From contig JAFZIZ010000014.1 of NCBI GenBank assembly GCA_017554145.1, positions 1 through 64,000 on the forward strand: a stretch of DNA of 64,000 nucleotides, given 5' to 3'. The notes below the pieces were generated by a model. The model did no database searches. It had not been told where the DNA came from and saw nothing but the letters and a program-made list of their open reading frames with translations. Origin of the DNA: Prevotella sp. (GTDB taxonomy: Bacteria > Bacteroidota > Bacteroidia > Bacteroidales > Bacteroidaceae). This document shows, in pieces, positions 1-64,000 of the stretch. The position numbers were made by a program, and so were the translations under genes. Numbering within the stretch: position 1 is the first letter of the stretch; each line of letters opens with the position of its first letter.

Positions 1-75
1 TAGAATGATTCTCGCTTCACTGCGATGTTCGAATGAAGAATTTCCCATTTATCATTGATCATCGCCGCAGGCGAC

Positions 76-110
76 CATTCAACATTCAACACTCAACATT
101 CAACATTTAA
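76..110 (+). repeat. Degenerate heptamer array (cattcaa)x5
   Basis: Five consecutive 7-bp units (cattcaa, cattcaa, cactcaa, cattcaa, catttaa) end two bases before the ATG of the amidase gene, so the array occupies the translation-initiation region. Eleven other arrays of the same design occur in this window. Confidence 0.85.
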
Positions 111-112
111 AA

Positions 113-526
113 ATGAGAAGGATTACGTTGATCATCATTCATTGTTCAGCAGTGAGACCCGACCAGATGAGTTCGGCGGCACAGATAGACACATGGCATC
201 GCCAGCGAGGCTTTCACCTCGGCATCGGCTACCATTACGTTATCCGTCGTGACGGAGAGATAGAAGCTGGTCGTCCGGAATATATGGTCGGTGCCCACTG
301 CAAGAACCACAACGCCCACTCGATAGGCGTCTGCTACGAGGGCGGGCTCGATGCCCGAGGTCAGCCTGCCGACACACGCACCGAGGCACAGAAGAAGACA
401 CTGCTGAGTCTGCTCAGAGCCCTGAAGGTCGATTACCCCGATGCCCTCATCGTCGGCCACCACGACCTGAACCCGCAGAAGGCATGTCCCTGCTTCGATG
501 CAGCGAAAGAATATAAGAATCTGTAA
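113..526 (+). CDS. N-acetylmuramoyl-L-alanine amidase (Amidase_2/PGRP fold)
   Basis: A 137-residue single-domain zinc amidase that would cut the bond between N-acetylmuramic acid and the L-Ala of the peptide stem. Visible family marks are the N-terminal IIIHCSA segment with the first zinc histidine, the central GAHCKNHNAHSIGVCYEGG segment, and the C-terminal HHDLNP followed by KACPCFD, which carries the second histidine and the cysteine. There is no signal peptide. Proteins of this size and type are common in Bacteroidales, often as phage-derived endolysins or with T6SS or conjugation modules. No phage genes are visible beside it, so it may be a remnant or a housekeeping copy. The start is the ATG directly after the heptamer array. 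Confidence 0.88.
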   Translation: MRRITLIIIHCSAVRPDQMSSAAQIDTWHRQRGFHLGIGYHYVIRRDGEIEAGRPEYMVGAHCKNHNAHSIGVCYEGGLDARGQPADTRTEAQKKTLLSLLRALKVDYPDALIVGHHDLNPQKACPCFDAAKEYKNL

Positions 527-530
527 AACG

Positions 531-554
531 AGGAGCCTTCGGGCTCCTTTTTTT
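531..554 (+). terminator. Rho-independent terminator after amidase
   Basis: A perfect stem of aggagcc and ggctcct around a TTCG tetraloop runs into a T tract (548-554), five bases after the amidase stop. Confidence 0.9.
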
Positions 555-565
555 CGCTTTATTTC

Positions 566-596
566 TTTGTCGTTTAAAAGAATCTTTGTACCTTTG
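566..596 (+). promoter_or_regulatory. Bacteroidetes promoter of first dipeptidase gene
   Basis: TTTG at 566-569, 19 bp, then TACCTTTG at 589-596. This matches the -33/-7 consensus of the Bacteroidetes primary sigma factor. The predicted transcript starts near 601, about 20 nt before the ATG. Confidence 0.8.
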
Positions 597-619
597 ACCA
601 GAAAATAATAACATAAGAT

Positions 620-1417
620 ATGAAACAGAAAAAACTGTGGACACTTGCCGTCTTTTTCATCATTATCATTTGTGGTGTATGTGTACTCACTTGCTCCAAG
701 GATGGTAAGGAGAATCCCGTTGTGAGTCCTACTGACGATAGCAGTCAGTTCGTGACCATCACTGACGTGGTGCCTGATGTCATCCTGGAAATCCGTTACT
801 TCAGTACCTATAACTTCGTGGGTAGCCGTATCGACGGCTATGAGGAGCCTACGGCACTGCTTACCAAGCAGGCTGCCGATAGTCTGAAAGCAGTGAGCGA
901 TGACGTCGTTAAACAGGGCTGCCGTCTGAAGATCTACGATGCCTACCGTCCGCAGAAGGGCGTTGACCATTTCGTGCGCTGGGCAGCGAATCTCCCCGAC
1001 ACGCTGATGAAGGCCTATTTCTATCCCGACCTCGACAAGAGTGTGCTCTTTGACCAAGAGTATATCTGTGCAAAGAGCGGTCATACGCGTGGCTCTACCC
1101 TCGACCTGACCCTCTTCGACATGGCGACGGAGAAAGAACTTGATATGGGCGGTACCTTCGACTGGTTCGGTCCCGAGAGCCATCCCGACTTCTGTGGTAA
1201 TCCAGAGACAGGTGAATATACTGGCGACAATTCAAAAAGTCCTGCCAATCCGAAACGCAGTATCACTCCCGAACAGTTCAAGAACCGCATGATTCTGCGC
1301 CAGGCGATGCTCCGCCATGGCTTCAAGCCTTTCGACACCGAGTGGTGGCACTTCACCTTGAAGGATGAGCCATTCCCCGACACTTACTTCACCTTCCCCG
1401 TGAAACAACTCAAATAG
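620..1417 (+). CDS. D-alanyl-D-alanine dipeptidase, VanX/DdpX type, lipoprotein (copy 1)
   Basis: A 265-residue M15D metallopeptidase. The N terminus is a lipoprotein signal with lipobox cysteine at VLTC (about residue 25), so the enzyme is probably anchored in the envelope. Family marks are IYDAYRP, SGHTRGSTLDLTL (the SxHxxGxxxD zinc site) and EWWHF (catalytic Glu and zinc His). It should hydrolyse D-Ala-D-Ala or related dipeptides in peptidoglycan turnover. No van-type ligase or dehydrogenase lies nearby, so a vancomycin-resistance role is not supported. It is transcribed alone from its own promoter. A close paralogue lies at 7388-8179. Confidence 0.93.
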   Translation: MKQKKLWTLAVFFIIIICGVCVLTCSKDGKENPVVSPTDDSSQFVTITDVVPDVILEIRYFSTYNFVGSRIDGYEEPTALLTKQAADSLKAVSDDVVKQGCRLKIYDAYRPQKGVDHFVRWAANLPDTLMKAYFYPDLDKSVLFDQEYICAKSGHTRGSTLDLTLFDMATEKELDMGGTFDWFGPESHPDFCGNPETGEYTGDNSKSPANPKRSITPEQFKNRMILRQAMLRHGFKPFDTEWWHFTLKDEPFPDTYFTFPVKQLK

Positions 1418-1481
1418 CATACATTTCTGACTTTAACATTAATTATGTGGAGAATGGGGCATCCTTTAACGATTTTATTCG

Positions 1482-1489
1482 TATCTTTG
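1482..1489 (+). promoter_or_regulatory. Putative -7 box upstream of ABC exporter
   Basis: TATCTTTG fits the -7 consensus. The -33 region shows no TTTG at the right spacing, so the site may be weak or activator-dependent. The leader to the ABC gene is about 90 nt and contains a 12-codon reading frame. Confidence 0.5.
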
Positions 1490-1519
1490 TCCCGAATATA
1501 AAGACCTAACACAAACAAT

Positions 1520-1558
1520 ATGAATCCCAAAACAATCTTCAGGAGGATATTAATATAA
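1520..1558 (+). CDS. Possible 12-residue leader peptide
   Basis: An ATG-started 12-codon frame (MNPKTIFRRILI, then TAA) lies between the putative promoter and the ABC exporter. It ends 25 bp before the exporter ATG and contains an aggagga stretch. It could be a translated leader, an eroded start of an older gene, or chance. The only support is its position. Confidence 0.25.
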   Translation: MNPKTIFRRILI

Positions 1559-1583
1559 TCAGGTCAAGAATGATAGATAAACA

Positions 1584-3374
1584 ATGGGTATAGGAAAACT
1601 GTTGAAACACATCTTACGGTATGTGAAGCCCTACCGTTGGCTGGTCATCATTACTTTGCTGCTGACTTTGATAGGTTCATTGTTGGCACAGGTGAATGCT
1701 GTCGTGCTTGACCGTGCCGTGGATGCCATCAATATCCTTGACCAGCAACCTACGCTCTCGTGGAGTAGTGCCACGAGAATCCTTACCATCATCAGCGCTG
1801 TGTTGTTAGGTAAAGAGGTGCTGGCAGCGGTGGTTAATTTCTTCCGCCGCTATTACGGGGAACGTATGCGTATTCTGGTAAGTAGGGACTTGTCACTGCA
1901 GGTGGTCGAGCATATCCTTACCTTCCGAATGGCATTCTATACGTCGTCAGGTAACGAGGCTGGTCGGTTACAGTCGCGCATCGACAAGGGCGTGGATAGC
2001 TTGAGCCGTTCGGTGAACCTTCTCTTCGTCGAAATCCTGCCTCTTTTCGGTAGTGCCGTGATTGCGCTGATCTTGATGTTTGCCGCTAATTTCTATGTGG
2101 GCTTGGTGGCATTGTGTATCGTCCCCATCTATTTCTATGTCACCTATATCCAGGCAGAGCGTATGAGGGCTGGTCGTCGTGCTATCTTTGACGGACAGCA
2201 GGCTGTCAGCCAGAATATCCTGAATATTATCGAGAGTATTTCGGTCATCAAGTCGTTTAACCGTGAGGAGATAGAGACTCGTCGACAGGCTGGTGTGCAG
2301 GATAGGGTGACGAACCTACAGTTGAGTACCCGCAGGCAGAGTTATTTCTATTCTGGTCTGAAGGGATTCCTGGAACAGATAGGTACCGTGCTTGTCATCA
2401 TCCTGACCGCCTATCTGGTGCTTGTTGACTATCCGGGAATGACGATAGGTAAGATTATGTATCATGTGATGCTCTTTGCCAATGTCAGTGCACCCATCCG
2501 TCAACTGCATCGGATCTACGATGACTTGAACGATGCCCTGGTTTATTCGGAGGGTCTCTTCGAACTGTTGGAAGGTGAGGAGAACATGGAGCAGACGGGG
2601 GATTATCATCCTGCTGAGGTGACAGGATGTTTCGAACTGCAGAATGTCGATTTCACCTATCCGAACGGTGTGAAGGCACTGCATGATGTCTCGTTGCGCA
2701 TTGAACATGGGAAGATTACGGCATTGGTGGGTGTGAGCGGTGCTGGTAAGAGTACGGTCGTCAACCTGCTCGATAAGTTCTACTATGCCGACAGTGGTAC
2801 CATCAACCTTGACGGTGTGCCGCTCAGAGAATGGGATACCCGTTGGCTGCGTGAACATATCGGACTGGTGATGCAGAAGAACCATATCTTCGACGGTACT
2901 ATCGAGGAGAATATCAAATACGGTAATCCACAGGCGACGCACGATGATGTGGTGAATGCGGCTCGTAAGGCTTTCCTCTACGATCAGGTGATGGCATTGC
3001 CTGACGGCTTTGAGAGCAGTGCCTTGCGTCTCAGTGGCGGTCAGCAGCAGCGTGTCGCTATTGCCCGTATGTTCATCAAGAATCCATCGATTATTATCCT
3101 CGATGAGCCGACAGCGAGTTTGGATGCCATTGCCACCGAGCAGATCAAGTCGAGTATCGATGCGATTAAACAGGGACGTACGGTGATTATCATCTCTCAT
3201 AACATTGGACAGATTGTCGATGCCGACCAGTTGTATATGCTGGAGCAGGGTAGAGTGGTGGAGTGTGGAAAACCTGATGATGTTTATAAGCAGGGCGGAC
3301 GCTACAAGGAAATCTTTGACGCCAGTGCCCGTAGTATGAATGCCGATAGGATTGCAGATGTAATGGAACAATAA
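1584..3374 (+). CDS. ABC exporter, fused membrane and ATPase domains (MsbA/multidrug type)
   Basis: A 596-residue half-transporter that would work as a homodimer in the inner membrane. Residues 1-330 carry about six membrane spans (ABC_membrane). The C-terminal ATPase has Walker A GVSGAGKST, signature LSGGQQQRV, Walker B IIILDEPTAS and H-loop ISHN, all intact. Substrate cannot be read from sequence; lipid, peptide or drug export are the usual options. The small PepSY-like lipoprotein gene follows 10 bp downstream, suggesting co-transcription. Confidence 0.93.
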   Translation: MGIGKLLKHILRYVKPYRWLVIITLLLTLIGSLLAQVNAVVLDRAVDAINILDQQPTLSWSSATRILTIISAVLLGKEVLAAVVNFFRRYYGERMRILVSRDLSLQVVEHILTFRMAFYTSSGNEAGRLQSRIDKGVDSLSRSVNLLFVEILPLFGSAVIALILMFAANFYVGLVALCIVPIYFYVTYIQAERMRAGRRAIFDGQQAVSQNILNIIESISVIKSFNREEIETRRQAGVQDRVTNLQLSTRRQSYFYSGLKGFLEQIGTVLVIILTAYLVLVDYPGMTIGKIMYHVMLFANVSAPIRQLHRIYDDLNDALVYSEGLFELLEGEENMEQTGDYHPAEVTGCFELQNVDFTYPNGVKALHDVSLRIEHGKITALVGVSGAGKSTVVNLLDKFYYADSGTINLDGVPLREWDTRWLREHIGLVMQKNHIFDGTIEENIKYGNPQATHDDVVNAARKAFLYDQVMALPDGFESSALRLSGGQQQRVAIARMFIKNPSIIILDEPTASLDAIATEQIKSSIDAIKQGRTVIIISHNIGQIVDADQLYMLEQGRVVECGKPDDVYKQGGRYKEIFDASARSMNADRIADVMEQ

Positions 3375-3384
3375 CGAATCATAT

Positions 3385-3810
3385 ATGAGAAAGAATATAA
3401 TAAAGACAGTACTGTGGTGCTTGGCAATATTGCTGATGACAGCGTGTATGGACGAGAAGGTTCCCCCGCACTCAAAGGCATTTATTGACAAGTATTTCCC
3501 TCATTCTACTGTTGTCCTTGTAGAGATAGATGATGACGATGATGACGGGAAGGAATACAGTATATTGCTCAATGACGGTACAAAGATAGAGTTCACCATG
3601 CAAGGAGAATGGAAGAGGGTGAGTCGTAAGAAGACGGGTGTCCCCTCTACGCTTGTCCCCAAGCCCATCCTTCAGTATGTGAAGACTTACCATCCTGAGG
3701 ACGTGATTACGAAACTCAGCAAGAAGCCATACGGTTTCAAGATAGAACTCTCCAACGATGAGGATGTGCGTTTCAATCCGCAAGGACAGTTCATGGAGAA
3801 GATTGATTAA
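3385..3810 (+). CDS. PepSY-like (BLIP-like fold) lipoprotein
   Basis: A 141-residue lipoprotein with lipobox LMTAC at about residue 21. The mature part resembles the small PepSY-like beta-lactamase-inhibitor-type domains common in Bacteroidetes. It has a conserved-looking HPxxxV turn, the pattern VLVEIDDDDDDGKEYSILL with a run of six Asp, then GTKIEF and a second IxxY half. The Asp run could bind divalent metal. It is probably co-transcribed with the ABC exporter. Function is unknown. Confidence 0.7.
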   Translation: MRKNIIKTVLWCLAILLMTACMDEKVPPHSKAFIDKYFPHSTVVLVEIDDDDDDGKEYSILLNDGTKIEFTMQGEWKRVSRKKTGVPSTLVPKPILQYVKTYHPEDVITKLSKKPYGFKIELSNDEDVRFNPQGQFMEKID

Positions 3811-3850
3811 CGAGAGATAGAACATTCGAAACAATATAATATTGATGATT

Positions 3851-6007
3851 ATGAAGAAGAATCTGATTCTAATGATATCTGCCTGCTTGCTGATACTGCT
3901 TGTAGGATGTAAGACGGAAGAAGAAAGCACAAACGTTTCACCGGTTACCAAGGTCACCATTATCGACCCTGTGGGATATGCCCAGAATATGGGTGCATGG
4001 ATACCTGCTACTGGGGGTGCCCGTAAAAAACTCCTATTGGAAGAAGGACAGCATTATGTGTTGGGCATCATCTGGGAACCTTCCAGTGTGCAGTCGCCCG
4101 TTGTTACTTGGCGCGCCACCAACAGTAATTTTGAGGAAGCAACAGTAAATGCTCAGGGTATCATCAGTGGAGTAAAAGAAGATCCCGATAACAGCAATGA
4201 GTGTCTGATGATCGTTGATGCTGCACCTACTGTTTCCGATACGATTGAGGTCAAGGTCCTGAAGGAATTGTCAGGTGTCTATGAGATTAAGGCTGACAAT
4301 CGTGACATCGTCCTTCCTGACGGCGGCTCCATTCGTTCTACAGTCCGTGTGACTAATGCGTCAAACGCCAGCGGCAGTCTCAACAACAAGGATCTTATCA
4401 CGGGATTCTTCTCTGATAAGAACCGAGCAAACTTCAACGATGCCGTCACGATTACTTTCATTGCAGGAAGTTCGTTCGACATACAGGCTAATGGTCCCGG
4501 TGTAAACATCCTGATGGCTTACTCGAAGGCTTATATCAGTTCTCCTACCAGTGGCGAGGTCAAGTATTTCGACGATGTACGCGACTATGCGGTACTGGCT
4601 TCTACCTGTAAGCGACAAGCCCTTCAGGTTGACTCTGCCTATGTGAGTCTTGACCAACACAACTTACATCTCACTAAAGGTGCCACCGCCCAACTGACAG
4701 CCAAACTCGTCGCTGGCAATCCGAGAAAGTCGGCTACCATCACCTTTGTCAGCAGCAATCCTGACGTAGCCACTGTCGACCAGACTGGTAAGGTGACGGC
4801 TGTCGGCAGCGGTCTCGCTACCATCACTGCATCCACGAACCATCTCGCAGAGGAGCAGGAATGCGTGATTAACGTTGATGAGGCTGTGCCTGTTGCTGTC
4901 ACACGTATCGCTGACCAACCAGACTTCACTACTACCCACACTGTCACACGCAGTCTCATCGTTGAGGGGCAGACCAGACAACTATACTCCGACTCCCACA
5001 AGGATGAAGTAAACGCTGCCTCAGGCACCATATGGCACAGTACAGATCCGAAGGTTGTCACTGTCGACAATAACGGACTGGCGACTGCCGTCGGAAGAGG
5101 TTCTGCTGTCATCTATGCCACACCGTATGTTGATATGAACGGCACACAGGTTCAAGGTATCTCCGACTGTAGTTGCTTTACGGTGATGCCCGACTATACT
5201 AAGGCTAAGTTGGGTGACATCTTCTATAGCGACGGTTCCTTCAGCACCAATGTCGAGGCAGGGAAAACACCTATCGGTATTATCGTTTACCTGAACTGCG
5301 ATGCCTCTTCAAACCCCGTTGCAGGTTCCAGTACCCTTACTGAGAGTGCAGAACTGGCACAATACGGAGCAATAGGAACAGAGAAGAATTTCCATGGTTT
5401 GGTGATGTCGCTGAAGAATGCCACCACTAATGTGAAATGGGGCAAGGAGGCTGCCTCAACACAACTTGTCGGTGTAACCGTGGCTAAGGACGATGCCACG
5501 ATGAAGTATAGCAGTACCGTTCTCAATTCGAGCGGTTTCAATGCTGCTATCTATACCAATGGTGAGGATATCATTACTGGTGCGCCCACCTTCAATCCTG
5601 CAGAGAGTTATCCCGCCTGTTATGCAGGATGGCACTACAATGTCAATGTACCCAGTTTCGTTACCAACTGGTTCATGCCCACCTCCCCACAGTGGTATGC
5701 TGTATTATTCAACGGGTTGGGCGGTCTACAGGCTGAAGGCATCACGCCAGCATGGAACACCTACTTCAATAACGCAAATGCATTCAAGAAGATTAACGAT
5801 GCCCTTGGCAAGTTAAGTGCTGTTGGTGTCGATAAACTTCCAGAGAACGCCCTTATATGGACCGCCAACGAGGGTGATGACAACGGCACAACGGCTGCTG
5901 CCCTGCTTGTCAACAGCAACGGTTTGAAGTTCATGCCCGTCAGCAAGACAGTCAATAAGGGTGAAGGTAATGAAGAATCATTAGTCCGTACTTTCTTTGC
6001 CTTCTGA
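3851..6007 (+). CDS. Surface lipoprotein with BIG2 (bacterial Ig-like) domains
   Basis: About 718 residues from ATG 3851; a TTG at 3842 and an ATG at 3845 are in frame just upstream. Lipobox LLVGC gives a lipid-anchored protein. Two BIG2-type modules are seen near residues 265-345 (pattern SSNPDVATVDQTGKVTAVG) and 375-440 (STDPKVVTVDNNGLATAVG). The C-terminal third contains a GDIFYSDGSFS segment and a WYAVLFNGLG-type stretch, as in Bacteroidales secreted proteins linked to fimbrillin or BACON/BIG2 architectures. It is probably an outer-surface adhesin or structural protein; the ligand is unknown. Confidence 0.8.
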   Translation: MKKNLILMISACLLILLVGCKTEEESTNVSPVTKVTIIDPVGYAQNMGAWIPATGGARKKLLLEEGQHYVLGIIWEPSSVQSPVVTWRATNSNFEEATVNAQGIISGVKEDPDNSNECLMIVDAAPTVSDTIEVKVLKELSGVYEIKADNRDIVLPDGGSIRSTVRVTNASNASGSLNNKDLITGFFSDKNRANFNDAVTITFIAGSSFDIQANGPGVNILMAYSKAYISSPTSGEVKYFDDVRDYAVLASTCKRQALQVDSAYVSLDQHNLHLTKGATAQLTAKLVAGNPRKSATITFVSSNPDVATVDQTGKVTAVGSGLATITASTNHLAEEQECVINVDEAVPVAVTRIADQPDFTTTHTVTRSLIVEGQTRQLYSDSHKDEVNAASGTIWHSTDPKVVTVDNNGLATAVGRGSAVIYATPYVDMNGTQVQGISDCSCFTVMPDYTKAKLGDIFYSDGSFSTNVEAGKTPIGIIVYLNCDASSNPVAGSSTLTESAELAQYGAIGTEKNFHGLVMSLKNATTNVKWGKEAASTQLVGVTVAKDDATMKYSSTVLNSSGFNAAIYTNGEDIITGAPTFNPAESYPACYAGWHYNVNVPSFVTNWFMPTSPQWYAVLFNGLGGLQAEGITPAWNTYFNNANAFKKINDALGKLSAVGVDKLPENALIWTANEGDDNGTTAAALLVNSNGLKFMPVSKTVNKGEGNEESLVRTFFAF

Positions 6008-6026
6008 TATAATCTTTTAGATAATA

Positions 6027-6057
6027 TTTGAAAATACAAAGTTATTTCGTATCTTTG
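6027..6057 (+). promoter_or_regulatory. Promoter of the cytidylate-kinase-like/dipeptidase operon
   Basis: TTTG at 6027-6030, exactly 19 bp, then TATCTTTG at 6050-6057. The predicted start is near 6062, about 22 nt before the ATG at 6084. The next clear terminator is at 8981-9016, so four genes may form one transcript. Confidence 0.85.
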
Positions 6058-6083
6058 CGCACATATAAAGTAAAACTGTAGAG

Positions 6084-6713
6084 ATGAACAAGAACGAGAA
6101 ATTTATCATTACTATCAACCGTGAATTAGGCAGTGGCGGCAGGACTATCGGACGCAAACTGGCTGAGCGACTGGGTGTGAAGTATTATGATAAGGCTGTC
6201 ATTCAAGGACTGACGGAGAAATACGGTTTGACAGTTGAAGAAATAGAACGGCTGAAAGCACAAGAGAAGCCGTCGTGGTGGGGCGAACTGCAAGAACGTT
6301 GTAAGGCGTTATTGGATTCAGACCATCAGGAGAAACCCTCTACCAGTGCTATGTTCGAGACCGAGCGGCATATACTGGAAGGACTCGCCCGTGAGGAGTC
6401 GTGTGTGGTAGCAGGCAGAAGCGGTTTCCTGATTTTCCGCGAATGGAAGAACAGTGTCCATGTATTCATTCAAGCATCTACCAGTCATCGCATTGAGCGA
6501 CTGGTGAAGAAACATGGAATGAACTTCTCCGCAGCCCTCGACACCATCGATGAGGTGGACGAAGGACGTGAGGCGTACCTGAAGAAATACAGTGACAAGT
6601 CACGTTACGACACGCGTAATTATGACATCGTGCTCTCGATGGACCGTCTGACGGAAGACGATGCCGTCAAGGTGATATTAGCATATATAGATAGTGTGAT
6701 GAACCAGTCATAA
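6084..6713 (+). CDS. Cytidylate kinase-like protein (Cytidylate_kin2), copy 1
   Basis: A 209-residue P-loop kinase-like protein. The nucleotide loop reads RELGSGGRTIGRKLAERLG, the GSGGR form typical of the cytidylate kinase-like family, with Arg where classical kinases have Lys. A second conserved block is SCVVAGRSGFLIF, and the C terminus carries YTDTRNYDIVLSMD-like residues (SRYDTRNYDIV). It likely phosphorylates a nucleotide or small substrate in the cytosol. The specific substrate of this family is not established, and the true cmk gene is expected elsewhere. It is followed 25 bp later by a paralogue. Confidence 0.85.
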   Translation: MNKNEKFIITINRELGSGGRTIGRKLAERLGVKYYDKAVIQGLTEKYGLTVEEIERLKAQEKPSWWGELQERCKALLDSDHQEKPSTSAMFETERHILEGLAREESCVVAGRSGFLIFREWKNSVHVFIQASTSHRIERLVKKHGMNFSAALDTIDEVDEGREAYLKKYSDKSRYDTRNYDIVLSMDRLTEDDAVKVILAYIDSVMNQS

Positions 6714-6738
6714 ACAAACAATATTAATAACTATAGAT

Positions 6739-7380
6739 ATGAACAAGAACGAGAAATTTGTCATCACGATTAATCGTGAATTAGGTAGTGGCGGTCGTAC
6801 CGTCGGTGAGAAGTTGGCTGAAAAGCTTGGTGTTTCATTCTATGACAAAGCGCTCATCAAGGCCTTGGAAGAGAAATATCACCTCACGGTGGAGGAGATT
6901 GAAAGGCTCAAAGGACAGAAGAATAACTGGTGGTCGGACTTCAAACGTATTGTCGCTATCGGCAGCGGACTTACTAAGGCGCCCTATTATCAGACAACCA
7001 TGGGCGAAGAGCCCGAGTTGCTAACCACCGAGGAGATGTACAAGGCCGAGAAGGAGATTGTGAAAGCAATTGCAGAAGAGGAGTCGTGTGTCGTTGCTGG
7101 TCGTACCGCTTTCCACATTCTAAAAGACCAGCCCAATCGCCTGAGTATTCTGATTCAGGCACCGATGGAAAATCGTATCCAGCGTGTAATGACGAAACAG
7201 GGACTCTCTCGCGAAGAGGCTGAGAAGGCTATCAAGAAGGTAGATAAAATGCGCGAGAATTATGTCAATAAGTACACGGGCACTTCGCGCTACGATACCC
7301 GCAACTATGACTTGGTCATCACGATGGACGGAAAGACTGAGGATGAGGTGGCAGATCTCATTGTCAAGTATATCGGATGA
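6739..7380 (+). CDS. Cytidylate kinase-like protein (Cytidylate_kin2), copy 2
   Basis: A 213-residue tandem paralogue of the preceding gene. The first 20 residues are nearly identical (MNKNEKF, then ITINRELGSGGRT), and the later blocks SCVVAGRTAFHIL and SRYDTRNYDLVITMDGKTEDE also match. The middle diverges (about residues 55-95), including a longer stretch after WWSDFKR. The two copies may have different substrates or form a heterodimer. The VanX-like gene starts 7 bp after the stop, which suggests translational coupling. Confidence 0.85.
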   Translation: MNKNEKFVITINRELGSGGRTVGEKLAEKLGVSFYDKALIKALEEKYHLTVEEIERLKGQKNNWWSDFKRIVAIGSGLTKAPYYQTTMGEEPELLTTEEMYKAEKEIVKAIAEEESCVVAGRTAFHILKDQPNRLSILIQAPMENRIQRVMTKQGLSREEAEKAIKKVDKMRENYVNKYTGTSRYDTRNYDLVITMDGKTEDEVADLIVKYIG

Positions 7381-7387
7381 TTAAGAT

Positions 7388-8179
7388 ATGAAAAGGACAA
7401 AACTATGGCTTGTCGCCATCTTCTTCATCTGCGGCTTAACGATAGTTCTTCCCTGTCATTCTAACAGCAACGACGATTCCAAGGTTCTGACGACGGAGGA
7501 TACTAGTCAGTTTGTGACGCTGACGGACGTCATCCCTGACGCCATCCTCGAAATCCGTTACTTCAGTACCTATAACTTCGTGGGTACGCGCATCGACGGC
7601 TACGAGGAACCGACGGCACTGCTTACCAAGCAGGCAGCCGACAGTCTGAAAGCAGTGAGTGACGACGTCATCAAACAGGGCTACCGCCTGAAGATTTACG
7701 ATGCCTACCGTCCGCAGAAGGCCGTTGATCACTTCGTGCGCTGGGCGGCCAATGTGAACGACACGCTGATGAAGACATACTTCTATCCCGACCTTGACAA
7801 GCACGTGCTCTTTCCTCAGGGTTACATCGCTGAGAAAAGCGGACATACACGTGGCTCGACCGTCGATCTGACGCTTTTCGACATGACAACGGAAAAGGAA
7901 GTGGATATGGGTGGTACCTTTGATTGGTTCGGTCCCGAGAGTCATCCTAAATTCTGCGGCAATCCTGAAACAGGAGAACACACTGGCGATAATTCGAAGA
8001 GTCCTGCCGAACCGAAACGTAGCATTACCCCTGAGCAGTTCAGAAACAGAATGATACTACGTCAGGCCATGCTTCGTCACGGATTTAAGCCCGTCGGTAC
8101 CGAGTGGTGGCACTTCACACTGAAGGACGAACCCTTCCCCGACACTTACTTCACCTTCCCTGTGAAGCAGATAAAATGA
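7388..8179 (+). CDS. D-alanyl-D-alanine dipeptidase, VanX/DdpX type, lipoprotein (copy 2)
   Basis: A 263-residue paralogue of the gene at 620-1417, with the same lipoprotein layout (lipobox IVLPC), IYDAYRP, SGHTRGSTVDLTL zinc site and EWWHF. The mature domains are nearly the same protein, while the signal peptide and linker (residues 1-45) differ. Several blocks are identical at DNA level, for example the stretch encoding EIRYFSTYNFVG. Copy 2 sits in an operon with the two kinase-like genes and a membrane protein, so it is probably expressed under different conditions from copy 1. Confidence 0.93.
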   Translation: MKRTKLWLVAIFFICGLTIVLPCHSNSNDDSKVLTTEDTSQFVTLTDVIPDAILEIRYFSTYNFVGTRIDGYEEPTALLTKQAADSLKAVSDDVIKQGYRLKIYDAYRPQKAVDHFVRWAANVNDTLMKTYFYPDLDKHVLFPQGYIAEKSGHTRGSTVDLTLFDMTTEKEVDMGGTFDWFGPESHPKFCGNPETGEHTGDNSKSPAEPKRSITPEQFRNRMILRQAMLRHGFKPVGTEWWHFTLKDEPFPDTYFTFPVKQIK

Positions 8180-8967
8180 AACAGTTCAAATTATGGGTCA
8201 TTATGAACATCAAACTACACACCCCAAAAAGTCTGAAGATGGGCAGCGGAATGGGCTCGTTGAAGCAATTTCTGCTATCGATTGTCGCCACTTCCATATC
8301 CATCGCACTCACTTTCGGAACAGCGGCCATCCTCGACAACAACAAGAAAAAAAATGAGAAACGCGAGATTGTGATGATGGTGATGTACGATATGTACAAC
8401 TCGCTAAAGTCGATAGAAAGGGCCGACTCGATGATTCATCAGTCGATGGACGTTCAGCGGCAGATAGCAGAAGACACCACCAAGTTCGACACGCTTAAGT
8501 TCAAAATGGCACAGCTGATGCCGAAGGCTGATTATACCGAGACCACAGAGCGCATCTTCTCGTCGAGCATCGAGTCCATCAACACCGTGGGCAATGTACT
8601 CTTCACCGAGAATGTAGCAGCGTTCTATCAGAATCGCCAGCTTTACAAAACGATGGTCTGCGACTCTGTGACTAATGAAATAACCCAAAAAGGGACATTC
8701 TCTACGTTAAAATGCACACTTGATTTCAATTATATGCTTTATGCTATAGCCAGCAGTGGTATTCTGAATGACATGCAACGTCAGTTTGCCCAGTGCAAGC
8801 AGATGATGGAAGTCAGCGACGAGGAGATAGAGGTTTATCGGATGCAAAGAAAGCAGATAGATAAAGGCACGGATGAAAATGATGAAGCAGCAGATTCCAT
8901 CATCAACGAAATCATGCAGCAGCAAAAGTCTATCGAAGAGGCAAAGGCGAAACTGAAAATGGAATAA
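8176..8967 (+). CDS. Single-pass membrane protein of unknown function
   Basis: 263 residues from ATG 8176, which overlaps the dipeptidase stop by 4 bp; an alternative start is ATG 8203. One strong membrane segment lies near residues 25-50 (SLKQFLLSIVATSISIALTF), followed by KKKNEKRE and a long alpha-helical, probably extracytoplasmic domain with coiled-coil character at the C terminus. The layout resembles small DUF6090-type Bacteroidetes proteins, but I do not recognise it securely. Its position as last gene of the operon suggests an envelope function beside the dipeptidase. Confidence 0.7.
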   Translation: MKQFKLWVIMNIKLHTPKSLKMGSGMGSLKQFLLSIVATSISIALTFGTAAILDNNKKKNEKREIVMMVMYDMYNSLKSIERADSMIHQSMDVQRQIAEDTTKFDTLKFKMAQLMPKADYTETTERIFSSSIESINTVGNVLFTENVAAFYQNRQLYKTMVCDSVTNEITQKGTFSTLKCTLDFNYMLYAIASSGILNDMQRQFAQCKQMMEVSDEEIEVYRMQRKQIDKGTDENDEAADSIINEIMQQQKSIEEAKAKLKME

Positions 8968-8980
8968 CAATCCGACTCAA

Positions 8981-9016
8981 TTCCCTGCCAAGCATTAGCG
9001 CTTAGCAGGGATTTTT
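8981..9016 (+). terminator. Rho-independent terminator ending the kinase/dipeptidase operon
   Basis: Stem tccctgc/gcaggga, extended by a mispaired caagc/gctta section, closes a small loop. It is followed directly by ATTTTT. It lies 14 bp after the membrane-protein stop. Confidence 0.8.
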
Positions 9017-9029
9017 GTGATTCTTTCCT

Positions 9030-9060
9030 TTTGCATTTCGCTCACTTATTCGTACCTTTG
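9030..9060 (+). promoter_or_regulatory. Upstream promoter P1 of HAD gene region
   Basis: TTTG at 9030-9033, 19 bp, TACCTTTG at 9053-9060. The predicted start falls at or near the ATG of a 39-codon frame (9065-9184) that overlaps the start of the HAD gene in another phase. Confidence 0.7.
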
Positions 9061-9115
9061 ACCTATGGTCCAAGGTAAGCTGCACCTCGAAAATAAAAGA
9101 AAATCTTTATTTTTC

Positions 9116-9146
9116 TTTGTATTTTGCTCGGTTTGCACTACCTTTG
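9116..9146 (+). promoter_or_regulatory. Promoter P2 of HAD-panB-MFS genes, near-leaderless
   Basis: TTTG at 9116-9119, 19 bp, TACCTTTG at 9139-9146. Transcription should start near 9151, only about 5 nt before the HAD ATG at 9156. The promoter position rules out the in-frame upstream start at 9117. Confidence 0.8.
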
Positions 9147-9155
9147 CAGCCGCAA

Positions 9156-9785
9156 ATGGAGAAGGTGAAAGCGGCATTGTTTGACTTGGACGGCGTAGTG
9201 TTCGACACTGAGCCGCAATATACGGTGTTCTGGGGAGCACAGTGTCGCGAGTTTCATCCAGAGCACCCAGGACTGGAGCACGAGATAAAGGGACAGACGC
9301 TCGACCAGATCTACGATGCTTGGTTTGGGGGTGCACTGACGGAGAAACGTCCCCTTATCACGGAGCGTCTGAATGCCTATGAGCAGCAGATGGACTATCA
9401 GTACATCAAGGGCTTCGAGGTGTTTGTGAAAGGACTCCGCAGCGAGGGTGTGAAGACGGCGGTGGTGACGAGCTCGAACCAGCTGAAGATGGAGAGCGTC
9501 TATCGACAGCATCCTGAGTTCAAAACACTGTTTGACGCTATTCTGACGTCGGAGGATTTCGAATACTCGAAGCCGCATCCTGACTGTTACCTGAAAGCTG
9601 CTGCCCGCTTTGGTACAAAACCTGAGGAGTGTGTGGTGTACGAGGACTCGTTCAACGGTCTGAAGTCGGGTAGGGCAGCTGGCATGAAGGTGGTAGGTCT
9701 CGCTACGACGAACAGCGCAGAGGATATAGAATCGCTTTGCGATTGCGTAATCAAAGATTACTCCACTTTAAACTCTAAACTTTAA
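9156..9785 (+). CDS. HAD-superfamily hydrolase, beta-phosphoglucomutase/phosphatase type
   Basis: 209 residues from ATG 9156, which begins [19 protein letters not shown]. Motif I is DLDGVVFD with both catalytic Asp, motif II is TSS in VVTSSNQLK, motif III is Lys in KPHPDCY, and motif IV is [10 protein letters not shown]. The cap domain is the small helical type, which fits sugar-phosphate phosphatases or phosphoglucomutase-like enzymes; the substrate is not readable. The stop lies inside the heptamer array that separates it from panB. Confidence 0.9.
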
Positions 9786-9799
9786 TCTTTAAACTTTAT
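9765..9799 (+). repeat. Degenerate heptamer array (actttaa)x5 at HAD/panB junction
   Basis: Five 7-bp units: actttaa, actctaa, actttaa, tctttaa, actttat. The array encodes the last residues and the stop of the HAD protein and ends 6 bp before the panB ATG. Confidence 0.85.
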
Positions 9800-9805
9800 A
9801 AAGGA

Positions 9806-10624
9806 ATGGGATATTTAGTTAGCGACTCACGGAAAGTGACAACGCATCGTTTTATTGAGATGAAGCAGAAGGGAGAGAAAATCTCCATGTTAACATCCTA
9901 CGACTTCACAACGGCAGGCATCGTAGACCGTGCCGGTGTTGACGGCATCCTGATTGGTGACTCGGCATCGAATGTGATGGCAGGTAACCAGACTACATTG
10001 CCGATGACAGTCGACCAAATGATCTATCACGCCCGTTCGGTAGTGAAGGCTGTGAACCGTGCTCTAGTGGTTTGCGACATGCCTTTCGGCTCGTATCAGG
10101 TGAATGCGGCAGAGGGTGTGGGCAATGCTATCCGTATCATGAAGGAGAGCGGTTGCGACGCCTTGAAACTGGAGGGCGGCGTGGAGATTGCCGACACCGT
10201 GAAGCGCATCCTCGATGCTGGTATCCCCGTGATGGGACACTTAGGACTGACACCACAGTCCATCAATAAATTCGGCACCTATGCCGTGCGTGCCAAGGAA
10301 CAGGAGGAGGCAGACAAACTGATGTCGGATGCCAAACTGTTGGCCGAACTGGGTTGCTTCTCTGTCGTATTAGAGAAAGTACCTGCGAAACTGGCTGCTG
10401 AGGTATCAAAGGAAATCAGTGTTCCGACGATTGGCATCGGAGCCGGCAACGGTACTGACGGACAGATTCTCGTCATCGCTGATATGCTGGGGATGACACA
10501 GGGCTTCTCACCACGTTTCTTGCGCCGCTATGCCGACCTGAACGCCGTGATGAGCGAGGCCATCGGCAACTATGTCGGTGACGTGAAGAGCGGTGACTTC
10601 CCCAACGAAAGTGAATCATACTAA
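9806..10624 (+). CDS. panB: 3-methyl-2-oxobutanoate hydroxymethyltransferase (ketopantoate hydroxymethyltransferase)
   Basis: A 272-residue cytosolic enzyme of full family length. It transfers a hydroxymethyl group from 5,10-methylenetetrahydrofolate to alpha-ketoisovalerate, the first committed step of pantothenate and CoA synthesis. Visible blocks are [21 protein letters not shown] (metal ligand Asp), [31 protein letters not shown] and [14 protein letters not shown]. The C-terminal part has [11 protein letters not shown] as in other family members. panC and panD are not in the window. The stop abuts the ATG of the MFS gene. Confidence 0.97.
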
Positions 10625-11800
10625 ATGAACAGTCAGAACACACCTGTACATATCAAACTCTGGCATCGTGAGTTCTGGCAGATGGCAGTGGCGAACCTGT
10701 TGCTGTCGATGTCGGTCTATATGCTGATACCTGTTCTGCCGCTTTGGTTGGCCAGCGAGGAGAATTTCTCGGCAACGGAGATAGGTTTGTCGATGGGTAT
10801 CTTTGCAGTGGGCCTTTACCTAATGGGACCATTCGTCTCGTATCTTGTACAGCGCTATCGCCGTAACATAGTGTGTCTATGGGCTATCGTGGCACAGGTG
10901 GTGACACTTGCCTTGCTTCTGTATATCAATAGCAAAAGGATGGAGTTCGTCGACTTGTGGCTGGTATTGGTAGAGCGCTTAATCTTGGGAGCTGCTTTCG
11001 GAATGGCACAAATGGTGCTGTCGAGCACACTGATCATCGATACATGTGAGTCGTACCAACGTACGGAGGCGAACCATAGTGCCTCGTGGTTCGGACGCTT
11101 TGCCCTTTCGTTAGGTCCGTTGGCAGGACTACTTATACTTCATCTTTGGGATTTCCACATTGTTATCTTTGTGGCGATGGGCTGTGCCTTCCTTTCGTTG
11201 CTGCTCATCAGTGCGGTGACCTTTCCGTTCCGTGCTCCTGAAGAGCATATCCACCTGTTCAGCAACGACCGTTTTATGTTAGGACAGGGTGGGGTGCTAT
11301 TTGTCAATCTGCTGCTGATTACACTGGCTATCGGTATCATGTTGAGCAGGATGGATGCTGTGGCTTACGGAATACTGATGGTGGGATTCCTGTTGGCATT
11401 GCTGGCCCAGCGTTTTATGTTCAAGGATGCGGAGCTGAAAAGTGAGGTGGTAACGGGACTTATTCTCCTAATGGCTGCACAACTCATCATCCTGACGCAG
11501 CATACTCAGACGGCTTCCTATATTGCATCGGCTTTCACAGGTATGGCTACTGGCATCATCGGTTCACGCTTCCTGCTGTTCTTTATCAAACTTAGTCGCC
11601 ATTGTCAGCGTGGCACCTCGCAGAGCACATTTATGTTGGCGTGGGAAACAGGACTGGCACTAGGCGTAGGCCTCAGTTACTTGTTGGTAACGAGGATGCC
11701 GTATCGTATCATGTGGATGGCTTTGGCACTAAGCATCGCAGCATTGGTGATGTATAACGTCTTCACGCACGGTTGGTTCATGAAACACAAGAACCGCTAA
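10625..11800 (+). CDS. MFS transporter
   Basis: A 391-residue hydrophobic protein with about 12 membrane spans. After the second span there is a short basic loop (YLVQRYRRNIV) in the position of the MFS motif A loop. The ATG follows the panB stop without a gap, so it is co-translated with panB. The substrate cannot be told; co-transcription with panB makes pantothenate or an unrelated solute equally open. Its 3' end overlaps the convergent addB gene by 4 bp. Confidence 0.88.
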   Translation: MNSQNTPVHIKLWHREFWQMAVANLLLSMSVYMLIPVLPLWLASEENFSATEIGLSMGIFAVGLYLMGPFVSYLVQRYRRNIVCLWAIVAQVVTLALLLYINSKRMEFVDLWLVLVERLILGAAFGMAQMVLSSTLIIDTCESYQRTEANHSASWFGRFALSLGPLAGLLILHLWDFHIVIFVAMGCAFLSLLLISAVTFPFRAPEEHIHLFSNDRFMLGQGGVLFVNLLLITLAIGIMLSRMDAVAYGILMVGFLLALLAQRFMFKDAELKSEVVTGLILLMAAQLIILTQHTQTASYIASAFTGMATGIIGSRFLLFFIKLSRHCQRGTSQSTFMLAWETGLALGVGLSYLLVTRMPYRIMWMALALSIAALVMYNVFTHGWFMKHKNR

Positions 11801-14568
11801 CCCCTTCCACAGAGTTTTGCATACGGACAGTATCGACAGTTCTTCTTGTCTTCCGTAGGCGTAAACGCTATCTCTGGATTAAAGATTTCGTTGATACAGA
11901 TCTTTAAATCTTTCTTAAAATCAGCTATATACGGTTCGACATCGAGAATCTTCTCATCACCGAAACGGAGTGTGGGGTCGTAGTCGTCGACTGCGGAGTG
12001 CTGGATGAACAGCAGGGCAGGACTGACGGGAAGATGACTATCGTTGAGTTTGCTATTGTGTCGCACGATACTACTATATAATAAGGTCTGCAGGTAGTAG
12101 CCGTTGTGCGAATCGTTAGTCGTAAAGATGCTCTCCACATCGGCGATGCTATCCAGTTGTCCAGCGCTCGTCTTATAGTCTATCACACGGATGCGTTCGT
12201 GGTCGTTATCCACATCAATGGCATCCAAGCGGTCGATACTGCCGCCTATCGTCGTGGTGAACGACACCTGTCCATTATCCACCTGCCAATCGTCTACTAC
12301 CTCATGCTCCAACGCAAGAACGTTAAAGGGGGTGAGGCGCATGTCGAGCTGTAACAACTGACGCACATAATGAATCACCACCTCACGATTGATGAGTTGC
12401 AGACCATTATATTCCTTCATGTCTGGAAGTTCGTGACGGAAAGCCTCGTCAACGGCTAGTGCTATTGCCGTCTTTGACTCTAACAGCTGTTGCAACTGTA
12501 CCTTCTCGATGCGATGACTGCGTTGCATCAGTTGCTCGTAGATATGTTGGGCAGCGGCATGGAACACCAATCCGAAAATACGGTCATCAATTTGTGGCTC
12601 ATCATCATCGGGCTCTTTTAATCCGCCTACATAGCGATAGAAGAAACGCAACGGACAACGGCGATAGCTGTTGATAGCAGTAGGCGTCAGCAGAGCATGC
12701 TGGGTATCGGGCTTCTTCGTAAAGCGATCTAAGAGCACTTGCATGACAGCATCTGTTTTGGTGAGAGGTGAGTGGTTATTGATGAGAGATGATTGGTGTG
12801 AGTTTGCTTTGAGAGCAAATTGTGTGATAGGATGTCCGCTCTCAACCATCAGTTGAAGCATGAAACGGCTCATCTCGCCAGTATGTCTCTCGTCCGCCGT
12901 ATTATTATAGACGAGCGTCACATCCTTAGCCCGTTGCAGGATACGATGGAAATAATACGCATAGATGGCGGTCTTATGGTCGACGGTCGTCAACTCGTAG
13001 GCTTTGCGCAGACTGTGGGGAATGAAAGAACTATCGTTGATGCCCTTCGGCATATTACCTTCATTGCAGGAAAGCATCAGCACGTGGTCGAAATCAAGGT
13101 TGCGCGACTCCAGAATACCCATCACCTGAATACCTTCTGCTGGTTCACCGTGGAAGGGTATTGAGGCAGCACGTATCAACTGGGTGACGAGACGTTGCAG
13201 GGTAGTGAGGTCGACAGTCAAGTCACCACTGTTCGTCAGTCCTGCCAGCCGGTTGATGAGTGTATAGGTGCGGAACAGCGATTCTTCGCGTAGGGCATCC
13301 GTATTCTCTTCCTTATCAACGTGAGCTTGCTGGGCAATATGGCGTAACAGACGGGCTATCCACTGGAGAATTGCCTCTGTCGGGAACAGTCCTGTAGTAT
13401 CACATCCCTTCAACAGTTCATCATCCAGATATCTATAATAAGGATGTCGACGGATGGCTGCCATCAGACGAGGACGATAACCTCCAATCTGCAAGGTCAG
13501 CAGTAGGTTAACCAGTGAGGCGGCAGGTGTCAGAGCCAACGGGTAGCCAGTAGTGATATTCACCTTCTCCACCTCTGTAGGCAAACAATGGATGACGACT
13601 GGCAGAAGTTGTTCGTCGCAAAGGAGGACGGCGGTACGTTTCCCATCGGTATAGCGCTGGTGTTCCTTCAACCATGTGCTGACATAACGTGCCTGGATAT
13701 TCTCTGTCGGTGCAGAGATATAAGTGATATCCTTGGGCTGTTGGAACTGGCGATAGATGGCATCATCGTGGATATCCAACTCGTTGGGATAGTCGCTGAG
13801 ATACTGGGCGATGAAATGTCCTGCCTCATGCTGATGCATATAGTAATGGTCGAAGTCCCAATAAAAGAATGCCTTTCCTTCTTGTTTCAGTCTGGAAAAC
13901 AGTCGTTGCTCAACTTTGTGTAAGAGATTGAAGCCAACAAAGAGATAACGGTCATATTCGAAAGATAGTTCTTCATTGTCGGCTACCTGACGATACAAGG
14001 CACCCTCATAGGCCAACTGCTGTTCAGCAAGACGATGGTTGAAGTCGTGATAGATATCAGCAAAATGACTCCAAAGTTTCAGGAAACGTTCTTTCAGCGT
14101 ACTGTTATGCTCGTCAGAAAAATTGCTGAAAAACTGACGGATGATGTCTCGCTGCTCGTCTGTGAGATAACTGACATCATCCAGTTCATGAATGTCACGC
14201 AGATTGGCAAAGACACGGTCGGCATCTGCCATGTTTTTATCAATATCGTCGAAGTCGGAAAGCAAGAGTTGTCCCCATCCATAAAAGCGGTCGAGTGTCT
14301 CGTCAATACCCGTACAGGCAACGAAAGAACGATGCAGGTCACATACCAGTTTGATAGGATCTGCCACCGTCAGCGAGGAATGAGAACGAAACAGGTCGCT
14401 GATGGTGATATAGGAAGGACTCCAGATAGGTCGCCCTGCCAATCGTGCAAGATGCTCGTTGATAAACAGGGAGGCACGTTTGTTGGGGAACACGATGGCT
14501 ATACGTGACAAGTCGTGTCCGTACTTACGGATGATATCCTCTGCGACATATTCTAAGAAAGTCTTCAT
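11797..14568 (-). CDS. addB: AddB-like PD-(D/E)XK nuclease subunit with Fe-S cysteines
   Basis: A 923-residue partner of the AddA helicase-nuclease that follows in the description. The N terminus has a helicase-like fold without a usable Walker A (SRIAIVFPNKRASLFINEHL). The C-terminal RecB-type nuclease shows SYRRCPLRFFYRY, then a catalytic IRVIDYKTSAG block. A final CRYCPYAKLC completes a C...Cx2Cx5C four-cysteine set expected to hold a 4Fe-4S cluster. AddAB processes double-strand ends for recombination. The ATG overlaps the addA stop by 4 bp. A 42-bp heptamer array is embedded in frame (12760-12801). Confidence 0.88.
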   Translation of the reverse strand: MKTFLEYVAEDIIRKYGHDLSRIAIVFPNKRASLFINEHLARLAGRPIWSPSYITISDLFRSHSSLTVADPIKLVCDLHRSFVACTGIDETLDRFYGWGQLLLSDFDDIDKNMADADRVFANLRDIHELDDVSYLTDEQRDIIRQFFSNFSDEHNSTLKERFLKLWSHFADIYHDFNHRLAEQQLAYEGALYRQVADNEELSFEYDRYLFVGFNLLHKVEQRLFSRLKQEGKAFFYWDFDHYYMHQHEAGHFIAQYLSDYPNELDIHDDAIYRQFQQPKDITYISAPTENIQARYVSTWLKEHQRYTDGKRTAVLLCDEQLLPVVIHCLPTEVEKVNITTGYPLALTPAASLVNLLLTLQIGGYRPRLMAAIRRHPYYRYLDDELLKGCDTTGLFPTEAILQWIARLLRHIAQQAHVDKEENTDALREESLFRTYTLINRLAGLTNSGDLTVDLTTLQRLVTQLIRAASIPFHGEPAEGIQVMGILESRNLDFDHVLMLSCNEGNMPKGINDSSFIPHSLRKAYELTTVDHKTAIYAYYFHRILQRAKDVTLVYNNTADERHTGEMSRFMLQLMVESGHPITQFALKANSHQSSLINNHSPLTKTDAVMQVLLDRFTKKPDTQHALLTPTAINSYRRCPLRFFYRYVGGLKEPDDDEPQIDDRIFGLVFHAAAQHIYEQLMQRSHRIEKVQLQQLLESKTAIALAVDEAFRHELPDMKEYNGLQLINREVVIHYVRQLLQLDMRLTPFNVLALEHEVVDDWQVDNGQVSFTTTIGGSIDRLDAIDVDNDHERIRVIDYKTSAGQLDSIADVESIFTTNDSHNGYYLQTLLYSSIVRHNSKLNDSHLPVSPALLFIQHSAVDDYDPTLRFGDEKILDVEPYIADFKKDLKICINEIFNPEIAFTPTEDKKNCRYCPYAKLCGRG
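12760..12801 (-). repeat. In-frame heptamer array inside addB (6 units)
   Basis: Six 7-bp units on the plus strand (ggtgaga, ggtgagt, ggttatt, gatgaga, gatgatt, ggtgtga), 42 bp or exactly 14 codons. On the coding strand they specify a polar stretch around SHQSSLINNHSPLT that looks like an inserted loop in the AddB protein. Confidence 0.8.
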
Positions 14569-17500
14569 GCTACGGGTTCGATTTTGTTACTGTATACATA
14601 CCAAAGATAGCCTTCCACTTGACGGTTGCCCATCTCGTGGAGCAGATTCATATACTCACGTACTTGTTCCTGATACTCAGGACGAGGATGTCCGAACTTG
14701 AAGTCGACGACAATCATGCGGTTGCCATCGGTCATCACACGGTCAGGACGACGTTCTACCACATGTCCGTCGGCATCCGTATAGAGTATCGTGCATTCGT
14801 TATAGAGCGTCCATTTACCAGAGAACCAATCACTCACACGCGGATGTTCCAGTCGTTTACGAAGCATTTCCTTGACTTTTTCCACCGTTACATCATCGTC
14901 ATAGAGGACACCGTCCTGTTCCAATTGGCGCAGGGCATCTTCGATGTCATCGGTGGTGCGAACAGTGGAAAACACATGGTGCAACACACTGCCCATCTTG
15001 ATATATCCCTGTTGCTGTGTCTCTTCCTCATCAGTCGCCACGAACTCACGACTCTTATTGCTCTGGCGGAACTCTGTCTTATTACCATAAGTCGCTATGT
15101 CTATCGGCAGTGGGGCAGAGGGTTGTAGGAAGACATTCTCGGAAGGTTTCTTCTGTTCTTCTTTCTCTACATATAGTGTACCGTATGAGAACGTGATATC
15201 GGCATGCTCGTCTTCCATACCGTTAAGCACGGTTCCTTCCAGTTGCTTTTGGAGTTCAGGAAGTACACGTTCGATGATAGCGGAACGACTCTGTTTGCTT
15301 TTCCTCTTACCAATGACAAAGAGGTTCTTACAAGTACGGGTGAAGGCGACATACAGGAGGTTGAGGTTGTCGACAGTCAACTGAAGATGCTCGTTGAGAT
15401 AGTCCTTCTCATAAATCGTCCCCATCATATTCTTCTCACTATAATTGACGGGAACGACAGGCAACTCATTATAAGGTGCCTCGGAAGGTTCACACCATAG
15501 CATATCCCCACGATTCAACTGCCAGTCGCAGAAGGGTAGAAGGACGTGCTCATATTCCAAGCCCTTACTCTTATGAATCGTCAGAATACGGATACCATTC
15601 ATCTCATCGCTCTGGATAGTCTTCTTGTATAAGTCCTGTTCCCAAGTCTCGATAAAGGCATCAATACCCGTACTATTGTCGAGTGTGAATTCCGTCAGAT
15701 AATCGAAAAACGCACAGACATAGGCACTCTGGTCTTTCAGGCGATGGAGTTCAAAGATATCATAGAGCTTCTCTACCAGTTCGTAGAGTGGTAGCATTAG
15801 GAGTTCATCCTTCTTACTAATAAACTCAGAAGGCAATAGTTCGTCAGGATTGATAGTTTTCAGCAACAGTTCCGCATCGGTAGCGTCCTCACCCAAGATA
15901 TCACGATGGTAGGCTTTGATGATATGTGCTTTCGTCAGAGAGTCTGTGGGGTGGGTGAGCAGATGCAGTGCATTAACCAATAGTTGGACGGAGACAGAGG
16001 CATCTAATCGGAACGCCTCATCACTCACAATACTTATCTCAGGCATCTGTTCCTTCAGGTAGTTGGCAATTAGTGTAATGATGTCGTTGGTCCTGACGAG
16101 GATAGCCATCTTGTTTTGAGAGACGCCCTCTGCCAGTAACATCCTGATGGTTTCTATTACTTGCTGTAAGGTACGCTCACGATAGTCGGTGGCAGGCAAC
16201 AGACGGATATCGACAAAACCCTTATCGCCACGTTGTTCTGGAACATGCTGCGCAACATCGGCATAGGCATCTTTCAACTGACGGGCACCCTGCTCGTTAT
16301 GTTCGCTGATATCATGCTCCTCCAACTGTGAAGCGATGGTGAAGAAAGCATTATTGAAGTTGACGATATGACGCTCGGAGCGATAGTTGGTGTTCAAAGG
16401 CCGTACTTCCATCATCTGAGATGAGAACTGCTGCTCGATATTGTTCAATAAGCGCCAGTCACCAGAGCGCCAGCGATAGACACTTTGTTTGACATCACCG
16501 ACAATCAGGTTTTCAGAACCTACATGACTCATACACTCCTGCATCAAAACACGGAAGTTCTGCCATTGTACCGTACTGGTGTCCTGGAACTCATCAATCA
16601 TCACATGATGTAACTGAGCACCAATCTTCTCAAAGATAAACGGGGAGTCACTTTCCTGAATAAGCGAATGGAGCAGATGCTGAGTGTTGCCCAACAGGAA
16701 GATATTAGCATTGTCGTTGAGGTCTTTCACTTTCTGCTCAATACTGCTGAGGAGACGGAGATTGTTAAGATGACTGAGTGTCAAGTGGGCCGACTGGTAG
16801 AGTTTCCATTGACGTTCCCGTTCCTCTTCGACTTGTCGCAACATCGGCATCAATACCTGATCGGCTAACAGATGTATCTCTTCCGCACGTGGGTGGTCTT
16901 TCTTATACCAGGACTCGGGTGTATCCATGGCCTTGACGGCTGTGGCATTGAGTATTTCGGGACCAAACTGTCCTTTACTGATTTTCAGGAAATAACCAGA
17001 GACGCCTCGGGTTCCGCCCTTGATATCTGTAATGGTAAGTCCTTCCTGTTCCAGTGTATCGAAATAGGTATCGGCAACGCTCGTGATACGTTTCTTCGCA
17101 TCGTCACGGATTTGTCGTAGCGTCTTAGTATAGCGTTCGATGAATCCCTTCTCGTTGATTTTCTCGTTCAGTTCTTTCCGATGGTCTTTATAATAGTCAC
17201 GGAAAATGGTCTTACCGAAGTTCTTGATTTCTCGGATGAAACTGGTATTCTTGTCGTCATTGCTGCTCCAACTCTTTTCCTCGTTGAGACTGTCCATGAT
17301 ATAACGGAGCAACCACTGCAACATGGCATCCGTATGGTTGAGTTGGTCTATCAACTGGTCGACAGCCATTTCCTCTATCTGGTCACCATTGAGTCCTATA
17401 CGCAGATTGGCTGTCAGTTCCAGTTCGCGGGCGAGGTTACGAAGAACGCTCTGGAAGAAGGCATCGATAGTCTGAACCCTGAAACTATTGTAGTTATGCA

Positions 17501-17804
17501 ACAAGAGACGAAGTGCCTCACCAGCCCGTTCTCTGATGGTTTCTTTGGAAAGTCCTGTTTCCTGCTCTACCTTCTCTGCATAACTGACAGAGTCGGGTAA
17601 CTGTTTCCAGATGCCATACAACTGACTCAGGATGCGCATCTTCATTTCCTCTGTTGCCTTATTGGTGAAGGTAACGGCAAGGATGGTACGATAGTTAAGG
17701 GGATTACGCACCAAAAGCTTGATGTATTCAGTGGCAAGCGTAAACGTCTTTCCGCTACCGGCACTGGCTTTATAGACTACAAGTGGTTTCTGCATCTCTA
17801 CCAT
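14565..17804 (-). CDS. addA: AddA-like UvrD/Rep-family helicase-nuclease
   Basis: A 1079-residue SF1 helicase with a fused C-terminal nuclease. Visible motifs are Walker A ASAGSGKTFTLA (about residue 15), AVTFTNKATEEM (Ia), HHVMIDEFQDTS (II), IVGDVKQSVYRWR (III), NTNYRS (IV), TIHKSKGLEYEHVLLPF (V) and LLYVAFTRT (VI). The C-terminal RecB-like nuclease shows PDRV followed by VVDFKFG and a YQEQV motif QxxxY-type region. With AddB it resects double-strand breaks. The start overlaps the end of the upstream DUF5686-type gene by 7 bp, so the three genes are translationally linked. Confidence 0.93.
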   Translation of the reverse strand: MVEMQKPLVVYKASAGSGKTFTLATEYIKLLVRNPLNYRTILAVTFTNKATEEMKMRILSQLYGIWKQLPDSVSYAEKVEQETGLSKETIRERAGEALRLLLHNYNSFRVQTIDAFFQSVLRNLARELELTANLRIGLNGDQIEEMAVDQLIDQLNHTDAMLQWLLRYIMDSLNEEKSWSSNDDKNTSFIREIKNFGKTIFRDYYKDHRKELNEKINEKGFIERYTKTLRQIRDDAKKRITSVADTYFDTLEQEGLTITDIKGGTRGVSGYFLKISKGQFGPEILNATAVKAMDTPESWYKKDHPRAEEIHLLADQVLMPMLRQVEEERERQWKLYQSAHLTLSHLNNLRLLSSIEQKVKDLNDNANIFLLGNTQHLLHSLIQESDSPFIFEKIGAQLHHVMIDEFQDTSTVQWQNFRVLMQECMSHVGSENLIVGDVKQSVYRWRSGDWRLLNNIEQQFSSQMMEVRPLNTNYRSERHIVNFNNAFFTIASQLEEHDISEHNEQGARQLKDAYADVAQHVPEQRGDKGFVDIRLLPATDYRERTLQQVIETIRMLLAEGVSQNKMAILVRTNDIITLIANYLKEQMPEISIVSDEAFRLDASVSVQLLVNALHLLTHPTDSLTKAHIIKAYHRDILGEDATDAELLLKTINPDELLPSEFISKKDELLMLPLYELVEKLYDIFELHRLKDQSAYVCAFFDYLTEFTLDNSTGIDAFIETWEQDLYKKTIQSDEMNGIRILTIHKSKGLEYEHVLLPFCDWQLNRGDMLWCEPSEAPYNELPVVPVNYSEKNMMGTIYEKDYLNEHLQLTVDNLNLLYVAFTRTCKNLFVIGKRKSKQSRSAIIERVLPELQKQLEGTVLNGMEDEHADITFSYGTLYVEKEEQKKPSENVFLQPSAPLPIDIATYGNKTEFRQSNKSREFVATDEEETQQQGYIKMGSVLHHVFSTVRTTDDIEDALRQLEQDGVLYDDDVTVEKVKEMLRKRLEHPRVSDWFSGKWTLYNECTILYTDADGHVVERRPDRVMTDGNRMIVVDFKFGHPRPEYQEQVREYMNLLHEMGNRQVEGYLWYVYSNKIEPVA

Positions 17805-19825
17805 TTTCTAAATAGTTCAAATGTGAATTTAAAACCAAAATCCTGGAATTGAGTGTTCAGGAAACTCGCAAAAGCACCGATGGAGAGGAAACGGGTGGAT
17901 ATACCATATCCTATCTCGGAATAAGCCCGGGTGTTCTGGATGGACAAAGTACTTAGATAGATACGTTCGGTCTCAACATACCGTCCCACGAATGGAAGAA
18001 AGGATAACAAGAGTAGGGGAGACTCGTAGGATGCATGGGCACGAAGATAATAATTCGAGGTGTTATACCACCTGCTGTCCAGTAACTGGAATTGTCCTGT
18101 CCAGTCGTCATCCCATCCCTCAGGAAGATTCTCATCGTGGAAATTCGTGTAATCGAGGAAATAACTGGTTTTCTTATCGGTGTAGAATCCACAGCCTCCT
18201 CGAAGATTAACCAGACGCATACGACTCAGTTTAAACTTATGACTGACATCCATTTCGATACGTTCGTAGCCGAGATTAGAACTGAAAATGCCCTTGATGG
18301 CACGTTCATAGTTGAAAGTGAAATAGGGACCTTTGCGCCATGGAGAAATATGTAATGTCAAGAGAGGTGCGAAACTGCGATAGACGGTAGGCATGTCCTC
18401 TTCTTGCATCCCTTTGACATTGACGGGGCGGCGGATGTGATAGACAATACCAGTCATGATTTCCAACCAGTCGAAAGCCACCACATTATTAACGGCTTTC
18501 ACATAATTGTCGGTAAAATAGTCTAATTCTTGTCCACTGAAGTCAATAGAATCGGCATGTGCTTTGGTAATTGCCTCAAGCACACTGGAATTGGAGATAC
18601 GGTTACCGTTTGCCCATACAATTTCGGCATATCCATGACGCTTGGGATTATAGTTCATGCGTAAGGGTGCATGAAAGAAGAACTGCTTGATCTTGAAATT
18701 ATAACCCAAGCGAGGTTCGAAAGTCAAGTAACGGTTCTTGTTCCAACGGTATTTTATTCCTAATTGAATCCTATATGATAAGCCACGGCTATGACTATAA
18801 CTGATATATTGTGGATTCAAGATGGGAGACAGATGCAGACTGGCGCCACCAGCATCGGCATAGGTACTGGTAACAAGATGGTCACCAATATCCCATAGTA
18901 CATCACCGAAATTTCTCTTTGTATTAACAATAGTATCACGAGCAGCCTCTTGTTCTGCCTGCTGGCGTCGCTCATCATATTTATGGTAGATTTCCTGCTC
19001 CTCATGATTTAACTCAATAGTACGTAAAGTTTCCATTCTAGAACGGTCATTTACATGATCAAGGGAATCTGGAAGTGTCGTTGGACAATGATATGTTGAG
19101 AGGAAACTGGACTTCATACGATTGCCCAAGAACTTAAACTGTAAATCGGTCTTACAGCGTTGTGGAAGAGTAGAATATGTATCATCCGTTCCTTGCATAA
19201 GATCTACATGGAATTTAATCATATCGTATTCTCCGTCATAAGTAACAGATACTATACGACCTGAATTCACGTCAACCACAGCATGTCCTTTGACTAACTG
19301 CGTATTATCTAACTTAGGACGAAAAGAGAGATGTGCATATTGACGGTCAACATCATAAATCTTATATCGATAATATTTTCGATTAGTACGATGAAATGGA
19401 GATAACTGATGATCTTTATATAGCGTCATTCCATAAATATTAGGAGTGAGGTATTTAATGAGTGTTGAACTGACTTGTCGGTTATGGGGAATAGTACCAC
19501 TGATAATCTGTCGTTTGATATCATAGTTATATTCGTCGTCAAACAGGAACTTTCCATAGGATTCACTGATAAACTTTCGGTCGCCTTTAGCTATAGAATA
19601 AAGGGTAGGGACGAGGAAGAGGGTAGGGTTACGGCGTTCTGTATTGATGGTATAGCGCATATACACATTGGGAGTTTCACCCTCTACATCATGGGCGAAA
19701 TTACGTCTGTATTCCCATATCTTATTTAAAATATGAAGTGTGTCAGACTCCTGGGAAAAACTAATGCTGGGCATGAATATCAACATGCCCAGCATCAATA
19801 GTATGATATGTGCTCTTGATTTCAC
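17798..19825 (-). CDS. DUF5686-type outer-membrane protein
   Basis: A 675-residue secreted protein with a GTG start, signal peptide (hydrophobic core LLMLGMLIFM) and cleavage near SFSQ. The rest is rich in amphipathic beta strands (for example KNRYLTFEPRLGYNFKIKQFFF) and ends in the aromatic FRKW typical of outer-membrane barrels. The overall order matches DUF5686 proteins of Bacteroidetes, but without the N-terminal carboxypeptidase-like domain. Function is unknown. It shares an operon with addA and addB, an odd pairing of an envelope protein with DNA repair. A consensus promoter ends about 6 bp before the GTG. Confidence 0.75.
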   Translation of the reverse strand: MKSRAHIILLMLGMLIFMPSISFSQESDTLHILNKIWEYRRNFAHDVEGETPNVYMRYTINTERRNPTLFLVPTLYSIAKGDRKFISESYGKFLFDDEYNYDIKRQIISGTIPHNRQVSSTLIKYLTPNIYGMTLYKDHQLSPFHRTNRKYYRYKIYDVDRQYAHLSFRPKLDNTQLVKGHAVVDVNSGRIVSVTYDGEYDMIKFHVDLMQGTDDTYSTLPQRCKTDLQFKFLGNRMKSSFLSTYHCPTTLPDSLDHVNDRSRMETLRTIELNHEEQEIYHKYDERRQQAEQEAARDTIVNTKRNFGDVLWDIGDHLVTSTYADAGGASLHLSPILNPQYISYSHSRGLSYRIQLGIKYRWNKNRYLTFEPRLGYNFKIKQFFFHAPLRMNYNPKRHGYAEIVWANGNRISNSSVLEAITKAHADSIDFSGQELDYFTDNYVKAVNNVVAFDWLEIMTGIVYHIRRPVNVKGMQEEDMPTVYRSFAPLLTLHISPWRKGPYFTFNYERAIKGIFSSNLGYERIEMDVSHKFKLSRMRLVNLRGGCGFYTDKKTSYFLDYTNFHDENLPEGWDDDWTGQFQLLDSRWYNTSNYYLRAHASYESPLLLLSFLPFVGRYVETERIYLSTLSIQNTRAYSEIGYGISTRFLSIGAFASFLNTQFQDFGFKFTFELFRKW

Positions 19826-19830
19826 GACCC

Positions 19831-19861
19831 CAAAATTAATGATTAATTTTGAGGAAGCAAA
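19831..19861 (-). promoter_or_regulatory. Promoter with 21-bp palindrome, leaderless DUF5686-addAB operon
   Basis: On the minus strand, TTTG (19861-19858), 19 bp, then TAATTTTG (19838-19831). The GTG start at 19825 begins at about the predicted transcription start, so the mRNA would be leaderless. A perfect 21-bp palindrome (CAAAATTAAT-G-ATTAATTTTG, 19831-19851) covers the -7 box and part of the spacer, as an operator would. Confidence 0.75.
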
Positions 19862-19864
19862 GTT

Positions 19865-20737
19865 TTAGCCCAAATATTTTATTAATATACGAGCATTTCC
19901 AGATTCACGGAGTTTGGCAATGCTCTTTTCACGAATCTGACGAACACGTTCACGGGTGAGTCCCAGACGATCACCAATCTCTTCAAGACCTTTCTCGTGG
20001 CAACCAATACCAAAACACTCGCGGATAATAGTAATTTCACGATCTTTCAAAACTTTCTGAAGAACCGTGTTCAGTTCTTGTGCCATTGATTCGTGGTCAA
20101 CCTGACGGTCTGTACGTGAATCATCACCGCTTGCCATCACGTCAAGCATACAGTTGTCTTCGCCATCCTGGAAAGGTGCATCAATAGAAACATGATGTCC
20201 GTCTGCCATCAGACTCTGACCAATCTTTTCCTCGTCAAGATTTGTTGCGTCACTTAATTCTGATACAGAAGGATGACGCTGATTTTCTTGCTCAAATTTA
20301 TTAATCTCGTGATTGATCTTATTGAGGCTTCCAACTTGATTCAAAGGAAGACGAACAATACGGCTTTGCTCTGCAATAGCCTGAAGAATGCTTTGGCGAA
20401 TCCACCATACAGCATATGAAATAAACTTGAAACCACGTGTTTCATCAAACTTCTGTGCGGCTTTAATCAAGCCAATGTTACCCTCATCAATCAAATCAGT
20501 CAGCGTCAATCCCTGATGCTGATACTGCTTGGCTACAGATACTACGAAACGGAGGTTTGCCGTTACCAATTTATCCTTGGCTCGTTCACCTTCAGGACCG
20601 CCTTTGCGGATCTTCTGAGCAAGTTCGATTTCCTCATCAATACTAATCAAAGGAGCACGACCAATTTCCACCAGATATTTATCCAGTGCCTCACTTGAAC
20701 GATTCGTAATACTTTTTTGAATCTTTAACTGTCTCAT
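19865..20737 (-). CDS. rpoD: Primary RNA polymerase sigma factor (Bacteroidetes RpoD/SigA)
   Basis: A 290-residue sigma-70 protein without region 1.1, the usual length for the Bacteroidetes primary sigma factor. Region 1.2 is near residues 15-50 (EALDKYLVEIGRAPLIS). Region 2 has ANLRFVVSVAKQYQHQGL, DLIDEGNIGLIKAAQKFDETRGFKF and SYAVWWIRQSI. Region 3 follows, and region 4 ends with GLTRERVRQIREKSIAKLR. This protein is expected to read the TTTG/TAnnTTTG promoters seen across the window. It is transcribed alone, with a putative -7 box upstream. Confidence 0.97.
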   Translation of the reverse strand: MRQLKIQKSITNRSSEALDKYLVEIGRAPLISIDEEIELAQKIRKGGPEGERAKDKLVTANLRFVVSVAKQYQHQGLTLTDLIDEGNIGLIKAAQKFDETRGFKFISYAVWWIRQSILQAIAEQSRIVRLPLNQVGSLNKINHEINKFEQENQRHPSVSELSDATNLDEEKIGQSLMADGHHVSIDAPFQDGEDNCMLDVMASGDDSRTDRQVDHESMAQELNTVLQKVLKDREITIIRECFGIGCHEKGLEEIGDRLGLTRERVRQIREKSIAKLRESGNARILIKYLG

Positions 20738-20808
20738 CTAAACTTCTCTCTTTTTGCTTAACTATCTGAAAATCAAGTGTGTGTATCGATTATAATCGTA
20801 AAACGTTG

Positions 20809-20816
20809 CAAAATTA
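20809..20816 (-). promoter_or_regulatory. Putative -7 box of rpoD
   Basis: TAATTTTG on the minus strand, about 70 bp before the rpoD ATG. No TTTG is present at -33. The rest of the 255-bp gap between rpoD and the TRIC-type gene is AT-rich with no other recognised feature. Confidence 0.45.
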
Positions 20817-20992
20817 CAAAAAATACTAATACGTTGTTCTCTTCAAGTATGTTTTTTTTCTTAAAAATGCTTAAACCATAGGTTTTACATGCTTTTTCAT
20901 TCTATTTGCAGAATAAATACTTTTTGTTAAACAATAGGCATTATGATAAATAAAGTATTATGAAATTACTCTACTTGTATTATTCAAGTATA

Positions 20993-21610
20993 TTATTCGT
21001 CTTTTAAAGTTGGTAATGATAAATGGTATCTGACAGCAAGGAATCTTATCAAACAAGTAACGATAAATGATGCTATAACCGTTACTTCTACTGTAACACC
21101 CAATATATCTAAAGCCCAATAAGTTACGCCACCTAATACGGCTGCCATTGCGTAAATCTCTTTGTGGAAAATGACGGGTTCATTATTCAGCAGAATATCA
21201 CGAATAACTCCACCTGCAGAGCCTGTAATACATCCCATAATAATCGCAACCCAATATGGTTGTCCAAAAGCCAAAGATTTCTGGATTCCTGCAATCGTAA
21301 ACAATGCCAGTCCTAAAGTGTCAAATACAAACCATGTATTACGCAGACCTTCCAGATGACGTGCAAAGATAATGACGAAAATCAATGCTAAAGCCGTACA
21401 TATCATATAGATAGGAGTCGTCATCCAGAAAGGTGTTGCCCCTAACATCACATCACGGATGGTTCCTCCTCCAATGGCGACGGCAATACCACAGACATAT
21501 CCTCCAAACCAATCAAAATGTTTGGCTGCTGCATGCCGGATACCAGAAATTGCAAAGGCAAAAGTACCCAGAAATTCTATTACCTGTGTAACAATTACAT
21601 TATACTCCAT
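20993..21610 (-). CDS. Trimeric intracellular cation channel (TRIC/UPF0126) family membrane protein
   Basis: A 205-residue protein with about seven membrane spans and the internal duplication typical of the family. Each half has a Gly-rich turn ending in Arg-Asp: VAIGGGTIRDVMLG in the first and GSAGGVIRDILLN in the second. Bacterial members form trimeric cation-permeable channels, with glycine uptake also proposed. The start ATG directly follows a heptamer array linking it to rarA, so the two are probably co-transcribed. Confidence 0.92.
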   Translation of the reverse strand: MEYNVIVTQVIEFLGTFAFAISGIRHAAAKHFDWFGGYVCGIAVAIGGGTIRDVMLGATPFWMTTPIYMICTALALIFVIIFARHLEGLRNTWFVFDTLGLALFTIAGIQKSLAFGQPYWVAIIMGCITGSAGGVIRDILLNNEPVIFHKEIYAMAAVLGGVTYWALDILGVTVEVTVIASFIVTCLIRFLAVRYHLSLPTLKDE

Positions 21611-21638
21611 ATCTTGCCTCTTACTTCTTACTTCTCCT
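21611..21638 (-). repeat. Heptamer array (gtaagaa type) at rarA/TRIC junction
   Basis: Four 7-bp units, in coding sense gtaagaa/gtaagag/gcaagat. They carry the rarA stop codon and end at the ATG of the next gene, filling the 17-bp intergenic gap and its ribosome-binding position. Confidence 0.85.
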
Positions 21639-22908
21639 TATATCTGTCTCCCCAGTAATTCACCATACGCTCGTAGAGTTTATCTTCTGCCGGCGAATGC
21701 TGTCCATACCATATTCTTTCGTTGGCAAGGGCGTCTGGAAGATATTGTTGTGGAGTAAAATGTCCTTGATAATCATGAGGATATAGATATCCGTCATGAT
21801 AACCTAATTCTTTCATTAATTGTGTAGGCGCATTCCTGATGGGAAGCGGTACAGGCTGATTTCCTGTTCTACGAACTAATTCCAATGCTGCATCAATTCC
21901 CAGATAGGCAGAATTGCTCTTGGGTGATGTCGCCAGATAAACCGTTGCTTCTGCCAAAGGTATCCTCCCTTCCGGCCAGCCGATCTTCTGTACTGCGTCG
22001 AAAGCAGCGTTTGCTAACAATAATGCATTGGGATTAGCCAGTCCAATGTCTTCTGATGCAGAAATGACCAAACGGCGTGCAATGAACTTAGGGTCTTCCC
22101 CACCCTCAATCATTCGTGCCAACCAGTATAGGGCTGCATCTGGGTCTGATCCTCTGATACTCTTGATAAAAGCAGAAATGATATCATAATGCATCTCCCC
22201 GTCCTTATCATAAGCCAGCGGATTCTGTTGCAGTCGTTCTGCTACGAGTTGATCGGTTACAACGATAGTATCGTCCTTGCCAGCCGCTTCTACAACAAGT
22301 TCAAGGATGTTTAATAATTTACGGGCATCCCCGCCGCTATATCGTAACAAGGCATCCGTCTCTTTCAATTCTATCTGACGTTCTTTCAAGACAACATCCT
22401 CTGTCACTGCCCGATGCAATAGTTTCAGCAGATCGTTTTTTTCCAACGACTTCAATACATATAATTGGCAACGCGAAAGTAATGGACGGATCACCTCAAA
22501 TGATGGATTCTCTGTGGTGGCACCTATCAGCGTAACAATTCCCTTTTCTACGGCTCCTAATAAAGAATCTTGCTGGGATTTAGAAAAACGGTGTATCTCG
22601 TCAATAAATAAAATAGGTGATGCCTCATTGAAAAACTTGCTTTTCTGTGCCCGCTCAATGACATCACGAACATCTTTCACACCACTCGTTACAGCAGAAA
22701 GCGTATAGAAAGGTGTCTCCAACCGATGGGCAATAATCTGTGCAAGCGTTGTTTTTCCTACTCCTGGAGGTCCCCATAAGATAAATGACGAGACACGTCC
22801 TGCGTCTATCATTTTACGCAAGACGGCCCCCTCTCCTACCAGATGCTGCTGACCAATATATTCATCAAGGGTTCTTGGTCTCAGTCTTTCAGCTAATGGT
22901 TCTGCCAT
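21628..22908 (-). CDS. rarA: Replication-associated recombination protein A (AAA+ clamp-loader-like ATPase)
   Basis: 426 residues from ATG 22908, beginning MAEPLAERLRPRTLDEYIGQ, the conserved N terminus. The longer frame from 22947 would start inside the promoter and is rejected. Walker A is GPPGVGKTT, Walker B is LFIDEIHR, sensor 1 is GATTENPSF, and the C-terminal MgsA domain includes GGEDPKFIARRLV and SEDIGLANP. It acts at stalled replication forks with SSB and RecA. A heptamer array separates it from the TRIC-type gene. Confidence 0.96.
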   Translation of the reverse strand: MAEPLAERLRPRTLDEYIGQQHLVGEGAVLRKMIDAGRVSSFILWGPPGVGKTTLAQIIAHRLETPFYTLSAVTSGVKDVRDVIERAQKSKFFNEASPILFIDEIHRFSKSQQDSLLGAVEKGIVTLIGATTENPSFEVIRPLLSRCQLYVLKSLEKNDLLKLLHRAVTEDVVLKERQIELKETDALLRYSGGDARKLLNILELVVEAAGKDDTIVVTDQLVAERLQQNPLAYDKDGEMHYDIISAFIKSIRGSDPDAALYWLARMIEGGEDPKFIARRLVISASEDIGLANPNALLLANAAFDAVQKIGWPEGRIPLAEATVYLATSPKSNSAYLGIDAALELVRRTGNQPVPLPIRNAPTQLMKELGYHDGYLYPHDYQGHFTPQQYLPDALANERIWYGQHSPAEDKLYERMVNYWGDRYKEK

Positions 22909-22917
22909 AATCAATGG

Positions 22918-22948
22918 CAAAGGTAACGATTTTTGGGAAATTAACAAA
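22918..22948 (-). promoter_or_regulatory. Promoter of rarA, near-leaderless
   Basis: On the minus strand TTTG (22948-22945), 19 bp, TACCTTTG (22925-22918). The predicted start near 22914 leaves about 6 nt before the ATG at 22908. Confidence 0.85.
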
Positions 22949-22965
22949 AAATTATTATGGAAATA

Positions 22966-22997
22966 CTTGTATATCGGTAGTTTTTACATTATCTTTG
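22966..22997 (+). promoter_or_regulatory. Promoter of the acidic-tail gene and hppA
   Basis: CTTG at 22966-22969, 20 bp, TATCTTTG at 22990-22997. It is divergent from the rarA promoter. The leader to the ATG at 23029 is about 27 nt. Confidence 0.7.
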
Positions 22998-23028
22998 CAA
23001 CATCATTAAAAAATATAAGGATAAAAAT

Positions 23029-23811
23029 ATGAAACAATCATCATCGAAACAGGTATTTAACCTTAAAACACTGACAAAAAGTACGGTATGGGACATCCAG
23101 GAAAACGATGTTTTCCGTATGCTCGACAGTGGTAGTAAGGATGTAGACATAAAGGATAATCTCCGCCATTATATTGATATCATTCGCTCTGCTTTCAGCA
23201 TGGAAGAGTTAAGTGAAGATAAGCCTGAGATTCGTAAACCCTACGAGAAGCAAGGTTATAAGGTAGGTACAATATCAATAGATGATAATTCCAAGATGAT
23301 ATTGGCTATACGTAAGCGCCCTATCATGCGAGTTACAGATTTGACTTACGAGAACATTCGCCATATCTCGGCAACTAAGTTAATAGAAGTCTTGGAGCGC
23401 AATTTTGGTGGTGGATGGGATTCCCTTTCCCAGTCGATACAGGATATTATCGAGAGCGGTTTTGATATCTCTACTACTACCCTACCCAAGGATCGCTTGC
23501 ACAAAAAAGGTGGTATGTATGACAAGAAGGTTGCTGACGGCTATGAGGTTCTTGAGGTAGAGAAAGGTACATGGGTAGAGGCCATCTTTGCCAAGTTGAA
23601 ACCGGAGGTTATCAAGCCACGTATGAAATTTGATTTGGATGAAGAAGGAGAACTGTCCGAAGACGAGCATTTTGGCAATCAGGAAGAGGAAGAGATTGAT
23701 GATTTCAACGAAGATGATATCACTGAAGATAACTATCGTACCACCTTTACCATTGAGTCTGATCCTGACGAAGAGGCAGAGGAACTCTCTGAGTTTGGTA
23801 GTGACGAGTAA
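23029..23811 (+). CDS. Unknown protein with long acidic C-terminal tail
   Basis: A 260-residue cytosolic protein that I do not recognise. Residues 1-195 look folded: an N-terminal FNLKTLTKSTVWDIQENDVF segment, a short helical region, a basic IRKRPIMRVTDLTY strand pair and a GGGWDSLS turn. From about residue 200 the chain is almost entirely Asp, Glu and Asn and is probably disordered. Acidic tails of this type occur in proteins that mimic DNA or bind basic partners such as HU or ribosomal proteins. It has its own promoter and lies 57 bp upstream of hppA on the same strand. Confidence 0.75.
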   Translation: MKQSSSKQVFNLKTLTKSTVWDIQENDVFRMLDSGSKDVDIKDNLRHYIDIIRSAFSMEELSEDKPEIRKPYEKQGYKVGTISIDDNSKMILAIRKRPIMRVTDLTYENIRHISATKLIEVLERNFGGGWDSLSQSIQDIIESGFDISTTTLPKDRLHKKGGMYDKKVADGYEVLEVEKGTWVEAIFAKLKPEVIKPRMKFDLDEEGELSEDEHFGNQEEEEIDDFNEDDITEDNYRTTFTIESDPDEEAEELSEFGSDE

Positions 23812-23868
23812 GAATCGTTCTTTTCTCCAGACCAATTGCAAAAACTCTAAACATTATATTAATATAGT

Positions 23869-26064
23869 ATGAATATTCCAAGTGTATTTTGGCTTGTTCC
23901 CATTGCATCTATTGTGGCATTGGGAATGGCATGGTTCTTCTTCAAGAGCATGATGAAGTCCGACGAGGGAACACCTCGTATGCGTGAGATTGCACTCTTT
24001 GTGCGTAAAGGTGCTATGGCCTATCTGAAACAACAGTACAAAGTTGTCGCTATCGTATTTGTTGTACTTTGTGCCTTGTTCTCTTTCATGGCGTATGTGC
24101 TTCATGTGCAGAACCCATGGGTGCCGTTTGCTTTCCTGACGGGCGGTCTTTTCTCTGGATTGGCAGGTTTCTTCGGTATGAAGACAGCCACCTATGCTTC
24201 AGCACGTACAGCCAATGCTGCCCGTAAGAGTCTGGACAGTGGTCTGAAAGTAGCATTCCGCTCTGGTGCTGTAATGGGTCTCACCGTCGTAGGTCTCGGT
24301 CTGTTGGACATCGCCTGCTGGTTCTATGCGCTCTCTTTTGTCTATAACGGTGACAAGATGGCTTTGATTACGATTACCACCACCATGTTGACCTTTGGTA
24401 TGGGTGCTTCTACACAGGCTCTCTTCGCTCGTGTCGGTGGAGGTATCTACACCAAGGCTGCCGACGTAGGTGCTGATATCGTAGGTAAGGTAGAGGCTGA
24501 CATCCCTGAGGACGATCCCCGTAACCCTGCTACCATTGCCGATAATGTAGGTGATAATGTAGGTGACGTGGCTGGTATGGGTGCAGACCTCTATGAGAGT
24601 TATTGCGGATCTATCCTGTCTACTGCTGCCCTTGGTGCTGCTGCCTTTGGTGTGGCAGGTATCGAGATTCAGTTGAAGGCTGTCATCGCTCCGATGTTGA
24701 TTGCTGCTGTAGGTGTATTCCTTTCACTGCTTGGTATCTTCCTCGTCCGCACGAAGGAAGGTGCAACGATGAAAGACCTGTTGCGTTCTCTCTCTTTGGG
24801 AACCAACGTCAGTGCTTTGCTCATTGCTATTGCTACCTTTGCCATCCTCTACCTGTTAGGTATTGAGAACTGGCTGGGTCTCTCCTTCTCTGTCATCTCT
24901 GGTCTGGCTGCTGGTGTGATTATCGGTCAGGCTACTGAATATTATACCTCTCACAGTTACAAACCGACACAGAAGATTTCCGAGGCAGGACAGACAGGTG
25001 CCGCTACCGTTATTATTAAAGGTATCGGTACAGGTATGATTTCCACCTGTATCCCCGTCATCACCATTGGTGTCGCCATCATGATGAGTTATCTCTGTGC
25101 CAACGGCTTCGACCTCTCTATGTCGTCAGCCAGCCTGTCACATGGTCTTTATGGTATCGGTATTGCTGCTGTGGGTATGCTCTCTACACTGGGTATCACA
25201 CTGGCTACGGATGCTTACGGACCTATTGCCGACAATGCTGGTGGTAACGCTGAGATGTGTCAATTGGGTGAAGAGGTACGCCATCGTACTGATGCCCTTG
25301 ATGCTCTGGGTAACACGACGGCTGCTACAGGTAAGGGCTTCGCCATCGGTTCTGCTGCCCTCACTGCCCTCGCCCTTCTCGCCTCTTATATCGAGGAAAT
25401 CAAGATTGCGATGGAGCGTGCAGGAGAAACACTGACAAACGTGGCAGGTCAGACCATCAGTGCTGCCGATGCCACTATTCCCGACTTCATGAACTTTTTC
25501 CAGATTAACCTCATGAACCCCCGCGTCATTGTTGGTGCCTTTATCGGTGCAATGGCTGCCTTCCTGTTCTGTGGTATGACGATGGAGGCCGTAGGTCGTG
25601 CTGCTGAGAAGATGGTACAGGAAGTACGTCGTCAGTTCAAGGAGATTGCTGGCATCCTCGAAGGTACAGGTACTCCCGACTATGGTCGTTGCGTAGAGAT
25701 CTCCACGAAGGCTGCTCAGCATGAGATGATTGTTCCTTCAGTCCTTGCCATTATCATTCCTATTATCGTAGGTTGTGTACTTGGCGTAGCTGGTGTTCTC
25801 GGACTCCTCGTAGGTGGTCTGGCAGGCGGCTTTACCTTGGCAGTATTCATGGCTAATGCCGGTGGAGCTTGGGATAATGCTAAGAAGAATATTGAGGAAG
25901 GTGCCTTTGGCGGTAAGGGCTCGTTTGCCCATAAGGCATGTATCGTAGGTGATACCGTTGGTGATCCCTTCAAAGATACCTCTGGTCCTTCTCTGAACAT
26001 CCTGATTAAGCTGATGTCAATGGTCAGCATCGTGATGGCAGGATTGACAATTGCCTTCATGTAA
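23869..26064 (+). CDS. hppA: Membrane-bound ion-translocating pyrophosphatase
   Basis: A 731-residue integral membrane enzyme with about 16 spans that couples pyrophosphate hydrolysis to ion pumping. Catalytic loops visible are [54 protein letters not shown] and [15 protein letters not shown]. In the segment [15 protein letters not shown] the key position holds Ala rather than Lys, the hallmark of K+-dependent enzymes. Those are mostly Na+ or mixed Na+/H+ pumps, so Na+ transport is likely but not proven by sequence. A strong terminator follows. Confidence 0.96.
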
Positions 26065-26086
26065 TCATATATATAATAAGGTATAG

Positions 26087-26118
26087 AAGGCTCCGATGTT
26101 CCCATCGGGGCCTTTTTT
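26087..26118 (+). terminator. Rho-independent terminator after hppA
   Basis: Stem aaggc(t)ccgatg/catcgg(g)gcctt around TTCC, followed by TTTTTT. Confidence 0.88.
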
Positions 26119-26149
26119 CATGCTTTTTTTGAAAAAAGTCTATGAAAAG

Positions 26150-26181
26150 TTTGTGGGATTGAAAAATAGTTTGTACCTTTG
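26150..26181 (+). promoter_or_regulatory. Promoter of tRNA-Lys
   Basis: TTTG at 26150-26153, 20 bp, TACCTTTG at 26174-26181, about 21 bp before the tRNA 5' end. Confidence 0.8.
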
Positions 26182-26202
26182 CAACCGCAAAACCAAAAGG
26201 AT

Positions 26203-26275
26203 GCGCTTGTAGCTCAGTTGGTAGAGCACCTGACTCTTAATCAGGGTGTCCAGGGTTCGACCCCCTGCAGGCGTA
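26203..26275 (+). tRNA. tRNA-Lys (anticodon CTT)
   Basis: A 73-nt cloverleaf. The acceptor gcgcttg pairs with caggcgt (two G-U pairs) and the discriminator is A. D stem is gctc/gagc, anticodon stem cctga/tcagg with loop CTCTTAA (anticodon CTT), and T arm caggg-TTCGACC-ccctg. The 3' CCA is not encoded. It is a single gene, not in an rRNA operon. Confidence 0.97.
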
Positions 26276-26286
26276 CAAAATGCAAG

Positions 26287-26316
26287 AAGTGGCAGACTCA
26301 AAAGTCTGTCACTTTT
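26287..26316 (+). terminator. Terminator after tRNA-Lys
   Basis: A 12-bp stem AAGTGGCAGACT/AGTCTGTCACTT with one G-T pair and a 4-nt loop, running into TTCT. Confidence 0.65.
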
Positions 26317-26397
26317 CTGTTATGTCTCGTCCTCTATTAACGAACGAATCTATTCTGAAAGTAATTGGTATTGTCCTTTTTTCATTTGAAAATGGTA

Positions 26398-26847
26398 TCA
26401 TTTATTTCTCAGCTCTCTAAGCTCAGAAGCCAATTTAGCAGCATCTCGCATGATATCCTCATGATCGAAAGCCAATGGCGGTAGTGCATCGATAGGAAAC
26501 CATTGCGCTTTTGCTGCATCGTCCAGACCCTTCACCTCAAGAGGTGTGTCAACAATAGCGAGGTAAGCGACAGTAATTGTCCTTCCTCTTGGGTCACGGT
26601 CAACCTTTGAATAGGCACCAATCTGTTTTAGATTTTCCAGTTTTAACCCTGTTTCTTCTTCCAGTTCTCGGATAGCACACTGCTCTGTGGTTTCATCTAT
26701 ATTCATGAAACCACCAGGAAAAGCCCAACATCCTTTGAATGGATCGAAACCTCGCTGAATGAGTAGCACTTTAGGCAATGGCTCGTTAGTCATTACTATG
26801 CAGTCTGCTGTGACTGCGGGTCTTGGATATTTGTATGTATATGCCAT
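26398..26847 (-). CDS. NUDIX hydrolase
   Basis: A 149-residue protein with a complete Nudix box GGFMNIDETTEQCAIRELEEETGL (Gx5Ex7REUxEExGU), which binds metal and hydrolyses nucleoside diphosphate-linked compounds. The flanking WAFPGG and FDPFKGCWA segments are typical of ADP-ribose or 8-oxo-dGTP type family members; the substrate is not readable. The ATG directly abuts the stop of the upstream small secreted-protein gene, so the two are co-translated. Confidence 0.93.
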   Translation of the reverse strand: MAYTYKYPRPAVTADCIVMTNEPLPKVLLIQRGFDPFKGCWAFPGGFMNIDETTEQCAIRELEEETGLKLENLKQIGAYSKVDRDPRGRTITVAYLAIVDTPLEVKGLDDAAKAQWFPIDALPPLAFDHEDIMRDAAKLASELRELRNK

Positions 26848-27219
26848 CTATTTTGCTGCCCTTGTGCTTATTTTCTTGCCGTCCTTATTCCAAGTATAGA
26901 TCCATGCACCCGAACGACTGGTGAACGTATCTCCAGCTACATTTAATACCTCTCCAGCAGAACTAGCTCCCCAAGTATGAAGCCGTTTTCCTTTGACATC
27001 GTATGTGATATAAAAAGCCCTACCCTGCTTGATGATATAGAACGTAGAGCTATAGCCCTTCAGTTCGCCCTGACTCGTGCTGAGTGTTCTGATTTTCTTT
27101 CCATCCTGGTCATAGATGTAGTACCAGTTCTTTGTCGTCTCGATATGGCTGATGCTCTGTGCCTTTATTCCTATAACAGAGAACAGCATCGCAATCATAA
27201 ATATTGTCTTTTTTGTCAT
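26848..27219 (-). CDS. Small secreted protein of unknown function
   Basis: 123 residues with a Sec signal peptide (cleavage after IKAQ) and about 100 mature residues. These contain two or three repeats of a strand pattern like WYYIYDQDGKKIRTL, AFYITYDVKGKRLHTW and WIYTWNKDGKKIST, resembling WG-type or other short beta repeats. A -7-like TACCTTCG on the minus strand (27252-27245) departs from consensus at one base. The periplasmic role is unknown; it is co-transcribed with the NUDIX gene. Confidence 0.75.
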   Translation of the reverse strand: MTKKTIFMIAMLFSVIGIKAQSISHIETTKNWYYIYDQDGKKIRTLSTSQGELKGYSSTFYIIKQGRAFYITYDVKGKRLHTWGASSAGEVLNVAGDTFTSRSGAWIYTWNKDGKKISTRAAK

Positions 27220-27337
27220 AAATCTCTTTTCTTATATCTGCTTGCGAAGGTAATAAAAAATAATGAGCCGACCAAAACTCAGCCCATCATTTATATCTAA
27301 ATATCTTTAATCTGTCAGGAATCTGTCATTTATCAGA

Positions 27338-27385
27338 TTACCTCACTTCACTGTCCCCTTGTGAGGTAGAGTCCCTTGATAAGGG
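27338..27385 (+). other. Two unexplained hairpins upstream of the structured RNA
   Basis: TACCTCAC (27339-27346) pairs perfectly with GTGAGGTA (27361-27368), and TCCCTT pairs with AAGGGA (about 27373-27385). No gene is near. They lie between the divergent small secreted gene and the ncRNA promoter, and may be an end point or a second small RNA. A direct repeat AATCTGTCA sits just upstream (about 27309-27328). Confidence 0.4.
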
Positions 27386-27424
27386 ATGGCTATAATGCAG
27401 GGATAAAAAAAGTTCCTATTTTAT

Positions 27425-27455
27425 TTTGTACTTTCCTCGCTAATTTGTATCTTTG
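27425..27455 (+). promoter_or_regulatory. Promoter of structured RNA
   Basis: TTTG at 27425-27428, 19 bp, TATCTTTG at 27448-27455, a perfect consensus match. No coding start follows for almost 300 nt. Confidence 0.8.
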
Positions 27456-27459
27456 CCAA

Positions 27460-27705
27460 TGTAATAACTGAAGTTAAACTCTAAAAACTGTAGATGCCTA
27501 TGGGCTGAGATAGATATACATGGACATATAGGATGAACATCCACTTTTGATTCTTGTTTCATCGAAATCGGCAAAATTTCAAAAGTCATCAAGAACTGAA
27601 GTTGGAGTTCACGCCAAACGGCGTGGGCTTTTACTCGTTGAAGATGACATGGTGTTTGCCGATACCAGATGAAACGTAGACGAAGTAAGTAGTCCACGTT
27701 TTCTT
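27460..27705 (+). ncRNA. Putative structured non-coding RNA of about 245 nt
   Basis: A consensus promoter drives a region without a convincing reading frame but with nested pairing. GTTTCATC (27556-27563) pairs with GATGAAAC (27668-27675). ATCGGCAAA (27567-27575) pairs with TTTGCCGAT (27655-27663), separated from the first by a GAA/ACCA internal loop. GTCATC (27585) pairs with GATGAC (27643), and CACGCC-AAAC-GGCGTG (27610-27625) forms the apex. A first hairpin is built from GATGCCTAT and ATAGG plus CATC (27493-27541). CGTAGAC/GTCCACG (27675-27698) before TTTTCTTTT looks like a terminator. It may be a trans-acting RNA or a leader of the lipoprotein genes. I cannot assign an Rfam family; 6S-like is possible. 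Confidence 0.65.
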
Positions 27706-27750
27706 TTATGAATAAACAAAACATCATAAAACTATTTAAAACATATAATC

Positions 27751-28161
27751 ATGAAAAAACTAAAGATTTTAAATATAGTGACACTAATTATATTTGTGTT
27801 TGTTTTTTTGAGTTGTAATCAACATAGAACAGATGGTAATATTGTTGGAGCATGGATGTCAATAGAGGATAATAACTCTGGCGAAATTTCTTGGATGAAT
27901 GGCAAAACTATATATACGTTTAATATTGACGGGACCTTCATAAAAGACAATCACGTTTGGATAGGCAATAAAGATTATCCTCGTTTATCAAGTGGTGTAT
28001 GGCAAAGAAATGGCAATACATTGTTTTTGAAAGAAACCAAGTCCACAGATAAATCTCTTCTTGACGAAGAACGTATAATAACTGAACTAACGGAGAAAAC
28101 TTTAAAGATGCGTCCCACAAATGAAACTGATTTAGAATGGAATTATAAAAGAGTTAAATAA
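27751..28161 (+). CDS. Small lipoprotein, lipocalin-like, AT-rich
   Basis: A 136-residue lipoprotein with lipobox FLSC. The mature part has IVGAWMSIEDNNSGEI, TYTFNIDGTF-like strands and a TLKMRP segment, resembling the lipocalin-like (Lipocalin_4/5) domains frequent in Bacteroidetes. Codon use is much more AT-rich than in the flanking housekeeping genes. It is first of three closely spaced genes (gaps of 25 and 16 bp) downstream of the structured RNA. Confidence 0.75.
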   Translation: MKKLKILNIVTLIIFVFVFLSCNQHRTDGNIVGAWMSIEDNNSGEISWMNGKTIYTFNIDGTFIKDNHVWIGNKDYPRLSSGVWQRNGNTLFLKETKSTDKSLLDEERIITELTEKTLKMRPTNETDLEWNYKRVK

Positions 28162-28186
28162 TAATTAATAACCAATATTTAAGATT

Positions 28187-28612
28187 ATGAAAAAAGATTT
28201 GGCTGTTCTAATAAGTTTTTTTCTTGTTGTTGGATGCTCCGAAAAAAGGGTGGACTCTTTTTATGATGAGTCGAAATGCAGACTTGAAAAAGTGATTAAA
28301 ATTCAAGAGAATGGTGTTCGATTAGAAGAACTTGATACTATTTTTACAGCAAAGATAAATGGTACAGACTCTTTATTTATGATAGGTTACAAATTTGTAA
28401 TAGTAGCTAAAAATCAAAGAAAACTAAAATTTGAATACATTTATAAAAATTTACATAATCAAAAAAAGGAATTATTAATCTCAACATTGACAGAAAGAAG
28501 TATCGAAGACGGTGCAAAAGAAATACATGACAAGGTTGGTGGAAGTTATCATAATGCTTTGTTTGTTTTTGCTGCAACCTGTTTAGAGATAAAAGGAAAA
28601 GATATTAAATAA
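28187..28612 (+). CDS. Small lipoprotein of unknown function, AT-rich
   Basis: 141 residues with lipobox VVGC at about residue 17. The mature part is basic and beta-rich, with no recognised domain; LEELDTIFTAKING and KFEYIYKNLHNQKKE are the most structured-looking parts. It is the middle gene of the three-gene AT-rich set. Confidence 0.7.
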   Translation: MKKDLAVLISFFLVVGCSEKRVDSFYDESKCRLEKVIKIQENGVRLEELDTIFTAKINGTDSLFMIGYKFVIVAKNQRKLKFEYIYKNLHNQKKELLISTLTERSIEDGAKEIHDKVGGSYHNALFVFAATCLEIKGKDIK

Positions 28613-28628
28613 CTAATTATTTATAATT

Positions 28629-28871
28629 ATGAAGAAAGTTTTAGAAATAGGATATGCAACAATATTCGTTATCTTTATTTTTAGTGGAATCGTTTTCATT
28701 ATAGTAGCTTTTGCAAAAAGTAGAAATGAATCCGAATCGTTTGAGTATTTAATTTCTGGTGCATCCTGTATTATCTTTTCATTTCTTATAATGGGTTTCT
28801 CCTACATCGTAAAAGCCTCATGCAAGTATCTTGAAAGGTGTGAAACAGAGGATAATAATATCGACGAATAA
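28629..28871 (+). CDS. Small two-span membrane protein, AT-rich
   Basis: 80 residues with two membrane segments (about 8-30 and 42-64) joined by a short polar loop (KSRNESESFEY) and an acidic C terminus (ETEDNNIDE). No family is recognised. Small two-span proteins beside lipoproteins can be immunity or envelope-stress proteins; this is only a guess from context. Confidence 0.7.
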   Translation: MKKVLEIGYATIFVIFIFSGIVFIIVAFAKSRNESESFEYLISGASCIIFSFLIMGFSYIVKASCKYLERCETEDNNIDE

Positions 28872-28953
28872 TTTTCCTGTATAAGAAAATCAAGAATACT
28901 GTTTATGATTTTTCAAAAGAGATAGAAAAGAGCCTCATTTCACATAGAATGTA

Positions 28954-28985
28954 AGCCACTTTTACCTCAGAAAGTGGCTATTTTC
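28954..28985 (+). terminator. Terminator after the three small envelope genes
   Basis: AGCCACTTT (28954-28962) and AAAGTGGCT (28971-28979) form a perfect 9-bp stem followed by ATTTTC. The rest of the 337-bp gap 28872-29208 holds a minus-strand -7-like box and a second terminator. Confidence 0.75.
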
Positions 28986-29055
28986 GCAATGAAAGTAACA
29001 GTATTTCAAGAACACAATTGTAGGGTTAACGGTTATGCGTTAAATATTGCAACTG

Positions 29056-29063
29056 CAAAGATA
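29056..29063 (-). promoter_or_regulatory. Isolated minus-strand -7 box
   Basis: TATCTTTG followed by GC on the minus strand, with CTTG 17 bp upstream. It points away from the phosphoesterase gene into the gap, where no reading frame is seen. It could drive a short RNA ending near 28950, or be chance. Confidence 0.3.
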
Positions 29064-29093
29064 TAACTATTACGTGATGCCAAGAATCGGGCA

Positions 29094-29118
29094 TATAAAA
29101 GGGAGCACGAAGGCTCCC
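29094..29118 (-). terminator. Terminator of the putative defence operon
   Basis: GGGAGC/GCTCCC around a 6-nt loop (29101-29118), followed on the minus strand by TTTTAT. It lies about 90 bp after the stop of the phosphoesterase-STAND gene. Confidence 0.7.
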
Positions 29119-29208
29119 AATTCGTTCTCCCGTAGCATCTCGAAGTCTAAACTGTTATTGCTGAACTTTTGTTCCATTTGTCTTTAGAGTTAAGATATCA
29201 ATTCTTCT

Positions 29209-32200
29209 TTACTCACATTTTTCATTATGAGAATCTCGATGTGGTAAAACACTGGGGTTTATATTCCTAATCATACTTGGGTTAATTCTGTCATTCTTGG
29301 AAGCAAGTTTGGTGTAGCCCAATAATATTAGTGTCTTTGTCCTTGCAATATTGGCATCTGACATAACTCCCTTAGCATACATTATTCGTAAGGATGAAAG
29401 TGTATCACCATAATAAAATGATCTTTTATCTACGTTGTTTAGATATTTCGTTACCACACTATCCCAGCGATCTGGCTGTTCATAGACCACCAAATTAACT
29501 AAAATATGTTTGATAACGGGATTTGTTTCTTTTTCAATCTTTTCGTATATGAGGTCTGCTAATTTTGAAGAATAGATGTTGTCTTTGTACCATGTGACGA
29601 TATTGTGAGGTATAGCTGACATAATATCAATTAGCAGCTGTCTTTTGTCGCCAGATTCTTTATCGAAGGTTTCATCAAGATGGAGTCTAAAATCATCGTA
29701 GCCAGCTTTGCCTTCCATAGCTAAAGCAGGAGCCATTAAATATACGACTCTAATAGTATTTAGCCAAGCATCTGTAATCGCATCAAGTAGCTTAACTTTA
29801 TTTTCAGGTAGTATATAGTCACTATTTCTAAGAACTTTAGAAGCAATTCCGATCATTTCCTGAAGATAGTTTACTGAATAATTCTCCCATACTTTCCTTA
29901 CGTCTTGATGAAAAGGCATGGACGGGTTATAGTTAGAATCGTCTAATGCGTCTTTAATGTTTGTTGGCAATTTTGATTGTTTGAGTTGATCATCCAATTT
30001 CTCTATTGCTTTAGTTGCTTGCTCATCTGTAATTTCAAGTCTCAAATGCTGCAATGGATTCATTTTGTCTGGTAGTCCTACTTTATCATGAACCTTTGCT
30101 ATTACCTTATTGATATCTTGAATTACAACCTGTGCAGCATCGTTTTTAGTACGGTCACTTCCTGTATAAAATTCCAACACTTCTGGATAATGCGCATAAT
30201 TTTCTTTTTCCAAAATAAAATTAGCAAAATCCTGTGATTTAGTCATCCGCATAGCAGCAAAATAGTATACCCAGAATGAGAACCTGAACCCATATAAGTC
30301 ATTTTCATATTGACAAATTATTTGATTTCTCAATAAAATTGAAAATAGATAATTAATATCGAGTGTTATCTTTTGCTGCTTGCAAAAATCGGAAATCTTA
30401 TCATAGAACTGTTTACTCCCAAAATAGTATTGCTCATTTCGAATCATTTGTTCACAATAATAGCCGATTGCAAACTCACAATCTCGAACATCTGGAAGTG
30501 ATTTGTAACTTGGCACGTCTTCGTTTTCAAAAATAATTCTGAGCAGTCGTTCTATCATTGCAGTTCGATTGACAGGATTTTCATCAAAAGAATTGCTAAA
30601 GACTTCTAATAGCGAAATACAATTCAGTGGCGTCCTATGCATATTGAAGTTCTGTATATCGTCATTCAGTCTTTTCAGTACAACATCTTCCTCGCCAATC
30701 CTACGTCTTTTATTATAAACAGAAACCATATTACGCAACTGGCTCAATTGCATGGGAGCCATAAAGATAGTTGCTATTGAGAACTCCAGAAGGGATATAT
30801 TCTCATTATCTACAAATGATTTCTCTAGCATCGGACACAATAGCAATAAAGGTATATTCTCATACTCTTCTTTCATGTAAGTCAGTATTCGCTTTGCGTC
30901 TTTATTATTCAAGTCCCAATTATCAAAAACAACCCATCCAACGTTTTCCTTCTTTGCGCCAAAAGCCTCCAACTGTCGCTTTATACCTTTTTCTATTTTA
31001 CTTGCTTTTATTATTTGGCAGTCAAGGAACAAACCAAACACTTTTTTTTCTTTCCATAGTCTTAGCAAGAAATGCCAGCCAAAGGAAGATAATCCATATT
31101 GAGCGGGCGTGACAATCTTCAAGCTTTTACCTGTATTCATGATGTCGTCTTCTGAATACAAGTCTTTCTTGTTGAAAGTAAATGCTCTATCAAATCTATT
31201 CAGACTAAAATAACGATCAATCCAGACCAACGACTCATCGCCATAAACAGCCATTGTATCGCGGAATCGTTCTTCAAGCATCAATCGAATAGGATCATTT
31301 ATCTTCTGTTTATTGTTTGACACTTCAACAACACCATCCTCCCCATCTGTGAAATTAAGCCCTTTTTTGAAGCAATTTCTTGCCCCGAACCATTCTCGAT
31401 AGATAATCTTTTCCACATGGTCATTATCAAGTTCTAATATGCAATAACCCAATTGGTCTGCTTTATCAGTATACAACTGAGGAGCTTGACACCATACGAA
31501 AGTTTCCTTCTTTACCTGATTACAGAGAATATTCTGATGATGGGTATGACCTGTGAGTAACAAATCGAAATTTGTTCTAAGTAATTTTGTGAGTTCATTA
31601 TCAGCCCATTCGGCAAGAAATGGTAAAGGATGGTGCATCATTAGGATTTTCTTCTTGGAATTCTTTTGTACCCAGTCATATAAGTTTCGTGTATCGATAT
31701 TTAGTCTTCTTTCATCGTCTTTCAACTTTGGATATTCGTTCCACTCATATCCAGAAAACGACGTTAAAGCACTATTCAGACAATACAAACTCCATTCATC
31801 ATTGATTTCAACGGAAAAACCAATCAGACCTTGACTTGAATTAGGTAAATATTGTTCTACAAAATGTTTATAATTGGTAAATTTTTCAATAAAAATAGCC
31901 CCCTGTTGCCCATTTATCAAATTATCAAATCGGTCTTCGGTAAATCTTTGATTAACTAGAGGTGCATAAATCTCTTTATTATCAATAACCCATTGGCGCT
32001 GACAATCATGATTGCCAGGAACACATATTATTTTTTCAACAGGAATTCCATATGTAATTAACTTGCTAATAATCTTGTCATAGAATGCTTGATAGCTGAC
32101 AGCCTCATCAGCAGCTTGAACAAGATCTCCACCAATCAGCACATATACATCGTTATATTGCAAGGTAATGAGTTGCTGCTTCACATCCTCACAAAACGCT

Positions 32201-32277
32201 TTTATCACAGCACCTTCATTCTCAGGTTTGTTGCCTGTCAAGTGAATATCAGAGAAATATATAAGAATTGTTTTCAT
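29209..32277 (-). CDS. Metallophosphoesterase fused to STAND-like NTPase region (putative defence protein)
   Basis: 1022 residues from ATG 32277; an in-frame ATG at 32310 would add 11. Residues 1-265 form a complete calcineurin-type phosphoesterase: SDIH (D10, H12), GGD (D51), GNHD (88-91), MMHHP (H215-H216) and GHTH (244-246). Near residues 388-405 is TPAQYGLSSFGWHFLLRL, placed like a STAND/NACHT P-loop but with Leu where Lys is expected. WVVFDNWD (about 448-455) looks like Walker B and IPLLLLCP like sensor 1. The last 500 residues are helical without recognisable repeats and could be the sensing part. It is AT-rich, and is third gene after AAA15-RloB. A nuclease or nucleotide-degrading effector is inferred, not shown. 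Confidence 0.8.
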   Translation of the reverse strand: MKTILIYFSDIHLTGNKPENEGAVIKAFCEDVKQQLITLQYNDVYVLIGGDLVQAADEAVSYQAFYDKIISKLITYGIPVEKIICVPGNHDCQRQWVIDNKEIYAPLVNQRFTEDRFDNLINGQQGAIFIEKFTNYKHFVEQYLPNSSQGLIGFSVEINDEWSLYCLNSALTSFSGYEWNEYPKLKDDERRLNIDTRNLYDWVQKNSKKKILMMHHPLPFLAEWADNELTKLLRTNFDLLLTGHTHHQNILCNQVKKETFVWCQAPQLYTDKADQLGYCILELDNDHVEKIIYREWFGARNCFKKGLNFTDGEDGVVEVSNNKQKINDPIRLMLEERFRDTMAVYGDESLVWIDRYFSLNRFDRAFTFNKKDLYSEDDIMNTGKSLKIVTPAQYGLSSFGWHFLLRLWKEKKVFGLFLDCQIIKASKIEKGIKRQLEAFGAKKENVGWVVFDNWDLNNKDAKRILTYMKEEYENIPLLLLCPMLEKSFVDNENISLLEFSIATIFMAPMQLSQLRNMVSVYNKRRRIGEEDVVLKRLNDDIQNFNMHRTPLNCISLLEVFSNSFDENPVNRTAMIERLLRIIFENEDVPSYKSLPDVRDCEFAIGYYCEQMIRNEQYYFGSKQFYDKISDFCKQQKITLDINYLFSILLRNQIICQYENDLYGFRFSFWVYYFAAMRMTKSQDFANFILEKENYAHYPEVLEFYTGSDRTKNDAAQVVIQDINKVIAKVHDKVGLPDKMNPLQHLRLEITDEQATKAIEKLDDQLKQSKLPTNIKDALDDSNYNPSMPFHQDVRKVWENYSVNYLQEMIGIASKVLRNSDYILPENKVKLLDAITDAWLNTIRVVYLMAPALAMEGKAGYDDFRLHLDETFDKESGDKRQLLIDIMSAIPHNIVTWYKDNIYSSKLADLIYEKIEKETNPVIKHILVNLVVYEQPDRWDSVVTKYLNNVDKRSFYYGDTLSSLRIMYAKGVMSDANIARTKTLILLGYTKLASKNDRINPSMIRNINPSVLPHRDSHNEKCE

Positions 32278-32358
32278 AACTCTATTGCTTTTTAAATTAT
32301 TCTTTTTCACTCTATTTGCATCATTATAATATAAGATAAGTTTTAACCTCCCTTGTTA

Positions 32359-32964
32359 TTATAGTTCCTCCAATATCTTCATCAATCTTCCAAGTTCTGA
32401 GTAAGTATAATCCCTTCCCAATGAAAGTTTTTCCTCCATAGAGTGAACGGCATTGGCTGTAGCAGTCGCTAATGAACCACCATTGCGTTCTAAGTAACTA
32501 TGCAAGCCCTTGCTCTTAATGAAAAAGTCTATCGTTTTCCTATATTCTACACACTGGTTCAAATCTTTCAGCAGCGACTCTTGATCCTCGTATGGGCGTG
32601 ATGTGTAGCGGAAATAATAAAGGAAAAACAGTTCTGTGCAGCGATGGGTCTCGAAAAACTCGACCTCGCAATATATACCTTTCCTGGGCTTGTTGATTGG
32701 GTTGGCATATCTCGCCTTTAATCTTTGATAATGTGTATGTTCAGGTTCCTTGTCCTTCGTGTCCATGTCAATAATGCAAAAAATATGGCTGTAGCCCATA
32801 GCAATGCCCTCTTCTATTTTCGTTTCAAGTTCCTTGAGGTTTGTATGTTTTGGATAGTCTGGTCTTATGGTAAGACGTTTAAACACATCGCACAAGGACT
32901 TGAAGTAGAAAAACTCTGTTGGTCCTTCTCCCAAAATCAGTGCTGTTTGTCGTAGTTTCCCCAT
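32359..32964 (-). CDS. RloB-like TOPRIM-type protein (AbiLii-like)
   Basis: 201 residues. The N-terminal LILGEGPTEFFYF carries the conserved Glu (E13, E17), and FCIIDMDTKD (D66, D68) the DxD pair expected of TOPRIM nucleases. The overall size and order fit the RloB family. RloB proteins are found next to AAA ATPases in restriction-linked and abortive-infection loci; the AbiL pair has this composition as far as I recall. The ATG is one base after the ATPase stop, so the two are translationally coupled and probably act as a complex. Nuclease activity is inferred. Confidence 0.85.
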   Translation of the reverse strand: MGKLRQTALILGEGPTEFFYFKSLCDVFKRLTIRPDYPKHTNLKELETKIEEGIAMGYSHIFCIIDMDTKDKEPEHTHYQRLKARYANPINKPRKGIYCEVEFFETHRCTELFFLYYFRYTSRPYEDQESLLKDLNQCVEYRKTIDFFIKSKGLHSYLERNGGSLATATANAVHSMEEKLSLGRDYTYSELGRLMKILEEL

Positions 32965-32965
32965 A

Positions 32966-34246
32966 TTAGTCCTCCAGATTTATAAAGATACTACCCAGTT
33001 CTGGCTTTGCTCCCAAGCGGCCAATGCGATAAGAATTATATAGCGAGAGATTCTTGTGCAAGCCAAATGAATCTCCACGAGAATACTCAGACGAAGCAGT
33101 CTCTTTGTTCTTCTCAACAAACCACACAACACCTCTGTTCTCGTTGATTAGATCCTGAGAAAGGAGTGTCGTTTCTTGACTAGTGATAATCAGTTGTGAT
33201 TTCTCTGAGTTGAAAATGAAAACATTAAGATAGTAATACAACAGGTCGTTGTGCAAATCCTCACCTAATTCATCCAGATAATATACATGAGAACTTGTTA
33301 CCATATCGTATAGGGCATCCAAGATGCGTATGTATTTTAAGGTACCTTTTGACTGCCATTTAAGAGGAACATCAAAATCGCCATTGATAGAATGATTGAC
33401 AAATGCCACAGTATCTGCTGTCGGTTTAAGCAATGCTTCCTTCATTTCTTCAGGAATGTTCTCCTTTTGAATGCGCTCACGATATTCCGCAGGCACAAAA
33501 CGATCTTCTACAATAGGCCGATACTCCACGATGTTCAAATCAGCCTTTTGTAGCATTGTGTTATAGAACTTACGCTTCTTTGGATTATTATAAGCATTCT
33601 TTAATATCTCAACAAAACCTTTTTGTCCATCACCGTCCACTTCATGATAATTATCCATAATCCAACTATGAAGCACATTGAATGGAGCGATGTCTTCTGT
33701 TAAGGCGGCTTTTCTGCAAACAGACAGAACACTATGGTTGTTCAACGTATTCTCACGAATACTGTCTTGAGTCTTGGCGAGTAATTGTAAACTGGGGCCA
33801 AACTTAATATCTGCCTGTATATTCTCACCTACAAAATGACGTTCATAAAATAAGGCCTTTGATTTGTTGGGATAATAGTATAGGTATTCACTCAATATAT
33901 ATTTCTCATTAAACGACACGTCATAATCATATCTGATACCATTAGCATAGAATGAGACGTGCATTTCAATAGGATCATCCTTTGTGAGAATGAAGGGAAT
34001 ACTGCGATTAATTCTTTCGTTAGCATCTGATTTGGGCAATACCAGTAAACGAAATGCTTCATTTAAAGCGAGTAGCATATTTGATTTTCCAGAAGCATTT
34101 GAACCATATAGGATACCTAATTTATACAAGAACACCCCTTCGTCAACTTCTGTAACAAGTTCCGACGAGGGACCCTTAGCCAAGAAACTCAATTCTTGCT
34201 TGTCGCGAATGGAAAGGTAATTCTTTACCCCAAAATCTCTAATCAT
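32966..34246 (-). CDS. AAA15-family ATPase (AbiLi/RloA-like)
   Basis: A 426-residue SMC/OLD-like ATPase. Its N terminus MIRDFGVKNYLSIRDKQELSF is typical of AAA15/AAA21 proteins. Walker A is GSNASGKS (48-55), a signature-like SKGTLKY is near residue 320, and Walker B is YYLDELGEDLH. The downstream switch reads LIITSQETTLL, where relatives usually have His at the Gln. First gene of the operon with RloB and the phosphoesterase-STAND protein. It probably senses infection and controls RloB. AT-rich codon use suggests horizontal transfer. Confidence 0.88.
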   Translation of the reverse strand: MIRDFGVKNYLSIRDKQELSFLAKGPSSELVTEVDEGVFLYKLGILYGSNASGKSNMLLALNEAFRLLVLPKSDANERINRSIPFILTKDDPIEMHVSFYANGIRYDYDVSFNEKYILSEYLYYYPNKSKALFYERHFVGENIQADIKFGPSLQLLAKTQDSIRENTLNNHSVLSVCRKAALTEDIAPFNVLHSWIMDNYHEVDGDGQKGFVEILKNAYNNPKKRKFYNTMLQKADLNIVEYRPIVEDRFVPAEYRERIQKENIPEEMKEALLKPTADTVAFVNHSINGDFDVPLKWQSKGTLKYIRILDALYDMVTSSHVYYLDELGEDLHNDLLYYYLNVFIFNSEKSQLIITSQETTLLSQDLINENRGVVWFVEKNKETASSEYSRGDSFGLHKNLSLYNSYRIGRLGAKPELGSIFINLED

Positions 34247-34282
34247 AGATACTGTATTTATACTATTATCGTAATTACGCTA

Positions 34283-34314
34283 CAAAAATATATAATATTT
34301 TCTTTGTAAACAAA
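34283..34314 (-). promoter_or_regulatory. Promoter of the AAA15-RloB-phosphoesterase operon
   Basis: On the minus strand TTTG (34314-34311), 20 bp, TATTTTTG (34290-34283). The leader is about 32 nt to the ATG at 34246. Confidence 0.65.
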
Positions 34315-34352
34315 TAATATTTTGCAAAATTCGTAGAAAAACTACATTTTAG

Positions 34353-34477
34353 TTATATTTTATAATAATTTAACTTTACAGGAACGCCTTGTAATATGAT
34401 CTTAAAATCGAAAAGCCATTCAATATCAAAAAGACGTCAAGTTCTGACTTGGTCATCATTCCAAAATGAACTGCCAT
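34353..34477 (-). pseudogene. Possible frameshifted small gene remnant
   Basis: An ATG at 34477 opens MAVHFGMMTKSELDVFLILNGF. A shift of one base then continues as DFKIILQGVPVKLNYYKI to a stop at 34353. Both halves look protein-like, while the unshifted frame ends after 33 codons. It may be a decayed gene or an artefact. It lies in the 580-bp non-coding gap upstream of the defence operon. Confidence 0.3.
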
Positions 34478-34594
34478 GAAAGGTGCGGGATTTTCATTTC
34501 TTGTTATCTGCGAAGATAGTAAATATCTTTGTAAGTCGCAAGGATTTCAATAGAAAATTGAGAAAGAATGGTTTTTTCCTAGACTGCACTCTAA

Positions 34595-34622
34595 AACTTT
34601 TTCCTCCGAAGGGGAAAAAGTT
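34595..34622. other. Perfect 10-bp inverted repeat in intergenic DNA
   Basis: AACTTTTTCC (34595-34604) and GGAAAAAGTT (34613-34622) enclose TCCGAAGG. A second smaller CTCC/GGAG hairpin follows at once. There is no T tract after it on the plus strand, so it is not a standard terminator. It may be an end of an old mobile element. Confidence 0.4.
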
Positions 34623-34670
34623 CTGCTCCGAAGAGGAGTAAAAAAAATGCAACCTATATGTTTGGCACTC

Positions 34671-34730
34671 GTAAATTATATACTTAGCCATCAAAAGTAA
34701 TATACTTACGCATTGTAAACTATATACTTT
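34671..34730 (+). repeat. Three direct repeats of gtaa(a)-TATACTT type
   Basis: gtaaattatatactta (34671), gtaatatactta (34697) and gtaaactatatacttt (34715) are spaced 26 and 18 bp apart, 100-150 bp upstream of the TIGR04076-like gene. They could be regulator binding sites or an attachment-type region at the edge of the AT-rich island. Confidence 0.5.
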
Positions 34731-34799
34731 GTGCGTGGTGATGTGCATCCCCCAAATCTAAAAGTTGGTACAAAATATCGGTTTTTCTTTATTTATCAT

Positions 34800-34823
34800 T
34801 ATCTTTGCACTTGCAAGTGCAAA
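34800..34823 (+). promoter_or_regulatory. -7 box overlapped by a perfect 20-bp palindrome (operator)
   Basis: TATCTTTG at 34800-34807 is the -7 element. TTTGCACTTG/CAAGTGCAAA at 34804-34823 is a perfect palindrome covering the end of the -7 box and the transcription start, ending 3 bp before the ATG at 34827. No TTTG is seen at -33. This is a classic layout for a repressor site. Confidence 0.7.
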
Positions 34824-34826
34824 GGT

Positions 34827-35129
34827 ATGAACAAAGTTAGGATTACAGCGATACGCCAGACAGTCTATTCTGATTTGATGGCTAAATACGAGAACCCCAT
34901 CGAGCATACATGTGATGTCAGGGAGGGGCAACAATGGATCTCTGAGAATGGTGAATGTCCAAAAGGGATGTGTCCTTCTGCATGGTACTCCATGCGGGAG
35001 TTTGTGGAATCGTTGGCCAAAGGTGAGGGTAACTTCTACGACGGATGGATGAAAAATCCTATGAGTGCAATGATTAGTTGCAATGATGGCTTCCGTCCGT
35101 TCAGTTTCTTTATAGAAGTGATTGAGTAA
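34827..35129 (+). CDS. TIGR04076-family-like small cysteine-containing protein
   Basis: 100 residues from ATG 34827; the longer frame from 34731 would begin upstream of the promoter and is rejected. It has CDVREGQQW near residue 30, then GECPKGMCPSAWYSM with two Cys, and CNDGFRPFSFFIEV at the end, matching the TIGR04076 pattern (about 90 residues, several Cys). Function of the family is unknown; metal or redox sensing is a reasonable guess. It has its own promoter with a palindromic operator. Confidence 0.72.
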   Translation: MNKVRITAIRQTVYSDLMAKYENPIEHTCDVREGQQWISENGECPKGMCPSAWYSMREFVESLAKGEGNFYDGWMKNPMSAMISCNDGFRPFSFFIEVIE

Positions 35130-35144
35130 TTTTTTTGTAATTTG

Positions 35145-35176
35145 TTTTGTTTTACTCCCGATTTTTATTATCTTTG
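35145..35176 (+). promoter_or_regulatory. Promoter of the C4-dicarboxylate carrier
   Basis: TTTG at 35145-35148, 20 bp, TATCTTTG at 35169-35176. The leader is about 30 nt. Confidence 0.8.
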
Positions 35177-35211
35177 CCAACATAATTGAAAACTAATAAC
35201 TATAAGACAAT

Positions 35212-36657
35212 ATGGATTTATTAATGATTCTGCAGCTCCTCATCGTATTAGGAGCATTGTGGGTAGGCTCTCGTTATGGCAGTCTTGCCCTTGGTGCTAT
35301 TTCCGGTATAGGATTGGCTCTTTTGGTTTTCGGTTTCGGATTGAAACCTGGTAATCCACCTACTGATGTGATTTATATCATCATTGCTGCCGTAACCTGT
35401 GCCGGTATTATGCAGGCTTCAGGAGGTATGGACTGGTTGATACAGATTGCAGAACGACTGTTGCGTAAGCATCCTGATCGTATCACGTTCCTGGCTCCGC
35501 TATGTACTTTCTTCCTGACGGTATTGGTTGGTACGGGTCACGTGGTATATACCTTGATGCCAATTATTTGCGACATTGCATTGAAGAAAGGCATTCGTCC
35601 GGAGCGTCCTTGTGGTGTGGCATCCATTGCTTCACAGGTAGGTATCACTTGCTCGCCTATTGCTGCTGCTGTTGTTGCCTTTGTGACCATTTCTAATGCA
35701 AACCACTTCGACATCACCATTCCTCGTGTGCTGATGATTAGTATCCCTGCTTGTCTGTGTGGATTGATGGCTGCCGCCGCCGCCAGTTACCATCGTGGTC
35801 TCGATCTCGACAAAGATCCGCAGTTCCAGGCAAAGATAAAGGACCCCGAGCAGTATAAGTATATCTATGGCTCATCGGCTACCACGCTCGACAAGGAGAT
35901 TCCGCAGTCAGCAAAGAATGCTGTATTCATCTTCCTCGGTGCCCTTCTGGTCATCGTTATATTTGCTGCTTTCCCGGATATCCTGCCAGAATATAAGCAG
36001 GTACAGGCCATAAAGGGAGCAGAAGACCTGACGTTAGCAAGTGGAGAAGTAATCACAGCCAAAGAACTGGCAAAGGCTGGCGTTGTGGTGAGTGGCTTCA
36101 CGGAGCATGGTATGGTCGATCTGAAGATGAATATTGTCATCCAGATTGTGATGATTATGGCCGCTGCCCTGATGATTATCTTCTGTAAAGCATCACCGAA
36201 GAAAGCGGTGGCAGGTCCTGTGTGGCAGTCTGGTATGGTGGCCGTTGTTGCCATCTATGGTATCGCATGGCTGGCTGACACCTATTTCTCCAACTATATG
36301 AGTACGATGCAGACCTTGTTAACGGATATCGTCAAGGAATATCCTTGGTCGATAGCCATTGTTTTCTTCCTGGTATCTGTACTCATCAACTCACAGGGTG
36401 CCGTTGTCGTTGCCATGTTACCCCTCGCCTACTCGTTGGGTATTGCAGGACCAGTGCTGTTGGGTGTGCTGCCCTCAGTATACGGTTACTTCTTCATCCC
36501 GAACTATCCCTCGGATATTGCAACGGTGAACTTCGACCGATCTGGTACCACCGTTATTGGTAAATACCTGCTGAACCACTCCTTTATGATGCCTGGTCTG
36601 ATATGTGTATTTACCTCGACCATCGTCGCCTATCTGTTATCGATGGTCTTCTACTAA
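35212..36657 (+). CDS. dcuB: Anaerobic C4-dicarboxylate transporter (DcuA/DcuB family)
   Basis: A 481-residue inner-membrane carrier with about 11-12 spans. Typical segments are GSRYGSLALGAISGIGLALLVF, VLVGTGHVVYTLMPIICDIAL, KKGIRPERPCGVASIASQVGI and the C-terminal PNYPSDIATVNFDRSGTT. It exchanges fumarate, malate or aspartate for succinate in anaerobes that respire fumarate, which fits a succinate-producing Bacteroidales. A central cytosolic insertion (about residues 205-260) is somewhat longer than usual. DcuA versus DcuB cannot be decided from the sequence alone. Confidence 0.92.
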   Translation: MDLLMILQLLIVLGALWVGSRYGSLALGAISGIGLALLVFGFGLKPGNPPTDVIYIIIAAVTCAGIMQASGGMDWLIQIAERLLRKHPDRITFLAPLCTFFLTVLVGTGHVVYTLMPIICDIALKKGIRPERPCGVASIASQVGITCSPIAAAVVAFVTISNANHFDITIPRVLMISIPACLCGLMAAAAASYHRGLDLDKDPQFQAKIKDPEQYKYIYGSSATTLDKEIPQSAKNAVFIFLGALLVIVIFAAFPDILPEYKQVQAIKGAEDLTLASGEVITAKELAKAGVVVSGFTEHGMVDLKMNIVIQIVMIMAAALMIIFCKASPKKAVAGPVWQSGMVAVVAIYGIAWLADTYFSNYMSTMQTLLTDIVKEYPWSIAIVFFLVSVLINSQGAVVVAMLPLAYSLGIAGPVLLGVLPSVYGYFFIPNYPSDIATVNFDRSGTTVIGKYLLNHSFMMPGLICVFTSTIVAYLLSMVFY

Positions 36658-36666
36658 AAAGTAAAA

Positions 36667-36695
36667 AAGGATGTAGCTCGGCTACATCCTTTTCT
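36667..36695 (+). terminator. Bidirectional-type terminator shared by dcuB and the HU-LysM gene
   Basis: AAGGATGTAGC/GCTACATCCTT is an 11-bp stem with a 3-nt loop, followed by TTCTTTTT. The stop codon of the convergent HU-LysM gene (36682-36684) lies inside the stem. Confidence 0.88.
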
Positions 36696-37875
36696 TTTTC
36701 CATTTCAGTTTTGGAACCTTGACGACTTGTCCTTCTTTCAATTCCGTATCAGGTTTCATGTTGTTGTAGACTTCCATATAGCAGGACATCCCCTCGCCTA
36801 ACTCCCGACGGGCTATACGTGATAAGGTCTCTCCTTTACGGGCTTTCACCTCATGGTCGGTACCGACAATATGATAGGCACCTGTGCGCACACGGGCATC
36901 CATAGCCTCGTATTTCTTCCAGACAGGCTCTTCTGAAGATTCTTTCTTCACCTCTTCTTTCTTAGGTTCTTCCGTTTTTGATTCTTCTTTCTTCGACTCA
37001 GGTGCAGGTTGGTCGGTTTCAGAAAGCGTTTCTATAGCAGTCGCTGTTGTGTCGGCCGATAGATCTTCGATGCTGTCTGTCACAATCACGTCAGGAGTAG
37101 TGGCGGGCTTTTCTTTTGCAGGGAAGAAAGAGTCTTCATGTTGTCCATACCAGTATCCTCCGTATGCCGATGCAGCCATCAGGGCAAGTGTCAATAGTAC
37201 ATACCCCAGAGTTTTCTTCCAGGAACTTGACTCTTCGTCTTCGATATAAACAGGTTCTTCTTTCTCCTCTTCCTCTTCTTCAACTTGAGAAGTAGCCTCT
37301 TCTTCTTGCTTCTCTAAAGGAGCTTCGTCAACGACTTCCATCAAAGGTTGCATCACGACGCTTTCCTCCACTTTCTCCTCTATGACCTCTTCAGGTTTTT
37401 CCTCTATAATCTCTTGAGGTTTCTCCTCGATTGTCTCTTCGACTTTCTCCTCAACAACAGGTGTTTCAACCACTGTTACGGGTTGTTCGTCTATGGCATC
37501 TACTTCTGCCAGTTCCTCTTCCGTGAGGTCATCAGATAAATCTTCAAACTCTACACCCTCATTCAGAATAACAGTTTCAAACTGGGAGAACGGTTTGTTT
37601 ACCAGTTCTTTCATCGTAGCATCTGGCGTGAAAGTGATTTTAGCATGACTATCAATCATCACACGCTCACCAGTACGCACACTGACACTCTCACGAGCCT
37701 CGACACGAATCATCTTAAAGGTACCAAGTCCCTTGATCTTCACCAGTTCCTCGTCATTGAGTCGTTGCTGGATAATCTCAAACATCGTTGCTGCAAACTG
37801 GTTGGCTTCCTTTGCCGTCAGTTTGTTTTTCTCCACGAGGATCTTGGCTATCTCCTGTATTGTCATCTTTCCCAT
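36682..37875 (-). CDS. HU/IHF-type DNA-binding protein fused via one membrane span to a LysM domain
   Basis: 397 residues from ATG 37875 (an in-frame TTG lies at 37881). Residues 1-95 are an HU-type fold: TIQEIAKILVEKNKLTAKEA, VKIKGLGTFKMIRVEAR, TGERVMIDSHAKITFTPD. Residues about 100-218 are an acidic linker with EEKPxE-type repeats. One membrane span lies near 222-244 (TLGYVLLTLALMAASAYGG), preceded by WKK, so the HU part is inside. A Glu/Lys/Thr-rich periplasmic stretch leads to a LysM module at about 336-388 (EVKARKGETLSRIARRELGE). It would link DNA to peptidoglycan. It follows another HU gene, RimO and FtsY. Confidence 0.9.
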   Translation of the reverse strand: MGKMTIQEIAKILVEKNKLTAKEANQFAATMFEIIQQRLNDEELVKIKGLGTFKMIRVEARESVSVRTGERVMIDSHAKITFTPDATMKELVNKPFSQFETVILNEGVEFEDLSDDLTEEELAEVDAIDEQPVTVVETPVVEEKVEETIEEKPQEIIEEKPEEVIEEKVEESVVMQPLMEVVDEAPLEKQEEEATSQVEEEEEEKEEPVYIEDEESSSWKKTLGYVLLTLALMAASAYGGYWYGQHEDSFFPAKEKPATTPDVIVTDSIEDLSADTTATAIETLSETDQPAPESKKEESKTEEPKKEEVKKESSEEPVWKKYEAMDARVRTGAYHIVGTDHEVKARKGETLSRIARRELGEGMSCYMEVYNNMKPDTELKEGQVVKVPKLKWKKKRM

Positions 37876-37877
37876 CG

Positions 37878-38159
37878 TCAACGTCCTCCTTTCAGTTTAT
37901 CTTTCCAAGTCTGGTTGGGCTTGAAGTTTAACACCAGTTTGGGTGGAACGAGCATACGCTGTCCTGTAGACGGATTGACGATGATACGTTCCATCTTCTT
38001 CTTCGTTTCAAAGACGCCAAAGTTTGGCACGATGATACTGTTGTCGGTGATAAAAGCATCACTCATTGCCGTGATGATGTTGTTCACCAGTTTCTGGGTG
38101 TCCTTCTGGTCATACCCAGTACGTTCTGACAGTACACTGATAAAATCCTTGTTATTCAT
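37878..38159 (-). CDS. HU/IHF-family DNA-binding protein
   Basis: 93 residues from ATG 38159, which overlaps the rimO stop by 8 bp; the frame open from 38195 is rejected because it runs far into rimO. Marks are SVLSERTGYDQKDTQKLVNNI, VPNFGVFETKKKMERIIVNPSTGQRM and LVLNFKPNQTWKDKLKGG. The NPSTGQ hairpin is the DNA-intercalating arm of HU/IHF. It likely bends or compacts DNA, perhaps as a heterodimer with the next gene product, whose own HU domain is N-terminal. Confidence 0.92.
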   Translation of the reverse strand: MNNKDFISVLSERTGYDQKDTQKLVNNIITAMSDAFITDNSIIVPNFGVFETKKKMERIIVNPSTGQRMLVPPKLVLNFKPNQTWKDKLKGGR

Positions 38160-39462
38160 ATCTTGTAGTTGCGTATAAGTCAAATTCTTCGGCATCTGTT
38201 ATCTTCACATCATAGAATGCTCCGATTGTCAATGGCTCATCAATGGGAATCAGTACCTCGGGGTCGACTTCAGGGGAACAGAATTCCGTGCGTCCCACAT
38301 ACCAGTCACCTTCTGTACGGTCGATAATGACTTTCATCACCTGTCCCACTTTCTCGCCTTCTATCTCTGCACTGATATGCTGTTGGATGCGCATCAGGCG
38401 GTCAAGGCGAGCCTGTTTGACATCAGTAGGTACATCGTCTTGATAATGGGTTGCTGAATAGGTACCGTCTTCTTCTGAATAGGCAAAGGCTCCCATTCGC
38501 TCAAAGCGAGCCCAACGAGTGAAATCAAGCAGTTCCTGATAGTCTTCATCAGTCTCTCCAGGGAAGCCCACCATCAATGTGGTACGCAGATGGATGCCAG
38601 GAACCTCCTCACGGATCTTATTGATGAGTTCGTAGGTCTGTTCTTTGGTCACATGACGCTGCATACGCTCCAGCATGTGGTCGCTGATATGTTGCAGGGC
38701 AATATCCAGATAGTTGCAGATATTCTTGTTTTCTCGCATCACCCGTAACAAATCCCATGGGAAATGGGCAGGATAGGCATAATGCAAACGAATCCATTCT
38801 ACTCCCTCTATGGCAGCCATGCGTTCTATCAGTTCTGCGATATGTTGTTTGCCGTCGATATCGATACCATAGTAAGTCAACTCCTGGGCGATGACTTGAA
38901 ACTCTTTTGTTCCTTGGCTGACCAGATAGCGTACCTCATCAAGAATCTCTTCCATCGGACGACTCTGATGCCTGCCCGTAATCAGGGGAATAGCACAATA
39001 GGCACAATGTCGGTCACAGCCCTCACTGATCTTGATATATGCATAATGGCGAGGAGTGGTAAGATGTCTATGGTAATCTCTCACCTCTTGCTTCTCACCT
39101 CTCACCTCTAAATCACTCAACAATTCCTTATAATTAAACTTCCCATACCAGCCATCTACCTCAGGAATCTCCTGTTCAAGGTCTGCCAAGTAACGTTCAG
39201 ACAAGCAGCCCATTACATAAAGTTTCTGAAGTCTTCCTTCTGTCTTTGCCTGCGCAAATTCTAGGATAGTATCAATACTCTCCTGCTTGGCATCCTCGAT
39301 GAAACCACAGGTATTGATGACAGCAATCTCTCCATGAGGATCCTCACTGTCATGCGTCACCTGATAACCATGAGATTCGAAGAGTCCCATCAGTTTCTCA
39401 CTGTCAACGAGATTCTTCGAACACCCTAAGGTGATGAAATCTATGGTCGGTTTCTTAGTCAT
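38152..39462 (-). CDS. rimO: Ribosomal protein S12 methylthiotransferase RimO
   Basis: 436 residues from ATG 39462 (MTKKPTIDFITLGCSKN). It adds a methylthio group to Asp of ribosomal protein S12. The N-terminal UPF0004 domain has LGCSKNLVDSE and NTCGFIEDAKQES, the radical SAM domain CDRHCAYC (Cx3Cx2C), and a C-terminal TRAM domain is present. The loop between ELLSDL and HLTTPRHYAYIK contains a heptamer-encoded EVRGEKQEVR stretch. The start overlaps the ftsY end by 8 bp. Confidence 0.96.
   Translation of the reverse strand: MTKKPTIDFITLGCSKNLVDSEKLMGLFESHGYQVTHDSEDPHGEIAVINTCGFIEDAKQESIDTILEFAQAKTEGRLQKLYVMGCLSERYLADLEQEIPEVDGWYGKFNYKELLSDLEVRGEKQEVRDYHRHLTTPRHYAYIKISEGCDRHCAYCAIPLITGRHQSRPMEEILDEVRYLVSQGTKEFQVIAQELTYYGIDIDGKQHIAELIERMAAIEGVEWIRLHYAYPAHFPWDLLRVMRENKNICNYLDIALQHISDHMLERMQRHVTKEQTYELINKIREEVPGIHLRTTLMVGFPGETDEDYQELLDFTRWARFERMGAFAYSEEDGTYSATHYQDDVPTDVKQARLDRLMRIQQHISAEIEGEKVGQVMKVIIDRTEGDWYVGRTEFCSPEVDPEVLIPIDEPLTIGAFYDVKITDAEEFDLYATTRYE
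39079..39113 (-). repeat. In-frame heptamer array inside rimO
   Basis: Five 7-bp units on the plus strand: tctcacc, tcttgct, tctcacc, tctcacc, tctaaat. On the coding strand this is ggtgaga-type and encodes LEVRGEKQEVR between the N-terminal and radical SAM domains. Confidence 0.82.
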
Positions 39463-40411
39463 TCTTAAAGAGTGAATCCACAAACTGGCGCTTGTTAAAC
39501 AATTGGAGGTCTTCCATACCTTCACCCAGTCCGATATACTTCACGGGCACTTTCAATTGGTCGCTGATGCCAATTACGACACCACCTTTAGCCGTTCCAT
39601 CGAGTTTAGTAATAGCAAGAGAGGTGATCTGAGTAACGGCAGCAAACTGTTTTGCCTGCTCAAAAGCATTCTGTCCGGTAGAACCGTCAAGCACAAGCAT
39701 CACTTCATCAGGAGCCTCTGGCAGAATCTTCTTCATGACATCCTTGATCTTTTTCAACTCGTTCATGAGTCCCACCTTGTTATGCAGACGACCAGCAGTA
39801 TCGATGAGTACTACGTCAGCATCATTTGCTTTGGCAGAACTCAACGTATCGAAGGCAACAGAGGCAGGATCGCTGCCCATCTGCTGTTTAACAACGGGTA
39901 CCCCTACTCTTTCTCCCCAGATGCACAACTGCTCTACAGCAGCCGCACGGAAGGTATCTGCCGCACCAAGGTATACTTTCTTGCCAGCCTGTTTAAACTG
40001 CCAGGCGAGCTTACCGATGGTGGTTGTCTTCCCCACACCATTCACACCTACAACGAGAATGACGTATGGCTTATGGTCTGTGGGCAAGTCCCAGTTGTCA
40101 TTGTCTTCTGTATTGTTCTCTGCCAACAAGGCAGCAATCTCGTCACGAAGGATATCATTCAGTTCGCTGGTGCCGACATATTTGTCTCGTGCCACACGCT
40201 CCTCAATACGATGTATGATTTTCAAGGTGGTATCTACACCTACGTCACTGGTGATCAGCACCTCTTCCAAATCGTCCAACACATCGTCATCTACCTTCGA
40301 TTTACCTGCTACAACACGAGCCAGTTTATCGAATACACTCGACTTGGTTTTCTCCAAACCCTTGTCAAGCGTCTCTTTCTTATCCTTGTTGAAAAATCCA
40401 AATATTCCCAT
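39455..40411 (-). CDS. ftsY: Signal recognition particle receptor FtsY
   Basis: A 318-residue SRP GTPase of the short form without an extended acidic A domain. The N helical domain precedes GVNGVGKTTTIGKLA (G1), DTFRAAAVEQL, DTAGRLHNK (G3), TKLDGTAKGG (G4) and GLGEGMEDL (G5). It docks ribosome-SRP complexes to the inner membrane. The start ATG abuts a 16-bp palindrome ATTATTGATCAATAAT (40410-40425), and a -7 box TACCTTTG lies at 40448-40441 on the minus strand. Confidence 0.97.
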   Translation of the reverse strand: MGIFGFFNKDKKETLDKGLEKTKSSVFDKLARVVAGKSKVDDDVLDDLEEVLITSDVGVDTTLKIIHRIEERVARDKYVGTSELNDILRDEIAALLAENNTEDNDNWDLPTDHKPYVILVVGVNGVGKTTTIGKLAWQFKQAGKKVYLGAADTFRAAAVEQLCIWGERVGVPVVKQQMGSDPASVAFDTLSSAKANDADVVLIDTAGRLHNKVGLMNELKKIKDVMKKILPEAPDEVMLVLDGSTGQNAFEQAKQFAAVTQITSLAITKLDGTAKGGVVIGISDQLKVPVKYIGLGEGMEDLQLFNKRQFVDSLFKND

Positions 40412-40483
40412 TATTGATCAATAATTTCCGATTTCATCAGCAAAGGTACTGTAAAAAATCGAGTTAACGAAGAGAATATGAAT

Positions 40484-40522
40484 AAAAAAAGCCGAAACCC
40501 TTAAAAGATTTCGGCTTTTTCT
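40484..40522 (-). terminator. Terminator after DUF4295 gene
   Basis: AGCCGAAA (40490-40497) and TTTCGGCT (40509-40516) form an 8-bp stem. A T tract follows on the minus strand (complement of 40484-40490), and on the plus strand too. Confidence 0.82.
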
Positions 40523-40539
40523 ATATAGAATAAATAATA

Positions 40540-40698
40540 TTAGTTCTTGAAGAAGTCCTTAACAGCCTCGTTAGGAACCATCTGCTCGTCGAAGATGTAA
40601 GCACCTGTCTTAGGGCTCTTAACCATCTTGATCACCTTTGTGTATGCGCGACCATCCTTTGAACCTTCATGGAGGGTAGCAACGGTTTTCTTTGCCAT
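40540..40698 (-). CDS. DUF4295 family small basic protein
   Basis: 52 residues: it starts MAKKTVATLHEGSKDGRAYT, continues with KVIKMVKSPKTGAYIFDE, and ends AVKDFFKN. It is too short for many gene finders. DUF4295 proteins of about 50 residues lie next to rpmG and rpmB in Bacteroidetes and are thought to be ribosome-associated; their role is not known. It is 12 bp downstream of rpmG. Confidence 0.88.
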   Translation of the reverse strand: MAKKTVATLHEGSKDGRAYTKVIKMVKSPKTGAYIFDEQMVPNEAVKDFFKN

Positions 40699-40710
40699 GC
40701 TTTAAATAGA

Positions 40711-40902
40711 TTATTTAATCTCCTTGTGCACAGTCATGCGCTTCAGGATGGGGTTATACTTCTTCAGTTCCATTCTCTCAGGAGTGTTCTTACGATTCTT
40801 GGTCGTAATATAACGGCTTGTTCCGGGAAGTCCACTCTCTTTCATCTCAGTGCACTCCAAGATTACCTGAACACGATTGCCCTTAGCTTTCTTGCCTGCC
40901 AT
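40711..40902 (-). CDS. rpmG: 50S ribosomal protein L33
   Basis: 63 residues: [19 protein letters not shown], then [24 protein letters not shown]. This is the Cys-poor L33 form with only one Cys, so no zinc ribbon. It lies between rpmB (5 bp upstream) and the DUF4295 gene. Confidence 0.96.
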
Positions 40903-40907
40903 AATTA

Positions 40908-41171
40908 TTAGTCTCCTATTACTTTAATGTCTTTCCAATCTACATATCCTTTAGCAACAGCCTGCTTCAGGGCAGCGTCAAGACCTACTTTGTTAATCAT
41001 ACGCAGACCAGCGGCGCTGATCTTCAACTGAATCCAGCAATCCTCCTCTACATAGTAGAACTTCTTGCTGAACAGGTTTACATCAAAGACGCGCTTTGTG
41101 CGGTGCTTTGAGTGCGACACGTTATTACCACGCTGTGCCGTCTTTCCCGTAATCTGACAAATTTTAGACAT
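40908..41171 (-). CDS. rpmB: 50S ribosomal protein L28
   Basis: 87 residues: [27 protein letters not shown], then [23 protein letters not shown]. Full length for L28. First gene of the rpmB-rpmG-DUF4295 operon. Confidence 0.97.
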
Positions 41172-41222
41172 TTCTATCTACTTTTACTTGTTCCTAAAAT
41201 ATAACTTACTCCAAACAGGGTG

Positions 41223-41230
41223 CAAAGGTA
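41223..41230 (-). promoter_or_regulatory. -7 box of the rpmB operon
   Basis: TACCTTTG on the minus strand, about 50 bp before the rpmB ATG. The -33 region is taken up by a heptamer array (41237-41271) and has no TTTG. Confidence 0.6.
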
Positions 41231-41236
41231 CGAAAA

Positions 41237-41271
41237 AGTTTAGAGTTAAGAGTTTAAAGTTCAGAGTTTTC
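41237..41271 (-). repeat. Heptamer array (agtttaa type)x5 upstream of rpmB
   Basis: Five 7-bp units on the plus strand: agtttag, agttaag, agtttaa, agttcag, agttttc. It lies in the gap between the cinA-like stop and the rpmB -7 box. Confidence 0.85.
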
Positions 41272-41289
41272 TCTAACTATTAATATTTT

Positions 41290-41799
41290 TTAACTATCTA
41301 CTTCCGTCTTTGTCTCTGCTTTCAGGAATTCAAGGAACAATTCCATTGCTCTGTTGGTTGCAATGGCAAGGTTGATATCACGTCCGTGATCCTCTTCTAC
41401 CTTGATTGTCACCTGATTCTCTGGAGTACCGCAAGCCAGCCAAATGGTACCGATGGGAATGTCTTTTGTTCCGCCCGTTGGACCTGCAAATCCAGTTGCA
41501 GCAATGGCATAATCCGTGTTCAAGGCCTTGCAGGCACCCTTTACCATCTGACATGCCACTTCTTCACAGACAGCTGTCTGTTCTACAAGAACCTGTGGGT
41601 CAACGCCAAGGAGTCTTTCCTTGATTTCATCGACATACGAAACGATGCCACCCTTAAAATATTTCGAGGCACCAGGTACAGCAATCAGGGCTTCAGCAAT
41701 ACGTCCACCCGTGCAACTTTCAGCCGTTCCAACGGTCTTTTCCATTTCCCACAGCAGTTGGCTAACCTCCCTGCTGATAACCTTGCTTTCAAAATCCAT
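41290..41799 (-). CDS. pncC: CinA C-terminal-type nicotinamide-nucleotide amidase
   Basis: A 169-residue stand-alone CinA C-terminal domain that deamidates nicotinamide mononucleotide in NAD recycling. Marks are TVGTAESCTGGRIAEAL, GASKYFKGGIVSY, and AIAATGFAGPTGGT followed by PIGTIWLA. The N-terminal MoCF domain of full CinA is absent. It is separated from tsaD upstream by an octamer array. Confidence 0.93.
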   Translation of the reverse strand: MDFESKVISREVSQLLWEMEKTVGTAESCTGGRIAEALIAVPGASKYFKGGIVSYVDEIKERLLGVDPQVLVEQTAVCEEVACQMVKGACKALNTDYAIAATGFAGPTGGTKDIPIGTIWLACGTPENQVTIKVEEDHGRDINLAIATNRAMELFLEFLKAETKTEVDS

Positions 41800-41813
41800 A
41801 TCTTCTTGTTTTT

Positions 41814-41845
41814 CGTTATACCGTTTTTACGTTATATCGTTATTA
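41814..41845 (-). repeat. Octamer array (cgttatta type)x4 at tsaD/pncC junction
   Basis: Four 8-bp units on the plus strand: cgttatac, cgttttta, cgttatat, cgttatta. It fills most of the gap between the tsaD stop and the pncC start. The same octamer family sits at the other end of tsaD. Confidence 0.85.
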
Positions 41846-41848
41846 CAA

Positions 41849-42904
41849 CTATTTAAAAGTGACTTTCGAGAATGCTGGCGCATCAATCGGACAAGTCTCT
41901 CCATCCAGATATTTATAGTAGCCCACAATACCGATCATAGCGGCATTATCAGTGGTATAGCTGAACTTAGGAATATAGATGGTCCAACCATATCGCTTGG
42001 CATGATCATGGAAAGCATTACGCAGTCCGTTATTCGCACTCACACCACCAGCCACAGCCACATGTTTGATACCTGTCTGCTTCACTGCCAACTTCAGTTT
42101 CTTCATCAGAATATCCACAATCGTCCATTCCAACGAGGCAGCGATATCTTCTTTATGATGCTCAATGAAATCAGGATCGTCCTCAATCCATTTCCGCAGA
42201 TTATAGAGGAAGGATGTCTTCAGACCAGAGAAGCTATAGTCGAGTCCTGGTATATGAGGTTCAGCAAACTGGAATGCCTTCGGATTACCTTGACGTGCCA
42301 GACGGTCGATGATAGGACCACCGGGATAACCCAGTCCCATTACTTTTGAACACTTATCAATAGCCTCACCTGCTGCATCATCGATGGTCTGACCGAGCAC
42401 TTCCATATCATTATAGGCATTGACCTTTACGATCTGCGAATTACCTCCACTCACTAACAGACAAAGGAAAGGCAATGGCGGAATATTTGAGCATTCTCTC
42501 ACCTCTCCATCCTCACCTCTCACCTCTTCTTTGATGAAGTGTGCCATCACGTGACCCTGTAGATGATTGACATCGATGAGAGGAATACCTAAAGAACGAG
42601 CAAAGCCCTTGGCAAAACTCACTCCTACTAACAAGGAGCCCATTAGTCCGGGACCTCTGGTAAAAGCGATAGCAGTCAGTTGTTCTTTGGTGATACCCGC
42701 CTTTTTGATGGCTTGGTCAACCACTGGTACTACATTCTGCTGGTGTGCCCTAGAAGCCAGTTCGGGCACCACGCCTCCGTAGGCCTCATGTACAGCCTGT
42801 GATGCCGTCACGTTCGACAACAGTACTCCATTCTTTAGCACTGCTGCACTCGTGTCGTCACAACTCGACTCTATACCTAATATATATATATCCTTTGTTA
42901 TCAC
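41849..42904 (-). CDS. tsaD: tRNA N6-adenosine threonylcarbamoyltransferase TsaD
   Basis: 351 residues from a GTG start that lies inside an octamer repeat. It transfers threonylcarbamoyl to A37 of ANN-decoding tRNAs with TsaB and TsaE. Marks are ILGIESSCDDTSAA, GGVVPELASRAHQQN, FTRGPGLMGSLLVG, LLVSGGNSQI, DDAAGEAIDKCSKVMGLGYPGGP and VAVAGGVSANNGLR. The loop after HFIKEE is lengthened by a heptamer-encoded EVRGEDGEVR. No ATG start is available before the conserved N terminus. Confidence 0.96.
   Translation of the reverse strand: MITKDIYILGIESSCDDTSAAVLKNGVLLSNVTASQAVHEAYGGVVPELASRAHQQNVVPVVDQAIKKAGITKEQLTAIAFTRGPGLMGSLLVGVSFAKGFARSLGIPLIDVNHLQGHVMAHFIKEEVRGEDGEVRECSNIPPLPFLCLLVSGGNSQIVKVNAYNDMEVLGQTIDDAAGEAIDKCSKVMGLGYPGGPIIDRLARQGNPKAFQFAEPHIPGLDYSFSGLKTSFLYNLRKWIEDDPDFIEHHKEDIAASLEWTIVDILMKKLKLAVKQTGIKHVAVAGGVSANNGLRNAFHDHAKRYGWTIYIPKFSYTTDNAAMIGIVGYYKYLDGETCPIDAPAFSKVTFK
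42497..42531 (-). repeat. In-frame heptamer array inside tsaD
   Basis: Five 7-bp units on the plus strand: tctcacc, tctccat, cctcacc, tctcacc, tcttctt. On the coding strand these are ggtgaga-type and encode EEVRGEDGEVR, nearly the same peptide as the array in rimO. Confidence 0.82.
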
Positions 42905-42927
42905 GTTATTACGTTATACCGTTATTA
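42896..42927 (-). repeat. Octamer array at map/tsaD junction containing the tsaD start
   Basis: Four 8-bp units on the plus strand: tgttatca, cgttatta, cgttatac, cgttatta. The GTG start of tsaD (complement of 42902-42904) falls across the first unit boundary. Confidence 0.82.
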
Positions 42928-42936
42928 CGATTTTTT

Positions 42937-43791
42937 TTAATATGACAAAATCTCAAGTCCGTTTTCTGTCATCAACAAGGTATATTCCCACTGGGCAGAG
43001 GGTTGTTCGTCTTCGGAGATGACTTCCCATCCGTATGGATCGTCAGCATCAATAAACACTTTCCATGTGCCCATATTAATCATCGGCTCAATGGTGAATA
43101 CCATACCAGGAACGAGAAGCATCCCGTCTCCTTTTTGTGCGAAATGGCAGACTTCTGGTTCTTCATGGAACTTACACCCTACTCCATGGCCACACAGGTC
43201 ACGTACTACACCGTAATGGTATTTCTTGGCATGTTTCTCGATAGCCTTACCAATGGCATTCACATAACCCCAAGGTTTTGCTGCCTCCATTCCAATCTCA
43301 AGACATTCCTTCGTCACCTTTACCAGTTGTTCCTTTTCAGGTGTTGTCTTACCAATGATGAACATACGCGAGGCATCCGCATAGTAACCGTCGAGGATGG
43401 TAGTGAAATCGACATTGATGATGTCACCCTCCTCTAAGATATCTGTTGCCTTGGGAATACCGTGACATACCACTTCGTTAATACTCGTGCAGACGCTCAT
43501 CGGAAATCCCTCGTAGTTCAGACAGGCTGGTATAGCTCCGTGTTTCTCACAGTAGTCACGACAGATTTGGTCAATTTCTAAGGTTGACATACCTGGACGA
43601 ATAGCCTGTGCTACAGCATCCAGTACACCTGTGTTTACTACGCCGGCACGACGGATACCCTCTATCTGTTCTGGTGTTTTGATCAGTTCACGTGTAGGCA
43701 CCAGTGCCCCTTTGTTCTCCAAGTACATAATGCGCTTGTCGAACTCCGAAGGTTGTTCTCCTGGTTTACAATGCCATCTTCTCTTTACCAT
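42937..43791 (-). CDS. map: Methionine aminopeptidase, type I, with N-terminal extension
   Basis: A 284-residue enzyme that removes the initiator Met from nascent proteins. Metal-site blocks are CTSINEVVCHGIP, INVDFTTILDGYYADASRMF (two Asp), GHGVGCKFHEEPEV (His) and FTIEPMIN (Glu), with the final Glu near the C terminus. The first 35 residues (KRRWHCKPGEQPSEFDKRI) form an extension over the minimal E. coli enzyme. A -7-like TAATTTTG lies at 43807-43800 on the minus strand just before the ATG. It is first gene of map-tsaD-pncC. Confidence 0.95.
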   Translation of the reverse strand: MVKRRWHCKPGEQPSEFDKRIMYLENKGALVPTRELIKTPEQIEGIRRAGVVNTGVLDAVAQAIRPGMSTLEIDQICRDYCEKHGAIPACLNYEGFPMSVCTSINEVVCHGIPKATDILEEGDIINVDFTTILDGYYADASRMFIIGKTTPEKEQLVKVTKECLEIGMEAAKPWGYVNAIGKAIEKHAKKYHYGVVRDLCGHGVGCKFHEEPEVCHFAQKGDGMLLVPGMVFTIEPMINMGTWKVFIDADDPYGWEVISEDEQPSAQWEYTLLMTENGLEILSY

Positions 43792-43880
43792 ATCGGGTGC
43801 AAAATTACTACTTTTTTTTTATTTGGCACGGTATTTGCAAAAGAAAAGTCATACGATAATAAACAAAAACAATTATAAGT

Positions 43881-45941
43881 ATGCAAAAAGGTAATATCGG
43901 GGTTACAACAGAGAACATCTTCCCCGTCATTAAAAAGTTTCTCTATTCCGATCATGAGATATTCCTGCGTGAGATGGTCAGCAATGCCGTTGATGCCACT
44001 CAGAAGTTGAAAACCCTCAAGGAACAAGGTGAGTTCAAAGGTGAGTTGGGCGACCTGACCGTTCATATCAGCGTTGACACAGACAAGGGCACTATCACTA
44101 TTTCCGATCGTGGTATCGGTATGACCGAAGAGGAAATCGACAAGTATATTAATCAGATTGCCTTCTCGGGTGTGAACGATTTCTTGGAGAAGTATAAGGA
44201 CAATGCCAACAATATCATTGGACACTTCGGACTGGGCTTCTACTCTTCGTTCATGGTTTCGAAGAAGGTGGAGATTATCACCAAGTCTTACAAAGAGGAT
44301 GCTAAGGCCGTGAAATGGTCGTGTGATGGTAGTCCTGCTTATGAGATCGATGAGGCAGAGAAGGAAGATCGTGGAAGTGATATCATCCTCTATCTTGATG
44401 ACGACTGCAAGGAGTTCTTGGAGAAGCAGAAAATTCAGGAACTGCTGACGAAATACTGTAAGTTCATGGCAGTGCCCATCGCTTTCGGCAAGAAACAGGA
44501 ATGGTCGAGCGATGAAAAGAAGATGGTGGATACCGCTGAGGATAATATCATCAATAACGTGGAACCACTATGGACGAAGGCTCCCTCTGGTTTGAAAGAC
44601 GAGGACTACAAGTCATTCTATCGCACCCTCTACCCCATGCAGGACGAACCGATGTTCTGGATTCACCTGAATGTGGACTATCCCTTCAACCTGACGGGTA
44701 TCCTCTACTTCCCACGCATCAAGTCGAACATCGACCTGCAGCGTAATAAGATTCAGTTGTATTGCAATCAGGTCTTCGTCACCGATCAGGTAGAAGGCAT
44801 CGTTCCTGAGTTCCTGACACTGCTGCATGGTGTTATCGATTCTCCGGATATCCCTCTGAACGTATCCCGTTCTTATCTGCAGAGCGACCGTGATGTGAAG
44901 AAGATATCTACCTATATTACGAAGAAGGTGGCAGACCGTTTGCAAGCTATCTTTAAGGAAGACCGTAAGCAGTATGAGGAGAAATGGGACGACCTGAAAC
45001 TCTTCATCAATTACGGTATGCTGAGTGAGGAGAGTTTCTACGACCGTGCCAAAGACTTCGCACTTCTGAAGGACACAGAAGGCAAATATTTCACTTTTGA
45101 CGAGTATAAGACACTCATTGAGGGTGCTCAGAAAGATAAGGACGATACTCTTGTCTATCTCTACGCTACCGATAAGGAAGAGCAGTATAGTTACATTCAG
45201 GGTGCCAAGGATAAGGGCTATTCGGTATTGCTGCTTGACGGACAACTCGACGTACCTGCCATCCAGATGCTGGAGCAGAAGTTTGAGAAGAGCCGTTTCA
45301 CTCGTGTCGACTCTGATATCATTGAGCGACTGATTGTCAAAGATGATGCTCCAAAGTCTACCCTGTCAGACGATGAGTCTGCCAATCTGTCATCGGTGTT
45401 CCGTTCTCAGATGCCAAAGATTGAAAAGACAGAGTTCATGGTTGAGGTACAGTCGTTGGGTGCTGAGGCTCGTCCCGTGGTCATCACACAGAATGAGTAT
45501 ATGCGTCGTATGAAGGAGATGAGTCGCTTCCAGCCTGGAATGAACTTCTATGCCCAGATGCCCGACTCCCTGAACCTTGTATTAAACAGCGATCATCCGC
45601 TGGTAAAGCGTGTATTGGATGATTGTAAGTCGTCTACGGAAGAAGCTCTAAAACCCATCGAGGCTGAATTGAAGGGACAGGAGGCTCGTTTGGCAGCCAT
45701 CCGTCAGGCTCAGGAAAAGAAGAAGGCAGAAGAGTTGACACAGGATGATAAAGATATGAAGGCTGACTGCGAGAAGGCCGTCCAAGAACAGAAGGACAAG
45801 AAACAAGAGGTGCTTAGCGGTTTCGCTGCTAAGAACGATATCATTCATCAGTTGATTGACCTTGCCCTCTTGCAGAACGGTATGCTGAAGGGTGAAGCCC
45901 TTGATCAGTTCCTGAAGCGTAGTGTAGACCTGATAAAGTAA
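43881..45941 (+). CDS. htpG: Hsp90-family chaperone HtpG
   Basis: A 686-residue cytosolic chaperone. The N-terminal GHKL ATPase has EIFLREMVSNAVDA, ITISDRGIGMT, IGHFGLGFYSSFMVS and GSDIILYLDD. The middle domain carries GILYFPRIKS and RSYLQSDRDV. The C-terminal dimerisation domain has a charged helix (residues 600-650) rich in Lys/Glu/Gln, longer than in E. coli. The full domain set indicates an active protein. It is transcribed alone and ends at a strong terminator. Confidence 0.96.
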   Translation: MQKGNIGVTTENIFPVIKKFLYSDHEIFLREMVSNAVDATQKLKTLKEQGEFKGELGDLTVHISVDTDKGTITISDRGIGMTEEEIDKYINQIAFSGVNDFLEKYKDNANNIIGHFGLGFYSSFMVSKKVEIITKSYKEDAKAVKWSCDGSPAYEIDEAEKEDRGSDIILYLDDDCKEFLEKQKIQELLTKYCKFMAVPIAFGKKQEWSSDEKKMVDTAEDNIINNVEPLWTKAPSGLKDEDYKSFYRTLYPMQDEPMFWIHLNVDYPFNLTGILYFPRIKSNIDLQRNKIQLYCNQVFVTDQVEGIVPEFLTLLHGVIDSPDIPLNVSRSYLQSDRDVKKISTYITKKVADRLQAIFKEDRKQYEEKWDDLKLFINYGMLSEESFYDRAKDFALLKDTEGKYFTFDEYKTLIEGAQKDKDDTLVYLYATDKEEQYSYIQGAKDKGYSVLLLDGQLDVPAIQMLEQKFEKSRFTRVDSDIIERLIVKDDAPKSTLSDDESANLSSVFRSQMPKIEKTEFMVEVQSLGAEARPVVITQNEYMRRMKEMSRFQPGMNFYAQMPDSLNLVLNSDHPLVKRVLDDCKSSTEEALKPIEAELKGQEARLAAIRQAQEKKKAEELTQDDKDMKADCEKAVQEQKDKKQEVLSGFAAKNDIIHQLIDLALLQNGMLKGEALDQFLKRSVDLIK

Positions 45942-45961
45942 TCACGATATCCATCAAATAA

Positions 45962-45993
45962 AAAGAGAGAACCGTTGTTGTTCTCTCTTTTTT
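45962..45993 (+). terminator. Terminator after htpG
   Basis: AAAGAGAGAAC/GTTCTCTCTTT perfect 11-bp stem with a 7-nt loop and a T tract. Confidence 0.9.
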
Positions 45994-45998
45994 GTTGT

Positions 45999-46139
45999 TT
46001 AGAAACCGAACTCGGATTCCAAGTCTGAGCCATCCGGGGAATCTTGCGCCTTCATACAGAATGGAACACACAATAACATTGCCAGGATGACATATCCTCG
46101 CCTAGTCCTCTCTCTCATAAGTTTGTTTAGTTTACCCAT
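45999..46139 (-). CDS. Tiny secreted peptide precursor (46 residues)
   Basis: An ATG at 46139 opens a 46-codon frame. It has a basic N terminus (KLNKLMRERTRRG), a hydrophobic core (YVILAMLLCVPFC) and a signal-peptidase-like MKAQ site. That leaves a mature acidic peptide of about 14 residues (DSPDGSDLESEFGF). The MKAQ-D cleavage context is the usual Bacteroidetes form. A consensus promoter lies upstream on the same strand. No homologue is known to me. It is convergent with htpG. Confidence 0.55.
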   Translation of the reverse strand: MGKLNKLMRERTRRGYVILAMLLCVPFCMKAQDSPDGSDLESEFGF

Positions 46140-46204
46140 CAAATTGTGTTGTCTTTTTTAGATTTTCAAAAATGGTTGATCTATATCGGTTTACGATTTG
46201 CTTG

Positions 46205-46236
46205 CAAAAATAGGGATAGTTTTCCAAATCACCAAA
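46205..46236 (-). promoter_or_regulatory. Promoter of the tiny secreted peptide gene
   Basis: On the minus strand TTTG (46236-46233), 20 bp, TATTTTTG (46212-46205). The leader is about 60 nt to the ATG at 46139. Confidence 0.55.
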
Positions 46237-46277
46237 TTCTATCTAAAAAGATTTTCTTCAAATATATGGAAGAAAAA

Positions 46278-46312
46278 AATCATCATTCATAGTTCAAAAT
46301 TCATAATTATAT
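46278..46312 (+). repeat. Heptamer array (attcata type)x5 upstream of a -7 box
   Basis: Units aatcatc, attcata, gttcaaa, attcata, attatat, 35 bp in all, end 2 bp before the TACCTTTG at 46315. The layout is the same as upstream of rpmB. Confidence 0.75.
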
Positions 46313-46314
46313 TG

Positions 46315-46322
46315 TACCTTTG
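46315..46322 (+). promoter_or_regulatory. -7 box of the small-secreted/TonB-receptor genes
   Basis: TACCTTTG, about 27 bp before the ATG at 46349. The -33 region is occupied by the heptamer array. Confidence 0.6.
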
Positions 46323-46348
46323 CTCCCATTAACTTAAAATTGTGAAAA

Positions 46349-46864
46349 ATGAAAAGAATAATGATGACAACAGTCCTGCTGCTCACAGTAGTGATGGGAC
46401 TTCAGGCACAGAGTATAGTGGGAACATGGGAAACTGTTATAGAGACTGACGATAATGACAAGGTTACCGTTGACGTTACTTTCGAACAGGGAAACGATGT
46501 CTTAATAAAGGGACAACTTAAAATCGGAGAGGGTGAAGAAGGTACCATGGTGATGTCAGTTACCTTTCCTGGCACCTATCAACAGAACGGACAAACGCTT
46601 ACGCTGAATTTCGATGCCAACAAAGGTAAGATAAATATTGACGAAGCCATCTTTCCCAAAGAGGTAGAAGACCTATTAGCAGATGACCCCGATAAGAGGA
46701 AGGATGTCTTGAAGATGATGCAGGATCAAGTTGACGAGAGTCTGGCTAAAGAACTCGGCGACTCACTGCCCTTGGACGGCGACCTAACCATCGTCAAACT
46801 GACAGACACAGAGTTGGTGCTTAATGACGGTGATGATAACGTTACATTCACGAAAGTGAAATAA
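46349..46864 (+). CDS. Secreted lipocalin-like protein
   Basis: 171 residues with a signal peptide (cleavage after LQAQ). The mature part begins SIVGTWETVIETDDNDKVTVDVTF and continues with beta strands GTYQQNGQTLTLNF and VKLTDTELVLNDGDD, the pattern of Bacteroidetes lipocalin-like domains, with an acidic helical insertion in the middle (about 95-145). Periplasmic or secreted. It stands 12 bp before the next small secreted gene and upstream of the TonB receptor. Confidence 0.75.
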   Translation: MKRIMMTTVLLLTVVMGLQAQSIVGTWETVIETDDNDKVTVDVTFEQGNDVLIKGQLKIGEGEEGTMVMSVTFPGTYQQNGQTLTLNFDANKGKINIDEAIFPKEVEDLLADDPDKRKDVLKMMQDQVDESLAKELGDSLPLDGDLTIVKLTDTELVLNDGDDNVTFTKVK

Positions 46865-46876
46865 AGTAGGAAAATA

Positions 46877-47320
46877 ATGAAGAGAATACTGATTGCCATG
46901 ATGTTGATGCCATTCGCCTGTGTGACGGCAAAGAAGTGTCCTATCTTGCCGGAAACGACACAGATTTCCTATACCACCTATACCAATTCGGGGACAGCCA
47001 TCAATCAGACGTATGAGATAAGCGACAGCCTGATTGTATGGAAATACACGGACTATCGAAATGGCGTGAAGAAGACAGACGAACGGAAAATCAACAAACA
47101 GGAATATGAGAAGTTGGTCAAGGAACTCTCTGCCATCAGCTTCTCCGTGAAAAAGAACGATTCTCCAGAAGCTGGTGGCGAAGGATGGGGTTGCTCTTTC
47201 TATAAAAACGGGGAGCGCTATCTTTCGTTTAATTGTCTCGACTACTTCTCAGGAGACTATCAGAAGGCTCTGACACTCATCGAGCAGTTTGTCAAGAGCC
47301 ACCCCATCGCATCAGAATAG
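46877..47320 (+). CDS. Small secreted protein of unknown function
   Basis: 147 residues with a signal peptide (MKRILIAMMLMPFACVTA) and a basic, beta-rich mature domain with three Cys (KKCPILPE, GWGCSFYKNG, FNCLDYF). The Cys could bind metal or form a disulfide. No family is recognised. Between a lipocalin-like gene and a TonB receptor, it may belong to the same uptake system. Confidence 0.68.
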   Translation: MKRILIAMMLMPFACVTAKKCPILPETTQISYTTYTNSGTAINQTYEISDSLIVWKYTDYRNGVKKTDERKINKQEYEKLVKELSAISFSVKKNDSPEAGGEGWGCSFYKNGERYLSFNCLDYFSGDYQKALTLIEQFVKSHPIASE

Positions 47321-47366
47321 AAAGAAACAGAAAAGATAAAAGGATTGTTTAGTAAAGGATATATAA

Positions 47367-49460
47367 ATGAAAAAGATTGTTTTCATCATGTCGTTGCTGT
47401 GGATAGGTATGGCAGCGACAGCTCAAGAGCATCACAAACATCATTACAACCATGAACATCCGTCGGACTCTACCGACGTATTCTATCGTCACCTGAAACT
47501 GAACGAACTGACGGTGACGGGTGTAACGGGAGATACAAAACTCAAGCACTCCACAGCACCTATCTCGATAGTGTCGGGTAAGGAGTTGAGACAAACGACT
47601 TCCACCAATATCATCGATGCCATCGCCCATCAGCCTGGTGTGTCGCAGATAACGACAGGCAGTGGTATTTCGAAACCAATCATTCGTGGCTTGGGCTACA
47701 ACCGCATCATCGTGATGAACGAAGGCATCCGTCAGGAAGGTCAGCAATGGGGCGATGAACATGGTATCGAGATAGATGCACAGAACGTGAATTCGGTAGA
47801 GATACTGAAAGGTCCTGCATCCCTGATGTATGGCAGTGATGCAATGGCTGGCGTGTTGATCCTGCATGGCAGTCCTATTCAGCCAGAAGGTGAGATGAAA
47901 GCCTCCATATCAACAGAATACCAGACGAACAACGGACTCTTCGACTACTCGTTGAACTTCGCAGGCAATCAGAAGGGCTTCGTCTGGGATGCACGTTTCT
48001 CCGACAAATACGCCCACGCCTATAAGAATAAATACGACGGCTACGTACCTGGTTCGCAGTTCAGCGAAAGGGCTGGTCGGTTGATGATAGGATTGAACAA
48101 GCATTGGGGACATACACATCTGACGTGGACCGCTTTCCATCAGACTCCCAGTATCGTAGAGGGCGAAAGGGATGAAGCTACAGGTGAGTTGGTTCGTGGT
48201 GAAGGATTCACGGATCATGGTTATGGAAAAACATTGCCGTTCCAGCAAATCAAACACTATAAAGCCGTCTGGGACAACTCGCTGAACCTGCCAAAAGGTT
48301 GGTTGAAGGCTATCATTGGCTATCAACAGAATCGTCGCCAAGAGTTCGAGGAAAGTGAAGACGAGTATGAACTCTATTTCAAACTCCACACCATTACCTA
48401 CGACGTACGCTATCTGACACAGGAGTTTAACGGATGGAAGATGGCTGGAGGCATTAACGGTATGTGGCAGCAGTCACTGAATCTGGGTGAGGAATCGCTG
48501 ATTCCAGAATACAAGCTCTTCGACTTCGGTGCCTATGCTACCGTCAGCAAGACACTGAAAGACTTCACACTGAATGGCGGTCTTCGCTTCGATCATCGCC
48601 ATCTGGACTTCCACTCACGTAATTTCAGTGGTGTAACTGGTAGCATTGGTGCTGTATGGAATGCCAGCGAACACTTAAACGTGCGTCTGAACATAGCTCG
48701 TGGTTTCCGTGCTCCAAATATGAGTGAACTGGGCAGCGACGGCATCCACGAGGGAACGATACGCTACGAAATGGGGAACCCCGACCTGAAGCCAGAATAC
48801 AGTTGGCAGGCTGACTTAGGGCTCGACTTCACATCGAAGTATGTGTCTGCCCAGGTGGCACTCTTCGCCAATCGTATCGAGAACTATATCTTTGCCAAGC
48901 GCATCGATCTCGTCAAAGAGGAAGGCTTCCGTACCTACGAATATACACAGGGAGACGCCCGACTGCTGGGCTTCGAGGTTGGCATAGACTTCCACCCCAT
49001 CCATAGCCTCCACATCCAGAACACGTTCTCATATGTCGATGCCCAACAGATGCATGCCCCTGAGGATGCCAAATATCTACCTATGACACCTGCTCCCCGT
49101 TGGACGTCAGAACTGAAATACGAATTGACGCACCACGGACATACTATGCTAAACAATGCCTATGTGGCATTAGGTTTGGAGTGTTACCTCGCACAGAACC
49201 ATTATTATAAGGTGGATGATACTGAGACGCGCACACCCAGTTATACACTGATAAGTCTTTCGGCGGGTACTGATTTAAATATCCGCCACAAGAAGATGGC
49301 TGAGATCTATATCACTGCAGAGAATCTACTGAACCGTGCTTACCAGAATCATTTAAGTCGTCTGAAATACTGCGACATCAATAATGTGACAGGACGTCAG
49401 GGTGTCTATAACATGGGACGCAATGTGGTGTTTAAGGTAATAGTACCAATACAGTTCTAA
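47367..49460 (+). CDS. TonB-dependent receptor with His-rich N terminus (probable metal uptake)
   Basis: A 697-residue outer-membrane receptor. The signal peptide is cleaved after ATAQ, and the mature N terminus is His-rich (EHHKHHYNHEHPSD). The plug domain has ELTVTGVTGD as a TonB-box region, PGVSQITTGSGISKPIIRGLG and SVEILKGPASLMYGSDAMAGVL. The barrel ends in FKVIVPIQF. The His cluster and size suggest Zn2+ or another transition metal as substrate, as in ZnuD-type receptors; this is inference. It contains no CarboxypepD-type N-terminal extension, unlike SusC proteins. Confidence 0.9.
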   Translation: MKKIVFIMSLLWIGMAATAQEHHKHHYNHEHPSDSTDVFYRHLKLNELTVTGVTGDTKLKHSTAPISIVSGKELRQTTSTNIIDAIAHQPGVSQITTGSGISKPIIRGLGYNRIIVMNEGIRQEGQQWGDEHGIEIDAQNVNSVEILKGPASLMYGSDAMAGVLILHGSPIQPEGEMKASISTEYQTNNGLFDYSLNFAGNQKGFVWDARFSDKYAHAYKNKYDGYVPGSQFSERAGRLMIGLNKHWGHTHLTWTAFHQTPSIVEGERDEATGELVRGEGFTDHGYGKTLPFQQIKHYKAVWDNSLNLPKGWLKAIIGYQQNRRQEFEESEDEYELYFKLHTITYDVRYLTQEFNGWKMAGGINGMWQQSLNLGEESLIPEYKLFDFGAYATVSKTLKDFTLNGGLRFDHRHLDFHSRNFSGVTGSIGAVWNASEHLNVRLNIARGFRAPNMSELGSDGIHEGTIRYEMGNPDLKPEYSWQADLGLDFTSKYVSAQVALFANRIENYIFAKRIDLVKEEGFRTYEYTQGDARLLGFEVGIDFHPIHSLHIQNTFSYVDAQQMHAPEDAKYLPMTPAPRWTSELKYELTHHGHTMLNNAYVALGLECYLAQNHYYKVDDTETRTPSYTLISLSAGTDLNIRHKKMAEIYITAENLLNRAYQNHLSRLKYCDINNVTGRQGVYNMGRNVVFKVIVPIQF

Positions 49461-49523
49461 TCATCCCAACACTCTATTCTCCTAAATTATGTTGCAAAGT
49501 TAGTTTTTTTGAGGGATTTTCGT

Positions 49524-49531
49524 TATCTTTG
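49524..49531 (+). promoter_or_regulatory. -7 box of GH127 gene
   Basis: TATCTTTG about 24 bp before the ATG at 49556. The -33 region has no TTTG at normal distance, which would fit activator control of a carbohydrate gene. Confidence 0.6.
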
Positions 49532-49555
49532 CAAACAAAATTAAAAAGAAACAAG

Positions 49556-51928
49556 ATGAAAAGAATCCTCGTTTTAGTATGTATCGCTTCCACAGTGGTG
49601 GTTGGCAACGCACAAGAAAAACTATATGCCGATGAGTTTCCTCTCGGCGATGTAACCCTACTCGATGGTCCACTGAAGAAAGCACGCGACTTGAACATTC
49701 AGACGCTGTTGAAGTATGACAACGATAGATTATTGGCTCCCTATCTCAAGGAAGCTGGTTTGACACCGAAAGGCAAGTCCTACCCCAACTGGGATGGTCT
49801 GGATGGTCATGTGGGCGGTCACTACCTGACGGCAATGGCTATCAATGCTGCTACGGGCAGTGAAGAATGTCGTCAGCGTATGGAGTATTGGATTAGTGAA
49901 CTACAGAGATGTGCTGATGCTAATGCCAAGAATCATCCTGCATGGGGCAAGGGCTATGTGGGCGGTGTACCAAATAGTGACCGTGTATGGGGGAACTTCA
50001 AGAAAGGCGATTTCGGTGCCTATTATGGTGCATGGGTACCTTTCTATAATATCCATAAAATGTATGCAGGACTGCGTGATGCATGGCTATACTGCGGTAA
50101 CGAACAGGCAAAGCAACTCTTCTTGGGTTTCTGCGATTGGGCTATCGAACTCACCGCAGACCTCTCAGATGCTCAGATGGAACGTGTTCTCGACACCGAG
50201 CACGGTGGTATGAACGAGGTACTGGTCGATGCCTACGCCATCACAAGACAAAAGAAATACCTCGATGTAGCTAAACGTTTCTCACACCGTCGACTGCTCA
50301 ATCCACTGATGCAACGTCGAGACTGCCTTGACAATATGCATGCCAACACACAGGTTCCAAAGGTAATAGGCTTTGAGCGTATCGCCGAACTGGCGGGTGA
50401 CGAGGCTTATCATACTGCAGGTGAATATTTCTGGGAGATTGTGACAGGTGAACGTTCTTTGGCTTTTGGCGGTAACTCACGCCGTGAACACTTTCCCAGC
50501 AAAGAGGCTTGCAAGGATTTCGTAGAAGATATTGATGGTCCAGAAAGTTGCAATACCAATAATATGCTCAAACTCACCGAGGACCTTCATCGTCGTAATC
50601 CCGAGGCACGCTATGCCGATTTCTATGAGTTGGCTACGTTTAACCACATCCTCTCTACTCAACATCCTGAGCACGGTGGCTATGTCTACTTCACCTCAGC
50701 CCGTCCACGACACTATCGCAATTACTCTGCACCCAATGAGGCTATGTGGTGCTGTGTAGGAACAGGTATGGAGAATCACGGAAAGTATGGACAGTTTGTC
50801 TATACCCACAAGGGTGACGCTCTATTTGTAAACCTCTTTGTAGCATCAGAACTGAACTGGAAGGCCAAGAATGTCCAACTTCGTCAGGAAACCAACTTCC
50901 CCTACACAGAGACAAGTCGTATCACGATCACTCAAGGCAAGGGAAAGTTTGCCCTTGAGGTACGCTATCCAGGATGGGTAAAACCAGGACAATTCACTGT
51001 GAAAGTGAATGGAAAACCTGTTGAGATTATTACAGGTCCTTCATCGTATGTCGCCATCGATCGTCAATGGAAAAAGGGCGATGTAGTTGACATCCATTTC
51101 CCTATGCATAACAGTGTAAAATACATGCCTAATCTGTCGCAGTATATCGCCTTAATGCACGGTCCTATTATGCTCGCCATGAAGACGGGAACAGAAGACC
51201 TCGCTATGCTGATAGCCGATGACAGTCGCTTTGGACAGTTGGCAGTTGGTAAGAAATTACCCATCGATCAGGCACCGATTCTGATTAACAACGATATTGA
51301 GAGTATCGCCAACCAGTTGCAACCCATTGCAGGCAAACCACTTCACTTCACACTCTCTACTAAGATGGTTAATGAGATTCATAATGAACTGATGCCTTTC
51401 TTCGAGCTCCATGATGCCCGTTATATGATGTACTGGCTGGCACTGTCGGAAGATAATTACAAAGGCTATCTCGACAATCTTGCCAAACAGGAACAGGAGC
51501 GACAGGCACTCGAAGCCCGTACAACGGACAAGGTGCAGCCTGGCGAACAACAGCCTGAGAGCGACCATTTCATGGAAACCGACAACTCGTTTACGGGAAA
51601 TACCAACGACGTATTCTTCCGCGATGCACGTGATAACCATTACTTTAGTTATCTGATGAAGACTGGTGGTCGTACTGACCTCTCATTACGATTGAAGTTC
51701 TGGGGTGTCGGAGAATGGAAAACGCATGAGTTCGACATTCTCGTTGACGATGTACTGGTGACATCTGTCAACAATACTGGCAAATACCGTATCTCAGAAT
51801 TTAAATATGAGACATTTGACATTCCCGCCGACTTGCTGAAAGGTAAGACACAGGTACGTGTGAAATTCGTTGCCAAGCCTGGTAAACAGATTGGTGAGAT
51901 CTACGGGGTACGCCTTATCTCTCGCTAA
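49556..51928 (+). CDS. GH127-family beta-L-arabinofuranosidase-like glycoside hydrolase
   Basis: 790 residues from ATG 49556, with a signal peptide cleaved after NAQ. The catalytic (alpha/alpha)6 barrel (former DUF1680) shows GHVGGHYLTA, and GGMNEVLVDAY followed by the ESCNTNNMLKL and MWCCVGTGMENH blocks. The Glu/Cys of the first and the Cys-Cys pair of the second match the zinc-thiolate site of characterised GH127 enzymes. The last 130 residues form an extra beta domain. It should release L-arabinofuranose from plant glycans. It is not in a Sus-type locus here. The gene overlaps the convergent HAD gene by 14 bp. Confidence 0.9.
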   Translation: MKRILVLVCIASTVVVGNAQEKLYADEFPLGDVTLLDGPLKKARDLNIQTLLKYDNDRLLAPYLKEAGLTPKGKSYPNWDGLDGHVGGHYLTAMAINAATGSEECRQRMEYWISELQRCADANAKNHPAWGKGYVGGVPNSDRVWGNFKKGDFGAYYGAWVPFYNIHKMYAGLRDAWLYCGNEQAKQLFLGFCDWAIELTADLSDAQMERVLDTEHGGMNEVLVDAYAITRQKKYLDVAKRFSHRRLLNPLMQRRDCLDNMHANTQVPKVIGFERIAELAGDEAYHTAGEYFWEIVTGERSLAFGGNSRREHFPSKEACKDFVEDIDGPESCNTNNMLKLTEDLHRRNPEARYADFYELATFNHILSTQHPEHGGYVYFTSARPRHYRNYSAPNEAMWCCVGTGMENHGKYGQFVYTHKGDALFVNLFVASELNWKAKNVQLRQETNFPYTETSRITITQGKGKFALEVRYPGWVKPGQFTVKVNGKPVEIITGPSSYVAIDRQWKKGDVVDIHFPMHNSVKYMPNLSQYIALMHGPIMLAMKTGTEDLAMLIADDSRFGQLAVGKKLPIDQAPILINNDIESIANQLQPIAGKPLHFTLSTKMVNEIHNELMPFFELHDARYMMYWLALSEDNYKGYLDNLAKQEQERQALEARTTDKVQPGEQQPESDHFMETDNSFTGNTNDVFFRDARDNHYFSYLMKTGGRTDLSLRLKFWGVGEWKTHEFDILVDDVLVTSVNNTGKYRISEFKYETFDIPADLLKGKTQVRVKFVAKPGKQIGEIYGVRLISR

Positions 51929-52568
51929 GTTCTACCATGATTTCCTCAGCGGAATCTACAACCGTGAGATCAGGGATGCCTTTCATGGGACGATAGCCCC
52001 AACTAACAGCAATACCTCTGATACCACCGTTTTCAGCTGTCTTCATATCAGTAGGTGAATCTCCTATCATAACAGCGTCTTCTTTTTGAAGACCAGCCTT
52101 GTGCAACACCTCTTCCACTATTTCCGGATCGGGTTTAAGTGGAAAACCAGGACGGTTGCCTAAGACGGTCACAAAAGGAATTTCAGGAAAGAACTTGCTA
52201 ATCAGATATTCCGTTCCCTCTTGGAATTTGTTGGAGGCAACAGCCAACAGAACCCCTTCATGATGAAGTTGATTTACTAGTTCCTGCATCCCAGGATATG
52301 GATGGGTATGCACGTCAATATGAGCGGTGTAATATGCCTTGAAGTCTGCAAGTGCGGCATCCACTAAAGAATCATCCTCTTTACAATCGTCGGGCAGTGC
52401 TCTTTTTACCAAATTACGGACACCATTGCCTACCATTTTCATATACTCATCGCGTGTGTGCAACGGATAGCCCCGCAAACGCATGGCATGGTTGACAGCT
52501 CCGCTAAGGTCGTCGAGTGTGTCAAGCAGCGTACCATCCAAATCAAACAGAACTAATTTATATCTCAT
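51915..52568 (-). CDS. HAD phosphatase, phosphoglycolate phosphatase-like
   Basis: 217 residues. Motif I is LFDLDGTLLDTLDDL, motif II is VASN, motif III is Lys in LKPDPEIVEEVL, and motif IV is MIGDSPTDMKTAENGG. The cap is the helical C1 type, as in Gph. It dephosphorylates 2-phosphoglycolate or a similar small phosphate ester. A -7-like TAACTTTG lies just upstream on the minus strand (52595-52588). The 3' ends of this gene and the GH127 gene overlap by 14 bp. Confidence 0.92.
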   Translation of the reverse strand: MRYKLVLFDLDGTLLDTLDDLSGAVNHAMRLRGYPLHTRDEYMKMVGNGVRNLVKRALPDDCKEDDSLVDAALADFKAYYTAHIDVHTHPYPGMQELVNQLHHEGVLLAVASNKFQEGTEYLISKFFPEIPFVTVLGNRPGFPLKPDPEIVEEVLHKAGLQKEDAVMIGDSPTDMKTAENGGIRGIAVSWGYRPMKGIPDLTVVDSAEEIMVELSER

Positions 52569-52617
52569 CTCTTCGTAAATTTCGCAGCAAAGTTACGGAT
52601 ATTTGCGGAATTATCAC

Positions 52618-52625
52618 TATATTTG
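52618..52625 (+). promoter_or_regulatory. -7 box of the RND efflux operon
   Basis: TATATTTG about 23 bp before the ATG at 52648, with no clear TTTG at -33. Confidence 0.5.
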
Positions 52626-52647
52626 CACCAAGATTTAACTAAGGTAT

Positions 52648-53760
52648 ATGAAGAAACGGACTATTATCACTGCCATGCCGATGGTTTTCCTTGCTGTCAT
52701 GACGGTCATATCGTGTGGCGAGAAAAAGCAGCAGAAACATGATGCAACTCAATATCAAACGATGGTGGTGAACAGGAAGGATATGACACTCGAACGCTCA
52801 TATAGTGCCAGACTGACGGGTCGACAAATTGTGGAGATACGTCCGCAGGTGTCGGGTTGCATTACACGTATTCTGACTGGTGAAGGTCAGGCTGTACGTA
52901 AGGGACAGACGCTGTTTGTTATTGACCAAGTACCTTACCGCGCTGCACTGGAAGTAGCTGTGGCTACCCGCAAGAGTGCTGAGGCAAGATTGGCAACGGC
53001 GAAGATGAATTACGAAAACGAATCGCAGTTGCAAGAGGGACGTGTAGTGAGTGATGTCTCAGTAGTGACCATGCGCAATGCCCTACTCGAAGCAGAGGCA
53101 GCATTGGCACAGGCGAAGGCACAGGAAGTAAATGCTCGCAACAACCTGAGTTATACAGAAGTGAAGAGTCCTGTCAGCGGTGTGGCATCAATGATTCCCT
53201 GGCATGTAGGATCGTTGGTCAGCAGTAACATCAGCGAACCGTTGGTAACGGTAGCCGACGATTCGGAAGTCTATGTATATTTCAGTATCAGCGAGAATCA
53301 GGCACTCGACCTTATCTCACAATATGGTTCCATTGAGGGATTCATCAGAAAGGCGCCCCCTGTGGGACTTCGTCTGAACAACGGTAAGGAATACGAACAG
53401 AAGGGACATATCAGTGCCGTCAGCGGAACAGTAGATGCACAAACAGGTGCCGTGACACTGCGTGCAACATTCCCCAACACAGGAGGTCTGCTACATCATG
53501 GTGGTAGTGCCACAGTGGTAGTACCTACACATCGTCAACAATGTATCGTCATTCCTCAAGAGGCTACCTACGAGTTGCAGAATCGTATGTTCGTATATCG
53601 TGTGGTGAACGGTAAGACAAAGGCTACGCCAGTCACTCTCTTTCCGCAGAATAATGGTCGCGAATACATCGTAGAGGAAGGTATCAGCACAGGTGATACT
53701 ATCATCGCTGAGGGTGCAGGACTGCTCAAAGAGGGAGTGGAAGTTGGAGGTAAGAAGTAA
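52648..53760 (+). CDS. RND efflux periplasmic adaptor (AcrA/MexA family), lipoprotein
   Basis: 370 residues with lipobox VISC. Lipoyl-type halves are GRQIVEIRPQVSGCITRI and NNLSYTEVKSPVSGVAS, with a helical hairpin between them (residues about 105-165), then the beta-barrel (GHISAVSGTVDAQTGAVTLRA) and membrane-proximal parts. It bridges the inner-membrane pump and an outer-membrane channel. The C terminus (VEVGGKK) and stop are formed by a heptamer array, 12 bp before the pump gene. Confidence 0.94.
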   Translation: MKKRTIITAMPMVFLAVMTVISCGEKKQQKHDATQYQTMVVNRKDMTLERSYSARLTGRQIVEIRPQVSGCITRILTGEGQAVRKGQTLFVIDQVPYRAALEVAVATRKSAEARLATAKMNYENESQLQEGRVVSDVSVVTMRNALLEAEAALAQAKAQEVNARNNLSYTEVKSPVSGVASMIPWHVGSLVSSNISEPLVTVADDSEVYVYFSISENQALDLISQYGSIEGFIRKAPPVGLRLNNGKEYEQKGHISAVSGTVDAQTGAVTLRATFPNTGGLLHHGGSATVVVPTHRQQCIVIPQEATYELQNRMFVYRVVNGKTKATPVTLFPQNNGREYIVEEGISTGDTIIAEGAGLLKEGVEVGGKK

Positions 53761-53777
53761 GAAGTAAGAAGGATGAA
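53743..53777 (+). repeat. Heptamer array (gtaagaa)x5 at adaptor/pump junction
   Basis: Units gttggag, gtaagaa, gtaagaa, gtaagaa, ggatgaa. The adaptor stop (53758) and the pump ATG (53773) both lie within the array. Confidence 0.85.
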
Positions 53778-56700
53778 AGTCAGAACATTCATAGACCGCC
53801 CGATTCTTTCTGGAGTCATTTCAGTGCTGATGGTGTTAGTAGGCATCATCGGACTGAGTCAACTTGCACTCGAACAATTCCCAGAGATAGCACCGCCGAC
53901 TGTACGTATCATGGCATCATACACAGGTGCCAATGCAGAGACGGTACAGAAGAGTGTCGTGGTACCCCTTGAGGAAGCCATCAATGGTGTGGAAGGCATG
54001 ATGTATATGACATCGTCTGCCTCAAACAATGGTACTGCCTCTATCGGTATTTTCTTCCGTCAGGGTACTGACCCGAATATGGCGATGGTGAACGTGCAGA
54101 ACCGGGCTGCCACTGTACAGGGACGTCTGCCAAGTGATGTGGTAAAGAGCGGACTCACCGTTCGCAAGCGCCAGACCTCAAACATCAAACAGATAGCCGT
54201 CTATAGTCCTGACAGTACTTTCGACCGTTCGTTCCTTGCCAACTATACAAAAATCAATATTGAGCCTCGCCTAAGCCGTATCCCCGGTGTAGGTGAAGTA
54301 AATGTGATGGGTGCTGACTATTCTATGCGTATCTGGCTCGATCCATTGAAGATGGCCCAATACGGACTGACGCCTGCCGACATCACACAGGTACTCAATG
54401 AACAGAATGTCGAGGTGGCTACGGGTACACTGGGAGCTGAGAGTCAGAACACCTTCCAGTATGTACTGAAATACCGTGGTCGCTATGAGGAAGAAAAAGA
54501 GTATGAGAACCTCGTCATCCGCTCACTCCCTGACGGTGATGTTTTGCGTATCGGAGATATTGCCCGCGTGGAACTTGGTTCACAGAACTATAATATCATT
54601 GGTGAGACTAATGGTAGTCCTGGCATTAATATCAGCATTAATCAGGTAGCGGGCTCGAACGCTAACGAGATCATCAAGGAGATTGACCGTGAAGTGGAGG
54701 AGATACGTGAGTCGCTACCACCAGGCATCGTCATCGAAGACTTGGAAAGTAAAAAAGACTTCCTTGATGCCTCCATTGCCAGTGTTGTAGAGACACTACT
54801 TGAAGCCCTTGTGCTGGTTATCCTCGTAGTATGGCTTTTCCTGGGTAGTTGGCGTGCCACTATCATCCCGACCATTGCTATCATGGTATCGCTTATCGCC
54901 ACGTTGGCGGTCATCTATGCCATCGGCTTCTCACTGAATATGTTGACGCTCTTCGCCCTCGTACTGGTCATTGGTACTGTTGTTGATGATGCTATTGTGG
55001 TTGTCGAGGCTGTTCAGGCACGACTTGAACAATCTGATGACTCCGAACACCCCGATCACGCTTCCCTTACCGAAGAGGCAATGCATAAAATCACCTCTGC
55101 CCTCATCACCACCACATTGGTGTTCATGGCGGTTTTCGTACCTGTCTGCTTCATCGGTGGTGTCACGGGAACATTCTATACACAGTTCGGACTCACCATG
55201 GCGATTGCTGTGGCAATCTCGTTGTTCAATGCCCTGACACTATCCCCTGCCCTTTCCGCAATCATCATGCGCGACTCAAAGTTGAACAAGTTCCAAGCAC
55301 GATTCAATGCCGGCTTCAAAACACTCTCCGACCGCTATAAGCATGCTGTCATGGGATTCACCCGCCGTAAGACGCTTGCTGCAGCCTTCGTTGTCATGGC
55401 TATTGTTGCCCTTGGCTGGATGATGAACGCCACAAGGACAGGTCTTGTACCCAACGAAGATATGGGTACCGTATTTATTAATGTGCAGGCATCGCCAGGA
55501 AGTAGTCTACAACAGACTTACGGTATATTGAAAGAGGTGGAAGAACGCATCAAGGATTTGCCACAATTGCGTATCTACTCGCTGATTGCTGGTAACAGCA
55601 ACAACTTCGAACAATCATCGTCAAACGGTAACTTCACCCTGAAACTGAAAAAATGGGATGAGCGTAAGGGAGAAGGTGATGATGTGCAGAGCATCGTTGA
55701 CGAGATATATCGCCGAACCGCAGATATTGCCAATGCAAAGATACAGGTCAATACGCAGAATATGCTACCAGGTTTCGGTCGCATCAACGGTTTTGAACTA
55801 CACGTACAAGACAAGCACGGTGGCACCATCAACGACTTGCTCGGCTATACCAATCGTCTTATTGCGGCCTTGAATGAGCGCCCAGAGATTGGCCGTGCCT
55901 ATACGAACTTCTCTTTGAAATATCCGCAATACCGTGTGGAGGTTGATGCCGCCTTGTGTAAGCGTCGTGGAGTATCACCTAGTGATGTGCTTGCAGCCCT
56001 CAGTGGCTATGTAGGTGGTACGTATGCTTCCAACTTCGTACGCTTCACCAAACTCTACCGCGTCATGGTACAGGCTTCACCCGAGTATCGCCTTGATGCA
56101 GAATCACTGAATAATATTTTCGTTAGAACTAATAGTGGTGAGATGTCACCTATCGGACAATATCTAACCCTTACGCGTGTCTATGGTTCCGAAACGCTCT
56201 CGCGCTTCAACCTCTTCCCCAGCATCATGGTAGGTGGTACTGCCGCCGAAGGTTATAGTAGCGGTCAGGCAATTGATGCCATCCGGGAGACTGCCGCAGA
56301 AGTACTGCCAGAGGGCTATGGTTATGAGTTTGGCGGTATGACGCGTGAGGAAGCATCGGCACAAAATACGACAGCACTTGTCTTCGTCATCTGTATCATC
56401 TTCATTTACTTGATTCTCTGTGCCCTCTACGAGAGTCTGTTCATTCCACTTGCTGTCATACTCAGCGTACCATTCGGACTGGCAGGCTCATTCCTTTTCG
56501 CTAATCTATGGGGACTGGAGAATAATATCTACATGCAAACAGGTCTCATCATGCTTATCGGACTGCTTTCGAAGACAGCCATTCTACTCACCGAGTATGC
56601 TACCACACGTCGTCGTCAAGGACTTAGCATCATCGAGGCTGCCCTTGATGCTGCCACTGTCCGACTGCGTCCTATTCTCATGACCTCTATGACGATGGTC

Positions 56701-56871
56701 TTCGGACTGTTACCACTCGCTCTCGCTACGGGTGTCGGTGCCAATGGTAACCACTCCCTCGGTGTTGGAACGATTGGTGGTATGGTCATCGGTACCATTG
56801 CCCTTCTCTTTATCGTCCCCGTTCTCTTCATTATTTTCCAGACAATTGAAGAGAAAGTGAAGCGTCTATAG
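53773..56871 (+). CDS. RND efflux pump inner-membrane subunit (AcrB/HAE1 family)
   Basis: 1032 residues with 12 membrane spans and two large periplasmic loops. Marks are RPILSGVISVLMVLVGIIG at the N terminus, GTVVDDAIVVVEAVQ (proton-relay Asp pair in TM4), FIGGVTGTFYTQFGLTMAIA and the repeat-half GLLSKTAILLTEYA. HAE1-type pumps export hydrophobic drugs, bile salts and detergents. No TolC-type outer-membrane gene follows, so the channel must be encoded elsewhere. Confidence 0.96.
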   Translation: MKVRTFIDRPILSGVISVLMVLVGIIGLSQLALEQFPEIAPPTVRIMASYTGANAETVQKSVVVPLEEAINGVEGMMYMTSSASNNGTASIGIFFRQGTDPNMAMVNVQNRAATVQGRLPSDVVKSGLTVRKRQTSNIKQIAVYSPDSTFDRSFLANYTKINIEPRLSRIPGVGEVNVMGADYSMRIWLDPLKMAQYGLTPADITQVLNEQNVEVATGTLGAESQNTFQYVLKYRGRYEEEKEYENLVIRSLPDGDVLRIGDIARVELGSQNYNIIGETNGSPGINISINQVAGSNANEIIKEIDREVEEIRESLPPGIVIEDLESKKDFLDASIASVVETLLEALVLVILVVWLFLGSWRATIIPTIAIMVSLIATLAVIYAIGFSLNMLTLFALVLVIGTVVDDAIVVVEAVQARLEQSDDSEHPDHASLTEEAMHKITSALITTTLVFMAVFVPVCFIGGVTGTFYTQFGLTMAIAVAISLFNALTLSPALSAIIMRDSKLNKFQARFNAGFKTLSDRYKHAVMGFTRRKTLAAAFVVMAIVALGWMMNATRTGLVPNEDMGTVFINVQASPGSSLQQTYGILKEVEERIKDLPQLRIYSLIAGNSNNFEQSSSNGNFTLKLKKWDERKGEGDDVQSIVDEIYRRTADIANAKIQVNTQNMLPGFGRINGFELHVQDKHGGTINDLLGYTNRLIAALNERPEIGRAYTNFSLKYPQYRVEVDAALCKRRGVSPSDVLAALSGYVGGTYASNFVRFTKLYRVMVQASPEYRLDAESLNNIFVRTNSGEMSPIGQYLTLTRVYGSETLSRFNLFPSIMVGGTAAEGYSSGQAIDAIRETAAEVLPEGYGYEFGGMTREEASAQNTTALVFVICIIFIYLILCALYESLFIPLAVILSVPFGLAGSFLFANLWGLENNIYMQTGLIMLIGLLSKTAILLTEYATTRRRQGLSIIEAALDAATVRLRPILMTSMTMVFGLLPLALATGVGANGNHSLGVGTIGGMVIGTIALLFIVPVLFIIFQTIEEKVKRL

Positions 56872-56900
56872 AATATTTTCGCTAAAAAAACTAGAACTGT

Positions 56901-57398
56901 TTAGGGGCGTTGTAGTTTTTCTTCCTCTAAATACCGCCTATACTTACGTTTGCGGTTATGACAATAGATGAGAATGATGATACCTATCAACAACGGAATG
57001 AGGGCACAAAGGGCGAAAAAGACGAAGAATGCAGCACCGATATTGACACCAATGGCACCACGGGGTTTCCATTCTGGTTCGTCATACTGTGCCAAACTGT
57101 CGTTCAGTTCCATCACCAATACGGAATCATGTGCTGCTTCTGCCTTTTCTATCAATGCCTGGATGCGCTGGTACTCTGCCTGCATGTGGACGGAATCGGC
57201 ATTATATGCCTCCAACGCCTCCTCATACTCTTTTGACGAAGCACTATATTCTGCCCTCAGTTCATCCATGTGTTTCTCGCCTTCAATAATCATCGCAATA
57301 CATAACACGATAAACAGCACACTGCCTACAGTCAAAAACCATCCAAAGGTTTCAAGACAACCGCTGGGTTTCTTAACGGGTTTGACAAATTCCTCCAT
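56901..57398 (-). CDS. Two-span membrane protein with periplasmic coiled coil
   Basis: 165 residues. The first membrane span lies near 18-40 (WFLTVGSVLFIVLCIAMII), then a charged helical stretch (about 42-100, rich in Glu/Ala, probably coiled coil), then a second span (about 117-145) and a basic cytosolic tail (RKRKYRRYLEEEK). Function is unknown. It is 12 bp after hisS and probably last in the fur-purA-hisS operon. Confidence 0.72.
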   Translation of the reverse strand: MEEFVKPVKKPSGCLETFGWFLTVGSVLFIVLCIAMIIEGEKHMDELRAEYSASSKEYEEALEAYNADSVHMQAEYQRIQALIEKAEAAHDSVLVMELNDSLAQYDEPEWKPRGAIGVNIGAAFFVFFALCALIPLLIGIIILIYCHNRKRKYRRYLEEEKLQRP

Positions 57399-57410
57399 AT
57401 CAATATGTAA

Positions 57411-58778
57411 TTACTGTTTCAACGATGCAATGAGTTCGTCGGGAGTCAGCAGTTGCTGTTCACCCGTTTCCATATTCTTTAGCGTAATCTTCCCTTCGTT
57501 AATCTCGTTCTCTCCAGCCAATGCCACAAAAGGTATCTGCTTGGCATTCGCATAGTTCATCTGTTTCTTCATCTTCGCGGCATCTGGAAATATCTCTGCA
57601 CGGAAACCATTAGCACGTACCTTGTTGATAATTGGCAGGCAATAGGACGTCTCACGCTCTCCAAAGTTGATGAAGAGAATCTGTGTGGCATTCATCGAGT
57701 TCTTAGGATAGAGGTCGAGGGTATTCAGCACGTCGTAGATACGATCGGCACCAAAGGAGATACCCACTCCACTCAACCCGGGCATACCAAAGATACCCGT
57801 CAGGTTATCGTAACGACCACCGCCCGTAATACTGCCCATCTCTACATCCAGTGCCTTCACTTCAAAGATAGCACCTGTATAGTAGTTCAAGCCACGAGCT
57901 AACGTCAGGTCGAGTTGTATCTCATTATTCAAAGTATTCGGATTACTCAGAATATTCAGAATATACTTAATCTCCTCAACACCTTTCAGTCCTGTCTCAC
58001 TATCTTTTAATACTTCGGCAATGGTTTGCAACTTCTCTTCGTTGGAACCACTGAGGGAGATAATCGGCTGAAGCTTATTGATTTGTTCCTCGCTCAATCC
58101 ATCCTCACGCAGTTCTGCATTTACATTATCGATACCTATCTTGTCAAGTTTATCGATGGCAACAGTGATATCCACAATCTTGTCGGCAGCACCAATCACC
58201 TCTGCAATACCAGAGAGAATCTTACGGTTGTTGATCTTAATCTGTACACGGATACCAAAGCGCGTGAATACCGTATCCACAATCTGCATCAACTCAACCT
58301 CATTAAGTAATGAGTCAGAACCTACTACATCAGCATCACACTGATAGAACTCACGATAACGTCCCTTCTGAGGACGGTCGGCACGCCATACAGGTTGTAT
58401 CTGATAACGCTTAAAAGGCAGCTGTAACTCCTCACGATGCATCACTACATAACGGGCAAAGGGAACGGTGAGATCGTAACGCAAACCCTTCTCACAGAGT
58501 TTGGCGGCGAGATGCAAGGAGTTACGTTCTTGTAGTTCCTGCTCCGTCACCTTATTCATGAAGTCACCACTGTTCAATACCTTAAACAGCAGTTTGTCGC
58601 CTTCCTCTCCGTACTTTCCCATCAGCGTCTGCAGCGTCTCCATGGCAGGCGTCTCTATCTGCTGAAAGCCATAGAGTGCATACACCTCACGGATGGTATT
58701 GAAGATATAGTTACGCTTTGCCATTTCGATAGGACCGAAATCGCGCGTACCTTTTGGAATATTTGGTTTCTGTGCCAT
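57411..58778 (-). CDS. hisS: Histidyl-tRNA synthetase
   Basis: A 455-residue class II synthetase. Motif 1 region is [16 protein letters not shown], motif 2 is [22 protein letters not shown], and the histidine-binding blocks are [14 protein letters not shown] and [13 protein letters not shown]. The C-terminal anticodon domain ends the protein. The ATG abuts the purA stop. Confidence 0.97.
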
Positions 58779-60050
58779 TTACTTACGAACAATTGTCTGG
58801 TCGCGATCCGGACCAATAGAGATAATCTTGATAGGAGTCTCAAGTTCCTTTTCGAGGAAAGCGATATACTCCTTGAAAGCCTGTGGGAACTGCTCCTCAC
58901 TGGTGAACTGTGTCATATCTGTCTTCCATCCTGGCAGTTCTTTGAAGACAGGTTCGATACCCTCTTCAATATTGTAGGGGAAGTAGTCAATCTCCTGTCC
59001 ATTCTGCTTATAAGCTACACAAGCCTTGATAGTATCGAAATCATCCAGAACATCACTCTTCATCATAATGAGTTGGGTAACACCATTCACCATGATAGAA
59101 TATTTCAGGGCAACAAGGTCTATCCAGCCACAACGGCGCTCACGACCCGTCACTGCTCCATACTCATGACCAAGGTCACGAATCTTCTTGCCCGTTTCGT
59201 CAAAGAGTTCTGTGGGGAAAGGACCAGCACCTACACGTGTGCAATAAGCCTTCATGATACCATAGACATCCCCAATCTTGTTGGGACCAATACCCAGACC
59301 TGTGCAAGCTCCTGCACAAATGGTGTTGGAAGAGGTAACAAAAGGATAAGAACCGAAATCAATATCCAGCATCGTACCCTGAGCACCCTCGCAAAGTACA
59401 CTCTTACCACTCTTCAATAGGTTGTTAATCTCATGCTCTGAGTCTACTATGGGGAACTGACGGAGATACTCAATACCTTCCAGCCACTTCTTCTCTACCT
59501 CCGTAATATCATACTCAAAGTTCAGCGACTTCAGGATAGCATCGTGACGAGCCTTAGCCTTGGCATATTTCTCTTCGAAGTTCTCCAAGATATCACCAAC
59601 ACGAAGACCATTACGGCTTACTTTGTCTGTATACGTAGGACCAATACCCTTACCAGTAGTACCAACCTTATCCTTACCTTTCTGTGCCTCATAAGCAGCA
59701 TCCAGCACACGGTGGGTTGGCATAATCAGATGAGCCTTCTTAGAGATATGCAAACGAGAACGCAATTCATGTCCACTTGCCTCCAAAGCCTTAGCCTCTT
59801 CCATAAAGAGGTCTGGAGCCAAAACAACACCATTACCGATGATGTTCACCTTGCCTCCCTGAAAGATACCAGAAGGAATACTGCGAAGCACGTATTTCTG
59901 TCCCTCGAACTCCAGTGTGTGACCGGCATTAGGTCCACCTTGGAAGCGGGCTACTACATCATACTGCGGGGTCAGCACATCGACCACCTTTCCTTTTCCC
60001 TCATCGCCCCACTGTAAACCAAGCAGGACATCTACTTTTCCTTGATTCAT
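58779..60050 (-). CDS. purA: Adenylosuccinate synthetase
   Basis: A 423-residue GTP-dependent enzyme converting IMP and Asp to adenylosuccinate. Marks are DVLLGLQWGDEGKGK (P-loop and catalytic Asp), GGPNAGHT, TGKGIGPTYTDK, CEGAQGTMLDIDFG and GRERRCGW. Full length. The ATG overlaps the fur-like stop by 4 bp and its stop abuts the hisS start, so all three are translationally coupled. Confidence 0.97.
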   Translation of the reverse strand: MNQGKVDVLLGLQWGDEGKGKVVDVLTPQYDVVARFQGGPNAGHTLEFEGQKYVLRSIPSGIFQGGKVNIIGNGVVLAPDLFMEEAKALEASGHELRSRLHISKKAHLIMPTHRVLDAAYEAQKGKDKVGTTGKGIGPTYTDKVSRNGLRVGDILENFEEKYAKAKARHDAILKSLNFEYDITEVEKKWLEGIEYLRQFPIVDSEHEINNLLKSGKSVLCEGAQGTMLDIDFGSYPFVTSSNTICAGACTGLGIGPNKIGDVYGIMKAYCTRVGAGPFPTELFDETGKKIRDLGHEYGAVTGRERRCGWIDLVALKYSIMVNGVTQLIMMKSDVLDDFDTIKACVAYKQNGQEIDYFPYNIEEGIEPVFKELPGWKTDMTQFTSEEQFPQAFKEYIAFLEKELETPIKIISIGPDRDQTIVRK

Positions 60051-60547
60051 TTGATCTTCTTATTTTGATTTTTCAATTTCTTCTTCTGAGATTTAATACG
60101 AGTAATCTTCGCCTGGCATGTACTACAGATGCCATAGATATAGAGCGAGAAGCCATCCTTACGGAAACGCTTCAGGTGCATATTACTGATGGTCTCGGTA
60201 ATCTGGGGAGCCTTAATCTCCGTAACCTTTCCACACATCGTACAGATTTGGTGACTATGACTGTTGTTGTCGTAACACGCCTCATACTTCGTCTGACCTT
60301 GAAAACGATGGCGAATGACCAAACGCAATTCCATAAACAGTTTCAAGGTATTATAAAGGGTAGCACGACTGACAGGGAAATTATTCTCCTTTGCCAGTTT
60401 CTCACTCAACTCATCGAGGGTGAAGTGACCATTTGTATCATAGACAGCATCCAGAATCGCATAACGCTCAGGCGTCTTGCGATGGTTGTTCATCTCCAGA
60501 TAACTGGTCAGAATCTGCTTGACAGTGGTCTTTGCACTTTCTTTCAT
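60047..60547 (-). CDS. Fur-family transcriptional regulator
   Basis: 166 residues. The N-terminal winged helix includes TPERYAILDAVYDTNGHFTLDEL and SRATLYNTLKLF. The C-terminal dimer domain has SHSHQICTMCGKVTEI and YGICSTCQAKI, giving the two CxxC pairs of a structural zinc site and metal-sensing His residues. It ends in a Lys-rich tail. It may sense iron, zinc or peroxide; which one is not decidable from sequence. A minus-strand TAATTTTG (60580-60573) is a possible -7 box. Confidence 0.93.
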   Translation of the reverse strand: MKESAKTTVKQILTSYLEMNNHRKTPERYAILDAVYDTNGHFTLDELSEKLAKENNFPVSRATLYNTLKLFMELRLVIRHRFQGQTKYEACYDNNSHSHQICTMCGKVTEIKAPQITETISNMHLKRFRKDGFSLYIYGICSTCQAKITRIKSQKKKLKNQNKKIK

Positions 60548-60612
60548 CGAATCATCATACCATAAAACCGCACAAAATTACTACATTTTATTCAAATTAT
60601 GGCATTAATAAT

Positions 60613-61227
60613 TTAAAAAATATCTAAATTAATCGATTTAAGTGCACTTTTTGCCATTCGCTCATACACAAGGCCCAGTTCCGAAAAACGAATTGCACTT
60701 TGCATGGCGGCCTTTCTTACTGAGGGAAAAGGTCCTTGTAAGGCTACCAGCAACTGGTCAATGTACTCATTGATGCCTCGTTCGTTAGGTTCTTGTTTAT
60801 TCATAAACAAACGCGTCAGGATATGGAAACCACACAACTGTTCCAGTTCCTTATCGGAAGCCATCCACTGATATGCCTTTTCTGCAGCATAAGGAAGATG
60901 TTGATAGAGATTAAAGGATGCTTGTTCGGCAATCTCCTGTGAGGGTGTCTGTTCCATCCAGATATCCACCACCTCGGGAAGTATCTCCTCGGCAGGCATC
61001 ACCATCGTAGCAAGAATCTTACATTCCCTGACATCTGCCTTCCATAATTCGATAGCCAAGTCATAGTTCTTCCCTATTTCCGAAGCTTTCTCTCTCAACA
61101 TCGGGATAGAGGCTCCCCAGTTGAGTTTATACTCCAGTCCCTTGTCGCGCATCGACTGTGCTGTCTGACCATCCATCAACTGACGGAACGACTGCTTGAT
61201 TTCCTTTACCTGCTCCTTGATATCCAT
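60613..61227 (-). CDS. AlkD-like DNA alkylation repeat protein
   Basis: A 204-residue all-helical HEAT-like protein. WGASIPMLREKASEIGKNYDLAIELW, ECKILATMVMP and CGFHILTRLF follow the AlkD pattern (helical repeats with Trp and Asp/Arg near the DNA-binding groove). AlkD enzymes remove alkylated bases without base flipping, but many Bacteroidetes members are untested. The start codon lies directly after a heptamer array joining it to the upstream peptidase gene. Confidence 0.85.
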   Translation of the reverse strand: MDIKEQVKEIKQSFRQLMDGQTAQSMRDKGLEYKLNWGASIPMLREKASEIGKNYDLAIELWKADVRECKILATMVMPAEEILPEVVDIWMEQTPSQEIAEQASFNLYQHLPYAAEKAYQWMASDKELEQLCGFHILTRLFMNKQEPNERGINEYIDQLLVALQGPFPSVRKAAMQSAIRFSELGLVYERMAKSALKSINLDIF

Positions 61228-61262
61228 ATCTTACTTCTTACCTCTTACTTCTTACCTCTATA
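61228..61262 (-). repeat. Heptamer array (gtaagaa type)x5 at M49 peptidase/AlkD junction
   Basis: Five units on the plus strand: atcttac, ttcttac, ctcttac, ttcttac, ctctata. They cover the peptidase stop and run up to the ATG of the AlkD-like gene. The coding-strand unit gtaagaa is the same as at the rarA and RND junctions. Confidence 0.87.
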
Positions 61263-63201
61263 CCAACGTCCCATACTCGGAACTATAACGTAACATCTGC
61301 TCAGCATAACCCTCCGAATAATCTACTGCTATATCCGTAATCTCTCCCTGCTCGTTTCTAATAGGAGTCATCTTCGGGTTGATAAAACCTTTATAAGGGG
61401 CTAGATTCAACCGCTTATATCGTTCCAATATCTCCGTATGAATAACAGGATCCACCTTGACGGCATAACGCTCTACCAATTGTCTTGCTGCCTCGTAGTC
61501 GCCTTCACTCTTAATGCGCTGTATCTCTGCCAACAAGGTGGCAAACAACCTGCGTAATTCTTTATAGTCGTTAATCTGCACGAAGGTCTTACCATCACGT
61601 TTCACCAAAGCAATCACGTTACTGTTTTCATAACACCAATGGGCAATGATAGCACGATTACGCATATGTGCTTCCTCTATCTGGTTGCCTGGTTGAATAC
61701 GAATTAGCTGCGTCAGCAGACCGTTCATGATATAAGTGTAATACTGCGACTTGTAGGCTTCCTCATTAGGAGTCAATCCTAACTCCACTAATTTCGCATC
61801 AGCGATATAATACAAGCCAAACAAGTCTGCCCTTGCTTCCTCGATGACGTTGCCATACGACTTCAACGCATCAGGGTCAACACCAGGAAGCAACTGTCCA
61901 CTGCCATGCCCCAGACACTCATGCAGGTCGGTATGAAGGTCATCACAGATATCACCATATTGCTCTATCAGTTGCAGTGTATCCGCATCAATGACGAATT
62001 CTTCCTTGAATCCATTGCCATGTGCAGCCTTATTATAGGCATCAGTGATATTACTGATGGTAATACTCTTACTGCCATACTGCACACGAATCCAGTCTGC
62101 ATTAGGCAGATTAATACCAATCGCCGTAGAAGGATATTCATCGCCGCCGAGCATTGCAGCACAGATAGCATTGGCAGTAACACCCTTTACCTGCTTCTTA
62201 CGGAAACGGGGATCTACAGGAGAGTGGTCTTCAAACCACTGCGCATTCTGACTAATCGTCTGCGTACGCTTAGTAGCCTCTAAATCCTTGTATTCCACAA
62301 TACCTTCCCATGAGCCTTTCAGACATAGCGGGTCACCATATACCTCTATGAAACCGTTGACGAAGTCTATCCTACCCTCATGTTCACTCACCCACTCCTT
62401 ACAATAAGTATTAAAACACTGTAAGTCGCCAGTACGATAATAGTCTATCAGATGGTCGATGATCTCTTCTTGCTTATCATTCTCCACATATTCCTTTGCT
62501 TGTTCCAACCAATAGACAATCTTCTCAATGGCATTCGAATACTTTCCTCCAATATGCCAAACATCTTCTTGCAATTGTCCATCTCTTTTGACCAAAGTAG
62601 CGTTCAGACCAAACGATGGAGGTTCTTCTCCAGAATAAGCATCCTTCTGTTGTTGATAGAAGTCTTCTGCTTCCTGTTGCGTAACATCCTGATAGAAGTT
62701 ACAGGCAGAAGTCTTTACAAGGTCATCCCCGTCGTTCTTATTGACTCGTTTGGGAAGTACCTCTGGATGGAAGATGACAGGAAACACCTCATTGCAAAAA
62801 TCATCCAATGTCTCATGCTCACGTAATGACAGACTATCAATAGGAAGTCGCTTAAGAGTCTCACGCAGATAATCCTCACTGAATGCCGGCAGGAACTTCT
62901 CACAGCCATAGTGATGATAGATACCGTTGGAGAACCATACACGTTTCAAATAGACTTCCAATGCACGGAAATCATCTGTCTCATGCGATACAGAAGGATC
63001 AGTATATACTGCCTCCAACATCTTACGGATACGAAGATTATATTTCCCAAACTGGTCGAAGGTGATATCCCGACCATAGAGTGTTGCCTCTGAGAGAGCA
63101 TAGATATATTGTTTCTGACGCAAAGTTAACTGCTCAAATCCGTTTAATCGGTATCTGAGCAGTTGTAGGTCGGCGAAACGTTCGTCTGTATAATTAAACA
63201 T
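61258..63201 (-). CDS. Dipeptidyl peptidase III-type (M49) zinc peptidase
   Basis: 647 residues from ATG 63201 (MFNYTDERFADLQLLRY); the frame open from 63279 would overlap the upstream gene and is rejected. The zinc site is LHECLGHGSGQ (HExxGH) with EEARADLFG (EExxxD) downstream, both diagnostic for family M49. It has no signal peptide, so it is cytosolic, and it should release dipeptides from the N terminus of short peptides. The start lies 10 bp after the stop of the AraC-type gene. Confidence 0.93.
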   Translation of the reverse strand: MFNYTDERFADLQLLRYRLNGFEQLTLRQKQYIYALSEATLYGRDITFDQFGKYNLRIRKMLEAVYTDPSVSHETDDFRALEVYLKRVWFSNGIYHHYGCEKFLPAFSEDYLRETLKRLPIDSLSLREHETLDDFCNEVFPVIFHPEVLPKRVNKNDGDDLVKTSACNFYQDVTQQEAEDFYQQQKDAYSGEEPPSFGLNATLVKRDGQLQEDVWHIGGKYSNAIEKIVYWLEQAKEYVENDKQEEIIDHLIDYYRTGDLQCFNTYCKEWVSEHEGRIDFVNGFIEVYGDPLCLKGSWEGIVEYKDLEATKRTQTISQNAQWFEDHSPVDPRFRKKQVKGVTANAICAAMLGGDEYPSTAIGINLPNADWIRVQYGSKSITISNITDAYNKAAHGNGFKEEFVIDADTLQLIEQYGDICDDLHTDLHECLGHGSGQLLPGVDPDALKSYGNVIEEARADLFGLYYIADAKLVELGLTPNEEAYKSQYYTYIMNGLLTQLIRIQPGNQIEEAHMRNRAIIAHWCYENSNVIALVKRDGKTFVQINDYKELRRLFATLLAEIQRIKSEGDYEAARQLVERYAVKVDPVIHTEILERYKRLNLAPYKGFINPKMTPIRNEQGEITDIAVDYSEGYAEQMLRYSSEYGTLV

Positions 63202-63211
63202 TATCTTGTTT

Positions 63212-63664
63212 CTATTTCTTTTTCGACTTTTTGACTTTCTGTGAAGGATGACGTTCAAGATGTTGTAAACGATAATCACGTGGTGTCATGTTCATGAACT
63301 TGAAGAAGGATGCGTAGAACGACTGACGATTGGCAAAGCCCACCATATCACTCACCTCTTCCATAGACAGACTCTGATAACGCTTATCTACTAAGATTGT
63401 CATCGCTTCTTCAATACGGAATTTATTGACAAATGAGGTGTAGTTCATATGAAAACGTACATTCACCACTGCAGAGATATAACGCGTATTAGTTCCCAAA
63501 TCTTCAGCGAGTTTTTTGGCAGAATAGTCTTTATCCTTATACTTCTTCTGCATGACGATGATATTCAGGATTCTCTCCTTCATATCATCCATCAGTTGAG
63601 GATTCACCATACTCCTGTATGCAGCCTCTTTCTCTTTCTTTTCAGTGATATTATATTTAGCCAT
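63212..63664 (-). CDS. Small AraC-type helix-turn-helix regulator
   Basis: 150 residues from ATG 63664 (in-frame ATG at 63673 possible). The AraC-type DNA-binding region covers about residues 30-135: LAEDLGTNTRYISAVVN is the first helix-turn-helix, and MEEVSDMVGFANRQSFYASFFKFMNMTPRDYR the second with the family signature. There is no ligand domain, and the C terminus is Lys-rich. A -7-like TATATTTG lies at 63711-63704 (minus). It may regulate the M49 peptidase gene that follows. Confidence 0.88.
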   Translation of the reverse strand: MAKYNITEKKEKEAAYRSMVNPQLMDDMKERILNIIVMQKKYKDKDYSAKKLAEDLGTNTRYISAVVNVRFHMNYTSFVNKFRIEEAMTILVDKRYQSLSMEEVSDMVGFANRQSFYASFFKFMNMTPRDYRLQHLERHPSQKVKKSKKK

Positions 63665-63803
63665 AATCCTCACAAAAAATAATAAAATGAAAATTGTTCG
63701 CTACAAATATAGTAAAAAAAGTAAACATTGTCTACTTTTTTAATAATTATTGTTCAAAAATCACGACAATTTACAATATTTTTGTATTTTGACAACACAA
63801 CAG

Positions 63804-64000
63804 TTACGGATTCAAGTCTTGCAACTTAATATCGCGAAGTGCATGAAGATAATTCCATCGCTGCTCCATCGCCTTGCTCCACTCTTCCGTAAAGAGCTCG
63901 CTAACGTCCAGATCAATCTTCCACTGTCCTCTTGATTCCAGCTTGTCTATCATGGTTCCCAAGGTAAGGTTCTTGATATCTTCCGCAGGCATGAAGTGTG
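63804..64000 (-). CDS. Partial gene cut by the window end, unknown
   Basis: The frame is open from the window edge to a stop at 63804. The visible C-terminal end includes MPAEDIKNLTLGTMIDKLESRGQ (from 63992) and WKIDLDVSELFTEEWSKAMEQRWNYL. It may start at ATG 63992 (62 residues) or outside the window. Not recognised. Confidence 0.5.
   Translation of the reverse strand, partial: HFMPAEDIKNLTLGTMIDKLESRGQWKIDLDVSELFTEEWSKAMEQRWNYLHALRDIKLQDLNP

Follow-up and report, generated by a model that had tools for sequence, protein, structure and literature searches.

The genomes of rumen Prevotella are densely dotted with modules of ~30-35 bp, each of four to five imperfect heptamers. On balance we favour the view that these arrays are dispersed DNA modules of ~28-38 bp, which move by block copying and are later homogenised by slippage. 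This view is built on an excess of arrays over chance, a peak in their lengths, one polarised block gain, the swap of arrays at orthologous sites, imperfect modules with unrelated flanks, and unit dialects of individual genomes.

Twelve arrays had been listed by a sequence-only reading of the window, i.e. the whole 64-kb stretch analysed here, and all of them were recovered at their coordinates (Table 1); the near-constant length of 32-35 bp ascribed to them holds for most, but not for 12760-12801 (42 bp) and 21611-21638 (28 bp). Against a background of 150 shuffled windows (order-3 Markov), six of the twelve outscore every match in the shuffles and four have a chance expectation of 0.04-0.07 per 64 kb, and two are weak on their own (41814-41845, 0.55 expected; 42497-42531, 1.5 expected). 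Both weak arrays are backed by relatives: octamer arrays lie at the same tsaD/CinA joint in G007 and G553, and in G081 the corresponding position of tsaD holds what looks by eye like the same heptamer array. An Rfam search of the window returned one tRNA only and no match at the arrays.

Table 1. Tandem arrays in the 64-kb window and their genomic setting
Array	Position	Strand	Setting
CATTCAA heptamer	76..110	+	35 bp; 2 nt ahead of the ATG of ORF 113-526
ACTTTAA heptamer	9765..9799	+	covers the stop of ORF 9117-9785; 6 nt ahead of the ATG of the ketopantoate hydroxymethyltransferase gene (9806-10624)
GGTGAGA/GGTGAGT heptamer-derived	12760..12801	-	42 bp; within ORF 11797-14568 (PD-(D/E)XK nuclease domain)
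GTAAGAA heptamer	21611..21638	-	28 bp; occupies the joint of ORF 21628-22947 (stop in array) and the glycine transporter family gene starting at 21610
GGTGAGA heptamer	39079..39113	-	in frame, variable loop of a radical SAM/UPF0004/TRAM protein
AGTTTAG heptamer	41237..41271	-	6 nt upstream of TACCTTTG -7 box
CGTTATTA-type octamer	41814..41845	-	joint of tsaD and CinA family gene; low score
GGTGAGA heptamer	42497..42531	-	in frame within tsaD
CGTTATTA octamer	42896..42927	-	joint of peptidase M24 gene and tsaD
ATTCATA heptamer	46278..46312	+	2 nt upstream of TACCTTTG -7 box before ORF 46349-46864
GTAAGAA heptamer	53743..53777	+	covers the stop of the HlyD-like gene (52648-53760) and the ATG of the AcrB-family gene (53773)
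GTAAGAA/GGTAAGA heptamer	61228..61262	-	occupies the joint of ORF 61258-63279 (stop in array) and the ATG of the DNA-alkylation-repair family gene (60613-61227)

Throughout 864 kb of the same genome, 156 period-7 arrays were found as against two in shuffled sequence, and period-7 segments with a score of at least 14 numbered 114 as against none; period 8 contributed 13, period 9 five, and periods 5 and 6 none. With a tandem 7-nt period beyond chance, the arrays are of a known kind, the heptanucleotide simple sequence repeats. Their lengths fall into 17-22 bp (10 arrays), 23-30 bp (46), 31-38 bp (84), 39-43 bp (11) and at least 44 bp (5); among the 132 arrays of 80 related loci (1.30 Mb), the commonest length is 32 bp and 60 measure 31-34 bp. 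This length peak is real: detection bias as its source is rejected by a simulation, in which arrays of 21 bp were recovered in 50-72% and arrays of 28 bp in 70-94% of cases. The genome-wide scan that had been proposed as a check returned counts far above shuffled sequence and a peak at 31-38 bp, instead of counts at shuffled level or a broad spread of lengths. An assembly artefact is unlikely because isolates carry arrays as well; in Xylanibacter brevis ATCC 19188 one pattern has 27+22 matches, and its controls 3+2. Arrays of more than 80 bp appear among the patterns listed for some other families of Bacteroidota (G170, G182), so that a mode of 32 bp should not be extended to the whole phylum.

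The arrays had been described as lying at gene joints, upstream of -7 boxes and in frame inside genes, a picture borne out by the placement of 135 arrays of the genome on the calls of a home-made gene finder: 69 lie inside ORFs, 52 at tandem, 9 at divergent and 3 at convergent joints, and 2 at a contig edge. At the tandem joints, 28 of the 52 overlap the following start or end no more than 9 nt from it, and the sense strand is C-poor (7% C); the octamer array 42896-42927 contains the GTG listed as the tsaD start among the ORFs. A TAnnTTTG -7 box follows within 14 nt of 16 of the 135 arrays (1.7 expected), mostly 6-8 nt away, and in 24 of 39 relatives the promoter site 41237-41271 is occupied by period-7 arrays, of various units; there the units switch in register and the length stays about constant. 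The closeness of tandem-joint arrays to starts, the arrays ahead of -7 boxes and the occupancy of the promoter site would suit regulatory elements, i.e. arrays that bind an RNA- or DNA-binding protein at gene starts, as has been suggested for the TAACTGA repeats of Beggiatoaceae. Nevertheless, we consider a regulatory nature highly improbable: half of the arrays (69 of 135) sit inside ORFs, units differ from one locus to another and have been swapped among closely related species, and many orthologous joints are empty (at the joint of the AAA_3 and DUF58 genes, 13 of 34 loci are empty and 21 filled). The functional spacer that the sequence-only reading had offered is not supported as a general explanation, given the same count of ORF arrays and Mfd, in which five of six arrays lie in loops that vary freely among relatives, but a spacing role is possible beside promoters. 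The unit changes at the promoter site could also come from concerted slippage under a length constraint.

The array 39079-39113 lies in a protein that we take to be RimO-like; G131 has a related array at the same position, and other relatives have different repeats or none. In tsaD, the array 42497-42531 adds 24 nt relative to the 35-nt loop found in 28 of 39 relatives, and neither of the in-frame length differences of this loop, +24 and +33 nt, is a multiple of 7. Octamers and nonamers, too, occupy array sites in relatives.

The birth of one array could be polarised. In Xylanibacter ruminicola Ga6B6, a 31-bp (TAGTGAA) array separates the TGA stop of the AAA_3 ATPase gene from the start of the DUF58 gene; this joint is empty in D31d, which is 94-95% identical to Ga6B6, and at the five other loci of its supported clade. 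The array of Ga6B6 was gained as a block; whole-array deletion is rejected as the source of the empty joints in this clade, since the array is nested among empty relatives, and may be the cause of empties at other sites. Ten heptamer inserts at this joint were classed by eye, and the length of only one is divisible by 7; duplication in 7-nt steps alone would make all ten divisible. The provisos are that the Ga6B6 gain is the one polarised in detail and that the other inserts may carry later indels. At two array sites of Ga6B6 the orthologue has, instead of a clean gap, non-repetitive sequence of about the same length, so that decay of a shared array is possible at those two.

These observations bear on plain heptanucleotide slippage, according to which arrays would arise from chance seeds and a balance of growth and loss would hold their length near 32 bp. 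On the one hand, period 7 dominates, one array differs by 7 and 14 nt between the relatives L169 and L189, and heptanucleotides are reported as the commonest class of long repeats in most genomes (PMC4679880); a proposal attributed to Mrazek et al. 2007 relates the 7 nt to the contact length of DNA polymerase (as given in PMC4679880 and PMC4692102). On the other hand, slippage leaves the 31-bp gain, the nine inserts that are not multiples of 7, the tsaD loops and the identical imperfect modules amid unrelated flanks (see below) poorly accounted for, and as the whole explanation we hold it to be rather unlikely. The argument that constant length with a varying unit speaks against simple slippage has gained weight from the block gains and swaps, from these inserts, and from imperfections that recur in the same order between unrelated flanks, and the earlier preference for a copy mechanism over simple slippage is supported. 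Slippage clearly also acts on the arrays, as seen in L169 and L189; the G074/G082 pair (99.7%, 7 kb) has no difference inside arrays.

Copies of imperfect modules are found at dispersed loci. The imperfect 20-mer core GAATAGTGATTAGTGAATAG occurs at six loci in Ga6B6, one in D31d and six in P6B1, its perfect form at one, one and two, respectively. The flanks outside the core reach at most 42% identity in Ga6B6 and at most 36% in P6B1 (15 pairs each). In the genome of the window, C3:182280 and C3:182790 have 38 identical bp in common, and C14:6799 and C14:9361 agree over 37 bp, imperfections included; a second heptamer block, matched less closely, extends this to a two-block composite of ~66 bp with both outer flanks dissimilar. 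Larger segmental duplication, considered as a source of common modules, applies to C3:288 and C3:5000, where the flanks match. After merging of overlapping matches, isolated short dispersed duplicates number 69 (one locus, L271, repeats sequence of the window's own genome); 27 of them are periodic, 25 with period 7. With near-identical copies at several loci between unrelated flanks, the modules in this respect behave as a dispersed repeat family. The donor and recipient of one copying event were never observed together. Seven pairs of adjoining arrays lie no more than 15 nt apart, with units that mostly differ (by eye).

A dedicated mobile system, in which an enzyme recognises heptamer modules or their transcripts and copies them as a minimal mobile element, would fit the spread of the GAATAGTGATTAGTGAATAG copies over several contigs and not only close together, the TAGTGAA module present also on two predicted viral contigs, and array densities between 0 and 4.6 per 10 kb (48 species loci longer than 15 kb). 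Such a system is nonetheless improbable: the units differ freely among arrays, so that there is no fixed recognition sequence; the inserts at the AAA_3/DUF58 joint split TGATGG, and by eye no target duplication above ~3 bp was found there; and conserved ends are not apparent by eye in the array flanks. Judged by eye, and at this joint as regards target-site duplication, the modules lack the conserved ends and target-site duplication of a transposable element, MITE or RPE.

At orthologous sites, entire arrays have been replaced by arrays with a different unit: the L307 site holds a TTGAAAG-type array in D31d and TAGTGAA in both Ga6B6 and the outgroup P6B1, and L202 and L209 (90% identical) carry arrays of different unit at one joint. 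The X. ruminicola pair, with only 2-3 period-7 arrays per 200 kb each, gives little information on large-scale turnover. The comparison of orthologous joints for presence and absence, suggested earlier, has thus yielded empties, a block gain and unit swaps. The genomes have specific unit dialects, as the unit is identical in 11% of array pairs within genomes vs 2% between genomes (0 of 2000 permutations). Within the genome of the window, unit similarity depends weakly on distance (2.51 within 3 kb vs 2.73 permuted, p = 0.008), which counts against block copying.

Under block copying, a stretch of ~30-40 nt from an existing array, or at times two adjoining blocks together, would be copied to another tolerant place in the genome and either be added cleanly or replace the resident sequence, whereupon 7-nt slippage and point mutation would let the unit drift and homogenise it. 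The copying step may be microhomology-guided template switching in replication or repair. Most copies would be near neutral and persist where harm is small: in stop-start gaps of co-directional genes, ahead of -7 boxes and in protein loops that vary. More tentatively, one might regard the heptamer modules as a minimal sequence-free mobile repeat, in which a form of about five seven-base units, and not the sequence, is copied and kept, and whose modules would invade, replace each other and set the dialect, with or without a dedicated enzyme.

Heptamer repeats are not new as a class, but their block behaviour in Prevotella is less ordinary. Cyanobacterial STRR heptanucleotide repeats likewise comprise several heptamer units per genome; we know of no block gain or swap among them. 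Rickettsia palindromic elements and MITEs resemble the Prevotella arrays in being small repeats in frame inside conserved genes. They are longer and palindromic, in contrast to direct repeats of 30-35 bp with no inverted ends apparent by eye. Our literature search on the topic found no published description of the Prevotella form; for heptanucleotide repeats as such there are accounts from cyanobacteria, Xanthomonas, Beggiatoaceae and a few Bacteroidetes (PMC4679880, PMC4692102). The long heptanucleotide repeats of Mrazek et al. 2007, as presented in these two papers, are alike in the prevalence of period 7 and in their patchiness between species, whereas in Prevotella the arrays consist of imperfect copies and peak sharply at 31-38 bp, whole blocks are exchanged, and half of the arrays lie inside ORFs. 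Among the TAACTGA direct repeats reported from Beggiatoaceae, Cyanobacteria and five Bacteroidetes (MacGregor 2015, PMC4679880) one unit dominates, in contrast to the many units, genome dialects and octamers or nonamers at the same sites in Prevotella; TAACTGA or its complement occurs in none of 184 candidate arrays. The GGGAATC repeats of Xanthomonas and GGGGA(C/T)T repeats of Nostoc are described (PMC4692102) as mostly of four units and mostly sharing gene joints between two related species, with extensive variation in length and sequence, all in likeness to Prevotella, but as G-rich, quadruplex-capable single families, whereas the Prevotella units are AT-rich or mixed.

As told in PMC4679880 and PMC4692102, the excess of heptamers in bacteria has been left to the suggestion of polymerase slippage since 2007. 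Since gains of Prevotella arrays can be polarised and the arrays followed from site to site, the birth of such repeats can be tested directly in cultured Xylanibacter. The process places new peptides of about ten residues in loops of conserved proteins and adds new stop, start and promoter-adjacent sequence at gene joints, and would thereby provide a major gut genus with a steady supply of small changes in coding and regulatory sequence.

The twelve arrays that the sequence-only reading had listed are all present where it placed them in the window. Six outscore anything in 150 shuffles of the window and four have an expectation of 0.04-0.07 each in shuffled sequence, while those at 41814 and 42497 are weak on score alone and are both backed by relatives. 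The window corresponds to contig 15 of a draft genome (2.80 Mb, 38 contigs, 83.5% complete, 5% contaminated), probably a metagenome assembly. Our scan covered 864 of its 2797 kb, i.e. the window and 800 kb of sampled stretches, in which 114 period-7 segments reach a score of at least 14, compared to none after order-3 Markov shuffling. Such segments number 13 at period 8, five at period 9 and zero at periods 5 and 6, and the harmonics 14 and 21 are also elevated. At a looser threshold there are 156 period-7 segments versus two in the shuffle (both 17 bp), so the genome-wide count that had been proposed as a check lies far above chance. Density is very uneven, with no arrays at 100-140 kb of contig C7 versus 18 at 0-20 kb of contig C14.

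The near-constant length claimed for the window reappears genome-wide as a peak: 84 of the 156 segments measure 31-38 bp, and 5 are longer than 43 bp. The peak is not a product of the detector, because simulated short arrays were mostly recovered (3 units, 50-72%; 4, 70-94%; 5, 89-98%; 6, 95-99%). For other species we used the 80 best loci with a name (1.30 Mb); their titles include Prevotella, Prevotellaceae and Xylanibacter, and most come from ruminants. They hold 132 period-7 arrays, 60 of them 31-34 bp long, with a mode of 32. This mode is shown for this genus only, since some of 296 Bacteroidota genomes possess arrays of more than 80 bp; one heptamer pattern was matched, patchily, in 92 of the 296.

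Placement was scored with a home-made coding-score gene finder for 135 arrays (at least 24 bp, score at least 11): 69 lie inside ORFs, 52 at co-directional, 9 at divergent and 3 at convergent joints, and 2 at contig edges. TAnnTTTG, the Bacteroidetes -7 box, follows 16 of the 135 within 14 nt (1.7 expected), mostly at a spacing of 6-8 nt; joints, -7 boxes and genes are thus all genuine settings, as had been proposed. Joint arrays frequently overlap the upstream stop and finish close to the next start, which 28 of the 52 co-directional ones overlap or approach to within 9 nt. The ORF listing starts tsaD at a GTG inside the octamer array at 42896-42927, which may therefore supply that start codon. 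The sense strand is C-rich in ORF arrays (30% C, 14% G) and C-poor in joint arrays (7% C, 20% G); a stop-free orientation is forced in ORFs, as beyond about 21 bp a heptamer array runs through all three frames. To regard the arrays as a regulatory element leaves the coding half of them unexplained, and likewise the swaps.

The C14 gene with TRCF, CarD/RID, UvrB-interaction and DEAD domains is Mfd. In an alignment with 28 relatives, five of its six arrays (see table) stand in loops whose length and sequence vary freely, and the sixth (residues 254-267) occupies a moderately conserved stretch, similar in length in other relatives. Of 39 relatives, 28 have a tsaD loop of 35 nt and 11 one of another length; compared with 35 nt, the window's loop is 24 nt longer and that of G119 33 nt longer. 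Among the 39, the window's array in this loop is, by eye, common to G081 only. The RimO-like loop also varies among relatives.

Features with their locations
Feature	Location	Description
Mfd gene	L058:6353-9760 (own genome, contig C14)	six in-frame heptamer arrays, two back to back
40-bp heptamer module	L293 3803-3910 and 4703	inverted pair 68 bp apart and third copy 0.8 kb off
CTAG-based nonamer arrays	AAA_3/DUF58 joint of L152, L175, L189, L208, L211, L220, L229, L230	e.g. CTAGAATAT, CTAGTAGGA

The promoter beside 41237 has a period-7 array (score at least 9) in 24 of 39 relatives, two of the 24 being near-identical. These arrays keep one register (by eye) with several units (CTCATTT, CTCAATT, CTTAATT, CTCTAAA), and the site is of similar length in the relatives that lack one. 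Both tsaD joints hold octamers, heptamers, nonamers or nothing in relatives, over a wide length range. The proposed comparison of orthologous joints found filled and empty sites alike: the joint between the AAA_3 ATPase and DUF58 genes, covered by 34 of the 80 loci, is empty in 13, with overlapping TGATG or TAATG, and filled in 21, no two alike (by eye 10 heptameric, 8 nonameric, 1 with a longer unit, 2 mixed). CTAG-based nonamers stand here where other species hold heptamers. Filled and empty states, mapped on a tsaD tree, need at least 8 changes, 5 of them forced by well-supported branches, versus an average of 10.8 for shuffled labels, and are therefore loosely clustered. Xylanibacter ruminicola Ga6B6 carries a 31-bp array at this joint, while all six other members of its supported clade, strain D31d among them, are empty there; the array is therefore a gain. 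Duplication of 7 nt of local sequence would, barring later indels, make all insert lengths divisible by 7, which is true of one of the ten heptameric inserts.

Arrays are also exchanged. At one site with TAGTGAA units in Ga6B6, D31d has a TTGAAAG-type array instead, and the outgroup P6B1 agrees with Ga6B6; at two other Ga6B6 array sites the D31d counterpart is non-repetitive and about as long, a state that may stem from replacement or decay. One joint in loci L202 and L209 (90% identical) holds arrays that differ in unit but hardly in length. Units are more alike within than between genomes (mean distance 2.25 versus 2.63, 0 of 2000 permutations; identical in 11% versus 2% of pairs), and one heptamer pattern has 49 matches in X. 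brevis, none in Ga6B6 and 2 in D31d. In the window's genome, units of arrays less than 3 kb apart are somewhat more similar than expected (p = 0.008). A 7-kb stretch is 99.7% identical between two nominal species (G074 contig 80, L103; G082 contig 47, L104); the former contig may be foreign to G074, which is 7% contaminated.

Copies of one module occur at separate loci. Two successive joints (C3:182280 and C3:182790) have 38 identical bases in common, and two places of the Mfd gene (C14:6799 and C14:9361) share 37, departures from perfect repetition included. A second heptamer block, alike but not identical, adjoins the latter match, and outside these roughly 66 bp similarity falls to chance level on both sides. 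In genome G022 (L293) a 40-bp module recurs at 98% in two Mfd loops, and its inverted pair and third copy form a pattern that a template switch could leave. After merging, the 864 kb and 109 loci yielded 69 isolated short duplicates whose flanks are unlike; 27 are periodic, 25 of these with period 7. The imperfect core GAATAGTGATTAGTGAATAG stands at six loci in Ga6B6, one in D31d and six in P6B1, with flanks at most 42% alike within a genome; its perfect form occurs once, once and twice, respectively. As the query came from one Ga6B6 site, the other five loci of that strain are independent evidence. A TAGTGAA-type module is present on two predicted viral contigs (L337 295-328; L338 11763-11793) and may thus pass between hosts on phages or proviruses. 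Non-heptameric, G-rich dispersed inverted stretches of the CCCTCCCC / GGGGAGGG type recur in L220, L280 and L273. It is possible, though unlikely, that a dedicated mobile system moves the arrays.

PMC4679880 and PMC4692102 describe heptanucleotide repeats as over-represented in many bacteria, with polymerase slippage as the suggested cause, and their TAACTGA and GGGAATC families resemble the Prevotella arrays in copy number and placement. MacGregor (PMC4679880) also observed presence or absence of repeats between relatives and raised transfer. Our literature search, with subscription papers such as Mrazek 2007 outside its scope, found no account of the Prevotella form. Plain slippage as the sole source gives neither block gains of arbitrary size, nor shared imperfections at unlinked sites, nor array swaps, and the earlier argument against simple slippage is upheld on all three grounds. 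Short blocks are copied, as their products demonstrate; the pathway we infer is template switching. Our favoured explanation is that a short block of an existing array would be copied elsewhere by template switching, and that slippage would then act on the copied block.
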